NCBI GenBank assembly: GCA_033782935.1
Contig: JAWQEG010001313.1
Span: 632,001 to 696,000 of the forward strand
Direction: 5' to 3'
Source: Petrolisthes cinctipes
Taxonomy: Eukaryota; Arthropoda; Malacostraca; Decapoda; Porcellanidae
DNA length: 64,000 bases
Part shown: positions 1 to 64,000 of the stretch, one piece after another
How positions within the stretch are numbered: position 1 is the stretch's first letter
Layout: every line of letters starts with the position of its first letter
The notes under the pieces: generated by a model
The model's database searches: none
Told to the model about the DNA's origin: nothing
Seen by the model: only the letters and a program-made list of their open reading frames with translations
Made by a program: the position numbers and the translations under genes

Positions 1-916
1 ACGAATGTTTACGTTTTTGCATAAAAAATATTTGTTCAACATAGCTGCACAAGTATTAATGTTCCCATTTTAGACATTGGTGTGCTCTGGTTTCCTTGAA
101 TTTATATAAATCCAAGGAAAAGATTTTAACATGAGTAAGCACAGAACCATTTATTCTCGGAAATAAGGTATTAATACATCTGGATAGTTTTCAGATAAGT
201 TAAGCTCTGCCAAGTCGGCGGATAATAATTTTATCGGGCTTATGATCCTACGAATGTGTAGTTCCCTTGTATTCTATCCTGAAAAAAATTGCTTATTTGG
301 CAGGGTATTGACGGCAGCCAAGGACAGAAAACAGTATTACAATGAGTATGAATCCTTTGGCTTCAAACCTAAAGATTCGAAAGATTCATGCAGTCGAACA
401 AAGTCGAAAACAAATGTGACTCAACCACCTCTGGTCAGGTCGTGCCTGTCCACCATTTCTCTTTGGCATCATAAAAACAAATTTTTATAAATCAAAATTG
501 TCAAATTATTGTGTAAAAAAAATGTTTGGAACCATAAAAAAACAAGTGTAAAAACTCAAGAAAAAAGTTGCATTAAAATTAGGAAAAACATAGTATTTAT
601 ACATTTAATTAAGAAAAAAACAAGAAACCTATCATGGCAGTGCCTAACACTATATTGATACCACTGCATTTCACTACAACTGTAATAAACTAATACCAGC
701 TCAGGTCCCCTACAGTATACAGATAAATTAATTCATAGTTTTAACATCAGTACACACAATCCAATATGAATAACTATATTTGTGAAGGAGCTTCTTTACT
801 TCATTAGCACTTTCTTTCTGAATCAGGAATTAAATTAAATGAATGTTAGCATTATTGAGAATGCAGGGGTGCGGACCACAGATTGATTTTGATATTGCTC
901 CGCTCTATAAACAAAA

Positions 917-917
<1 letters not shown>
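1..917. other. unassigned AT-rich sequence
   Basis: I see no recognisable gene, repeat family or RNA here. An 82-codon open frame at 242-490 (+) has no recognisable domain and no convincing splice or start context, so it is not called. Confidence 0.5.

Positions 918-918
<1 letters not shown>

Positions 919-960
<42 letters not shown>
919..960. repeat. (GA)n microsatellite
   Basis: Uninterrupted GA dinucleotide run of about 40 bp. Confidence 0.95.
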
Positions 961-962
<2 letters not shown>

Positions 963-1264
963 TTTTAATATATTTTACACTGTTAATTGAAAAAATTAAT
1001 GGCCAAGGCTAAAAAGATTCCAACCTGTCGTTAGACTGGAATGATGGAAAGTAGAAGATCTAGGAGAAATGTGGAGTCCACCCATGTGATAAACAAACTC
1101 TTTAATTTCCTGATCCATCAGACTCAAATTTCAATAAAAATATAAGTCAGACAAAAAATGATACCTTTAATAAACCAGTAGATACAAGGAAGAAGTTAGG
1201 AAACGCTACTCATAGATAAAAGCAATAAATAAGAAAGATATTCGAACTCAATACGAGGTAAAAC

Positions 1265-1705
1265 ATTTAGAGTATGAGAGTGATTAGGAGAGAAGAGAGT
1301 GTGAGTAAGTGGAAAGAGGAAGGGAAAAAGACAGATAGAGAGAGTTAGAGGATAAATTAAAGGAATGGGGGAGAGGAAGAGAGAGAGGAAGGGAACAAGA
1401 GAGACAGATGAGGATGGAGGGCGCTTGTTAGGTAGAGAGGGGATGAAGGGAGCAATGGAGAGAAAGAGGGGGTGGGAGGGAGCAGTGGAGAGAAAGAGTG
1501 GGGAGAGAGGGGGCAGTGGAGAGAAAGAGGGGGGTGGGAGGGAGCAGTAGAGAGAAAGAGGGTGAAGGGAGGGAGCAGTGGAGATAAAGAGAGGGGGAGA
1601 GGGGGCAGTGGAGAGGAAGAGTGAGGTGGGAGGGAACTGTAGAGAGAAAGAGTGGGGAGGGAGGGGGAGCTAAAGAAGGGAAAGAAAGATGGAGGGGGAC
1701 CAGTT
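1265..1705. repeat. purine-rich GA/GGGA degenerate repeat
   Basis: About 440 bp of nearly pure purine on the plus strand, with loose tandem units of the form GAGAAAGAG-GGG-GAGGGAGCAGTGGA, roughly 35-40 bp long. Open frames through it on both strands (Pro/Ser/Leu-rich or Glu/Arg/Gly-rich) are composition artefacts. A homopurine tract of this length could adopt triplex (H-DNA) structure; that is inference. Confidence 0.85.
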
Positions 1706-1974
1706 CTCTTAATCTTTAACAAATGAAAGCGACATCAAAGTAAATAGTTTGACAGATTGAAGAGATAAATCACACTAATCATAGAATATCGCCACAATGT
1801 AAGTAAATAGCTACAGATATATATCGCCTTATTCATGTGAAGGGAAAGTGAAGAGGGGGAACAGAAGGATATCATACATCTGGACATGCGAGTCAGTGTT
1901 ACCAGATGAATTCTTGTTGAAGCAAAACAGAGGTGGGTACGAATACTTGTGGCCAATAGTACATCCACTCTATA

Positions 1975-2706
1975 GGGTGTAGCAAAGTCAATTACTTCTG
2001 TTTTGGTCCTCTCAGATACCATCACCTTACTCTTACCAACATTCACCTTCAGTTTTCTTTGCTTACACACGGACTGAAACTCATCCACCACCCTCTGTAA
2101 CTCCCTTTCACTCTCGGCCAGCAGCACAGTGTCATCCGCAAATAAGCTTGTAACCAAGGACCAATCTACTCCATTGAACCTCAGTTTCGCACCCAGGCCC
2201 TCCACCTTTGCCTTCATCTCTCTCATGCACCCATCCATAAAAATATGGAACAACTATGGTGACATGACACACCCCTGCCTCAATCCTACACTGATATCAA
2301 AGTTCTCACTCAAATCACACTCAACCCTCACACAAGCTTTTGCCTCTCTATAGAAAGCCTCAATCCCCTCCAGCAAGCGCCCACCAACACCGTAAATCCT
2401 TAATACATCTGTCATAGCTCTCCTATCAACCCTATCGTATGCCTTCTCCAAATTTATGAAGGCAGCATACAACTTCCTACCCTTCCCAATATATTTCTTC
2501 ACTGTTGATTTTATTGCAAAGATCTGGTTCACACATCCTCTACCCTTTCTGAACCCTCCCTGCTCCTCATTGACTTTATTCCCAGTTACTTCTATCAGTC
2601 TCTCAGTAAGAACCTTCCCATACACCTTCCCCGGTACACTAAGAAGGCTTATTCCCCTATAGCTACCACACTCATCCTTACTCCCCTTCCCCTTGTACAG
2701 AGGCAC
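1975..2706 (-). pseudogene. reverse transcriptase domain, RTE-like element (broken)
   Basis: About 240 codons of RT palm and fingers. In order: SYRGISLLS, EEQGGFRKGRG, motif A AAFINLEKAYDRV, GLRQGCVMSP (motif B) and SLFADDTVLLAES (motif C, catalytic DD intact). Two lesions are visible. A TAG at 2251-2253 stands where the spacer copy has Trp (MSPWLF). Motif A reads INL where the family has IDL, so the catalytic Asp is Asn. The copy cannot encode an active enzyme. Confidence 0.8.
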
Positions 2707-3263
2707 AATTATGACTCTCCTTCAGTTCTCTGGCACTTCTCCCTGCCTCCAAGCCAATATGCATATAAGCAGCATCCACTCCACCACTTCCTCCCCCCTA
2801 CACCTCAGCATCTCTCCAGTTATTTCATCCACCTCCGGTGCCTTTCATATTGCTTTTCTGACCTCTTCCCTTCCTAATTCTCCCTGTACATCCTGTCGTC
2901 TACCTCCTGCCTCCATCCCCATGTATGTCACCACCGCCTCCCCTCCAGTCCCCCCATTCATCAACCGATCAAAATGCCTATTCCACATTTCTTTCACTTC
3001 CTCACTTCTACTCACAGTAACTCCATCCTCTCTCTTCATTCTCACGCTCTTTCTCTTTTCACCTCCTTCCAGAATAATTTCTTGTTTTCTCTAAACTTCT
3101 CACTCAGTTTCCTACCAAACTCCTCATCCACTCTCCTTTTGCTCTCACTCACCGTCCTCTTCACTTTCCTCTTACACTCATTGTATTCCCTCTTTCACCT
3201 CCTCTGGCACATTTCTCTGCAAGGTTCTCCTAAAAGCCTTGTTCTTATTCTCTACTGCATCCT

Positions 3264-3655
3264 TCACTTCTTCAGATCACCATACACTCCCTTTCTTCCC
3301 CCTCTTTTGTACCCCACCACTTCTGCTGCTGTCTTACACACTAAAGTTTTGAATGTTTCATACACATCATTCACTCCCACTCCCTCCCCTATCACCATCC
3401 TTGCATCCCCCAGCACCTCACTCACCCTCCTCTTATATTCCTCCCTATATTCTGCTTCATCTAATTTCCCACTAGCCACCTCCTCACCCCTTCATCCCTC
3501 CTACCATATTCCCACTTAGCCCTAACCTTCATCCTTACTAACACCGTAAAATGGTCGGAGCATTGGATAATTTCTCTCACCACTTTTGCATCGACCCTGT
3601 GATCGTGTATGAAACTTGGAGGCTTGTGATTCCTCCTGACTATGCCACGAAACAT
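3264..3655 (-). pseudogene. endonuclease-to-RT linker of the RTE-like element
   Basis: Contains the tail of the endonuclease (VVREIIQCSDHF) followed by the charged linker MKVRAKWEYGRRDEG and KLDEAEYREEYKRRV that precedes the RT in this family. Frames 3461-3655 and 3264-3479 overlap by a frameshift near 3470. Further linker remnants are visible down to 2845 (MKREDGV…EEVKEMWNRHFDRLMNG). Confidence 0.6.
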
Positions 3656-3721
3656 GCTCCTTCAATATTGGTGATGTTTCGTGGCAATATTTGAAGGACT
3701 CGCAAACCTCCAATTTTCTGA
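3594..3721. mobile_element. about 125-bp imperfect-palindrome insertion (MITE-like)
   Basis: Aligning the endonuclease frame on both sides (…RLRDLVV before, DAKVVRE after) shows about 42 extra codons. The extra DNA folds on itself: TGCCACGAAACAT pairs with ATGTTTCGTGGCA, the flanking TCCTTCAATATTG pairs with CAATATTTGAAGGA, and outer blocks GGAGGCTTG and CAAACCTCC also pair. It is probably a small foldback element. No clear target-site duplication could be read. Confidence 0.6.
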
Positions 3722-4174
3722 CTACACCACAAGGTCCCTTAACCTTTCATCCACTGCCACATAATAATCAATCAAACTCTTCTGCTCTCCTCTCTCATCC
3801 CTTCTCTTCCATGTATACCTGTGGATCATCTTGTGCTGAAAGAAGGTGTTCGCCAAGAACAACCCCCTCTCAGCACAGACATCCACCAGATACTCACCCT
3901 TCTCATTTACTCCTTCTACTCCCCATTTACCCACAATACTTCCCACTTCCTCACTTCCATACATATCTCCCATCATCACCACTCTCCTTCCATGATCAAT
4001 CTTTCTCAGACACGCATTCAATTTCTCCCAAAACACACTCATCCTCTCTCTCTCCGTCCTACTCTTTTCATCCTCTGGTGCATATGCACACACCCACGCA
4101 TATTTCACCATCCCAATCGTTCCCGTCATCCATACAATCCTCGACCCATGTCCATCCACTCCCTTCCACACCAA
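3722..4174 (-). pseudogene. apurinic-like endonuclease domain, RTE-like element (broken)
   Basis: About 150 codons covering the middle of an exonuclease-III-like (APE) endonuclease, the domain that nicks target DNA to prime reverse transcription. Visible landmarks are a YAPEDE block, an FWEKLN block, the VVMMGD catalytic strand and a RYTWKRRDERGEQKSLIDY block. The usual GDLNAR wording reads GDMYGS, so the conserved Asn after the catalytic Asp is lost. The frame should run on to an SDH motif but is interrupted at about 3721 by an inserted hairpin; beyond it the endonuclease end resumes near 3590 (ending SDHFTVL). Confidence 0.7.
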
Positions 4175-4390
4175 CCCATCCTCCCCCTACCCTCCCTTCT
4201 TACCAACCCATCCTCCACCTACCCCAACCATTCCTCCTTACCAACCTATCCTCCTCCTACTTTGTATACTCCCACCATCCCCCTGTGAGTTCCCTATCCT
4301 CCCTTCTTACCAACCCATCCTCCTCCTACCCCCCATATCCATTCACCTTGTCCTCCCTCTACCCCTACACACACTCTCAGTGAGTGACTG

Positions 4391-5169
<779 letters not shown>

Positions 5170-5179
5170 CTGCACCATA

Positions 5180-7085
5180 TAAAAATTAATAAAAGTAATG
5201 TGTATGTATATTTGTTGTCAATCAGAGAGTGAAGCTCAAGTTCAAGTTCTAGGGTCCCGCAGAGGGCCGCTCATGGGCGGCATAATATGCGGGGGTTGTG
5301 CGGGGGATTTAGGGATCCAGGGCAGGATTAGGAAGAGGGTTAGGATGAGGGTGGATTGGGTCAGGGACTGTGGGTTGAGGATTAGGATTGGGGAGGTAAT
5401 GATTGGTGATCCTATTTCTAAATGTGTCAAGAGTGGGGCTATTAACTACGTGAGATGGGAGATGATTCCACTCTTGGATGCTGCGGGGAAAGAATGAGTG
5501 CCTAAATATATCAGTGCTTGTCTGGTATGTATGGTATTTTAAGTTGTGGCTGCCTCTAGTGGATCGTATACTTGTAGGGTGTAGATATGTGTCTTTGTCT
5601 ATGTCAACTAACTTGTTTGTGATTTTGTATATCATCTGTTGTCTGTGTATCTGTCTTCGTGTTACTAATGGGTCTAGTTTTGTGTCTTGTTTAAGCAAAG
5701 TGACTGATGTAGTGTGTCTGTAATCACGTCTGGCCCATCTTGCAGTCTTGTTTTGTATGGACTCTAATTTATTGATATTATTGTAAGTGTGTGGGTCCCA
5801 GACGGTGTCGCAATGATCTAAATGTGGCCGAACGAAAGTGTTGTATGCAATAATTTTGGTGTCTGTGTTACACCTGCTGAGGTTCCTGCACAAGAACCCC
5901 AGGACCCTACTAGCTTTAGCCCTGATGCTACCTATGTGTGTGTTCCACCTCATGTCCGCTGAGATGTGGACGCCCAAGTATTTGTGGGAAGTGACTTTGT
6001 TGAGGTTGGTGTTGTGTAATTGGTATTTATATGGAATGACATTATGGGCACGGGTAAAACGGATGTGATGGCATTTGTCAGGTCTAAATGTCATCTGCCA
6101 CTTGACTTCCCAGTCTTCAAGTGCAGTTAGGTCGTCCTGTAGTCGAAGGCAGTCATTCCTATCTTTAATTGGTCTGTCAACTAAGCTATCGTCTGCAAAG
6201 AGTCTAGTGGTAGAGGAAAGTGAAAGTGGGAGGTCATTAATGTATGAAAGGAAGAGAAGGGGACCCAGGACAGTGCCCTGGGGTACCCCAGAGGTCACAG
6301 GAACAGATGGAGACTGACTACCGTCAAGAACTACACGTTGCTTTCTGGTAGTCAAGAACGTTCTAATCCAGTGAAGAAGTTGTCCCTGTATGCCATAGAA
6401 TTCTAATTTGTGTAGTAGTCTTTGGTGAGGGACTTTGTCGAAGGCTTTGGCAAATTCTAATACTATGGCGTCAACCTGTCTGATTTTTGTGTCATTGAGG
6501 GACTGCAAGATGTCATGAGTAGTTACCAGTAGCTGCGTCTCACACGAGCGTTTAGGCCGAAAACCGTGTTGATTGTCAGTCAGTATATTTTGCCTATCAA
6601 AGTGGTCCATTATGTGTCTATGAATAATGTGTTCTAAAATTTTGCAGGGGACTGAGGTAAGTGAAATAGGTCTATAATTAATGGGAAGGGTTCTGTCTCC
6701 GGATTTAAAGATTGGGGTCACATTTGCCAAAAGCCAGTCTTGAGGGAGTTCACCGGTCTGTAAAGTCTGTGAGAATATAACCTGCAGGACAGGGGCAAGA
6801 ACGCTAGCGTTAGTCCTCAATATCCTGCAGGGTATATTGTCTGGTCCAGTCGCTTTGTGTATGTCTACCTCAGATAAGAGTTTCTCAATTCCTTGGGTGT
6901 TTATATGAATGGGAGGGATAGGTGGGTGTGATGGTGTTGGCATGTCTGGTAAGTGTTCATGTTCATGGGTAAAAACGGACTGGAATTGTGTGTTAAGGGC
7001 GTTGGCTTTGTCTTGTGGGTGTGTAACCAAGGAATTGTTGTGTAGTAATGTTGTAATACCGGTCGAGCAACAGTGAAGCAACAGT
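5180..7085 (-). mobile_element. 5'-truncated CR1/Jockey-type non-LTR retrotransposon
   Basis: Minus-strand element that begins inside the coding region (about 7085) and runs to a 3' end near the AT microsatellite at 5180. No endonuclease is present. It ends immediately upstream of the first candidate host exon at 7140, so its insertion may have separated earlier exons or the promoter of that gene. Confidence 0.75.
5309..7085 (-). pseudogene. reverse transcriptase, CR1/Jockey-type (5'-truncated, motif A changed)
   Basis: A single open frame of about 590 codons. It starts in the pre-RT linker (KANALNTQFQSVFTHE), then HKATGPDNIPCRIL, NYRPISLTSVPCKILEHII, GFRPKRSCETQL, motif A VLEFAKAFDKVPH, motif B SGVPQGTVLGPLLF, motif C LFADDSL and the thumb/tail region (HLDHCDTVWDPH). 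The uninterrupted frame suggests a fairly recent insertion. In motif A the residue before F-x-K-A-F-D is Glu where the catalytic Asp is expected (LEF, usual LDF), so activity is doubtful. The proline/asparagine-rich C-terminus comes from a degenerate GGRTTAGG-type repeat at 5310-5400. Confidence 0.85.
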
Positions 7086-7139
7086 GAAGACCCCAACACA
7101 CTGTAACGTGATGACTATACCACACCTAGTGGGTTACAG

Positions 7140-7453
7140 GGAACCACTACACCACAACCACCACTACCACAACAACAACAGCAACAACAACAACACGATG
7201 ATGATGATGAAGGAGGTGGTGCTGGAAGTGGAGATCGTCCTCACACCTCCACCAAGCACTGAGTATAACATTGTGAGGGTGGAGGTGGGAACACTCGACA
7301 TCAACAATACTCCTGTGGGACGAATAGACTTCGAACGACGTCCATCTTATGGTGAGGAGTATCTGTGGTTGTATTGTCTCCAGGATTATGTTGGTCGTGT
7401 CTTGACTCCCTGGAATATCATACCATCACAACACCATCAGTATCATACTCAAG
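7140..7453 (+). CDS. candidate host gene, exon 1 (possible internal exon)
   Basis: First recognisable exon of a four-exon candidate gene. The 3' end is a good donor (CAAG|GTAAGC at 7453/7454), leaving phase 1. The frame reads through a His/Asn-rich stretch from CAC/AAC repeats, four Met codons (first ATG 7198), then KEVVLEVEIVLTPPPS and FERRPSYGEEYLWLYCLQ. The 5' edge is uncertain: TTACAG at 7134-7139 could be an acceptor, or translation could start at 7198. Codons used from 7198 give 362 residues when all four exons are joined. No signal peptide is seen, so earlier exons may lie upstream of the retroelement at 5.2-7.1 kb. I do not recognise the protein family. Confidence 0.45.
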
Positions 7454-7458
7454 GTAAG

Positions 7459-7516
<58 letters not shown>

Positions 7517-7525
7517 ATTACAGCG
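7454..7525. repeat. (CT)n microsatellite at splice donor
   Basis: About 50 bp of CT run beginning eight bases after the exon donor at 7453. Confidence 0.9.
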
Positions 7526-7661
7526 TTGGTGAATCTGGAGTTACTAATTCCTCCAAAGTTTTCAAAGCAACAGGACACCAATATATTTGTTAATGTGGTT
7601 CTGTTTCATGTCATACTTTGGAGGAATCAAGACACTCTAATGTACCAACACTGTATTAACC
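7526..7661 (+). mobile_element. short inverted-repeat element (MITE family A), copy 1
   Basis: About 135 bp sharing with 35921-36051 the order TGGT-AAT-CTGGAG, CCTCCAAA, CATACTTTGGAGGAA and AATGTACCAACA. The internal TCCTCCAAA/TTTGGAGGA pair forms a stem. The copy at 35921 shows the termini best. Confidence 0.55.
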
Positions 7662-7775
7662 CCTTAAGCTTACATAACGAGCATAACATATCACATAACC
7701 TTTATAATTTTGCCTTTATTATCTATTATATATACTTAACATGTTTTTTAATTCAGCATTTTTGTATAAACACAC

Positions 7776-7776
7776 A

Positions 7777-7873
<97 letters not shown>
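7776..7873. repeat. (CT)n microsatellite
   Basis: About 95 bp CT run preceded by a short CA run. Confidence 0.95.
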
Positions 7874-7962
7874 AGAAAACCGTATGATCGAAATTCTAAA
7901 GGTACTAACTCAAATTTATATTTTTTTATGAAAATTTAATACTATTCCGTATCATTATATAA

Positions 7963-7963
<1 letters not shown>

Positions 7964-8001
<38 letters not shown>

Positions 8002-8300
8002 AGATTACAAAATGGTGGATGAAGGTATATTGTGTGTGTGTGTGTTACAGATTACAAAATGGTGGTTGAAGGTATAATGTATCTGTGTGTGTATGTGTGT
8101 ATGTGTGTGTGTGTTACAGATTACAAAATGGTGGACGAAGGTATAATGTGTGTGTATGTGTGTTACAGGTTACAAATTAGTGGATGAAGGTATAATATGT
8201 GTGTGTGTGTGTGTGAAAAATTGGTGGATTTAGGAATAATATATCTGTGTGTGTATGTGTGTGTGTGAAACTAATGGTGTTGATGGTGTTACAGATTACA
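7964..8300 (+). repeat. GT-rich minisatellite with repeated acceptor-like units
   Basis: Four or five diverged copies of a unit made of a GT run followed by GTTACAGATTACAAAATGG, TGGA(T/C)GAAGG and TATAAT. Each copy presents a TTACAG|AT acceptor-like site. The last unit (8288-8297) leads into a short stretch ending in stops, so I do not call an exon there. Confidence 0.7.
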
Positions 8301-8525
8301 GAGTGGAGGATACAAGTTTATCAAGAGCAGGAAGGGAATCAACAAAGTCTTGTAGCTGACCAACAGTGTCCCCGAGGTGTGGAACGCTTCCCTTAGAACG
8401 AGCTGAGGGTGTGGTGTTATGACGGTAATAACTGTGGTCAAGTGTTATCACCTCCCACCATAACAGGTCAGTAACACCAATATACATCTATTCTTACATT
8501 TATCTCTTTACATTCACACACACAC

Positions 8526-8527
<2 letters not shown>

Positions 8528-8594
<67 letters not shown>

Positions 8595-8595
8595 G
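8528..8595. repeat. (GA)n microsatellite
   Basis: About 65 bp GA run directly beyond the 3' end of the adjacent minus-strand retroelement. Confidence 0.95.
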
Positions 8596-8897
8596 AAAAG
8601 GTTGATTGATTTATTTATTGATGCCATTAGACATCTGGCGGCGCAACAACAATGGTCATATACCGCCCAACAAAAAAAAAAGGTCATCTACATCATTAAT
8701 AAAATATGTACAAAGATTAAATAATTTTCACTACCTCGAAAGGGAGAAGCAGCATGAATAAAACTCACGTCTTCCAAAAAATGATATATTAATGAAATAA
8801 CCTACTTAAGTTAGATATATAAAAAAATTGAAATATTAACGAAAGAAACACTAAACTTTAACTACCTAAAAATTAATAGCCACAAATACAATAAAAT

Positions 8898-9860
8898 TCA
8901 CAATTTGTGGAGAAGGCCAGCCTCCTCCACATAGGAGAGGGTATTCCCTCCCACACTACAAGCCTCCTCCCCGAGCACCTGGGAGAAACTGTAAGAACCG
9001 TCACCCTTCTGGTACTTGGAGAGGTGCCTACGACGAAGGTCCCCAAGGCTGGGACACTCGACAATAAGATGCCGTACTTTCAAAGGGACCAGACAATCAT
9101 CACAGTAGGGAGGGTGAGCCCTCTCCATTAAAAAGCCATGAATCAATAATGTGTGGCCAATGCGGAGACGGACGAGAGCTGTCTCCTACAGGCGGGACAG
9201 GCCACTGTAGCTCCACAAACCAAGGCGCTGGCGGATGTCGCTGAGCTTGTTAGCCCCGATGGCATCCCATCTGTCCTGCCAGCAGGAACGAATGGTAGCA
9301 TCTATGTAGGGTCGAAGGTCCACTGCAGGAACAGGATGACGCCTGGCAGGAGGCCGGGAATTGGAGACCACAGCCTTAGCCAGGGCGTCAGCCCGCTCAT
9401 TCCCATCAACATCCACATGGGCCGGGACCCAACAAAAAGTGACTTTGCGGCCACGACGACCCAGGAGGACAAGCCACTCAAGAATGGCCAACACCAGGAG
9501 ATGGGAAGAGTTAAAATTGCACAAGGCCTGCAAGGCACTACAGGAATCGCTAAAAATAGTAAACGAAGGCTGAGGGAGAGTAAAAATCACTTGGAGGGCA
9601 TATAAAATGGCCGAGAGCTCAGCACTAAAAATGGACATGACAGAAGGGAGCCTGCCTCCACGGCAAAAGTCAGGAAAGACAACTCCAAAGCCAACTCCAG
9701 CATCAGACTTTGACCCATCAGTGTACACAGGGAGGGACTCCCTGTGAGTGAAGGCATGTTCTAAAAAGAGGGAAGAGATTCCTTCTTCTCTGTAAAGCAG
9801 GTGCAGGGGAAAACTTCTGGAAAAAGCCATGGAGCCACCCTGGGGACCCTCACAGGACAA
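8898..9860 (-). pseudogene. ORF2 RNase H and C-terminal zinc motif of the I-like element
   Basis: The frame 9860-9186 overlaps the RT frame by a shift near 9800. It encodes RNase H (removes RNA from the cDNA hybrid): VYTDGSKSDAGVG, SAELSAILYAL, IFSDSCSALQAL and HVDVDGNERADALAKAV, giving the D-E-D-D set. A second shift leads to 9146-8898 with the usual C-terminal Cys motif (PPYCDDCLVPLKVRHLIVEC). Confidence 0.8.
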
Positions 9861-11224
9861 ATCTGGAAGTCATCTATGCCCATCTCCTCCAAAGCCTTCC
9901 TGACCCGGAAGCCAAAGGGCCATGGTGCAAGAGAATGTAAAAAGTAGTACTGAAACATGATATCAGATGACACCGCCAAGCAGGGTAGGGAGTCAGGAAG
10001 TCTATGTAATCGATGCCAACAACGAACCATCAAGGACTGGCGACGGAGATCAAGAGGTGGCACATTAGCGTCCACTAGGAGACTGGGGATTGGGGACGAC
10101 CTGAAGGCTTTGGTCGCCAGACGTACCCCAGCATGATGAACAGGGTCTAAAACTCTGAGACAGGCATCGGTGGCAGAAGAGTACACCTTACACCCATAGT
10201 CGAGTTTTGACCTAATAAGAACATGGTATAGGCGGAGGAGGGTGGCCCGATCAGCCCCCCAGGATGTATGGCTCAGGACCCTCAACAGGTTAAGAGCCTT
10301 GAGGCAAGAGACCTTAAGTGTACGTAAGTGGGGAACCCAAGTCAAACGTTTGTCAAAAAGGAGACCCAAAAAGCGAGTCTCCTCGACACATCGTATCCGA
10401 TGACCAAACATGAATAAGTCCGGATCCGGGTGGACGCCTCGGATGCGGCAGAAGTGCATAGCAACTGTCTTGGAAGGAGAAAATCGAAACCCATGAGAAC
10501 CAGTCCAACGTGACAGCCTGTCAAGGGCAAGCTGCATGTGCCGCTCCGCCACTGACATACGGGAAGCAGCAAACCAGACTGCCAGGTCGTCAACGTACAT
10601 CGAGTTAGCTATACCGTCTGGAAGGGATGAGGCAATGGCATTAATTGCTACTGCAAACAATGTGACACTAAGGACGCTTTCCTGGGGGACGCCCTCCTCC
10701 TGTGCAACAGATGCTGAGTGGGTTGTACCAACCCTCACAGAAAAACTGCGACCACTGAGAAACTTCATAAGAAAGCATGGAAGGCGACCCCGCAGGCCAT
10801 ATAAATGGAGTTGCTGCAGGATGCCATATCGCCATGTAGTGTCATAGGCTTTCTCTAAATCAAAGAATATACAGACAAGGTGTTGATGTCGTGCAAAGGC
10901 CTCACATGCAGCAGCTTCCAACCTGACCAGAGCATCTGTAGTGGAACGGTGTTTACGAAAGCCAGACTGGGACGGAGACAGAAAATCACCCCGTTCCAAG
11001 AAGTATACCAGTCTGACATTCACCATCTTTTCAAATAGTTTACAGAGACAGGAGGTCAAGGCAATTGGTCGATAATTGAGGGCAACACCAGAGTCCTTGC
11101 CCGGCTTTAGGAAAGGAAGGATGGTAGCAACCCTCCACCCAGAAGGGAAGACACCCTCCAGCCAGATTCTGTTATATAGAGCTAAAAGAAATGAGATCGC
11201 CTCCTCACCCAAGTGTCGTAACAT
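9761..11224 (-). pseudogene. ORF2 reverse transcriptase domain of the I-like element
   Basis: 487-codon frame. MLRHLGEEAISFLLALYNRI, WRVATILPFLKPGKDSG, NYRPIALTSCLCKLFEKM, SGFRKHRSTTDAL, motif A FFDLEKAYDTTW (Asp present), then motif B reading EEGVPQESVLS (usual QGSVLS, so Gly is Glu) and motif C MYVDDLAVW. The thumb and linker follow to about residue 480. A GA run at 11265-11277 and a frameshift separate it from the upstream linker frame (11715-11392). Confidence 0.8.
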
Positions 11225-11651
11225 TGCATATGGGATGTTGTCTGGCCCAGGAGAAGTGTCGCCACAGAGAGAGAGAGAGCAGAATGCACGTCTTTCAGGG
11301 TGAATATATGGTTATAACTTTCATTCTCGTTCCCGGAGAAATCTAGGACAGTACGCTCCTTGGCTCTTAACTCATGTCTGACAGCCAGAGGTCAAGAGTC
11401 ATGGCTGGAGACTTTTGCAAAAGCCTCCGCCATGGTATTGGCCACCGTCAAACTATCCATGATCTTAATTCCATTGACCTTAAGCACAGGTGGAGTACTA
11501 GGAGAAAACTTCCCCGCCATCTTACGAACTCTCCTGAACACTTCGGTGAGTGGAGTTTTAGTATTAATTGAAGACACATAGGCTTTCCAAGATGCACGTC
11601 GGGTCTCTTTTAAAACTCGTCTAGCCCGGGCCCTTGCCCGTCGGAAGTCCT

Positions 11652-12600
11652 CTAAAAGAGTTGGGTCCCCACGATTGCGACGAAGACGAGAGAAAGCAGC
11701 GCGCTTCTCCCGCACAGCAGTGGTGCAGACTGGTGACCACGTTTGGGAAAGTAGCCAGAGGTTCTAGGGATAGAGTTGAGAGCAGCAGAGTGGAGCATAT
11801 CAGTGAAATATGTTACAGCCTCGTCAGAGCTACCGAAATCGGCTACAGAAGAGACCGAAGAAGTTAGCTCTCTAAAAAACTGCCGGTCAGCCTTCTCTAA
11901 TTTCAACCTAGGAAGACGAGACTGTGGTTCATACCTGTTACCTTCTAAAAGTATAGGGAAATGGTCACTGCCATATATGTCAGGCAACACTCTCCAAGTA
12001 AAATCCAACAGAGCACTGGGTGAGCAAAGGGAAATGTCAATGGCGGTAAAAGTCCCAGTAGGGCTATTAAAATGTGTCACATCTCCTGTATTTAAAACCC
12101 CTAATCCCTCATCCTCAATAAAAGAAGCCAATAAAACACCCCTGGGGTTGACCGAACTGTCACCCCACAGAGGATGACGACCATTAAAATCACCCAATAA
12201 AATAAAGGGAGATGGAAGGTCCCGTACAAGATGGTTGAGATCACCCCTCTCAACTGTAACACTGGGAGGAAGGTATAGACTGCACACAGTGTACGGGCGG
12301 TCCATAAAAACCTTAACTGCAAAAGCCTGGAGCGGAGTGTCAAGCTCCAGGCTCATGCATGGAATATCTCTGCGAACTAGGATGGCAGGGCCTCCATGAT
12401 GACCCTGCCCTTCAAATGAATTGGAATAAAAGGCCGAGTATGCTGGAGGACTGGCAGGAATGTAGTCCCCAAGCATTGTCTCTTGGAGAGAAACACATGC
12501 AGGAGAGAAGCTAGAGAGAAGAACGCACAGTTCCTCCCAAGAAGCACGCAAGCCACGGCAATTCCACTGAAGGACCTTGAACGGTGTTACTTTAGTACTG
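11652..12600 (-). pseudogene. ORF2 endonuclease domain of the I-like element
   Basis: Starts FKVLQWNCRGLRASWEELC (just upstream of 12551) and continues CVSLQETMLGD (catalytic Glu), HHGGPAILVRRD, VCSLYLPP, ILLGDFNGRHPLWGD and YGSDHFPILLE. All key APE-type residues are present: Asn in QWN, Glu in QE, Asp/Asn in GDFN and Asp/His in SDH. The frame is then lost by a shift near 11700. Confidence 0.8.
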
Positions 12601-14586
12601 ATTTTTGCGAAGCCTCACGGAGGTACTTCCCACTACCACCTCGACCTGAGGGTTTACTCAAACAATAAGATTTGTCTAATCCTGGGCCACTAGAAGAAGA
12701 GCGAACCCGAGGAGTAGTACTTGGGGCAGTAATTGGGACCCGTAGACGAGTCCCTGAAGCATCTGATATGTTAGAAGAAGATGAAGGTATATGAGATGGG
12801 ATATTCTTTGAAACAATTACATTGGTTCTGTCCTGTACAGCAGTGGTATCACTGACACAGGCAGATACATCAACATCCATAATATAGGTGGTAGAATCAC
12901 TCCGCTGCTCAAGCGGAAGAGAAACTGAATCTTTTTAAGTCACAACATCCGTGGCATCCACATTAACTTCACGCCCCTCTGATGATCCCGAAGGAAGCTT
13001 GCGAGGAGGAACTTCTGTTGTATCAAGAGATTCATCAGAGCCACGAGAACGCTTCTGGTGAAATTGAGAGGAAACTATGGATCAGTCCACAGAGATGGTT
13101 GCCTCACAAGGTGGAACATCTATAGAGTCAAGTGCCTCAGAGGAACCACGAAGGCATCTCTGTGGCAGTTTAGGTGACTTAAGTTTCCTTTTGGGAGAGC
13201 GTGTGGCAGCGTGAACCTCTACCACATGGACACCTTTAGCTAAAATCTGAGAATTGTCATCAGTTGAAGGGTCACCAGAATGAGTGTCTGATAAAGTTTC
13301 CAAGACAGAGAAACTATTACGTAGAGTAACCTTAGAAACGTTCTCACTAGAGCAAAAAGTAGCTGCCTCTTGAGAGGGTGCTGCAACCAATTTAGGGCGA
13401 AGGGAGGAGGCGTATGTCTTCACACCACCATCCTTCTGTCGCCTGAAGTTGAGTTGCAGTCTGGCACTACCTATGTTAATGAATTGAGTATTAGCCAAGT
13501 GGAAGATATCCTGCTCAAGTAGGTACATCTTACATTGGCGAGAACGCAAGGGGTGAGCATCTCTGCAGTAAAAGCAGTAACTCTCTGACCGACACTCAGA
13601 AGTAAGATGTGAGTCAAGAGCAGAACAATTGCCACACCGGGAGCGGTTGTTGCAGTTCCTCTTCCCATGACCAAACTCATAACAACAGAAACACTGTAGG
13701 GGACGCTCAACAAAAGGCTTCACCTCAAATGAGGTGGGGTTAATGTTAATGCGATCTGGGATATGCGAGCCATAGAAAGTGAGGATGATCATATTTGTAC
13801 TGCCTTTCATCTTCGTTACTCGTTGGACACTGTCTGGGCACATAGCGAGAATGTCCTCTTCTGAGAATTCATACAGGTCCTCATTATATATACGCCCCTT
13901 GCTATAATTAAATGTTTGATGTGGTTTAATAGATTCAAACATGCTATCAGAAGGACAGGGGAGATTGAGGAGCATCATGGCCTGTGTAAGATCTTTGGCT
14001 TTGATTAAAACGACCTTACCATTGGTAATAATCCAACTTCTTTCTCCAGATACCGGGAAGCATGGATAAGGTTACCACGTCCCTCCCTGTAGTAAGCCAC
14101 AAACCAAAAGGGTGTAGGAACCCGACGTTCTTTTGGGACATGCTCCACAGTGTCATCAAATATATTAGGGCAGTAGTCATTGTCACTGTCAACTACATTG
14201 ATGGACCGCATCATCTGAGCTTTACAATGAGTATCCCCAACCGTCAGATAATCTTTTGCCTCAAATGCTGCTTTGGCAGCAGCATTTGTATTGAAAGTAA
14301 TATAGCACCGATTAGACCTACAATCACTGTCATACGTGATTTGGATTCGAAGGACTACTCCAAAGCACTTAAAAATGGAGCAGATAGTGCCATAGGAAAA
14401 GGATGCAAGTACATTCGTTAACATTAACGTGTCCAGATTGCTAACAGGGTTCTTCGACACAACACCCGACCTGCTAGGTCTACTCTTATTTGCAGCTTTC
14501 TGCATATTACCATGACCAGAGAGTGACGTCTCGAGGGCCTGGTCGACCACCGCTCGAGGAAGAGATTGGGGCTTTTCTGTATCCAT
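12590..14586 (-). pseudogene. ORF1 (gag-like) of the I-like element, frameshifted
   Basis: Nucleic-acid-binding protein of the retroelement. From ATG 14586 the first about 190 codons include an RRM-like segment (LMLTNVLASFSYGTICSIF … RCYITFNTNAAAKAAFE). A one-base shift near 14040 moves the frame to 13978-13082, which carries three consecutive zinc knuckles: CFCCYEFGHGKRNC, CGNCSALDSHLTSEC and CFYCRDAHPLRSRQC (about 13700-13520). Beyond the stop at 13082 a Ser/Thr-rich tail can be followed with further stops to about 12590, just ahead of ORF2. Confidence 0.75.
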
Positions 14587-15064
14587 ATATCATTGATTTG
14601 TTGTTTTTGGCCCCAGGAGCCAAGAGCTACTACCTACCGGGCAGATGAAGGGACCGAGCGCTGGTCGCCGCGGGCGGGGTACCTCTTCCCCCACGGGGCC
14701 ACTCGTTTTAAAAAGCAGCCCCAATAGCTCGAAAGTTTGCCCACGACGGTGCTGAGACCCCCTTCCCCAACATCTCCCGGCCCAGACACCCAACCATTCA
14801 ACATAGGACGGCCCCTAGAGGGCAGTCCCTCCGGAGGGCAGCGCTGTTGGCCCGTACTGGCAGCCTAATGCATGGGAACCATTTAGTCTGGTCTCTCACT
14901 GGCGACCTTACTAGCATGGGAAGCCCTCTCTCCCCGAAATTGGGGCAGAGCAGGGGCCGGAGCCCCCTCTAGTCTAGCTCGCCAGGTCTCAGAGACACGC
15001 AAGCCCCCCCACCACGTCAAGGCGGTTCCCGTTGTGGGGGGAAAGAAAAAAGAAATAAGGTGGA

Positions 15065-15074
15065 AAATGAAGGC

Positions 15075-15127
<53 letters not shown>

Positions 15128-15209
15128 GGAAACGAAGGCATGAGAGAGAGAGAGAGGTGGAAAAGAATGCATGAGAGAGAGAGATAGAGTGAGAGATGGA
15201 AAAGAAGGC

Positions 15210-15256
<47 letters not shown>

Positions 15257-15300
15257 GGGGGGAGGTGAAAAAGAAGGCATGAGAGAGAGAGAGAGAGAGT
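15065..15300. repeat. GA-rich minisatellite
   Basis: Several (GA)n runs separated by a repeated GGTGGAAA-GAAGGCATGA unit (15064, 15122, 15158, 15195, 15265). Confidence 0.85.
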
Positions 15301-15533
15301 TACAAGGAGTTAAAGGACTCGTAGCACCGCAAAAGGTCTTACAACCCATACCAAGGAGGTACCGTGGGTGTAGTAGCAGTTGGTAAGTAATAGTGAGAGA
15401 AAAATATAGTAAAGAGAAGGCTCTCCCCACCCACCTCTCCCACCCGCATTGCGGGTATGGAAATGGAAATGTACCTAACCCGGAGGAAAAATGGCCAGAC
15501 TAGGAAATTTTTGTACAGGAAAGGAGGAAACAA

Positions 15534-16817
15534 TCACTTTAACTCTAACAGGCTTGGCAGAACTTTGTCTAACTGTGTCTTGAACTTTTCTATCGAGGAA
15601 CTATCAACTACCTCTGCTGGTAGCTGATTCCAGACATTGCAGATTTTATATGTGAAGAAATTACTTAACGTATTATGGCGGAAACGTTTCAAGTCTAGTT
15701 TCCATCCATGGTTTCTAGTTGCATTAGTGTTTAAGCTAAACAGGCACTGATAATCAATGTTTTCATATCCACGAAGGATTTTGAAAACCTCAATTAGTTG
15801 ACCTCTCAAGCGTCTCGTCTCTAATGAGAAGAGACCTAGTGCCTGCAGCCTTCTCTGGTAGCCCATGTGCTTAATTGATGGGATCAGTTTGGTGGCCCTA
15901 GCCTGGACTCTCTCAAGCCTCGCAATGTCTTTTTTGAGAGTCGGCGACCAGAACAGCACAGCATATTCTAGATGTGGCCGAACCAAAAAATTGTAAAGAG
16001 TGAGGACTATCTCTTTGTTTCTAAATCTAAATTGCCTCTTTATGTAACCAAGAAGCCTCTGGGCTTTCTTTTCTACTTCGAGGCACTGCTTGGAGAATTT
16101 GAGGTCACTGCTGATCAGTACACCTAAGTCTTTCTCCAAGTCAGTACTACTAATTTCACTTCCCAACAAAGAGTAACTGGCTCTCTGATTGGCTGGACCT
16201 ATGTGCATCACTTTACACTTGTCCAAATTGAATGGCATCTGCCATCGTTCAGACCACTCTCCTACTTTCTCTAGGTCTTTATGTAGTTGTTCTACCTTTT
16301 CAAATGATGAAGCATTACACCCTAACTTGGTGTCATCAGCAAATTTTGCAATTCGACTGACAATGCCCACATCTATGTCATTAATGTAGATTATAAAGAG
16401 TAGTGGACCTAGAACTGAACCTTGAGGAACCCCACTTGTGACTGATGCCCAACTTGAGGCTTCCCCATTGATTTCTACTCTTTGGCGCTGGTCAGTCAGC
16501 CAATTCTCAATCCATTTAGCAAGCATCCCCCTTATTCCCAGTGCACAGGTTTTTGCCATCAACCTCTGATGAGGTACTTTATCAAAGGCTTTCTGAAAGT
16601 CTAGATAAAGGATGTCTATTGCCCGGCACTGGTCATATTCAGAAAGCATACCGTGGAAAAATTCAATCAAGTTGGTCAAACATGAACGCCGACGCCTAAA
16701 ACCATGCTGTGAATCATACAATAAATTATATGATTCAAGATGATCTACTATTCTATCTGCAACTATACCCTCCAATACCTTTCCTACTACAGATGTAAGG
16801 CTGATTGGTCGGTAGTT
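15534..16817 (-). pseudogene. CR1-like ORF2, reverse transcriptase
   Basis: In frame after the single TGA: NYRPISLTSVVGKVLEGIV, QHGFRRRRSCLTNL, motif A LYLDFQKAFDKVPH, SGVPQGSVLGPLLFIIY, motif C KFADDTKLG, and the C-terminal tail to LPSLLELK at 15534. Catalytic residues are all present, so apart from the one nonsense codon the RT looks intact. Confidence 0.85.
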
Positions 16818-16820
16818 TCA

Positions 16821-18300
16821 AGGAAGATGGCGATCTCCCTTTTTAAATATGGGAGTCACATTTGCTTCCTCCCAGTCAGATGGGACCTCTCCCGTTTCAA
16901 GCGATATATTGAAGATAGCAGCCAGGTGAGGGGTTACCTGGTCACATACCTCTCGCAAGACCCTAGGAAGAAATTCATCAGGATCGGGAGATTTATTGAC
17001 TCTTAATTTGCCTATTCTGTCTCTAACTTTTGCTTCACTGCATTGGACCCTTTCTATGGTAACACCCTCATGAGTAGTGCCTGGCTCTGGGATGTTACCC
17101 CCATCTTCTCGGGTGAACACTGATGAGAAATGGGAACTTAGAATGTCTGCCATCTCTTCATCAGTGTTTTGCAAGACACCGTTCCCATCATGCAATGGGC
17201 CTATCTTGTTTCTAATTGGTTTTCTGCTGTTTACATAACCAAAAAACTCCTTGGGATTTTCCTTACACAAGGCTGCAATCTGGAGTTCCTCGTTACGCTT
17301 GGCTCTGTCTACAAGTGATTTCACCTTCCTTCGTAGGTGGTAATATTTACTTTGTATCTCTAAATTACCAGTTCTTTTGAACTGGCTGTAGGCTGCCTTT
17401 CTTTTCCTAATTGTAGCTGCTATTTCTCGTGTGAACCATTTGGGTTGGGACATTGGGGATCCAACTGGCTTAGAGGGCACGAACATTGATTGTTGTGCCA
17501 TAAAGCAGTCTCGAAATAAGCACCAGGACTCATTCACCCCTTGGCCCATTTCCAAATGCATTGCACTAACTCCCTTTCTCAGATTACAGAAATCTGCTCT
17601 ACTGAGGTCGGGTTTGCTCTGTTTCTGAATTTTAACTTTAGACTTGGGTACTTGCAGTGAGAACCTAATTATATTATGGTCACTTCCTCCCAATGGCTCA
17701 TCTACAGTCAAGCTAGAGACAAGGTATTCTTCAGAGGTGAACACAATATCTAATATATTGGTTCTCCTTGTGGGCTCAGTCACCCACTGAGTCAAGAAAG
17801 TTTCATCAGCAAAGTCAATGAGCCTTCTTGATTTTGCATCTCCCGTTTTATCTACCCAGTTAACATGGCAGTTGAAGTCACCTAGTATAATACTAATATT
17901 CTCCCCTATTAGATCACTAAGAATCATCATCAATGGGTTGGTGCGGTGGACAGTAGATAACAATGAATCTATACACTCCACTTCCCACTGTCATGTCAAC
18001 ATCTAACACTTCTTGTTTTGACCCGACTTTGCAAATCACTGGATCTAGGGAGTCTCGGATATACCGGGCTACTCCTCCTCCCTCCCGATCGGGTCGGTCT
18101 CTATGAAATAATCTAAAGGTAGGGATATGGAATTCCCCTATATAGTCCCTTCCACTTGCATGGATCCAGGACTCTGTTATAGCTATTATTTCTACTTTTT
18201 CAGTTGCTATCAGAGCTCTGAGCTCATTAAATTTGTTTCTAACTGACCTAGCATTTATCAGTACTACACTGAGGGAGTCTGTCTGAACTGACTGACTCCC
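16821..18300 (-). pseudogene. CR1-like ORF2, endonuclease and linker
   Basis: N-terminal endonuclease half on 18300-17940 (SLSVVLINARSVRNKFNELR, ITESWIH with the catalytic Glu, FRLFHRDRPDREGGGVARYI), shifted by one base near 17935 into the frame 17981-16821. That frame holds IILGDFNCHVNW, NILDIVFTSEEYLVS, GGSDHNIIRFSL and the linker (QPKWFTREIAATIRKRKAAY). It stops at TGA 16818-16820 within GDRHLP-stop-NYRPISLTS, where the RT continues in the same frame. Confidence 0.75.
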
Positions 18301-19560
18301 TAGCCTGACACGTTTCCCGATGGCTCATCGCTGACCAGGCTAAGGTTGGCAGCATCAGCTACCGTAGATGGTGGTGCAACCACTTCAGGTACCGGGGTAC
18401 CCTCTGTGGAAGAACCTCCATTGTTCTGACAGGATGCACCCACCCTTTTCTCCAAGGGTGGTGTCACCTCTATGGGTGTCACTTCAGGAGCATCACTGTC
18501 GTTGGGTTGACGACCCTCTCTGACCACATGGGTAGATCTAACTACACGGTAGAGAACCTGGTTCACCATGTCCCCGAAGACTTCCTTCCCTCGCTTGTTA
18601 AGGTGCACCCCATCTGGCAAGTAAAGGTCTGCTCGCCCATAAAACACATTATATGGGTCCACAAACCGAACACCAAGAGGGGTGCACATGTCCTCAAGCC
18701 TCTCATTTACCCCAATGGCTTTAGAGAGAGCATGGGAACTGGCACCAAGTCTGGGGAGAATTCCTATTACTGCTGCCCTATTAAATCCCTTGAGTTCATC
18801 CACCATGTACATGGCATCAAGGATGATCTCCTCAGTGTTGCCGGTCTCTCCATTCCTAAGGAACAGATCGTTACCCGACACCTGTGCAACTACCGTTGTG
18901 CTTTCACTGACTGGTAGTTTTTCTACTTCCTTCATAATGTCTTTTGTTTTTCTTCCTGAAAGACACTTGACAGATCTTTTGGTGCCATTTACTGCACCAA
19001 AGTGCCTATCCTGACCCTTGACTAGAGAGTCACCAACCAATATGGCCTCCCTGTCTTCAGAGCAGAGAAATACATATCGGTTGGAAGTTGTGATGGGTTC
19101 TGGGTTTGGAGGTTTATGACTACATTTAGCAGCCTTCCGCTGAGTCACCCGAGTAAACCCATTAGAGTTCCCATTTGGAGAACTCTGTGACCCTCTAGGG
19201 TCACTTGTGCTTAGAGCAGTAGGCCTAGCTCCTTTCTTTGTTTTCTTTTATTTTTCTTCCCTTCATTTTCTTTACTTTCTCTGGCCACTATTTTATTAGT
19301 AGACTCCTCTGAGGTTGACGGTTCCTCGGTGCAGCTACGCTGACCAACGTGACCCGCCCTCAGGGTTTCTACCATATCTTGCAAGATCTTAATTTGATTT
19401 TTCAAGTTTTTCATCTCCTGCAAGTGCTCTTTTCGGAGCTTGCAGAAGTCACAAGGTGTAGGGTGGTCCATTAGGTCTTTGTGGCTTGCACCACTAAAGT
19501 CCTCAGTCCACCTGTAGACCTCGCACTCTGGACATACAAACTTTCTACAAGAAGGTACGT
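18300..19560 (-). pseudogene. CR1-like ORF1: zinc finger, coiled coil, SGNH esterase
   Basis: The first part (19560-19211) reads CRKFVCPECEVYRWTEDF … CDFCKLRKEHLQEM, a Cys-rich finger, followed by a heptad-like segment (LKNQIKILQDMVETLRAG) and a Lys/Glu-rich stretch that ends in a stop. The second part (19148-18300, 282 codons) carries the SGNH hydrolase blocks in order: ILVGDSLVKG (catalytic Ser), VSGNDLFLR (Asn) and LYLPDGVHLNKRG (catalytic Asp and His). The esterase module itself shows no lesion. The role of such esterases in retrotransposition is not settled; membrane or lipid association has been proposed. Confidence 0.8.
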
Positions 19561-19830
19561 TTTTTTACTTGGGTTTCTGATTCATTGTTGTTGTTTTGAA
19601 TATTCTTTCTAACAAGTTCTAATGTGTCAAAAACAAGAAAAGCTATCAAATACTTAGGGTCGTCACCATAAATTGCATAAAAAAGAGGATGCATGGAAAC
19701 AGATACTGCTGTGCTAGATGCCTCTAACACTAGGAGGGAGTTCCTGCAGGGTCAGATATTGCCAGAATATGACCATTCGCTTGCCCTGGGCCCCGGTCAT
19801 GAGTGAGGCCTTCCCAACCCGGCGCACAGA

Positions 19831-20074
19831 GAGAGAGAGGGGTAAAAGAAGAGAAATTATTAAAGTAAGTGTAGTTTAAAAATAATTGTTTTATCATAGT
19901 AGCCCATATAAAATATTGCTTGTTAATCGTTTTCTATAACAGTCACCAGAGAACACGATAGAAGCACTAACTATTATTTAATTTATAGTTATTGCTATCT
20001 GTCCCTCTTTTCTTTCTATTTCCCTTGTTCTTACTATCCTACCTCTCTATCACCATACACTAATTCCTACAAGG

Positions 20075-20122
<48 letters not shown>

Positions 20123-20206
20123 ACTATAACTGTTTTGATAAGGAAGGGTAGAGAAGGAGGTTATGAAGGTGAACACAACACTATCATTTCTTTGCCTCAC
20201 CTTCAG
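19831..20206. other. intron remainder, (CT)n at 20077-20121
   Basis: No gene seen. Contains a 45-bp CT microsatellite and then the polypyrimidine region preceding the exon acceptor at 20206. Confidence 0.6.
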
Positions 20207-20514
20207 AGTACACCAAACTATCGTTGTGGTCGTCGCCAAAGACAATAGATGTGATGGAAGGGAAGGAGCAGGAGACCAGACTTACCTTCAAGGACCTACC
20301 AAACCAATACTGGAGTATCTGGTTGGGGTACTCTGGTGAAGGTTATGGTTATGCTGGTGCCAGGGTAATACTGTCTCACACTCCAGACAACACCATGGGT
20401 CAACACGTGTGGCTGGAGGTGAGGTGTGGTTTGTACATTCCTGAAAACACCCGTGTTCTGCTGTACAATAACACACCTTCAAACATATCACCTCCACGAT
20501 ACTACTTGGTTCAG
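20207..20514 (+). CDS. candidate host gene, exon 2
   Basis: Bounded by an acceptor (CACCTTCAG|AG) and a donor (CAG|GTCAGT). It opens with two bases that complete the phase-1 codon left by the exon ending at 7453 (G+AG = Glu) and ends in phase 0. The translation (YTKLSLWSSPKTIDVMEG, then LTFKDLPNQYWSIWLGYSG, then HVWLEVRCGLYIPEN) looks like a compact beta-rich extracellular domain, but I cannot name it. An N-glycosylation sequon NIS is present. The intron before it is 12.75 kb and is filled by two minus-strand retroelements. Confidence 0.6.
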
Positions 20515-20564
20515 GTCAGTTGTGTACAGTTCACTTAATTAATATGTCATGTCTCTCTATCTCT

Positions 20565-20740
20565 CTCTTCTTCTTCTTCTTCTTCTTGTCGTTGTTATTG
20601 TTGTTGTTGTTGTTATTATTGTTATTGTTAGTATTAATGATAATGATAGTAATAGAAATAATAGAAATAATAAAATAATAATACTGTAATAAAAATAATA
20701 ATAATAGTAACATTAATAATAGAGAGAGAGAGAGAGATTA
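20565..20740. repeat. trinucleotide-rich repeat (TTC, TTG, ATT, ATA)
   Basis: Runs of TTC, then TTG/TTA, then AAT/ATA, ending in a short GA run, within the intron after the exon ending at 20514. Confidence 0.85.
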
Positions 20741-20861
20741 TGGGGTCTGTTTTGTTGCCCCGTGTGGAGGAATCAGTAAACTTCAATTCAACCCACTCAT
20801 TACATACACACAGACAAAAGAAAATGAGAATATTGTGAATCCAACAGGAAATGTGTATATG

Positions 20862-21085
20862 TGTGTGTGGTTGTGAGTGTACATCACTGAATTCTGTGTT
20901 GAATTATGTTTCTGTGTGTGTGTTTGTGTGTGTGTGTGATTGTGTGTGTGTTTGTGTATACACCACTGAGTTTTGTGTTGGATGATATTTCCGTGTATGT
21001 GTGTTTGTCTGTGTGTGTACACCGCTGAGTTATGTGTTGGATTATGTTTCTGTGTGTGTGTGTGTGTGTGTGTATTGTATTTCAC
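20862..21085 (+). repeat. GT-containing minisatellite, about 75-bp unit
   Basis: Three copies of a unit with GTGTGTACA(C/T)C and ACTGAGTT-TGTGTTG, followed by (G)ATTATGTTTCTGTGTG and a GT run. Confidence 0.75.
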
Positions 21086-21104
21086 TGAATACAGTTATAT
21101 TAAT

Positions 21105-21235
21105 ACACGCGTATACATTATGTACATTAGGTCTGTACACATATACACATTATGTACATTAGACTAGGCCTGTACACATATACACATTATGTACATTAGA
21201 CTAGGCCTGTACACATATACCCTACACATTATGTA
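21105..21235 (+). repeat. tandem repeat, about 42-bp unit
   Basis: Three copies of a unit containing ACACATTATGTACATTAG and ACTAGGCCTGTACACATAT, ending at the TA where the adjacent small transposon inserted. Confidence 0.8.
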
Positions 21236-21304
21236 CAGTCGCGGCACATAGTCCTTGAACAGACTTCCCTTTACACCCTGGTCAAGGACTATATGCCATA
21301 ACTG
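21236..21304. mobile_element. Tc1/mariner-like MITE, 69 bp
   Basis: Flanked by TA on both sides (21234-21235, 21305-21306), with termini CAGTCGCGGCACATAGTCCT and the complementary AGGACTATATGCCATAACTG. TA duplication plus CAGT…ACTG ends is the Tc1/mariner pattern. It lies 59 bp upstream of the host exon starting at 21365. Confidence 0.75.
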
Positions 21305-21364
21305 TACTGTACATTATACTAGGTGTGTTTATGAATGTGTAATTATCATAATGTAATATTACAG

Positions 21365-21548
21365 GTGGGAATAGACTGGATGAGGGTGACTGACACCACA
21401 CCAGGACACAACCAGACTATACAACAACACAACTGTAGTCGGCCAATGCCTCACCACCCCAACCTTACCATTACAATTAATTGTGACGACATTTATGGTG
21501 TCGAGAATCCTAATGAGTGTGGTACAGTGAGTCAACCCTGTCCCATTG
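21365..21548 (+). CDS. candidate host gene, exon 3
   Basis: Acceptor TATTACAG|GTG in phase 0, matching the previous exon, and donor ATTG|GTGAGT in phase 1. Encodes VGIDWMRVTDTTPGH followed by a Cys- and Asn-rich stretch with sequons NQT, NCS and NLT and cysteines at HNCSRP, INCDD, NECGT and QPCP. This composition fits a secreted or extracellular module with disulfides. The family is not recognised. Confidence 0.6.
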
Positions 21549-21599
21549 GTGAGTGTAACCAAACTTATCTTATACACATATAACATACAACCTGACCTA

Positions 21600-22235
21600 T
21601 CAACACACACACACACACACACAGGGGGAAACAATGTCAACTACTCAGTGGTTTACACACACACACATAGACACAAACACACACACACACACACAGGATG
21701 AAACACTAACCAAAAAATATCTCATTGGTACACACACACATGGGTAAACAATGTCAACTACTCAGTGGTTTACACACACACAGGGGGAAACACCAACCAA
21801 CAAATAACTCAATGGCTTACACACACACACCTCATTGGTTTACTCTCACACTCACACACACACACACACACATACATATAATTGAAAACACCAACCAACA
21901 AATAACTCTAGGGTTTACACACACATACCTACACACACACACACACACACATCAACTAACAAACAATTCATTGGTTTACACACACACACACATCAAACAA
22001 TAGACAACTCATTGGTTTACACACACACACACACATATCAATTAACAGACAACTCAGTGGTTTACACACACACACATCAACTAACAGACAACTCATTGGT
22101 TTACACACACACACACACATACCTACACACATTAACTAACAGACAACTCATTGGTTTACACACACACATATACCTACACACACACACACCAACCAACAGA
22201 CAACTCAGTGGTTTACACACACACACACATAATGA
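21600..22235 (+). repeat. CA-based minisatellite in intron
   Basis: About a dozen irregular units combining a (CA)n run with (A/C)CAACTAACAGACAACTCATTGG and TTTACA. It fills most of the intron between the exons ending at 21548 and starting at 22471. Confidence 0.85.
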
Positions 22236-22341
22236 GTATTTATAGTGTTTAGAAATAATACCTTTTTCACAATATAAGTATGGTAAATATAATTATAATG
22301 ATAAGATAATGAGATAGTTATTATCTCTCTCTCTCTCTCTC

Positions 22342-22470
22342 TCATACTCAACATGTGTGTTAATATTTCTCTCACTCTCTCCCTATCTCTTGTTCTCTTA
22401 TACTCAACATGTGTGTAAATATTTCTCTCACTCTCTCTCTAAATACTCAACATGTGTGTTAATATTTCAG
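22342..22470 (+). repeat. triplicated segment ending in the true splice acceptor
   Basis: Three copies of ATACTCAACATGTGTGT-AATATTTC at about 22344, 22400 and 22443. Only the last is followed by AG and serves as the acceptor at 22470; the first two continue into TCTC runs. Confidence 0.75.
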
Positions 22471-22811
22471 ACATTATGCAGGATACTACGGACATTGAGA
22501 AAGACATTACGGAAATCGAAAAAGAAATGTCTGACCTTGTACCCAACACAACTGACTCTGAACAAGATACAAACTCAACACAGAACATGACGATGTGTGA
22601 CCAGGTGTGGAAATCAGAAATCCTAAATGTGGCATTGTATGTGCCGAGGCTGGAAGTAGTGACCTTGTTCTTGGCCACGGTGATATCTGTAATTATATAC
22701 TTGTCTTGGATTAAGTTTGTGGACATTAACATTATGCTGTTCCTTGCTCCAATGTGTCGTAGGCTGGCTCTCCTTCTTTTTGGACGAGTACAAGTACCAG
22801 ACAACCAGTAA
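22471..22811 (+). CDS. candidate host gene, last exon with transmembrane segment
   Basis: Acceptor AATATTTCAG|AC supplies the two bases completing the phase-1 codon from the exon ending at 21548 (G+AC = Asp), and the frame ends at TAA 22809-22811. It encodes an acidic stalk that may form a short coiled coil (DTTDIEKDITEIEKEMSDL), sequons NTT, NST and NMT, then a hydrophobic span of about 21 residues (VVTLFLATVISVIIYLSW, near 22655-22720) and a short C-terminal tail with an RRLALLLFGR block. The whole product would be a glycosylated single-pass membrane protein with most of its mass outside. Consistent phases across three introns are the main evidence that this is a gene. Function unknown. Confidence 0.6.
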
Positions 22812-23036
22812 CAATGAAGCACACATCACATAATGAACATTGTTTACAGAGAATGACTCTTGATAAACAGGTATAACCTATTCTATGTTAAACTCAGTAA
22901 TTATCTAATGCCATGTATTCAGTAATAATATCTAATACCATCTTTTCACTAATAATTTTTAATGTTTTATTATATGACAATATAAACTGCATATTGTATT
23001 AAGTTGATATGTTTTTATATATGACCTGCTGTTATA
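22812..23036 (+). other. presumed 3' UTR / downstream of host gene
   Basis: AT-rich sequence after the stop codon. I see no clear AATAAA signal before the retroelement at 23.1 kb. Confidence 0.4.
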
Positions 23037-23097
23037 TTGTTGTACTCCACTATAAGGAGTTATAACATGATGTCAACAACTTATATTATATGGTGGT
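23037..23097 (+). repeat. 62-bp tandem repeat unit, single copy left of the Penelope-like element
   Basis: Contains TGTACTCCACTATAAGGAGT, then TATAACATGATGTCAACAAC and a TTATATTATAT end. The same unit recurs about 2.3 times at 25675-25810 on the other side of the Penelope-like element. An internal ACTCC-ACTATA-GGAGT hairpin is present. Confidence 0.8.
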
Positions 23098-23175
23098 GAA
23101 ATCACACTGGCGTGATGATCATAAACGGTGAAAAAACCCACTCTTGTTGACGGAAATAATATATTAATCCATACA

Positions 23176-23204
23176 GTTTCGGTGGACACTGCCACCATCT
23201 TCAG
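23176..23204 (-). ncRNA. hammerhead-ribozyme-like core motif
   Basis: On the minus strand: CTGAAGA, a hairpin GGTGG-CAGTGT-CCACC, then GAAAC. This matches two of the three conserved hammerhead boxes (CUGANGA and GAAA) around stem II, and hammerheads are known in Penelope-like elements. I could not identify the UH cleavage strand or stems I and III, so activity is unproven. Confidence 0.45.
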
Positions 23205-23337
23205 TGGTCTAGCGAGAAGAAAGGAATGACATAGATAGTACATAGGTATGAACTTATATACAGTTTGTGGAGGGGGGAGGGAAGGAGGTGTCAGTGGGAT
23301 GGGGTAGAAGGAGGTGTCGGTGAGGGCAGGTCACATG

Positions 23338-23745
23338 TTAATCCCCTTGGGCATCACCTAGGTGTGGGTGAGGTGAGGTGAGGTGAGGTGTGTGTGGTGA
23401 GGGAAGGGACATTTCTACCAAGGATCTCATTATTGGGTCTAATTTATACATACCATAACTAAGGTTGAAATTGCGGTATTTTTCAATGCACATTGATTCG
23501 ATTATCTTACGTTTTCTAAAGTCGTTGCTTTTATACATCAGATGGCTACCTTGCCAATCAATTCTATGATTGGCATTACAAACATGGTTAAAAATAGCAT
23601 TGTTTAAATTACACGTCTTAGTGGCATATTTATGTTCCTTAATTCTAGTTTCTAGATTTCGGCCAGTCTCTCCCATGTAAACTAGTTCACAATCTTTGCA
23701 TGGAATTTTATATATCCCTGCTTCTGTCGGGGTTCTAAATTTGTT
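23338..23745 (-). pseudogene. GIY-YIG endonuclease domain of the Penelope-like element
   Basis: Reads TPTEAGIYKIPCKDCELVYM and GETGRNLETRIKEHKYATK, then FNHVCNANHRIDW and RKRKIIESMCIEKY: the GIY and Y-x-G strands, the Arg of ETGR and the downstream Glu (IESM). This nuclease class nicks target DNA. After residue about 85 the frame enters a CCTCACC-type repeat and ends. Confidence 0.8.
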
Positions 23746-23759
23746 TTTTATAACTTTGA

Positions 23760-25072
23760 TTTAATAGTTGAGGTGTATTTAAAGGCTATATTTACATCAC
23801 TTGTGTGACAAATAGACCTCACCATACTCAAATCAGAGATGTAAGGCAATGTGAGAAAACGTTTCATTTGTGTGGTGGGGTTTTTTGGAGCATAGTGAGA
23901 TTGCCTTGCTTTAAGGTAGGCTTTTTTTATGAACCAAGGGGAGTATTTTAAATTTTGAAAGATTTTCCAAATCAGCTGATTTTCTTCATGTATATGCTCT
24001 GGACTGCAAATTCTGAGGGCTCTAAGGAACATTGATGAGATGACAGACAATTTTGTGGCCGAATGATGATACGAATAGTAATGAATGAACAAATTACAAC
24101 TGGTAGGCTTCCTATACACTTTAAAGCTTAGTAAATGATTAAGTTTTACTACTAATACATCTAGAAACGGAAGTACGCCACCGTTCTCCCATTCGACTTT
24201 AAAATTGATGGATGGTGCAAGGTGATTAAGCTGGTGGAAGAAATCATCAAAGTTGTCAAGGGCTGAGGGCCAAAATGAAAAAATATCGTCTACGTAGCGA
24301 AACCAAACGAGATGAGGGGGGAGATACGTGGTAGTAGTTCCGTTTCAAAATACTCCATATATAAATTGCTTAAAATGGGTGACAGTGGGGAACCCATACC
24401 CATGCCAAAACATTGCATATAATAGTTGTTATTGAAAGAAAAAGCGTTTGAAGTTACACATAATTTTACAAGTTCTATGAAAGTGTCGACTGGCATGCCC
24501 AAATCAATATCACAGTCAGGCAATTTATTAGCAAGAAATTCTAGGACATCATTAATGGGAACTTTAGTGAACAATGAATCGACATCGAAACTAACCATTT
24601 TACCAGAGAAAAGATTAAGTTGTTTAATTTTGTCTATAAAATCAGAGGAATTCTTCACATGGGCTGGAGAAACAGTACCTATGGTGGGGGCTAATTTATT
24701 GGCAAGGAACTGTGATAATTTATACGTAAAAGAACCTGACTGTGAGATGATAGGACGCATTGGAATATTTTCTTTGTGTGTCTTTGGTAAGCCATACATA
24801 TATGGTAACTTTGGATTGATCTGAATAAATGTCTTGCTGTCTATATTAGGAACATTATTTAGGGATTGTTTCACTTTCTTGTTGAATGCTGAGGAAAGTC
24901 TCTTGAGTGGGGAAGATCGTAATTTCTCATATGTTGTTGTATCACTCAAAAGATTTTCCATTTTATTTACATATTCCATTTTATCAAGAATCACCCCGGT
25001 ATTGCTTTTATCCGATTTTGTAATGAAAATTTCCTCATTTCTACTTAATTTGTTGAGAGCAGCACGATTGTG
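23760..25072 (-). pseudogene. Penelope-like reverse transcriptase, frameshifted
   Basis: Starts inside the N-terminal domain (LNKLSRNEEIFITKSDKSNT), then PYMYGLPKTHKENIPMRPI, motif A MVSFDVDSLFTKVPI and motif B GMGMGSPLSPILSNLYMEYF. The frame 24994-24290 then ends at GFAT-stop. A one-base change, best placed in the C6 run (plus strand G6, about 24318-24323), moves the catalytic YVDD box (FRYVDDIFSFW) to another frame, which continues to 23748 (VYRKPTSCNLFIHYYSYHH). A second shift near 23752 separates it from the GIY-YIG part. Both RT catalytic sites are otherwise intact. Confidence 0.85.
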
Positions 25073-25650
25073 AACTAGTTTACATAGGAGAGACTGGCAG
25101 ATTGTGAACTAGTTTACATAGGAGAGACTGGCCGAAATCTAGAAACTAGAATTAAGGAACATAAATATGCCACTAAGACGTGTAATTTAAACAATGCTAT
25201 TTTTAACCATGTTTGTAATGCCAATCATAGAATTGATTGGCAAGGTAGCCATCTGATGTATAAAAGCAACGACTTTAGAAAACGTAAGATAATCGAATCG
25301 ATGTGCATTGAAAAATACCGCAATTTCAACCTTAGTTATGGTATGTATAAATTAGACCCAATAATGAGATCCTTGGTAGAAATGTCCCTTCCCTCACCAC
25401 ACACACCTCACATCACCTCACCTCACCCACACCTAGGTGACGCCCAAGGGGTGACCTGCCCTCACCGACACCTCCTGCTACCCCATCCCACTGACACCTC
25501 CTTCCCTCCACCCTCCACAAACTGTATATAAGTTCATACCTATGTACTATCTATGTCATTCCTTTCTTCGCGCTAGACCACTGAAGATGGTGGCAGTGTC
25601 CACCGAAACTGTATGGATTAATATATTATTTCCGTCAACAAGAGTGGGTT
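25073..25650 (+). mobile_element. inverted partial copy of the Penelope-like 3' region
   Basis: Reverse complement of 23156-23690: ELVYIGETGRNLETRIKEHK, NHVCNANHRIDW, then the CCTCACC repeat and the hammerhead-like box. Its first 35 bp (ATTGTGAACTAGTTTACATA and following) are tandemly duplicated at 25068 and 25103. It and the element at 23105-25072 form a local inverted repeat with about 1.4 kb between. Confidence 0.8.
25581..25609 (+). ncRNA. hammerhead-ribozyme-like core motif (inverted copy)
   Basis: Same 29-base block as at 23176-23204 (CTGAAGA, GGTGG/CCACC hairpin, GAAAC), here on the plus strand. Confidence 0.45.
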
Positions 25651-25674
25651 TTATTCACATCTTATATTATATCT

Positions 25675-25810
25675 ATGTACTCCACTATAAGGAGTTATAA
25701 CATGATATCAACAACTTTTATTATATCTATGTACTCCACTATAAGGAGTTATAACATGATGTCAACAACTTATATTATATCTATGTACTCCACTATAAGG
25801 AGTTATAACG
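25675..25810 (+). repeat. 62-bp tandem repeat, about 2.3 copies
   Basis: Continuation of the array seen at 23037-23097, on the far side of the Penelope-like element, which therefore inserted within or beside the array. The last unit runs into a GT microsatellite. Confidence 0.85.
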
Positions 25811-26073
25811 TGTGTGTGTGTGTCTTTTTGTTTCTTGTGAGAGGGATAGAGAAAGAGAGAGAGTTGTTGTGTTTTTGTCTCTTGTATGTGAGAGAAAGGG
25901 GGAGCAAGAGAAAATGTGTGTGTGTGTTCTAAATCTAGAATAAAATGACTGAGTGATTCTCACACTGTGTAGTTGGACTGACACACACACACACACAGAC
26001 CTTTACTGCTTTTTGTACTGGTATTTACTTTGAATATAACCTGTATTTTAATGAGATAGTAGCCTATACTTAC

Positions 26074-26175
26074 GGTACATTGGAATGCCTTGATTCACCC
26101 AAAGTATGCCAGGAAATAATATCAGATGAATTAAAATTAATTGTGGCCTGATGTTGGTGGCAATAGTTTGTTGGA
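26074..26175 (-). mobile_element. MITE family A, copy 2 (diverged)
   Basis: Contains GGTACATTGGAATGCCTTGA and CCCAAAGTATGCCAGGAAAT, the reverse-oriented counterpart of the core at 7526-7661 and 35921-36051. The other end is too diverged to place. Confidence 0.45.
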
Positions 26176-26484
26176 ATTATTTGCTTTGATTGTAACCTGT
26201 GATTTAATAAACACAAAAAGTTTGCATTTGTTGCAGATCAGTGTTTTATTATCAGTCCTTCTTTGTTTATTCAAGTATTTTTTATCTGTGTTGGACAGTG
26301 AGGGTGAAGTGATTCATACATACATAGAAGGAATAAAGAACTAATGATAAACAACATTACTCGATAAAAAAAGAAAAGAAAAACACACACACAGACACAG
26401 GAGAATAGACATTTGGAGAATATGTAGGTTCAGACTTGCTGTAATGAAACGTGGGTATTGACCAAGACGATGATGGACATATTG

Positions 26485-26690
26485 GTTGGCTGTGACCGGA
26501 GAACACACACACACAGTGGTAGTGGGTGACAGTGGTAGTGAACGGAGAACACACACACACAGTGACAGTGGTAGTGACCGGAGAACACACACACACAGTG
26601 GTAGTGGGTGACAGTGGTAATGACTGGAGAACACACACATACACAGTAGTAGTGGGAGACAGTGGTAATGAGTGAACGTGTTTGTGTATT
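26485..26690 (+). repeat. minisatellite, CA runs with AGTGGTAGTG spacers
   Basis: About five units of GGAGAA-(CA)n-GTGGTAGTG with or without GGTGACAGTGGTAGTGA. Confidence 0.8.
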
Positions 26691-28235
26691 TGTCTCTGAG
26701 CTTCGGGATATTTTGAAGACAACAAGTGGAGCCCGGCTACATTCTCTACTCTGCTCACCTGGTAAAGTTTAATATAAGGGTGAGTGGACGAGGAAATCCT
26801 GTCTCATAAAAGTTTATAGCTAAGAGGAAAGGCTATAGTTAAAGTAAGAAATAAAAAGTAATGAAAGCGTCGGTGACGAAAGTGAATCTAGCTTGACATG
26901 GCTGGGAGAAATACTATGCAGAGAGGAACATCAGATGATAAAACAGAGAGAGGTGAAGTTTGGAGGGATAGTGAAGGGAAAGGAAGACAATATGAACTTC
27001 AAATAAAAAGGGTTACACAAATGGAATAGAATATTGAGGAAAATTCCAAGAGATAGAAGGAAATGGTATAAGAGATGAAGGAAGTAAAGGTGTTATTAAG
27101 GGATAAGATGGACAAGTGAGTGGTTGGTTAGTAGTTTAAGTGTGTGTGGTTAGTATTTAAAGCGTGTGTGTGTGTGATGCAGTGGTTGGTTGGTTAGTAT
27201 TTAAAGTAAGTGTGTGTGTGTGTACCAAGTAGAAATGGTTAGTTTTCAGCTGGATGAAGTTAGATTAGGTCATTATAGGTTAAGTTAGACCAAGATTTAA
27301 TTATGATAAGCTAAGATAGGATAGAACAGGTTATAAATGAGAAAAGGTTAGGTTATGATAGCTTCGGTTAGGATAGGATAGGGTAGAGGGTCGAACAATG
27401 AACATTCAAGGAACGGAAATAAGTGAGATAATAGATGGTTTAAGAAAAACAAATGATGGATTAATGGAACAGAACAAAGTATTGAAGCAACGAGTCGAAG
27501 TAATAGTGGATGAAAACGAAGCACCTCGAGTAAGATTGAATAGCAGCGAGGATTGATTGATATTAGGTGCCACAACAGCAAGGTCATATTGCACCAGAGA
27601 AAGGTGATAGAGAGGTGTGACAGCAAGCAGGAAGGATATATAATGAAAAGAGGGATAGTTGAAGAAAGGAAAGGGAGTGGCTGGGGCCGAAAGGGCGCCC
27701 AAACCCTTAAAGTATTGCCCACATCAGTGAGGAAAGAGGTAAGGAGCAAGGAGAGAACTTGGTAAAACTGAAACACGAGCAGGAAGGTTGGGTGAGGATT
27801 CATGAAGAGAAAATTGTTAACTTTAAAGAGGTTGTTGCGTGTGCAACTAAGGTTGTCTCTTAGTATCCTGTGCAAGAACTGTGAGATGTTTTGGGTGCAT
27901 CTCTTAGCAGTAATTAGTCCATTAGTTGCTATGGTAGGATGTGTGATAACATTCCTTCAGTGGAGAGCTGTATTTCCTGATTTTAACAATATGTTCATGC
28001 GAGTAGTACCTGGTACATTTGAGGGGTTGCTAATACAAACATGTGGTATGTACACTACAAAGTAATGAAACAGCATGAGAAAGGATACAATGGGTAAACC
28101 AGATTCATGGGGAGCGGCATTACTCGAACTGACAGTGGAGAATATGATGACAAAATGGGTGACAGAACAAACTAGGTATAGAGGAACATCACATACAAAA
28201 GTCCGCTAGACAAAAGTGATCATGTACACTCGGAA

Positions 28236-28388
28236 TCCAAAATTTGTATCCAGGTCTTGTTAAAGTTTTGAATCAGTTGACATACTAGTGAAACAATGAC
28301 AACGCTTATCCTGTTTCACATTTGCTTGAGCTCGCTATATTAATACTCGATCAGGCTATTCGAAGGAAGCCTGGATACATATTTTGGA
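28236..28388. mobile_element. inverted-repeat MITE (family B), 153 bp
   Basis: Termini TCCAAAATTTGTATCCAGG and complementary CCTGGATACATATTTTGGA. Inside are TCTTGTTAAAG and the block GATCAGGCTATTCGAAGG. It interrupts the CR1-like remnant. A related element at 38490-38640 has become a minisatellite. Confidence 0.7.
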
Positions 28389-28600
28389 TATGTGTGTACT
28401 TATTGAGTTGGAAATATTATAGGGAGGTGTAGATGTGAGGGATGAAGCACATAGAGAGAATAGGTTGAATTATGGAAGGACTGAGTTTAGAAACCAAAGA
28501 AAGTTCTTTTGGGGTACAGACTGGATGGAGCTGGTGGATGCCGGAAGTGTGCAGAGAAAATACTATATATTTGGAAAAATATGTACGGAAGGAGTATGTA

Positions 28601-28727
28601 CAGTCACGAGCACTAATAAGTATACAGCTCTGGTTGAAGCTTCGAACAGGCCAAATTCACCAACGAAGTAATTCCAATGGAGATCTTATTGTAGACACAC
28701 CTGAATACTTATTAGTGCTGGTGACTG
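28601..28727. mobile_element. Tc1/mariner-like MITE, 127 bp
   Basis: TA on each side (28599-28600, 28728-28729). Termini CAGTCACGAGCACTAATAAG and complementary CTTATTAGTGCTGGTGACTG. Removing it with one TA restores the linker frame …KEYV-SKYKISKLKKK. Confidence 0.85.
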
Positions 28728-29286
28728 TATCAAAATATAAGATAAGTAAACTGAAGAAAAAAGAATGGTTCACTGGACAATGTGAGACAGCAAGATTGAG
28801 AAAGGAGGAAGCCTGGAGTAGAATGCGGAGGAAGAATACACAGAAAAATAGAGAGGCATTTAAAAAGGCAAGAAATAATTATGTTCAGGCAAGAAGAGAG
28901 ACGAAGAAGAATTATGAGAAAGATATTGTAGCGACATCAAGCACCTTTATGTAGCTTCCATCTCACCTGTCCTCGGGGCGCATCTTCTGCCTCACCTGTT
29001 CTACCTGAGTCTCGCTCCAGAACAGGTGGAGTGTGGACGTACTCGTGGCGCTCTGCCTCCACTCTCGTTTGTGTTGTTGTTTTGTGTTGTTTTGGAGCTC
29101 TTGTTTGTGTTTTTTGTGTTGTTTGTGAGTTCTTGTTTGTGTGTTGCTGTTTCTGTGGTGTTGTTTGTCTGTTGTGGTTCTGTGTATAGTTTTGTTGTGA
29201 TTGTCTGTGGGTGTGTGTGTGTGTGTGTGTCCCTGGCTGATTGAGTGTTTAGTTATTTGTGTTGTTGTTTCCTTTCCATCTAGGCC

Positions 29287-30773
29287 TTGCCTGGCCTGAT
29301 GGAGAGTGCGGATTCCTGCTTGGGGGCCGACTTGGCAATGTCTGAGGAAGACGAGTCTCCAATTGAGGATCACTGGCCTGAGCTGCCTTCTCGCAACCCT
29401 CCCCCCCTCTCCTCGGTCACTCCGCAGCACAGGTTGCAGCCGTCCACCTCCTCAACCTCTACCAAGCGACCTGTTGATGCCTCGTCCGACTCCTCGCAGG
29501 ATTCCGATGGTGTGGACTGTTTACTTCCAGCTGCCAAGACTGCCAAGGGTGCTTCAGCTGTGCACGACGTACCTTCTCTGCCTCACCCTGGTGTTTCTTC
29601 TTTGTATACCAACTTCTTGCCCTCGTCCAACCTTCCTGCTTTTGCCCCGAGAGATGCCTATGTCAAACTCTCCTTCTCTGGAAACCCATCTACAGACACA
29701 AAGCTGCGTTGGTTGTCTGATGTCAACAGGGCCTTCCAGTTGCAGCGTGAACTGGCTGAAGTCAAGATGGCTGCTGTCACCTCCCGGTTTGTCTACATCT
29801 CTAGGAAGCGTCAGGATATCATTGATAGAGTGAAGGCTGGTGAATTTTTATCTCTGCCTCTCATTCATGAAGACTCACCTGAGAGGCCTCGTAAGTTCCC
29901 CAGCTACATCCTCACCCGTTTTCCTATTGATGTTGACCCGAAACTTGCCAAAGGATACCCTGGTGTGTACTTTGCCCGTCGTTTTTTCCAAGATGGTTCC
30001 CCCATTAGCCGTATTGTTGTTGTCTGGAGTCAACCCGATCCACCTCCAAATGAGATTTCCTTTGATTTCCTCCCTTGTCTTCCACCGTGTGAGGTGAGGA
30101 AACTTCATAATGACCAGCCTTGGTGCTACAGGTGCTGGGGAGTTGGGCATATCACCCGGTACTGTTCTGCCAGGCCGAAGTGTGCATTGTGTGCGGACGA
30201 CCATGATTCCAAGACGTGTCCTGTCAGGGGTGAACCATCACGTCCTTCTGCCTCCACCTCTGAGCCTTCACCTCCTGAAGATACGTCTCGATGGAAGTGT
30301 CCACGATGCCTTCAGCCAGGGTTTAAGTGTAGAATGGATGTACTCGATGTAAGGTCCAGGCTCGTGTCTCTACTATTGCTCCGCCTCCAACACCACCACC
30401 ACCACCACCACCACCTCCCCAGTCTGCTCCTACTACCAACCCTGCCTCACCTCCAGACCTGGCCCTCCGCAAGTCTGTTGCTACCCTCATGGCACGATGT
30501 ACGGCTCTCGAAAACCGCTTTTCTGCCCTTGAAGCCAGGATTGATGGGCTGGTTGCCGCTCAGGCTGCCAATGACTCCAAACTCTCCACCTTGGTCGAGG
30601 CTCAGCAGGCCATCATCTCAACTGTCACTACCCTTACCGAAAAGATGGATACTGTTGCATCTCGCCTTGAAAAGCTTTTTGAGTCATTCCCTTCTCCTGG
30701 TCCATCTTCTTCTCCAGGTCGCTCATCTGCCCCCACTCACCGGACTTCTACCTCCAAATACAGAGTTCGCTAG
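29287..30773 (+). pseudogene. ORF1 (gag-like) of the I-like element, one frameshift
   Basis: RNA-binding ORF1. Acidic Ser/Pro-rich N-terminus (MSEEDESPIEDHWPELPSR), a central domain (YVKLSFSGNPSTDTKLRWLS, FPIDVDPKLAKGYPGVYFAR), zinc knuckles CYRCWGVGHITRYC and CALCADDHDSKTC, then CPRCLQPGFKC. A one-base shift near 30335-30350 moves the true continuation (CKVQARVSTIAPPPTPPPP, a polyproline run, then the coiled coil LENRFSALEARIDGLVAAQ … LTEKMDTVASRLEKLF) into another frame ending at TAG 30771-30773. The original frame stays open through the shift and runs on into ORF2, giving an artificial 1003-codon frame to 32298. Confidence 0.8.
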
Positions 30774-33700
30774 TGATTGGCGGCTGGATGTCATCTCCTG
30801 GAATGTATGTGGTATCACCAGTTATGCTAAGCTCACTCAACTCAAGGCCTATGTTTTTCGTCATCATCCCAGTGTTATTTTTCTCCAGGAAGCATTTCCA
30901 GGACGGCCGCTCGCTCTTGGGCAAGCTCCTACCCTCTCAGGTTATGTGCCATATGTTCATCTGGTAAGGAATGGTCTCCTGACTTACATACATAGCTCCT
31001 TGCCACATCGCCTTCTCCGTACCTCCACTGATCCTGACATGACCTTTCAGCTATTTGAGGTTCTACCTGGGAATGGAGTACTCCAACTATGTAATATCTA
31101 TTCTGCCCCAGCTAGACTCACTCTTGAGGCTCTTCCTTCTCCAACAGTGCGTGGTATGGTGTATATGGGAGATTTTAATGCTCGGCATTCTGATTTGGGT
31201 GATGGTACTGGCTCTATTAATCGTAATGGTGTTCGTCTCCTTTCATACATCCGCAAGCATCATCTGACACACTGGGACACTGGTGGTGCCACTCATTGCC
31301 GGGGAGGTACTCTGGATTACATCCTCTCGTCTGGCCTGATAGCATCTCAGGTCCAGTGCTTCTCCGTGCCAGACTTATTCTCTGATCACATCTCTCTTCG
31401 GTTTCATTATTCTCTAACTGCTGGGTCAGGTGCTTCAGCCACTAGTTTGCGTATTGCTGTGCCCCCTAAATATTGCCCGACTTACATCTTATTTATGGCC
31501 CATGTATTCCCTACATTTGACATATCATCAGCTGAACAGTTGTACTCTGATCTTGTATCTGCTACTCATGACTTTTATAGGCTATACGTCTCCCGGCCAC
31601 ACCTCCAGCATCGCCATACTGCCCACTCCTGGACGCTGGATGCACGTATACAGGAGGCAAAGGAGGAGGCTGAACGTGATGGCCTATTGTTTCAAGCCAA
31701 CCCAACCCCTGACCTACTCCATCGTTACCAGATGTCTAGGGACGCTTTAGTTGCCCTGCAGGATTGTGCTCACACTGAGTCTTGGCAGCGGTTCACGGAC
31801 AGCATCAACCAGCAAACAAGTGTGGCTTCTATGTGGCACCTCATCCGTAGGGTTGTTAAAAAGACACCGGCCACTGCTCGTCATCACACTCCTGCCGACT
31901 ATGCCAAACAACTTGTCGATGCCTGGTCAGAACAATCTACCCCAGCCAGTCTACCCATCCACATACAAGATGCACTCGCTTCCCGTGCTGGTGTCCATCG
32001 GCTATGTCTAATGTCTGCTCTGTTAGAAGATGATGACGATGATGCAGAGGAGATAACTGAGGAGGAGTTGCGCCTTGCTCTCATTCGGGGTAGAGCTTCT
32101 TCCCCTGGTGATGATGGTATTACTTATGCTGTGCTGCGCCTACTTCAACAAGTTCCTGGGAACCCTCTACTTCGACTGTACAATCTTTGTCTTCGTGACG
32201 GTTGTGTACCACGAGCCTGGACCAGCAGCACAATAATACCCATCCCTAAGCCCGGCACTGCGAAGTTCAGGCCTATTTCCCTTACTTCCTGTTTCTGAAA
32301 GGTTATGGAGAGAATCTTACTCAATCGTCTCATGTACAGATTGCAGGATCGCCTCTCTCCATGGCTGTTTGGTTTCCTTCCCCAGCGGAGCACACATCAC
32401 TGCCTAATCGACCTGTACTCTCGCCTTTCCAGGGACAGTGTGGTGGCCTTAATTGACCTTCGAAGTGCCTTCGATGTTGCTAATAGAGACGTCATTTTGG
32501 ATCAACTGGTTGACTTTGGGATAAAGGGTAATCTACTACAGTGGATTCGGGGCTACCTGAGTAGCAGGACCTCCTGTGTGTTTTTCAGTGGTGCACTCAG
32601 TCCTTTGCGCAGTTTTCATCTTGGTACGCCTCAAGGTGGTGTTCTCAGCCCATTGTTATTTAATATTCTGATGCATCGGTTGCTCACTTCTCTCCCTGAT
32701 ATTCCTGGAACTACAATTACGTGCTATTCTGATGATATCTGTGTTCATTCTACCTCACCAAGGGATCTCCAGCGGTTTCTTGACTCCTTCTCTGTGGCCT
32801 CCTCTCACTGTGGCATTATTGTCTCCCCAGATAAGAGCAGAATATTCACCTGCCGCCATCCTCAAGCTCAGCCAGTGTTCACCATTGGAGGGACTGTCAT
32901 TCCCATGTGTTCCCAGTACTGCTACCTGGGTGCGCCAGTCAATATTTGGCCGATTGTCTCTGCCAGACCTCAAGACCATCCCATTGTCCAGGACTTATTG
33001 GGTCGTCTCCAGCGCCGACTTACACCACTTCAATGGCTATCTAACAACTCCTCGGGCATCTCCATCCCAGTAGCCAGGACCATCTATATTGCTTTTATCC
33101 GTTCAGTTGTTGATTACCTTTCCCCTGCTCTGATTCAACTTCCTAGGGCTACTCTGGAAACTTTAGAAAAATTTCAAAATAGAGCAATGAGAATTATTCT
33201 CGGCTGTCCAATGTCGACCAGGATAGTGAACATGCAGCGTGAGTTGTGTCTTCCCCCATTAGTGGAGAGAATTTATTCTAATGTTACTTGCTTCACTGTC
33301 AAGTGCCTCCATTTCCCACATCTTTCACCCCATTACTCTCAGTTAGTCAGGACTTCTCTTAGACCAAACTACCCGGTCCCTCCCATACTGCCTGCTGGAC
33401 GTACTCTTATAAGGTCTGTTTCCTCTGTGCTCCGTGGTCTTAATATAGATATAATGGTTGCAGACATCCCCCCAGGGCCCCCTCCATGGATGCTACCAAC
33501 ACCTGATGTGAGCTTTACACCTACTTCCAAGTCGGAGCTGCCTTCTCTACAGCAGCAGTTGGCTCTGGAACACATAGAAACAGTGACTTCCTCCATCACA
33601 GATCCATACTGCCTCTACACTGATGGCTCATTGCAGGTGGATGGTGCAGCAGGTTGTGCTGTTTTCTCGCCTGACCTGGAGTCACCTCCAGGGGTCTGGG

Positions 33701-34455
33701 TTGGCCGTCGTCTTTGTAACCACTCTAGCTCAACATTGTGTGAACTGTATGCCATTCTGGATGCTGTTAGTGTTGTTTGTCAACGTGGAGTGAATGCTGC
33801 CATTTTTTGTGACTCCAAACCTGCCCTTCATTCCCTCTCTAGTGTTCAGCCCACACACTCTACTGTTATTCAGCAGATTTTATCGTTTTTGGCCTTATTG
33901 CGTCACCGTAACTTGACTGTCAAATTTTTATGGGTGCCATCCCATGTAGGTTTACGTCACAATGGTACAGTTGACAGACTCGCAAAGGAAGCCTGCCATC
34001 TGCCTCCTCGTGGTGCTGGACGTCCTCTCTCCCTGACATGTTACCTCTCTAAAGTCCGCTCCGCCGCTCTCCTCCCTGTACGGCGACGCAGGGATGCAGA
34101 GAGGCCCTTCAGCATCTCCATCACCCATTACGAGTCTGTCTGCCATCACAAATATTCCTACCGTCGTCGAGGCCTCATGGTTCGGAGGCACAATGTAGTC
34201 TCTGCTCGTTTGAGGCTTGGCTACCGGCCACCGTGGCAGGTTGCTGGGATGCAGGGTGAGCCTCCCTTCACTGAGTGTCGCTTGTGTCGAACCCCTCGTG
34301 CTAACACTATAGAGCACTATTGCCTAGCCTGCCCCACTGTCCGACACTTGCTGCCCCAGGGCCTGCCACTTGATGTGGTTTGTCGACACCTGCTGAACCA
34401 TCAGGCTCTGGAGGAACTTCTGGTGCGCCACCCTCGTTTTGGTGGATTTAAGTAG
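30774..34455 (+). pseudogene. ORF2 (endonuclease, RT, RNase H) of the I-like element, one stop
   Basis: Overlaps the end of ORF1. Endonuclease: WRLDVISWNVCG, VIFLQEAF, MVYMGDFNARHSDLGDG and FSDHISLRF. Linker, then IPIPKPGTAKFRPISLTSCF, a TGA at 32296-32298, and KVMERILLNRLM. RT: motif A ALIDLRSAFDVANRD, motif B LGTPQGGVLSPLLF, motif C CYSDDICVH. RNase H: LYTDGSLQVDGAAG, LCELYAILDA, FCDSKPALHSL and GTVDRLAKEA (D-E-D-D). C-terminal Cys motif CRLCRTPRANTIEHYCLAC. All catalytic residues survive, so the single nonsense codon is the visible lesion. Confidence 0.88.
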
Positions 34456-35065
34456 GTCATGATATAAATATTTGTCTGTATGCTTGTGCTTCATTCTGTT
34501 ATGTTTTCGTGATGTGAGTGTGTGTGCGCATGTGTGTGTGCTTGTGTGTGTATGTGGTCATTGGGTTCTCGTGAGTCCCGCTTACCCTTGTGTACTGTTG
34601 TCTGCCTATTGACTGACGCTATGGCGCAATGAATTAAAAAAAAAAACAAAAAAAAAACTGTTCTACCTGAGACAACCTGGCTGGCCTAAGCGACCGCAGC
34701 GCCATTGTTCATTCACTCGGCCACTAGCTCTACACCTGGAAACACCTCCATCTCCTGACCTGCCGTGCCCCCTGTCGCTACCTGCCTACACCAAGCTCTC
34801 CACGTGTCGCCTGCAGTACCTACCTCTCTCACACTACACGACCACGGCAGGCGGGAACTCACAGCTACAAGGTGCTTGCTACTACACAACCTATGTACTT
34901 ACCAATAAATTGTTACCGTGTATAATCGAATCTGTTCACCCCGGTAGTAACACAGCTTCAAGGTGCTTGCTACTACACAACCTATGTACTTACCAATAAA
35001 TTGTTACCGTGTATAATCGAGTCTGTTCACCCCGGTAGTAACACAACCACTTGTTGTTACAATAT

Positions 35066-36415
35066 CGTGGATAAATGTATAAAAGAACCTAAATTGTTTA
35101 ATAGGTTTATAAATGGAAAAATGAAACAAAAGGTCGGAATCAACAAGATAAACATGGAGGGTGAAGTATGTGAAGACGATTATAATATTTGTGAAGTTAT
35201 GAAGAAGAAATTCCAAGACTCAAGAGAAATTTACATAAGAGAATGAGTTTGATAGGAATAAAGAGGACAGAGGGGAAGTTATACTGAGGGAAATAAACAT
35301 GGAGAGGGAAAATCTACTGGATAGAATAAATAGACTGGATGGGTGTGGTGTTGGGACCGATTATGTTTGTAGTATATGTTTTTATGATATGGTGTAGGGT
35401 GTCGAAAGCTATACAAGTCTGTTTGCAGATGACGCTAAGATAATGAAAAGGATAGAGGATGCAAGGAGTTGTGAGGAATTACAGGAGGATTTGAACAAGA
35501 TTAACAAGTGGAGCCAGGATTGGGAAATTAAATTTAATGCTAAGAACTGCAAGGTATTGGAAATGAGAAAAATTAATAGGAGATCATCAGGAAATTACAG
35601 CATGGGTGGGTAGGCAATTCAAAAGGCACCCGAGGAAAAGGATTTGGTGGAGACTATTCAAAAGTCACTCTCACCAGAGAAACACATTAATTAACAGGAT
35701 AACAGGCACGACATACAGAGTGATGGTAAATATGAGAATGCCTTTTCATTAGATGGACGAGGTGATGGTAAAGAAGTTGATAGAGTCAATCATTCGACCT
35801 CAGTTGGAATATGCAGCAGTAGTGTGGGCCCCACATAAAAAGAAGCACATTAAGAAATTGCAGAGGATACAGAGAGCAGCAACAAAAATGACACAGAGGT
35901 TAAGGGAGGAGTTTGGTGTATGGTAATTCTGGAGCAACTGAATCCTCCAAACTATTCCGAGCAACAGAACACCATTATTTTTGCTCTTCTGATCCTGTTT
36001 CCTAGCATACTTTGGAGGAAATGTGCCCAAATGTACCAACAAAAATTACCACCTTGACAGACTAGCCATACGAGGAGAGACTTGAACGATTGGGGTTGTC
36101 CACACTGAATGAAAGGAGGAGGAGAGGAGACTTGATAACGTTATATAATTATATGAAAGGAATAGAGTGGACAGATAGAGAGAACTTTTTGGTTAATAAG
36201 GACGAAGGAGAGCGTAGAGGCCATGGTAAGAAGCTGAAAAAGACTATATGCTGGAAAGATGTAAAGAAATACAGTTTTCCGTATAGGTGTGTGGATGAGT
36301 GGAATAGACTGGATTGGGAAATAGTAGAAGCAGTGAGCATTCAGTCATTTAAAGGGAAGCTTGATAAGTATAGACATGAAGACAGGACAGTCCGTGCCTA
36401 GCTCATATCATGTAG
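35066..36415 (+). mobile_element. decayed CR1-like retrotransposon, 3' portion
   Basis: Resumes the element at 26760-28926: VDKCIKEPKLFNRFINGKMK, then RT fragments YTSLFADDAKIMKRIEDA (motif C, about 35412), WSQDWEIKFNAKNCKVLEM, a gap filled by a MITE at 35921-36051, and the C-terminal region GLSTLNERRRRGDLITLYNY … KKYSFPYRCVDEWNRLDWEI ending near 36400. Many stops. Motifs A and B are missing, so an internal deletion lies near 35290-35400. Confidence 0.75.
35921..36051 (+). mobile_element. MITE family A, copy 3 (best preserved)
   Basis: 131 bp with terminal TGGTAATT and complementary AATTACCA, internal ATCCTCCAAA and TTTGGAGGAA stems, and the CATACTTTGGAGGAA and AATGTACCAACA blocks shared with 7526-7661 and 26074-26175. 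It interrupts the CR1-like RT. Confidence 0.7.
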
Positions 36416-36435
36416 AACACAACTATCTGAGTACA

Positions 36436-38429
<1,994 letters not shown>

Positions 38430-38434
38430 TGAGT

Positions 38435-38437
<3 letters not shown>

Positions 38438-38489
<52 letters not shown>
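38438..38489. repeat. CA then (GA)n microsatellite
   Basis: Short CA run and about 45 bp of GA. The right-arm copy is 6 bp longer. Confidence 0.9.
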
Positions 38490-38492
<3 letters not shown>

Positions 38493-39005
38493 GAGCCATA
38501 ATGAGTATCCAGGTCTGCTTCGAATAGCCTGATGAATAATCAGACGAGTGCCAGCAAGTATGAGACAGGATAAGGTTTGTTGTATTTGGTTCACTGGTGT
38601 CACAGATTATTAAAAACTTCAACTAGACCTGGATTCTTATTATGGCCTGTAACTATTGCAGATTAAACGTTGTAATTTGTTTACTGGTATGTCATATGTA
38701 TTAAGACTTCAACAAGACCTGAATTCTTATTATGGTTCAGGACTGTTATAGGTCAAGTGTTGTAACTGGCTCACTGATATACAGAGGATTCAATACATCA
38801 ACAAGACCTAGAAGTTTGTTATGGCTTGTGACTCTGACACTATAAATCTTGTAACTGTTATGTCAGAAGATTATAAACCTCATCAAAACAAGGATACTTA
38901 TTGAGGTTTGTAACTGTTACAAGATAAATATTGTAATTAGTTCACTGGTTTGCTAAAAGATATATAACTTCCACAAGACCTGGATACATAATTTTTATGG
39001 TTTGT
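38490..39005 (+). repeat. degenerate tandem repeat, about 85-90 bp unit
   Basis: Five diverged units, each with TTCAACAAGACCTGGATTC-like, TTATTATGG and TGTAACTG(G)TTCACTGG blocks. The first part (CCAGGTCTGCTTCGAATAGC … GAGACAGGATAAGG) matches the reverse complement of the MITE at 28236-28388, so the array appears to have grown out of a family B MITE. Confidence 0.7.
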
Positions 39006-39008
39006 CAT

Positions 39009-39009
<1 letters not shown>

Positions 39010-39067
<58 letters not shown>
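39010..39067. repeat. (GA)n microsatellite, 57 bp
   Basis: Pure GA run. The right-arm counterpart is 40 bp longer. Confidence 0.95.
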
Positions 39068-39069
<2 letters not shown>

Positions 39070-39194
39070 TTCTTATGAGAAAAAATTGGGTTGATCACAT
39101 GGAGTAAAATGAGGTGATAATAGAGAGACAATTTTGGTTTGGAATTAGTAATTAACAAACGTACTGAGTTCCTATACGAGAATATCAGAAAAAA

Positions 39195-40120
39195 ACAAAA
39201 CAAAGAAGAGAGAATGGTGGGTGGATAGTATTTACCTTGACTTTGAAAAAGCTTCTAACAGAGTTTCGCACCCAAGACTTATATGGAAATTACAACATAA
39301 AGGAGGAGTGAAAGGAAAATTACTATAATGGATGGATGATTTTCTAGTAGGAAGAAAAATGAGAACAGTACTAAGAGGGAACTATTCTCCATGGCTGAAG
39401 GTCATACATCTAGTTCCTCAAGGCTCAGTATTGGCACCAATAATGTTCTTAAATTATATAAATGATATAGAATTAAATGTTACAGATGACATTTTTATGA
39501 ATATGTTTGCTGATGATGCCAAGGTACAAAGAACAATTAAGAATAAAGACTGCTGTAAACAGTTTCAAGAAGACTTGGACAAAATAGTTAACTGGAGTAA
39601 TAAATAGCAGATGGAGTTTAATGCAGATAAGTGTCATGTTATTAAGTTTGGAAGTAGTGAGAAAAAAACAAATTGACAATAGAAGCTTGGAATATGCTGC
39701 AGAAGTACGGAACCCACATTTAAAGAAACATATCACCAAATTAAAAAAAGTACAATGAGCAGCACCAAGATGGTTACCAAGTCTAAGAGAACTAAGTTAT
39801 GAAGAAATAACAGAAAAATTAAAATTACCTAAACTGGAAGAAAACGAAAGAGAAGAGATATAATTATGGATTACAAATGTGACACAGAAAAGGAAAAGAT
39901 TGATATACAAAAACTTGTGTCAACAAGGAATACCTACAATGTGAGGACACAGTAAGAACTTAATTAAAAGAAGAGGAGATAAAGATGTACAGAAAAATAG
40001 TTTTCCAAATAGAGTAATAGATCAAAGGAACATATTTCCAGAAGAAGTGGTGTGTGTCAAAAACTTACATAACTTTAACGAAAAATATGATAATTGGGTT
40101 TTAAAATACAGTACATTACC
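39195..40120 (+). pseudogene. CR1-like reverse transcriptase remnant
   Basis: The open piece 39332-39607 reads WMDDFLVGRKMRTVLRGNYS, LVPQGSVLAPIMFLNYIND and NMFADDAKVQRTIKNKD (motifs B and C). Before it [12 protein letters not shown] stands in for motif A. The C-terminal trace runs to KNLHNFNEKYDNWVLK near 40090, where it fuses in frame with the next element's ORF1. Many stops. Confidence 0.7.
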
Positions 40121-40187
40121 AGCTGACAATGGATACTTCTTTCTAAAAACTATGTTGGCTTCGCAAGACCAAGCTTACTTCGGTGTC

Positions 40188-41545
40188 ATGGCGGTATTCG
40201 TGAAAGAAATTAATGAACAGTATAATCAGTTACAATCTACACTACATGACTTGAGAACTAGCCTGGAATTTTCTCAAGGTGAAATTGACACCCTGAAACA
40301 ACAAGTGAAACAGCTGAAGCTAGAGGACGAGGGCAACAAACAACTGATCAAGACACTATCTGAAGATCTGCAGGTGAGTTCCAATTCTATTGCTGCACTT
40401 ATTAAAGATTGCTGTGGCTACCTGGATGATTACAACAAACGTAATAATCTACAATTTGTGGGAACTGAGGAGGAACCTAACGAGACCTGGGAACAATCAG
40501 CCAAGAAAGTAAATCGCATATTAGAAGAAAAACTACAACTATCAAACATCCAGCAAGAGTTTGTTTATCGTGTAGTCACTGTAGGTCAACACTACCACCA
40601 TCAGAACGGTAAGCGGCACATCATTGACACCTTCAACAGAGTGTGTTTATCGTGTAGAACAACACTACCACCATCAAAACGGTAAGTACCCCATCATTGA
40701 CACCTTCAACAGAGTGTGTTTATCGTGTAGGACAACACTACCACCATCAGAACGGTAAGTACCCCATCATTGACACCTTCAACAGAGTGTGTTTATCGTG
40801 TAGGACAACACTACCACCATCAGAATGGTAAGTACCCCATCATTGACACCTTCAACAGAGTGTGTTTATCGTGTAGGACAACACTACCACCATCAGAATG
40901 GTAAGTACCCCATCATTGACACCTTCAACAGAGTGTGTTTATCGTGCGGGACAGCAATACCACCATCAGAATGGTAAGTACCCCATCATTGACACCTTCA
41001 ACAGATTTTGCGATAGAGAGGCAGTCATCCGAAATCTTTCTAAGCTACAGAGAACACAGATTTACATTAATGAAGACCTGTGCTCCGCATCGCAGGAGAT
41101 AAAGAAAGCACAACTTCCTCGTTTAAGGCAAGCCAAGAGTGAAGGTAAAATTGCATATTTTCGCCATACGAAGTTCATTATAAAAGAAAGACACACCAAC
41201 AAAGCTACCGCCAAACCTGAACCAACAACAACAACAACCAGAAATATCAGAGAAAAAATGTCTGACGTTATCGGGGATGGCACTGCTGCCCCCCCCTTGG
41301 CCGCCACCAGTGCTTCAGTTGGTAGCCAGAACCTGACCAGTACGAGACGCGAGGGACCGGCGCCTGCCATGGCTGGCACGCCTGAGGGACAACGGACGGC
41401 CCCTCAATATCAAACCAAGTCAGCTGCTAGGACTACACTGCAAAGTATAAGTAAGCTTCTCTCTGGTAGAAAAAAGTACACACCACACAGCTCAATTTAT
41501 AAACATATGTGTAATATGGATGAAAACCCTTTTCCATTTGTTTAA
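40188..41545 (+). pseudogene. non-LTR ORF1 with coiled coil, broken by 73-bp repeats
   Basis: Starts MAVFVKEINEQYNQLQSTL at the ATG 40188. A coiled coil spans about 40200-40370 (FSQGEIDTLKQQVKQLKLED), then an RRM-like start (NNLQFVGTEEEPNETWEQSA) and, after the repeats, a C-terminal domain (REAVIRNLSKLQRTQIYINE, LPRLRQAKSEGKIAYFRHTK). This order resembles L1-type ORF1 proteins that bind element RNA as trimers. Five inserted 73-bp units (365 bp) break the frame; removing them joins DTFNR directly to FCDREA. Confidence 0.75.
40641..41005 (+). repeat. five 73-bp tandem repeats inside ORF1
   Basis: Units start at 40641, 40714, 40787, 40860 and 40933. Each repeats coding sequence from GTGTGTTTATCGTGT to CACCTTCAACAGA and contains GGTAAGTACC, a consensus-like 5' splice site that the parental segment (GGTAAGCGGC) has in weaker form. 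Because 73 is not a multiple of three, each unit shifts the frame. Units carry small differences (AAAACGG, GAACGG, GAATGG). Confidence 0.95.
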
Positions 41546-41639
41546 TCTCGTTTCCATATTTAGTGACAATGTTGAACCTAATTTTCCACTCTATGAAATT
41601 GATAACTAGAAGTTCGAGCCTCTTAAGTATTATGAAAAT

Positions 41640-42435
41640 ATGCCGAATAATCTCTCTATCGAGTTCGACTTTAACGAAGTATATTGCAACTATCTCTTCT
41701 GTGACAATCAAAAAGTACTTAATGATAAACCTTCTCTTAATTTAATTGCTCTTAATATCAATAGTATACCACTTCACTTAGACAGTTATGTTGAGCAATG
41801 TATAAAGGCAACTAACATGTACTTTGATGCTTTAGGTTTTTGTGAAACACGTCTCAATGATGCTATATGTAATCTTTATCATTTTGATGATATAATATGC
41901 ATTGCAATAATAATACCCAAGGTGGAGACATTGCAATTTATTCAAGTAAAATACAACAACCTCATAGAATTAGTAACTTAATTAACAGTACAATTGCCTC
42001 ACATAGAATAATTATTTTTGGAGGTGACTCAGCCCCAAAAATATGTAATAATTCTAACCTTGAAGATTTTTGTTTTCCCTCTCTTATGGACTTTATTACC
42101 TTTATTATAAGATACAAGATACCGGTGCATATTATGGGTGACTTTAATATTAATATTTAGAATGACAATGACAAAAAATTTTAATTATTAGTATATCTTT
42201 TCCATAGTTACTTATTCTTCTCCACAGTTACTAGGCCAACACGGGTTACCAAAATCTCAGCAACAATTGTTGATCATATCTGGACAAACAACCGTGATAA
42301 TTACTTAAAGAGTAGGATATTTTATAACTCCATTAGCGATCACTTTCCTATTTTCTGTTGTTTTTCAACAACCTCCGATAAGACTACGAATACAGTGACT
42401 TACAAAAAAAGGAAAGTGATAGACGAAGCATTTTA
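41640..42435 (+). pseudogene. APE-type endonuclease fragment (ORF2 start)
   Basis: LNLIALNINSIPLHLDSYVE, FDALGFCETRLNDAI (catalytic Glu), NNTQGGDIAIYSS, VHIMGDFNINI and then, with shifts, TIVDHIWTNNRDNYLKS and SISDHFPIFCCF. All endonuclease landmarks occur, but in three frames with a stop after GDFN. The RT is absent: similarity ends near 42465, so the element is 3'-truncated. Confidence 0.75.
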
Positions 42436-42465
42436 GCTTTTCAAAACAGAACTACAATCTCTAGC

Positions 42466-42951
<486 letters not shown>

Positions 42952-42954
42952 AAT

Positions 42955-43200
42955 GATTCATATTGACAAGTATGTTGAGTGGGTGGGAGGTAAACACAGG
43001 ATAGAGCTTTGAGTTATTTTATTACTCATACGTTTCGGACTACACAGAGTCCATCTTCAGAGAGAAATGACATAGAGAAGAGGGTACCCCGAGATATGTA
43101 TACCGGGTGGTGGCCTACATTGCACCTGCCATTCCTTAATCTCACCTGACCTCACCTCACCTCACCCCCTCCATTCTTTTATACTCCAGGGCTATACTGG
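42955..43200 (-). mobile_element. Penelope-like terminal fragment
   Basis: On the minus strand it has a GAGGTGAGGTGAGGT repeat, ATGTCATTTCTCTC, a hammerhead-like block and GTATGAGTAATAAAATAAC. This is the same order as the terminal region of the Penelope-like element at 23105-23700 (CCTCACC repeat, ATGTCATTCC, CTGAAGA box), but the sequence is a different family. No coding part. Confidence 0.55.
43032..43060 (-). ncRNA. hammerhead-ribozyme-like core motif
   Basis: Minus strand: CTGAAGA, hairpin GGACT-CTGTGT-AGTCC with five pairs, GAAAC. Same 29-base length and layout as the Penelope-like copy at 23176-23204 with a different but compensated stem. Stems I and III were not identified. Confidence 0.45.
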
Positions 43201-43202
43201 CT

Positions 43203-43406
43203 GAGTATCTATCTATCTATCTATCTATAGCTCCGACGCCTCGTTCCCTCCGGGAACTCCCCCCAAGGGGGTGGCCACGGCAAAAGTGTCTCCAGTTCTC
43301 CCTGTTCCAACACTCCCTCCTTACTTGTTCAAGCCCTACTCTGCCCCTCACGTTTCTCTCCTTTACATACTCTTCCACTCTGTTCTGCCATCTGACCGGA
43401 GGTCTG
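43203..43406 (-). mobile_element. RTE-like 3' end, inverted (inner end of left arm)
   Basis: (TATC)n at about 43206-43229, then the reverse complement of the last about 180 bp of the RTE-like element whose remainder fills the spacer. Similarity to the right arm stops at 43406 (…GGAGGTCTG). Confidence 0.9.
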
Positions 43407-44647
43407 TAAGGATGAGTGTGGTAGCTATAGGGAATAAGCCTTCTTAGTGTACCGGGGAAGGTTTACGGGAAGGTTCTTACTGAAAGACTGGTTGAAGTAA
43501 CAGGGAATAAAGTTAGTGAGGAGCAGGGAGGGTTCAGAAAGGGTAGAGGATGTGTGGATCAAATATTTGCATTAAAATCAATAGTGGAGAAATATATTGG
43601 GAAGGGTAAGAAGTTGTATGCTACCTTCATGGAGAAGGCATACGATAGAGTTGATAGGAAAGCTATGACAGAGGTGTTGAGAATTTATGGTGTTGGGGGG
43701 CCTTTGCTGAAAGGCATTGAGGCTTTTTATGCAGATGCAAAAGCATGTGTACGGGTAGAGGGTGATCTAAGTGAGAGTTTTAATATTAGTGTAGGGCTAA
43801 GACAGGGGTGTGTTATGTCACCATGGTTGTTCAATATATATATGGATGGTTGTATGAGAGAGGTGAAAGCCAAAGTGAATGGTCTGGGGGTGAAGTTGAG
43901 GCTGAATGAAGCAAACTGGTCCCTGGTGGCAAGTTTGTTTGCGGATGACACTGTGCTGATGGCTGAGAATGAAAGGAATTTACAGAGAGTGGTGGATGAA
44001 TTTCAGTCTGTGTGTAAACGAAGGAAACTGAAGGTGAATGTGGGTAAAAGTAAAGTGATGGTATTTGAAAGAGCAGAAACTGAAGTGATTGACTTTGCTA
44101 CACCTGACAGAGTGGCTGTACCAACTGGGACGAAGTGTGAGATAACTCTGAGGGGTGAGAGGATGGAGGAAGTGAAGGAGTTTAAGTACCTGGGTACAGT
44201 TATGTGTAAACATGGAAGTATGGAAGGAGAAATTGGGGAGAGAGCAGTGAAAGGTAGACAGGTCATAGGATCACTGGGGAGGATTATGAAAGGTAGAAGT
44301 GTGAGTATGGAAGTGAAAAGGGGACTACGAAATAGTATAATCCTGCCAACACTGACATATGCGTCGGAGACATGGACATGGAGTAGGGCGCACCAGTCTA
44401 GAATAGGTGCTGTGGAAATGATTTACTTAAGAGGAGCATGTGGACTTACTAGATGGGATGGAGAAAGTAATGAGAGTGTATATGAGAGATGTGGTATGAG
44501 TGAGAAGGCAATTGGTATTGAGTGTGGAGTGGTTGAGAGAGTGAAACGTGATACATTGAGATGGTTTAGACGTGTGGAGAGAATGCAAGGCGAGGAATTT
44601 GTAAAAAAGGTGTATGGAAGTGAAGTTGTGGGACCTGGTGTGAGAGG
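43407..44647 (+). other. palindrome spacer, 1241 bp, internal RTE-like sequence
   Basis: The only non-duplicated DNA between the arms. It is the RTE-like element from inside the RT (DECGSYRGIS) to shortly before its 3' end; the rest of the element is the first part of the right arm. Confidence 0.92.
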
Positions 44648-44837
44648 CAGACCTCCGGTCAGATGGCAGAACAGAGTGGAAGAGTATGTAAAGGAGAGAA
44701 ACGTGAGGGGCAGAGTAGGGCTTGAACAAGTAAGGAGGGAGTGTTGGAACAGGGAGAACTGGAGACACTTTTGCCGTGGCCACCCCCTTGGGGGGAGTTC
44801 CCGGAGGGAACGAGGCGTCGGAGCTATAGATAGATAG
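43407..44837 (+). pseudogene. RTE-like reverse transcriptase, 5'-truncated, motif A deletion
   Basis: DECGSYRGISLLSVPGKVYG (followed by an early stop and shift), then one long frame 43554-44837: DQIFALKSIVEKYIGKGKK, ATFMEKAYDRVDRKAM (motif A), GLRQGCVMSPWLFNIYMDGC (motif B), SLFADDTVLMAEN (motif C), KEFKYLGTVM, LPTLTYASETWTWS and the C-terminal RGRPPVRWQNRVEEYVKERN. Compared with the copy at 1975-2706, motif A lacks two residues (F-M-E-K for F-I-x-L-E-K), removing the catalytic Asp. The remainder is uninterrupted. Confidence 0.85.
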
Positions 44838-44850
44838 ATAGATAGATACT
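44828..44850. repeat. (TAGA)n tail of the RTE-like element
   Basis: About five GATA units immediately after the end of the coding frame; microsatellite tails are usual for RTE elements. The mirrored tract is at about 43206-43229. Confidence 0.85.
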
Positions 44851-44853
44851 CAG

Positions 44854-45102
44854 CCAGTATAGCCCTGGAGTATAAAAGAATGGAGGGGGTGAGGTGAGGT
44901 GAGGTCAGGTGAGATTAAGGAATGGCAGGTGCAATGTAGGCCACCACCCGGTATACATATCTCGGGGTACCCTCTTCTCTATGTCATTTCTCTCTGAAGA
45001 TGGACTCTGTGTATTCCGAAACGTATGAGTAATAAAATAACTCAAAGCTCTATCCTGTGTTTACCTCCCACCCACTCAACATACTTGTCAATATGAATCA
45101 TT

Positions 45103-45104
<2 letters not shown>
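44854..45104 (+). mobile_element. Penelope-like terminal fragment (right arm)
   Basis: Mirror of 42955-43200, with one substitution in the hammerhead-like hairpin. Confidence 0.55.
44994..45022 (+). ncRNA. hammerhead-like motif with a stem mismatch
   Basis: CTGAAGA, GGACT-CTGTGT-ATTCC, GAAAC. Relative to the left-arm copy one base differs (G to T), which breaks one of five stem II pairs. Confidence 0.4.

Positions 45105-45105
<1 letters not shown>

Positions 45106-45185
<80 letters not shown>
45106..45185. repeat. (AT)n microsatellite, about 80 bp
   Basis: Counterpart of 42781-42949, shorter by 88 bp. Confidence 0.97.
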
Positions 45186-45188
<3 letters not shown>

Positions 45189-45530
45189 TATGGCAAAGCA
45201 TGTGCCTGTGGTGTATTTTCGATTAAGGTTTCGAGACCAGTGAGAGAGAGAGAGAGTAGGGTGGGTCGAGCCTGTGGACTGATGTGGTATATACGTCGCA
45301 CTATAATTGTTCTTATCCCAGTGTTATATTTCATCAAAATAACTTTTTGGGGGGGACAAATGCCTTAATTATTCACTTTTGGTAATCCATTATAATGCAA
45401 AGAATTAGCGGAAGCTATGAAATTACCCGTGGCAAAACATCATATTGATTCAACCTTAAGTTCCAGAGTTATTCCCGAAAAGCAGTGGGACACAGCCCCT
45501 GCTAGAGATTGTAGTTCTGTTTTGAAAAGC

Positions 45531-46326
45531 TAAAATGCTTCGTCTATCACTTTCCTTTTTTTGTAAGTCACTGTATTCGTAGTCTTATCGGAGGTTGTTG
45601 AAAAACAACAGAAAATAGGAAAGTGATCGCTAATGGAGTTATAAAATATCCTACTCTTTAAGTAATTATCACGGTTGTTTGTCCAGATATGATCAACAAT
45701 TGTTGCTGAGATTTTGGTAACCCGTGTTGGCCTAGTAACTGTGGAGAAGAATAAGTAACTATGGAAAAGATATACTAATAATTAAAATTTTTTGTCATTG
45801 TCATTCTAAATATTAATATTAAAGTCACCCATAATATGCACCGGTATCTTGTATCTTATAATAAAGGTAATAAAGTCCATAAGAGAGGGAAAACAAAAAT
45901 CTTCAAGGTTAGAATTATTACATATTTTTGGGGCTGAGTCACCTCCAAAAATAATTATTCTATGTGAGGCAATTGTACTGTTAATTAAGTTACTAATTCT
46001 ATGAGGTTGTTGTATTTTACTTGAATAAATTGCAATGTCTCCACCTTGGGTATTATTATTGCAATGCATATTATATCATCAAAATGATAAAGATTACATA
46101 TAGCATCATTGAGACGTGTTTCACAAAAACCTAAAGCATCAAAGTACATGTTAGTTGCCTTTATACATTGCTCAACATAACTGTCTAAGTGAAGTGGTAT
46201 ACTATTGATATTAAGAGCAATTAAATTAAGAGAAGGTTTATCATTAAGTACTTTTTGATTGTCACAGAAGAGATAGTTGCAATATACTTCGTTAAAGTCG
46301 AACTCGATAGAGAGATTATTCGGCAT
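45531..46326 (-). pseudogene. APE-type endonuclease fragment (right arm)
   Basis: Mirror of 41640-42435 with the same frame breaks: FDALGFCETRLNDAI, HIMGDFNINI, SDHFPIFCCF. Confidence 0.75.
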
Positions 46327-46420
46327 ATTTTCATAATACTTAAGAGGCTCGAACTTCTAGTTATCAATTTCATAGAGTGGAAAATTAGGTTCAACATTGT
46401 CACTAAATATGGAAACGAGA

Positions 46421-47778
46421 TTAAACAAATGGAAAAGGGTTTTCATCCATATTACACATATGTTTATAAATTGAGCTGTGTGGTGTGTACTTTTTTCTAC
46501 CAGAGAGAAGCTTACTTATACTTTGCAGTGTAGTCCTAGCAGCTGACTTGGTTTGATATTGAGGGGCCGTCCGTTGTCCCTCAGGCGTGCCAGCCATGGC
46601 AGGCGCCGGTCCCTCGCGTCTCGTACTGGTCAGGTTCTGGCTACCAACTGAAGCACTGGTGGCGGCCAAGGGGGGGGCAGCAGTGCCATCCCCGATAACG
46701 TCAGACATTTTTTCTCTGATATTTCTGGTTGTTGTTGTTGTTGGTTCAGGTTTGGCGGTAGCTTTGTTGGTGTGTCTTTCTTTTATAATGAACTTCGTAT
46801 GGCGAAAATATGCAATTTTACCTTCACTCTTGGCTTGCCTTAAACGAGGAAGTTGTGCTTTCTTTATCTCCTGCGATGCGGAGCACAGGTCTTCATTAAT
46901 GTAAATCTGTGTTCTCTGTAGCTTAGAAAGATTTCGGATGACTGCCTCTCTATCGCAAAATCTGTTGAAGGTGTCAATGATGGGGTACTTACCATTCTGA
47001 TGGTGGTATTGCTGTCCCGCACGATAAACACACTCTGTTGAAGGTGTCAATGATGGGGTACTTACCATTCTGATGGTGGTAGTGTTGTCCTACACGATAA
47101 ACACACTCTGTTGAAGGTGTCAATGATGGGGTACTTACCATTCTGATGGTGGTAGTGTTGTCCTACACGATAAACACACTCTGTTGAAGGTGTCAATGAT
47201 GGGGTACTTACCGTTCTGATGGTGGTAGTGTTGTCCTACACGATAAACACACTCTGTTGAAGGTGTCAATGATGGGGTACTTACCGTTTTGATGGTGGTA
47301 GTGTTGTTCTACACGATAAACACACTCTGTTGAAGGTGTCAATGATGTGCCGCTTACCGTTCTGATGGTGGTAGTGTTGACCTACAGTGACTACACGATA
47401 AACAAACTCTTGCTGGATGTTTGATAGTTGTAGTTTTTCTTCTAATATGCGATTTACTTTCTTGGCTGATTGTTCCCAGGTCTCGTTAGGTTCCTCCTCA
47501 GTTCCCACAAATTGTAGATTATTACGTTTGTTGTAATCATCCAGGTAGCCACAGCAATCTTTAATAAGTGCAGCAATAGAATTGGAACTCACCTGCAGAT
47601 CTTCAGATAGTGTCTTGATCAGTTGTTTGTTGCCCTCGTCCTCTAGCTTCAGCTGTTTCACTTGTTGTTTCAGGGTGTCAATTTCACCTTGAGAAAATTC
47701 CAGGCTAGTTCTCAAGTCATGTAGTGTAGATTGTAACTGATTATACTGTTCATTAATTTCTTTCACGAATACCGCCAT
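46421..47778 (-). pseudogene. non-LTR ORF1 broken by 73-bp repeats (right arm)
   Basis: Mirror of 40188-41545; translated pieces are identical to the left copy. The five 73-bp repeats lie at 46961-47325 with the same unit-specific variants. Confidence 0.75.
46961..47325 (-). repeat. five 73-bp tandem repeats (right arm)
   Basis: Mirror of 40641-41005, same copy number and order of variants. Confidence 0.95.
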
Positions 47779-47845
47779 GACACCGAAGTAAGCTTGGTCT
47801 TGCGAAGCCAACATAGTTTTTAGAAAGAAGTATCCATTGTCAGCT

Positions 47846-48771
47846 GGTAATGTACTGTATTTTAAAACCCAATTATCATATTTTTCGTTAAAGTTATGTA
47901 AGTTTTTGACACACACCACTTCTTCTGGAAATATGTTCCTTTGATCTATTACTCTATTTGGAAAACTATTTTTCTGTACATCTTTATCTCCTCTTCTTTT
48001 AATTAAGTTCTTACTGTGTCCTCACATTGTAGGTATTCCTTGTTGACACAAGTTTTTGTATATCAATCTTTTCCTTTTCTGTGTCACATTTGTAATCCAT
48101 AATTATATCTCTTCTCTTTCGTTTTCTTCCAGTTTAGGTAATTTTAATTTTTCTGTTATTTCTTCATAACTTAGTTCTCTTAGACTTGGTAACCATCTTG
48201 GTGCTGCTCATTGTACTTTTTTTAATTTGGTGATATGTTTCTTTAAATGTGGGTTCCGTACTTCTGCAGCATATTCCAAGCTTCTATTGTCAATTTGTTT
48301 TTTTCTCACTACTTCCAAACTTAATAACATGACACTTATCTGCATTAAACTCCATCTGCTATTTATTACTCCAGTTAACTATTTTGTCCAAGTCTTCTTG
48401 AAACTGTTTACAGCAGTCTTTATTCTTAATTGTTCTTTGTACCTTGGCATCATCAGCAAACATATTCATAAAAATGTCATCTGTAACATTTAATTCTATA
48501 TCATTTATATAATTTAAGAACATTATTGGTGCCAATACTGAGCCTTGAGGAACTAGATGTATGACCTTCAGCCATGGAGAATAGTTCCCTCTTAGTACTG
48601 TTCTCATTTTTCTTCCTACTAGAAAATCATCCATCCATTATAGTAATTTTCCTTTCACTCCTCCTTTATGTTGTAATTTCCATATAAGTCTTGGGTGCGA
48701 AACTCTGTTAGAAGCTTTTTCAAAGTCAAGGTAAATACTATCCACCCACCATTCTCTCTTCTTTGTTTTGT
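47846..48771 (-). pseudogene. CR1-like RT remnant (right arm)
   Basis: Mirror of 39195-40120: LVPQGSVLAPIMFLNYIND and NMFADDAK motifs in the frame 48634-48359. Confidence 0.7.
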
Positions 48772-48896
48772 TTTTTTCTGATATTCTCGTATAGGAACTC
48801 AGTACGTTTGTTAATTACTAATTCCAAACCAAAATTGTCTCTCTATTATCACCTCATTTTACTCCATGTGATCAACCCAATTTTTTCTCATAAGAA

Positions 48897-48997
<101 letters not shown>

Positions 48998-49000
48998 ATG

Positions 49001-49513
49001 ACAAACCATAAAAATTATGTATCCAGGTCTTGTGGAAGTTATATATCTTTTAGCAAACCAGTGAACTAATTACAATATTTATCTTGTAACAGTTACAAAC
49101 CTCAATAAGTATCCTTGTTTTGATGAGGTTTATAATCTTCTGACATAACAGTTACAAGATTTATAGTGTCAGAGTCACAAGCCATAACAAACTTCTAGGT
49201 CTTGTTGATGTATTGAATCCTCTGTATATCAGTGAGCCAGTTACAACACTTGACCTATAACAGTCCTGAACCATAATAAGAATTCAGGTCTTGTTGAAGT
49301 CTTAATACATATGACATACCAGTAAACAAATTACAACGTTTAATCTGCAATAGTTACAGGCCATAATAAGAATCCAGGTCTAGTTGAAGTTTTTAATAAT
49401 CTGTGACACCAGTGAACCAAATACAACAAACCTTATCCTGTCTCATACTTGCTGGCACTCGTCTGATTATTCATCAGGCTATTCGAAGCAGACCTGGATA
49501 CTCATTATGGCTC

Positions 49514-49516
<3 letters not shown>
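49001..49516 (-). repeat. degenerate 85-90 bp tandem repeat (right arm)
   Basis: Mirror of 38490-39005. Confidence 0.7.
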
Positions 49517-49577
<61 letters not shown>

Positions 49578-49582
49578 ACTCA

Positions 49583-51617
<2,035 letters not shown>

Positions 51618-51637
51618 TGTACTCAGATAGTTGTGTT

Positions 51638-52987
51638 CTACATGATATGAGCTAGGCACGGACTGTCCTGTCTTCATGTCTATACTTATCAAGCTTCCCT
51701 TTAAATGACTGAATGCTCACTGCTTCTACTATTTCCCAATCCAGTCTATTCCACTCATCCACACACCTATACGGAAAACTGTATTTCTTTACATCTTTCC
51801 AGCATATAGTCTTTTTCAGCTTCTTACCATGGCCTCTACGCTCTCCTTCGTCCTTATTAACCAAAAAGTTCTCTCTATCTGTCCACTCTATTCCTTTCAT
51901 ATAATTATATAACGTTATCAAGTCTCCTCTCCTCCTCCTTTCATTCAGTGTGGACAACCCCAATCGTTCAAGTCTCTCCTCGTATGGCTAGTCTGTCAAG
52001 GTGGTAATTTTTGTTGGTACATTTGGGCACATTTCCTCCAAAGTATGCTAGGAAACAGGATCAGAAGAGCAAAAATAATGGTGTTCTGTTGCTCGGAATA
52101 GTTTGGAGGATTCAGTTGCTCCAGAATTACCATACACCAAACTCCTCCCTTAACCTCTGTGTCATTTTTGTTGCTGCTCTCTGTATCCTCTGCAATTTCT
52201 TAATGTGCTTCTTTTTATGTGGGGCCCACACTACTGCTGCATATTCCAACTGAGGTCGAATGATTGACTCTATCAACTTCTTTACCATCACCTCGTCCAT
52301 CTAATGAAAAGGCATTCTCATATTTACCATCACTCTGTATGTCGTGCCTGTTATCCTGTTAATTAATGTGTTTCTCTGGTGAGAGTGACTTTTGAATAGT
52401 CTCCACCAAATCCTTTTCCTCGGGTGCCTTTTGAATTGCCTACCCACCCATGCTGTAATTTCCTGATGATCTCCTATTAATTTTTCTCATTTCCAATACC
52501 TTGCAGTTCTTAGCATTAAATTTAATTTCCCAATCCTGGCTCCACTTGTTAATCTTGTTCAAATCCTCCTGTAATTCCTCACAACTCCTTGCATCCTCTA
52601 TCCTTTTCATTATCTTAGCGTCATCTGCAAACAGACTTGTATAGCTTTCGACACCCTACACCATATCATAAAAACATATACTACAAACATAATCGGTCCC
52701 AACACCACACCCATCCAGTCTATTTATTCTATCCAGTAGATTTTCCCTCTCCATGTTTATTTCCCTCAGTATAACTTCCCCTCTGTCCTCTTTATTCCTA
52801 TCAAACTCATTCTCTTATGTAAATTTCTCTTGAGTCTTGGAATTTCTTCTTCATAACTTCACAAATATTATAATCGTCTTCACATACTTCACCCTCCATG
52901 TTTATCTTGTTGATTCCGACCTTTTGTTTCATTTTTCCATTTATAAACCTATTAAACAATTTAGGTTCTTTTATACATTTATCCACG
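51638..52987 (-). mobile_element. CR1-like retrotransposon, 3' portion (right arm)
   Basis: Mirror of 35066-36415, including the MITE family A copy at 52002-52132. Confidence 0.75.
52002..52132 (-). mobile_element. MITE family A (right arm)
   Basis: Mirror of 35921-36051, with TGGTAATT/AATTACCA termini. Confidence 0.7.
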
Positions 52988-53597
52988 ATATTGTAACAAC
53001 AAGTGGTTGTGTTACTACCGGGGTGAACAGACTCGATTATACACGGTAACAATTTATTGGTAAGTACATAGGTTGTGTAGTAGCAAGCACCTTGAAGCTG
53101 TGTTACTACCGGGGTGAACAGATTCGATTATACACGGTAACAATTTATTGGTAAGTACATAGGTTGTGTAGTAGCAAGCACCTTGTAGCTGTGAGTTCCC
53201 GCCTGCCGTGGTCGTGTAGTGTGAGAGAGGTAGGTACTGCAGGCGACACGTGGAGAGCTTGGTGTAGGCAGGTAGCGACAGGGGGCACGGCAGGTCAGGA
53301 GATGGAGGTGTTTCCAGGTGTAGAGCTAGTGGCCGAGTGAATGAACAATGGCGCTGCGGTCGCTTAGGCCAGCCAGGTTGTCTCAGGTAGAACAGTTTTT
53401 TTTTTGTTTTTTTTTTTAATTCATTGCGCCATAGCGTCAGTCAATAGGCAGACAACAGTACACAAGGGTAAGCGGGACTCACGAGAACCCAATGACCACA
53501 TACACACACAAGCACACACACATGCGCACACACACTCACATCACGAAAACATAACAGAATGAAGCACAAGCATACAGACAAATATTTATATCATGAC

Positions 53598-56500
53598 CTA
53601 CTTAAATCCACCAAAACGAGGGTGGCGCACCAGAAGTTCCTCCAGAGCCTGATGGTTCAGCAGGTGTCGACAAACCACATCAAGTGGCAGGCCCTGGGGC
53701 AGCAAGTGTCGGACAGTGGGGCAGGCTAGGCAATAGTGCTCTATAGTGTTAGCACGAGGGGTTCGACACAAGCGACACTCAGTGAAGGGAGGCTCACCCT
53801 GCATCCCAGCAACCTGCCACGGTGGCCGGTAGCCAAGCCTCAAACGAGCAGAGACTACATTGTGCCTCCGAACCATGAGGCCTCGACGACGGTAGGAATA
53901 TTTGTGATGGCAGACAGACTCGTAATGGGTGATGGAGATGCTGAAGGGCCTCTCTGCATCCCTGCGTCGCCGTACAGGGAGGAGAGCGGCGGAGCGGACT
54001 TTAGAGAGGTAACATGTCAGGGAGAGAGGACGTCCAGCACCACGAGGAGGCAGATGGCAGGCTTCCTTTGCGAGTCTGTCAACTGTACCATTGTGACGTA
54101 AACCTACATGGGATGGCACCCATAAAAATTTGACAGTCAAGTTACGGTGACGCAATAAGGCCAAAAACGATAAAATCTGCTGAATAACAGTAGAGTGTGT
54201 GGGCTGAACACTAGAGAGGGAATGAAGGGCAGGTTTGGAGTCACAAAAAATGGCAGCATTCACTCCACGTTGACAAACAACACTAACAGCATCCAGAATG
54301 GCATACAGTTCACACAATGTTGAGCTAGAGTGGTTACAAAGACGACGGCCAACCCAGACCCCTGGAGGTGACTCCAGGTCAGGCGAGAAAACAGCACAAC
54401 CTGCTGCACCATCCACCTGCAATGAGCCATCAGTGTAGAGGCAGTATGGATCTGTGATGGAGGAAGTCACTGTTTCTATGTGTTCCAGAGCCAACTGCTG
54501 CTGTAGAGAAGGCAGCTCCGACTTGGAAGTAGGTGTAAAGCTCACATCAGGTGTTGGTAGCATCCATGGAGGGGGCCCTGGGGGGATGTCTGCAACCATT
54601 ATATCTATATTAAGACCACGGAGCACAGAGGAAACAGACCTTATAAGAGTACGTCCAGCAGGCAGTATGGGAGGGACCGGGTAGTTTGGTCTAAGAGAAG
54701 TCCTGACTAACTGAGAGTAATGGGGTGAAAGATGTGGGAAATGGAGGCACTTGACAGTGAAGCAAGTAACATTAGAATAAATTCTCTCCACTAATGGGGG
54801 AAGACACAACTCACGCTGCATGTTCACTATCCTGGTCGACATTGGACAGCCGAGAATAATTCTCATTGCTCTATTTTGAAATTTTTCTAAAGTTTCCAGA
54901 GTAGCCCTAGGAAGTTGAATCAGAGCAGGGGAAAGGTAATCAACAACTGAACGGATAAAAGCAATATAGATGGTCCTGGCTACTGGGATGGAGATGCCCG
55001 AGGAGTTGTTAGATAGCCATTGAAGTGGTGTAAGTCGGCGCTGGAGACGACCCAATAAGTCCTGGACAATGGGATGGTCTTGAGGTCTGGCAGAGACAAT
55101 CGGCCAAATATTGACTGGCGCACCCAGGTAGCAGTACTGGGAACACATGGGAATGACAGTCCCTCCAATGGTGAACACTGGCTGAGCTTGAGGATGGCGG
55201 CAGGTGAATATTCTGCTCTTATCTGGGGAGACAATAATGCCACAGTGAGAGGAGGCCACAGAGAAGGAGTCAAGAAACCGCTGGAGATCCCTTGGTGAGG
55301 TAGAATGAACACAGATATCATCAGAATAGCACGTAATTGTAGTTCCAGGAATATCAGGGAGAGAAGTGAGCAACCGATGCATCAGAATATTAAATAACAA
55401 TGGGCTGAGAACACCACCTTGAGGCGTACCAAGATGAAAACTGCGCAAAGGACTGAGTGCACCACTGAAAAACACACAGGAGGTCCTGCTACTCAGGTAG
55501 CCCCGAATCCACTGTAGTAGATTACCCTTTATCCCAAAGTCAACCAGTTGATCCAAAATGACGTCTCTATTAGCAACATCGAAGGCACTTCGAAGGTCAA
55601 TGAAGGCCACCACACTGTCCCTGGAAAGGCGAGAGTACAGGTCGATTAGGCAGTGATGTGTGCTCCGCTGGGGAAGGAAACCAAACAGCCATGGAGAGAG
55701 GCGATCCTGCAATCTGTACATGAGACGATTGAGTAAGATTCTCTCCATAACCTTTCAGAAACAGGAAGTAAGGGAAATAGGCCTGAACTTCGCAGTGCCG
55801 GGCTTAGGGATGGGTATTATTGTGCTGCTGGTCCAGGCTCGTGGTACACAACCGTCACGAAGACAAAGATTGTACAGTCGAAGTAGAGGGTTCCCAGGAA
55901 CTTGTTGAAGTAGGCGCAGCACAGCATAAGTAATACCATCATCACCAGGGGAAGAAGCTCTACCCCGAATGAGAGCAAGGCGCAACTCCTCCTCAGTTAT
56001 CTCCTCTGCATCATCGTCATCATCTTGTAACAGAGCAGACATTAGACATAGCCGATGGACACCAGCACGGGAAGCGAGTGCATCTTGTATGTGGATGGGT
56101 AGACTGGCTGGGGTAGATTGTTCTGACCAGGCATCGACAAGTTGTTTGGCATAGTCGGCAGGAGTGTGATGACGAGCAGTGGCCGGTGTCTTTTTAACAA
56201 CCCTACGGATGAGGTGCCACATAGAAGCCACACTTGTTTGCTGGTTGATGCTGTCCGTGAACCGCTGCCAAGACTCAGTGTGAGCACAATCCTGCAGGGC
56301 AACTAAAGCGTCCCTAGACATCTGGTAACGATGGAGTAGGTCAGGGGTTGGGTTGGCTTGAAACAATAGGCCATCACGTTCAGCCTCCTCCTTTGCCTCC
56401 TGTATACGTGCATCCAGCGTCCAGGAGTGGGCAGTATGGCGATGCTGGAGGTGTGGCCGGGAGACGTATAGCCTATAAAAGTCATGAGTAGCAGATACAA

Positions 56501-57279
56501 GATCAGAGTACAACTGTTCAGCTGATGATATGTCAAATGTAGGGAATACATGGGCCATAAATAAGATGTAAGTCGGGCAATATTTAGGGGGCACAGCAAT
56601 ACGCAAACTAGTGGCTGAAGCACCTGACCCAGCAGTTAGAGAATAATGAAACCGAAGAGAGATGTGATCAGAGAATAAGTCTGGCACGGAGAAGCACTGG
56701 ACCTGAGATGCTATCAGGCCAGACGAGAGGATGTAATCCAGAGTACCTCCCCGGCAATGAGTGGCACCACCAGTGTCCCAGTGTGTCAGATGATGCTTGC
56801 GGATGTATGAAAGGAGACGAACACCATTACGATTAATAGAGCCAGTACCATCACCCAAATCAGAATGCCGAGCATTAAAATCTCCCATATACACCATACC
56901 ACGCACTGTTGGAGAAGGAAGAGCCTCAAGAGTGAGTCTAGCTGGGGCAGAATAGATATTACATAGTTGGAGTACTCCATTCCCAGGTAGAACCTCAAAT
57001 AGCTGAAAGGTCATGTCAGGATCAGTGGAGGTACGGAGAAGGCGATGTGGCAAGGAGCTATGTATGTAAGTCAGGAGACCATTCCTTACCAGATGAACAT
57101 ATGGCACATAACCTGAGAGGGTAGGAGCTTGCCCAAGAGCGAGCGGCCGTCCTGGAAATGCTTCCTGGAGAAAAATAACACTGGGATGATGACGAAAAAC
57201 ATAGGCCTTGAGTTGAGTGAGCTTAGCATAACTGGTGATACCACATACATTCCAGGAGATGACATCCAGCCGCCAATCA
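53598..57279 (-). pseudogene. ORF2 (endonuclease, RT, RNase H), right arm
   Basis: Mirror of 30774-34455. The RT/RNase H frame 53598-55748 differs from the left by one residue (VVAFIDL here, VVALIDL left), and the endonuclease/linker part by one (LLQDDDD here, LLEDDDD left). The same TGA separates them (55755-55757). Catalytic residues intact. Confidence 0.88.
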
Positions 57280-58766
57280 CTAGCGAACTCTGTATTTGGA
57301 GGTAGAAGTCCGGTGAGTGGGGGCAGATGAGCGACCTGGAGAAGAAGATGGACCAGGAGAAGGGAATGACTCAAAAAGCTTTTCAAGGCGAGATGCAACA
57401 GTATCCATCTTTTCGGTAAGGGTAGTGACAGTTGAGATGATGGCCTGCTGAGCCTCGACCAAGGTGGAGAGTTTGGAGTCATTGGCAGCCTGAGCGGCAA
57501 CCAGCCCATCAATCCTGGCTTCAAGGGCAGAAAAGCGGTTTTCGAGAGCCGTACATCGTGCCATGAGGGTAGCAACAGACTTGCGGAGGGCCAGGTCTGG
57601 AGGTGAGGCAGGGTTGGTAGTAGGAGCAGACTGGGGAGGTGGTGGTGGTGGTGGTGGTGGTGTTGGAGGCGGAGCAATAGTAGAGACACGAGCCTGGACC
57701 TTACATCGAGTACATCCATTCTACACTTAAACCCTGGCTGAAGGCATCGTGGACACTTCCATCGAGACGTATCTTCAGGAGGTGAAGGCTCAGAGGTGGA
57801 GGCAGAAGGACGTGATGGTTCACCCCTGACAGGACACGTCTTGGAATCATGGTCGTCCGCACACAATGCACACTTCGGCCTGGCAGAACAGTACCGGGTG
57901 ATATGCCCAACTCCCCAGCACCTGTAGCACCAAGGCTGGTCATTATGAAGTTTCCTCACCTCACACGGTGGAAGACAAGGGAGGAAATCAAAGGAAATCT
58001 CATTTGGAGGTGGATCGGGTTGACTCCAGACAACAACAATACGGCTAATGGGGGAACCATCTTGGAAAAAACGACGGGCAAAGTACACACCAGGGTATCC
58101 TTTGGCAAGTTTCGGGTCAACATCAATAGGAAAACGGGTGAGGATGTAGCTGGGGAACTTACGAGGCCTCTCAGGTGAGTCTTCAAGAATGAGAGGCAGA
58201 GATAAAAATTCACCAGCCTTCACTCTATCAATGATATCCTGACGCTTCCTAGAGATGTAGACAAACCGGGAGGTGACAGCAGCCATCTTGACTTCAGCCA
58301 GTTCACGCTGCAACTGGAAGGCCCTGTTGACATCAGACAACCAACGCAGCTTTGTGTCTGTAGATGGGTTTCCAGAGAAGGAGAGTTTGACATAGGCATC
58401 TCTCGGGGCAAAAGCAGGAAGGTTGGACGAGGGCAAGAAGTTGGTATACAAAGAAGAAACACCAGGGTGAGGCAGAGAAGGTACGTCGTGCACAGCTGAA
58501 GCACCCTTGGCAGTCTTGGCAGCTGGAAGTAAACAGTCCACACCATCGGAATCCTGCGAGGAGTCGGACGAGGCATCAACAGGTCGCTTGGTAGAGGTTG
58601 AGGAGGTGGACGGCTGCAACCTGTGCTGCGGAGTGACCGAGGAGAGGGGGGGAGGGTTGCGAGAAGGCAGCTCAGGCCAGTGATCCTCAATTGGAGACTC
58701 GTCTTCCTCAGACATTGCCAAGTCGGCCCCCAAGCAGGAATCCGCACTCTCCATCAGGCCAGGCAA
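57280..58766 (-). pseudogene. ORF1 (gag-like), right arm
   Basis: Mirror of 29287-30773 with the same frameshift. One residue differs (PLILEDS here, PLIHEDS left). Zinc knuckles and coiled coil as in the left copy. Confidence 0.8.
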
Positions 58767-59325
58767 GGCCTAGATGGAAAGGAAACAACAACACAAATAA
58801 CTAAACACTCAATCAGCCAGGGACACACACACACACACACACCCACAGACAATCACAACAAAACTATACACAGAACCACAACAGACAAACAACACCACAG
58901 AAACAGCAACACACAAACAAGAACTCACAAACAACACAAAAAACACAAACAAGAGCTCCAAAACAACACAAAACAACAACACAAACGAGAGTGGAGGCAG
59001 AGCGCCACGAGTACGTCCACACTCCACCTGTTCTGGAGCGAGACTCAGGTAGAACAGGTGAGGCAGAAGATGCGCCCCGAGGACAGGTGAGATGGAAGCT
59101 ACATAAAGGTGCTTGATGTCGCTACAATATCTTTCTCATAATTCTTCTTCGTCTCTCTTCTTGCCTGAACATAATTATTTCTTGCCTTTTTAAATGCCTC
59201 TCTATTTTTCTGTGTATTCTTCCTCCGCATTCTACTCCAGGCTTCCTCCTTTCTCAATCTTGCTGTCTCACATTGTCCAGTGAACCATTCTTTTTTCTTC
59301 AGTTTACTTATCTTATATTTTGATA

Positions 59326-59452
59326 CAGTCACCAGCACTAATAAGTATTCAGGTGTGTCTACAATAAGATCTCCATTGGAATTACTTCGTTGGTGAATTT
59401 GGCCTGTTCGAAGCTTCAACCAGAGCTGTATACTTATTAGTGCTCGTGACTG
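59326..59452. mobile_element. Tc1/mariner-like MITE, 127 bp (right arm)
   Basis: Mirror of 28601-28727 with TA on both sides. Confidence 0.85.
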
Positions 59453-59664
59453 TACATACTCCTTCCGTACATATTTTTCCAAATATATAGTATTTTCTCT
59501 GCACACTTCCGGCATCCACCAGCTCCATCCAGTCTGTACCCCAAAAGAACTTTCTTTGGTTTCTAAACTCAGTCCTTCCATAATTCAACCTATTCTCTCT
59601 ATGTGCTTCATCCCTCACATCTACACCTCCCTATAATATTTCCAACTCAATAAGTACACACATA

Positions 59665-59817
59665 TCCAAAATATGTATCCAGGCTTCCTTCGAATAGCCT
59701 GATCGAGTATTAATATAGCGAGCTCAAGCAAATGTGAAACAGGATAAGCGTTGTCATTGTTTCACTAGTATGTCAACTGATTCAAAACTTTAACAAGACC
59801 TGGATACAAATTTTGGA
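59665..59817. mobile_element. inverted-repeat MITE family B (right arm)
   Basis: Mirror of 28236-28388. Confidence 0.7.
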
Positions 59818-61362
59818 TTCCGAGTGTACATGATCACTTTTGTCTAGCGGACTTTTGTATGTGATGTTCCTCTATACCTAGTTTGTTCTGTCACCCATTT
59901 TGTCATCATATTCTCCACTGTCAGTTCGAGTAATGCCGCTCCCCATGAATCTGGTTTACCCATTGTATCCTTTCTCATGCTGTTTCATTACTTTGTAGTG
60001 TACATACCACATGTTTGTATTAGCAACCCCTCAAATGTACCAGGTACTACTCGCATGAACATATTGTTAAAATCAGGAAATACAGCTCTCCACTGAAGGA
60101 ATGTTATCACACATCCTACCATAGCAACTAATGGACTAATTACTGCTAAGAGATGCACCCAAAACATCTCACAGTTCTTGCACAGGATACTAAGAGACAA
60201 CCTTAGTTGCACACGCAACAACCTCTTTAAAGTTAACAATTTTCTCTTCATGAATCCTCACCCAACCTTCCTGCTCGTGTTTCAGTTTTACCAAGTTCTC
60301 TCCTTGCTCCTTACCTCTTTCCTCACTGATGTGGGCAATACTTTAAGGGTTTGGGCGCCCTTTCGGCCCCAGCCACTCCCTTTCCTTTCTTCAACTATCC
60401 CTCTTTTCATTATATATCCTTCCTGCTTGCTGTCACACCTCTCTATCACCTTTCTCTGGTGCAATATGACCTTGCTGTTGTGGCACCTAATATCAATCAA
60501 TCCTCGCTGCTATTCAATCTTACTCGAGGTGCTTCGTTTTCATCCACTATTACTTCGACTCGTTGCTTCAATACTTTGTTCTGTTCCATTAATCCATCAT
60601 TTGTTTTTCTTAAACCATCTATTATCTCACTTATTTCCGTTCCTTGAATGTTCATTGTTCGACCCTCTACCCTATCCTATCCTAACCGAAGCTATCATAA
60701 CCTAACCTTTTCTCATTTATAACCTGTTCTATCCTATCTTAGCTTATCATAATTAAATCTTGGTCTAACTTAACCTATAATGACCTAATCTAACTTCATC
60801 CAGCTGAAAACTAACCATTTCTACTTGGTACACACACACACACTTACTTTAAATACTAACCAACCAACCACTGCATCACACACACACACGCTTTAAATAC
60901 TAACCACACACACTTAAACTACTAACCAACCACTCACTTGTCCATCTTATCCCTTAATAACACCTTTACTTCCTTCATCTCTTATACCATTTCCTTCTAT
61001 CTCTTGGAATTTTCCTCAATATTCTATTCCATTTGTGTAACCCTTTTTATTTGAAGTTCATATTGTCTTCCTTTCCCTTCACTATCCCTCCAAACTTCAC
61101 CTCTCTCTGTTTTATCATCTGATGTTCCTCTCTGCATAGTATTTCTCCCAGCCATGTCAAGCTAGATTCACTTTCGTCACCGACGCTTTCATTACTTTTT
61201 ATTTCTTACTTTAACTATAGCCTTTCCTCTTAGCTATAAACTTTTATGAGACAGGATTTCCTCGTCCACTCACCCTTATATTAAACTTTACCAGGTGAGC
61301 AGAGTAGAGAATGTAGCCGGGCTCCACTTGTTGTCTTCAAAATATCCCGAAGCTCAGAGACA

Positions 61363-61568
61363 AATACACAAACACGTTCACTCATTACCACTGTCTCCCA
61401 CTACTACTGTGTATGTGTGTGTTCTCCAGTCATTACCACTGTCACCCACTACCACTGTGTGTGTGTGTTCTCCGGTCACTACCACTGTCACTGTGTGTGT
61501 GTGTTCTCCGTTCACTACCACTGTCACCCACTACCACTGTGTGTGTGTGTTCTCCGGTCACAGCCAAC
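61363..61568 (-). repeat. minisatellite, CA/GT runs with CACTACCACT spacers (right arm)
   Basis: Mirror of 26485-26690. Confidence 0.8.
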
Positions 61569-61877
61569 CAATATGTCCATCATCGTCTTGGTCAATACCC
61601 ACGTTTCATTACAGCAAGTCTGAACCTACATATTCTCCAAATGTCTATTCTCCTGTGTCTGTGTGTGTGTTTTTCTTTTCTTTTTTTATCGAGTAATGTT
61701 GTTTATCATTAGTTCTTTATTCCTTCTATGTATGTATGAATCACTTCACCCTCACTGTCCAACACAGATAAAAAATACTTGAATAAACAAAGAAGGACTG
61801 ATAATAAAACACTGATCTGCAACAAATGCAAACTTTTTGTGTTTATTAAATCACAGGTTACAATCAAAGCAAATAAT

Positions 61878-61979
61878 TCCAACAAACTATTGCCACCAAC
61901 ATCAGGCCACAATTAATTTTAATTCATCTGATATTATTTCCTGGCATACTTTGGGTGAATCAAGGCATTCCAATGTACC
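61878..61979 (+). mobile_element. MITE family A, diverged copy (right arm)
   Basis: Mirror of 26074-26175. Confidence 0.45.
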
Positions 61980-62242
61980 GTAAGTATAGGCTACTATCTC
62001 ATTAAAATACAGGTTATATTCAAAGTAAATACCAGTACAAAAAGCAGTAAAGGTCTGTGTGTGTGTGTGTGTCAGTCCAACTACACAGTGTGAGAATCAC
62101 TCAGTCATTTTATTCTAGATTTAGAACACACACACACATTTTCTCTTGCTCCCCCTTTCTCTCACATACAAGAGACAAAAACACAACAACTCTCTCTCTT
62201 TCTCTATCCCTCTCACAAGAAACAAAAAGACACACACACACA

Positions 62243-62378
62243 CGTTATAACTCCTTATAGTGGAGTACATAGATATAATATAAGTTGTTGACATCATGTT
62301 ATAACTCCTTATAGTGGAGTACATAGATATAATAAAAGTTGTTGATATCATGTTATAACTCCTTATAGTGGAGTACAT
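62243..62378 (-). repeat. 62-bp tandem repeat (right arm)
   Basis: Mirror of 25675-25810. Confidence 0.85.
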
Positions 62379-62402
62379 AGATATAATATAAGATGTGAAT
62401 AA

Positions 62403-62980
62403 AACCCACTCTTGTTGACGGAAATAATATATTAATCCATACAGTTTCGGTGGACACTGCCACCATCTTCAGTGGTCTAGCGCGAAGAAAGGAATGACAT
62501 AGATAGTACATAGGTATGAACTTATATACAGTTTGTGGAGGGTGGAGGGAAGGAGGTGTCAGTGGGATGGGGTAGCAGGAGGTGTCGGTGAGGGCAGGTC
62601 ACCCCTTGGGCGTCACCTAGGTGTGGGTGAGGTGAGGTGATGTGAGGTGTGTGTGGTGAGGGAAGGGACATTTCTACCAAGGATCTCATTATTGGGTCTA
62701 ATTTATACATACCATAACTAAGGTTGAAATTGCGGTATTTTTCAATGCACATCGATTCGATTATCTTACGTTTTCTAAAGTCGTTGCTTTTATACATCAG
62801 ATGGCTACCTTGCCAATCAATTCTATGATTGGCATTACAAACATGGTTAAAAATAGCATTGTTTAAATTACACGTCTTAGTGGCATATTTATGTTCCTTA
62901 ATTCTAGTTTCTAGATTTCGGCCAGTCTCTCCTATGTAAACTAGTTCACAATCTGCCAGTCTCTCCTATGTAAACTAGTT
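62403..62980 (-). mobile_element. inverted partial copy of the Penelope-like 3' region (right arm)
   Basis: Mirror of 25073-25650, including the hammerhead-like block at 62444-62472 (minus) and the 35-bp duplication at about 62921-62985. Confidence 0.8.
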
Positions 62981-64000
62981 CACAATCGTGCTGCTCTCAA
63001 CAAATTAAGTAGAAATGAGGAAATTTTCATTACAAAATCGGATAAAAGCAATACCGGGGTGATTCTTGATAAAATGGAATATGTAAATAAAATGGAAAAT
63101 CTTTTGAGTGATACAACAACATATGAGAAATTACGATCTTCCCCACTCAAGAGACTTTCCTCAGCATTCAACAAGAAAGTGAAACAATCCCTAAATAATG
63201 TTCCTAATATAGACAGCAAGACATTTATTCAGATCAATCCAAAGTTACCATATATGTATGGCTTACCAAAGACACACAAAGAAAATATTCCAATGCGTCC
63301 TATCATCTCACAGTCAGGTTCTTTTACGTATAAATTATCACAGTTCCTTGCCAATAAATTAGCCCCCACCATAGGTACTGTTTCTCCAGCCCATGTGAAG
63401 AATTCCTCTGATTTTATAGACAAAATTAAACAACTTAATCTTTTCTCTGGTAAAATGGTTAGTTTCGATGTCGATTCATTGTTCACTAAAGTTCCCATTA
63501 ATGATGTCCTAGAATTTCTTGCTAATAAATTGCCTGACTGTGATATTGATTTGGGCATGCCAGTCGACACTTTCATAGAACTTGTAAAATTATGTGTAAC
63601 TTCAAACGCTTTTTCTTTCAATAACAACTATTATATGCAATGTTTTGGCATGGGTATGGGTTCCCCACTGTCACCCATTTTAAGCAATTTATATATGGAG
63701 TATTTTGAAACGGAACTACTACCACGTATCTCCCCCCTCATCTCGTTTGGTTTCGCTACGTAGACGATATTTTTTCATTTTGGCCCTCAGCCCTTGACAA
63801 CTTTGATGATTTCTTCCACCAGCTTAATCACCTTGCACCATCCATCAATTTTAAAGTCGAATGGGAGAACGGTGGCGTACTTCCGTTTCTAGATGTATTA
63901 GTAGTAAAACTTAATCATTTACTAAGCTTTAAAGTGTATAGGAAGCCTACCAGTTGTAATTTGTTCATTCATTACTATTCGTATCATCATTCGGCCACAA
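62981..64000 (+). pseudogene. Penelope-like reverse transcriptase (right arm, cut by window end)
   Basis: Mirror of 24053-25072: TKSDKSNT, PKTHKENIPMRPI, motif A MVSFDVDSLFTKVPI, GMGMGSPLSPIL, a stop after GFAT caused by the same C6-run shift (about 63730), then FRYVDDIFSFW in the next frame, ending at 64000 inside SYHHSAT. Confidence 0.85.

Follow-up and report, generated by a model that had tools for sequence, protein, structure and literature searches.

Two neighbouring palindromes on one contig of Petrolisthes cinctipes, with a proposed origin by fold-back at both ends of a break in a single LINE

Two large palindromes were found on one 863,847-bp contig of the porcelain crab Petrolisthes cinctipes (C1312), with only 2.5 kb between them. 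Another contig of the same assembly, C1369, carried the same locus unrearranged, with both loops adjoining inside one LINE. The structure is probably a germline structural variant, in which a single LINE was broken, both broken ends were duplicated in inverted orientation and the arms were then joined. The window, i.e., the whole 64,000-nucleotide stretch analysed, is carried by C1312.

Structure of the two palindromes

Self-BLAST of contig 602001-746000 and alignment of the arms showed that palindrome 1 exists in the sequence and exceeds the extent given in the initial annotation. Its length alone excludes chance. The features of the window were as follows (window positions, strand, description):

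1..12556, +, left flank (A), colinear with C1369 (C1312:631624-644077 versus C1369:80001-92506); as much as the last 2.5 kb may be arm, as the mirror falls in the 2.5-kb stretch between the palindromes
12557..43406 (C1312:644557-675406), +, left arm (a) of palindrome 1, from self-BLAST and arm alignment
29284..34452, +, non-LTR retrotransposon in the left arm, with endonuclease, RVT_1 and RNase H in two open frames
35271..40384, +, 5.1-kb segment present in both arms and absent from C1369 (an insertion/deletion difference)
43406..43407, no strand, novel joint 1, at which C1369 118554(+) is joined to 119796(-) with 1-bp microhomology (G)
43407..44647, +, loop (spacer) of palindrome 1, 1,241 bp, the inner part of a LINE reverse-transcriptase frame, single copy between the arms, equal to C1369:118555-119796 inverted
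43431..44834, +, LINE open frame of 468 codons with RVT_1, crossing the junction of loop and right arm; the LINE is truncated on its 5' side by joint 1
44647..44648, no strand, old (parental) junction of loop and arm, crossed unbroken by the LINE frame
44648..64000, and on to at least C1312:707500 outside the window, -, right arm (a') of palindrome 1, from alignment and self-BLAST
53601..58769, -, mirror copy of the retrotransposon in the right arm, with three amino-acid differences from the left-arm copy

Alignment of 24053-43406 with 64000-44648 ran end to end (19,354 and 19,353 bp). It confirmed the arms of at least 19.35 kb around a 1.24-kb spacer described in the initial annotation, together with the joints 43406/43407 and 44647/44648. 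This part of the arms contained five substitutions, one of which lay in an AT array. The six indels were confined to AT, AG or GA dinucleotide arrays. The four substitutions noted before were those outside the arrays (29867, 32026, 32451, and 43040), and the fifth lay inside the AT array. The absence of a net indel over the outer 13 kb also held, the first indel being located at 37165. Position 24053 was rejected as the arm boundary, since it is merely the mirror of the window end; self-BLAST placed the start of the left arm at window 12557 or earlier (contig 644557). The right arm was mirrored to at least 11.5 kb beyond the window end and was followed to contig 707500, the start of a 2,500-bp N stretch, so that the arm lengths are lower bounds. 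The full aligned arms covered at least 30.85 kb, with 7 substitutions and 13 indels.

Palindrome 2 occupied contig 710001-722639 and 723182-735730 of C1312, with arms (b) of at least 12.5 kb and a loop of about 0.5 kb. In both palindromes, the loop was single copy between its own arms. In C1369, the blocks A, a, loop 1, loop 2, b, and B followed each other in single-copy order, and the two loops ended at 119796 and 119815, 18 bp apart; were the loops independent, the probability of such nearness by coincidence would be about 8e-4. Flank B beyond palindrome 2 was colinear with C1369 over the 1.8 kb compared. C1312 runs through palindrome 2 into B, and no terminal deletion, new telomere or translocation was found past the inverted copy. 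At this place, the LINE was continuous in six of six other copies (L003-L008), which indicates that C1369 carries the ancestral order. Two further copies of A-a, on contigs C1129 and C5724, both ended inside the arm.

Joints of the palindromes

Of 4,226 candidate LINE places, 40 were scored, and joint 1 was present in that of the window alone. The junction 44647/44648 was spanned by all 39 other scored places and by 93 of the 120 homologous proteins among those listed. Palindrome 1 thus had one ancestral and one novel spacer junction, as fold-back requires. In palindrome 2, joint 3 (near C1312 position 723112) was novel and the opposite side of the loop had a 424-bp deletion with ACAG microhomology. 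The joint sequences were GGTCTG|TAAGG at joint 1 (1 bp shared) and GTACCTC|ATCCAC at joint 3 (2 bp shared). These lengths compare with the 2-8 bp expected of fold-back and are within the chance range; among simulated spacers, 55% had no microhomology and 134 of 1,000 had 2 bp or more (PMC3907307).

Two of the three joints could be read to the base; the third, J, would lie in contig 707501-710000. Comparison of the two partner ends that are visible, C1312 640000-646500 and 733000-742500, gave no homology other than short simple-repeat matches, and joining of the arms at J through a shared repeat was rejected as far as these ends are concerned.

Coding content

The 19 frames tested contained mobile-element domains, one cold-shock domain (arm b), one RRM just above the cut-off, and weak matches. 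Neither clear gene cargo nor multicopy (testis) genes were found among these 19 frames, although small or spliced genes could escape a frame search. In the window, no tRNA was found and Rfam gave no match at the gathering threshold. Ampliconic sex-chromosome palindromes have long near-identical arms and a short spacer. The crab structure shares both features with them, but differs in having no clear gene cargo and an unrearranged copy in the same assembly. An ampliconic gene palindrome, the analogy drawn in the initial annotation, was rejected for want of clear gene cargo in the 19 frames.

Arm divergence

Over both palindromes, the arms differed at 12 of about 43,275 sites (0.028%), seven in palindrome 1 and five in palindrome 2. 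C1312 differed from two other copies by 0.7-1.0%, and most contigs of the locus were 0.72-1.1% apart; the most alike pair, C1129 and C5724, differed by 0.15%. The expected number of arm differences was 312-454 at 0.72-1.05% and 66 at 0.15%, and the probability of 12 or fewer at 0.15% was about 5e-16. The 12 differences fit a young age or gene conversion alike.

Polarisation succeeded for seven of seven substitutions in palindrome 1 and for four of five in palindrome 2 (derived in L1, 5; R1, 2; R2, 2; L2, 2). Every one of the four arms had private derived substitutions, and at the 11 polarised sites the opposite arm agreed with the other contigs. Consensus error was considered unlikely, since indels in single-base runs were absent between the arms of both palindromes. 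Transitions made up 5 of the 12 substitutions, which was below our expectation. Because the HiFi reads are shorter than the arms (read N50 12.9 kb, assembly of a single male; PMC10849366), the orientation of the loops and the pairing of the arms depend on thinly spread variants, with a widest gap of 10.6 kb between substitutions and of 9.5 kb between any differences.

Proposed origin

Starting from the order A-a-X-b-B of C1369, where X is the LINE, a double-strand break would have occurred in X at C1369:119797-119814, with the loss of 18 bp. Each broken end would then have become an inverted duplication, by self fold-back or by fusion of sister chromatids, giving palindrome 1, with arms a and a loop of 1,241 bp, and palindrome 2, with arms b. 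Loop 2 would initially have been about 822 bp and would have been reduced to about 0.5 kb by the 424-bp one-sided deletion. Both extended inverted arms may have been broken or have ended, and were then presumably linked as A-a-loop1-a'-J-b'-loop2-b-B, restoring one chromosome. Under this scheme, J is predicted to be a single simple joint of inverted a to inverted b, both of which would end no more than 2.5 kb past the visible arm ends. Private mutations would have built up on the arms afterwards. The 424-bp deletion with its ACAG microhomology is unaccounted for by the simple scheme.

As a tentative mechanism, these steps may amount to two-sided fold-back repair, in which one germline double-strand break gave a palindrome at each end and the palindromes were joined. 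A breakage-fusion cycle would thus have been survived internally with no arm lost, and the product could have been passed down over tens of thousands of generations, with the intact allele alongside. In a model paper, interstitial inverted variants are stated to require an explanation other than sister-chromatid fusion (PMC10766186). Among the papers listed by a literature search, no case of a two-sided, interstitially resolved fold-back was found. Among the interpretations first offered for this DNA, fold-back duplication fits best.

Alternative explanations

The initial annotation had also considered an assembly fold-back and two haplotypes joined head to head. The latter is next to impossible: the inverted layout and the several contigs carrying the locus agree with it and nothing else does, and the arms are far too alike, with 12 differences against the 312-454 expected from the divergence between most contigs and the 66 expected from that of the most alike pair. 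An artefact, with one or both palindromes arising from chimeric fold-back reads or graph errors, is quite improbable. The arms are longer than the HiFi reads, other contigs break within the same arm, and fold-back reads are a known library artefact, with one ONT example having about 2 kb between the segments (PMC12870357). In the three PacBio samples described there, however, such reads were virtually absent from the one HiFi set (Revio) and made up 0.03% of Iso-Seq on Sequel II. Moreover, an artefact would make the arms the same DNA with no arm-specific mutation, whereas each of the four arms carried private derived substitutions, the opposite arm agreeing with the other contigs at the polarised sites. 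Three false joints would have to line up by chance into a single path leading from A through to B, the loop of the second palindrome comes from the same spot, and the unrearranged copy gives coherent joints.

Other routes accept the assembled order. The segment a-X-b might have formed a circle, by excision or by copying, with J as the closing point; this circle, once opened at C1369:119797-119814, would have been inserted in reverse at its own locus, in a gap of 2.08 kb (118555-120636). The 47.7-kb inserted block X2-b-J-a-X1 is a circular permutation of a-X1-X2-b, with J as the presumed closing joint, and the assembled loop orientation follows directly. This route is nevertheless unlikely, since nothing accounts for the circle landing inverted only about 2 kb or less from where it had opened, given a genome of 1.48 Gb, homologous integration would be expected to give direct, not inverted, orientation, and insertion away from the source was not seen at this locus. 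Cattle colour-sidedness is reportedly a case of segmental duplication through a circular intermediate. Human duplications credited to such intermediates share the permutation and also have microhomologies of 1-2 bp, with 1-27 bp gained or lost (PMC7450558, PMC7188851). MMBIR/FoSTeS template switching with three switches (reverse at X, a forward jump J of roughly 40 kb, and reverse again at X) has a similarly low probability: it agrees with the 1-2 bp microhomology at both visible loop joints, with the small extra deletion edged by ACAG and with an inferred copy pattern of 1-2-1-2-1 resembling DUP-NML-DUP events (PMC6902434), but two separate switches 18 bp apart are unexplained unless the template was already broken there. 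In a last route, A-a-X-b-J-a-X-b-B would first arise by tandem duplication and then undergo an inversion between breaks in its two X copies. Both steps are ordinary, and together they give the assembled order and orientation; the route is highly improbable, as both breaks must strike a near-identical spot of the two X copies, which would lie in direct orientation and hence would allow no homology-mediated inversion.

Three further candidates were rejected. Twin priming is a route to 5' inversion of LINEs; here, the inverted part extends some 30 kb past the element. A staggered-break inversion would put the inverted copies at the far end, whereas here they adjoin their source. For ODIRA (inverted triplication), the block order does not fit: the crab structure has two palindromic junctions, as arise there from strand reversal, but ODIRA gives a colinear S-S'-S, while the inverted block of the crab is permuted and would be joined at J (PMC10766186).

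Comparison with known systems

The human inverted duplications with a disomic spacer described in PMC3907307 are among the nearest comparisons for the crab structure. Both have near-identical inverted arms that flank a single-copy loop of about 1 kb, an old junction paired with a new one, and very short homology at the new joint, and the crab loop sizes resemble the range of the human single-copy spacers (766-70,466 bp). The human cases described are one-sided, ending in terminal deletion, telomere or translocation, and their arms span megabases; in the crab, two events face each other, the chromosome continues on both sides, and the arms are 13-31 kb and apparently long inherited. In the break-induced fold-back inversions of yeast described in PMC10622511 and PMC7467729, a broken end likewise folds back and replicates to an inverted dimer, which a secondary rearrangement stabilises. 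The yeast loops described there are a few to tens of nucleotides, in contrast to 1,241 and about 822 bp in the crab, where the stabilising joint would, unlike in yeast, link two fold-back arms together.

The circular-intermediate duplications share the permuted block order, microhomology of 1-2 bp and a slight loss of sequence where the circle opened, but those described were inserted elsewhere, whereas the crab block would sit inverted inside its own source (PMC7450558, PMC7188851). The DUP-NML-DUP and DUP-NML-INV/DUP types described in PMC6902434 are alike in the inferred copy pattern and inverted joints; they have two joints while the crab has three, and the copy-neutral part of the crab is about 2 kb, in both loops.

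Significance

For a near-perfect palindrome found in a long-read assembly, judgement in either direction should wait until the sequence beyond the window and the other allele have been checked. In the literature compared here, the sources of large palindromes are tumours, patients or yeast selections. In P. cinctipes, the rearranged and unrearranged versions occur in one assembly, with two joints resolved to the base and two loops pointing to one break. Because of this, if the proposed origin is true, fold-back duplication resolved inside a chromosome rather than costing its end could be tested in a natural population, and the persistence of such unstable structures could be studied.

Structure of the palindromes

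Self-comparison of the window recovered the inverted repeat reported in the initial annotation, and end-to-end alignment of 24053–43406 with the reverse complement of 44648–64000 (19,354 and 19,353 bp) showed 5 substitutions and 6 indels, all six inside dinucleotide arrays. The palindrome and its coordinates were borne out by this alignment, except that 24053 merely mirrors the final base of the window and is no arm boundary. The window corresponds to C1312:632001–696000. On this contig (863,847 bp, of which 602001–746000 was analysed), the arms of this palindrome 1 were followed over 644557–675406 (30,850 bp) and 676648–707500 (30,853 bp), around a loop of 1,241 bp. They differed by 7 substitutions in end-to-end alignment; BLAST counts were slightly higher (9 in the longest piece, 7 in an overlapping piece) because the long AT arrays were aligned differently.

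The initial finding was extended by a second palindrome and by an intact copy of the locus on another contig. The arms of palindrome 2 (C1312 710001–722639 and 723182–735730) start directly past 707501–710000, and differed by 5 substitutions end to end; 473 bp lie between them, with another 69 bp that only the right side has. The 2,500 bases at 707501–710000, masked as N, lie between the two palindromes, and the putative joint J of their inner arms is placed there. All arm lengths are lower bounds, since both palindromes reach the border of this stretch or of its mirror.

The window's assembly consisted of 1,484,209,624 bases in 9,385 contigs; PMC10849366 describes a PacBio HiFi assembly of a single male P. 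cinctipes made with hifiasm (1.49 Gb, 9.4K contigs, read N50 12.9 kb). Proteins of P. cinctipes were matched by reverse-transcriptase frames of the window, with identities of up to 95% across some 70% of the frame length. HiFi reads are shorter than the arms, so the assembly walk rests on sparse variants; in palindrome 1, neighbouring substitutions are up to 10,589 bp apart, and neighbouring differences of any kind up to 9,514 bp. The loop orientation as assembled may be wrong; in a symmetric inverted dimer both orientations would be expected.

The LINE at the loop

A LINE frame at window 43431–44834 spans the junction of the loop with the right arm. This right junction was covered by 93 of the 120 homologous proteins listed (925 found in total), with 0 to 5 local gaps around it in the 30 protein alignments inspected. 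Among 4,226 candidate genome places with this LINE, 40 were scored: the one in the window and 39 elsewhere. Each of these 39 matched through the right junction as far as the last or the last but one base of the query, and their matches started at query position 107 (38 places) or 101 (one place); the left joint was therefore present in none of them. Because the right junction is old by both proteins and LINE places while the left joint is absent from the latter, 43406/43407 is the new joint.

The unrearranged copy

Contig C1369 (202,822 bp) carries the locus in single-copy order.

Matches of the locus on C1369
80001–92506, flank A
92506–118554, arm a, without a 5.1-kb segment
118555–119796, loop 1 (of palindrome 1)
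119815–120281, loop 2 (of palindrome 2)
120637–132500, arm b
137501–139291, flank B (the 5,000 bases 132501–137500, between the arm b and flank B matches, are masked as N)

The two loops are thus neighbours within one LINE, 18 bp apart; if they were unrelated, the chance of this distance would be about 8e-4 over 44–48 kb. The LINE was uninterrupted at that spot in all six other copies compared (L003–L008), so the order on C1369 is the ancestral one. The joint at 43406/43407 runs from C1369 118554 to 119796 in reverse and shares one base (G); the new loop joint of palindrome 2 runs from 119815 in reverse to 120637 and shares two bases (TC). Such microhomology of 1–2 bp is not above chance. Beside loop 2, a further 424 bp (C1369 120282–120705), with ACAG at the edges, were absent on one side.

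On C1369 the locus is bordered in the expected order by A and B, compared over 12.5 kb and 1.8 kb, respectively; this contig is therefore probably an allele of the rearranged locus, and the animal would be heterozygous. Two further contigs, C1129 and C5724, likewise carry A and arm a, and these copies could mean that the region is duplicated. Both contigs (1–30000 of each) stop inside the arm, near AG/GA arrays (C1312 about 670.3–670.7 kb).

Arm divergence and age

Both palindromes together showed 12 arm substitutions at about 43,275 sites compared (0.028%, 95% interval 0.014–0.048%). Over the arm, the divergence of C1312 was 0.72% from C1129 and 1.02% from C1369; in the flanks, C1312 and C1369 were 0.41% apart in A (12.5 kb compared) and 1.1% apart in B (1.8 kb compared). 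C1369 differed from C1129 and C5724 by 1.05–1.1%, and the latter two differed by 0.15%. The initial annotation had offered two haplotypes joined head to head as an alternative. Arms 0.028% apart, against 0.15–1.1% among contigs, speak against it: 312–454 differences would be expected at 0.72–1.05% and 66 at 0.15%, and a count of 12 or fewer is excluded in practice at 0.15% or above.

C1369 allowed 11 of the 12 substitutions to be polarised, and at six of these C1129 and C5724 served as well. The derived state lay on the left arm of palindrome 1 in five cases, on its right arm in two, and on the arms b' and b of palindrome 2 in two each; at one substitution the right arm carries the residue found in 90 of 91 related proteins. 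As every arm carries mutations of its own, each has had a history apart from the others. Neither an assembler using one molecule twice nor a somatic event in the sequenced gill tissue would be expected to look so. Of the 16 arm indels, which lay in dinucleotide arrays apart from one at a loop edge, none fell in a single-base run, and this speaks for a clean consensus. With a mutation rate of 2–5e-9 per generation assumed, and without gene conversion, the arms would be about 28,000–69,000 generations old; with gene conversion they are older.

Contents of the arms

The arms contain non-LTR elements, long AT/GA arrays, tandem repeats and a Penelope-like element. A 73-bp tandem repeat (5.8 copies) occurs in each arm of palindrome 1 (window 40580–41005 and 46961–47386). 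A frame in arm a (window 14008–14589, minus strand) matched RRM_1 with 22.6 bits against a cut-off of 20.7, and is perhaps the first frame of a retrotransposon. Arm b holds a small cold-shock-domain frame (C1312:727403–727822, L012:1403–1822; PF00313, E 3.4e-13), duplicated because palindrome 2 copied this arm; it is perhaps a gene piece or a retrocopy. The neighbouring frame L012:493–909 reads similarly, with no Pfam match. Among the frames analysed in the arms, where small or spliced genes may escape, nothing points to a function.

At window 23128–25658, pieces of an element that we take to be Penelope-like showed RT and GIY-YIG-like frames, a weak RVT_1 match and a 570-bp copy of the element's end in inverted orientation, 97% identical; the element crosses the reported boundary 24053. 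Flank B contains an inverted repeat (C1312 737874–739461 and 740807–742393; arms about 1.6 kb, 97.9% identical, spacer 1.3 kb), at least partly present in C1369, and flank A a tandem array with many overlapping self-matches (C1312:624695–626277, L014).

Proposed mechanism

A single double-strand break inside the LINE, between loops 1 and 2, would explain why the loops are adjacent in the unrearranged copy and why each new joint lies on the side of its loop away from the break. Each broken end would then have formed an inverted duplication, either because it folded back, annealed and was replicated with a hairpin cap (as described in PMC10622511, PMC7467729 and PMC3907307) or because unequally trimmed sister chromatids fused, and the two inverted arms would have been joined to one another at J. 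In the literature consulted, such events end in telomere capture, translocation, other secondary rearrangements or centromere loss. According to a model paper (PMC10766186), interstitial inverted variants require an explanation other than the classic bridge cycle. No two-sided, interstitially resolved case was found in the open-licence papers looked at.

A circular intermediate would yield the same permuted block order, but it would have to land inverted at its own opening site and is considered improbable. Template switching is likewise unlikely, as a reason would be needed for two switches 18 bp apart. Against the break reading itself we counted the substitution type (5 of 12 transitions) and, against its simple scheme, the extra deletion in palindrome 2.

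Where the earlier choice lay between a palindrome and an assembly fold-back, the locus would now be interpreted, with slightly better than even confidence, as two palindromes that arose from a single break and have an intact counterpart in the assembly. The structure is best read as the scar of a rearrangement and not as a device.
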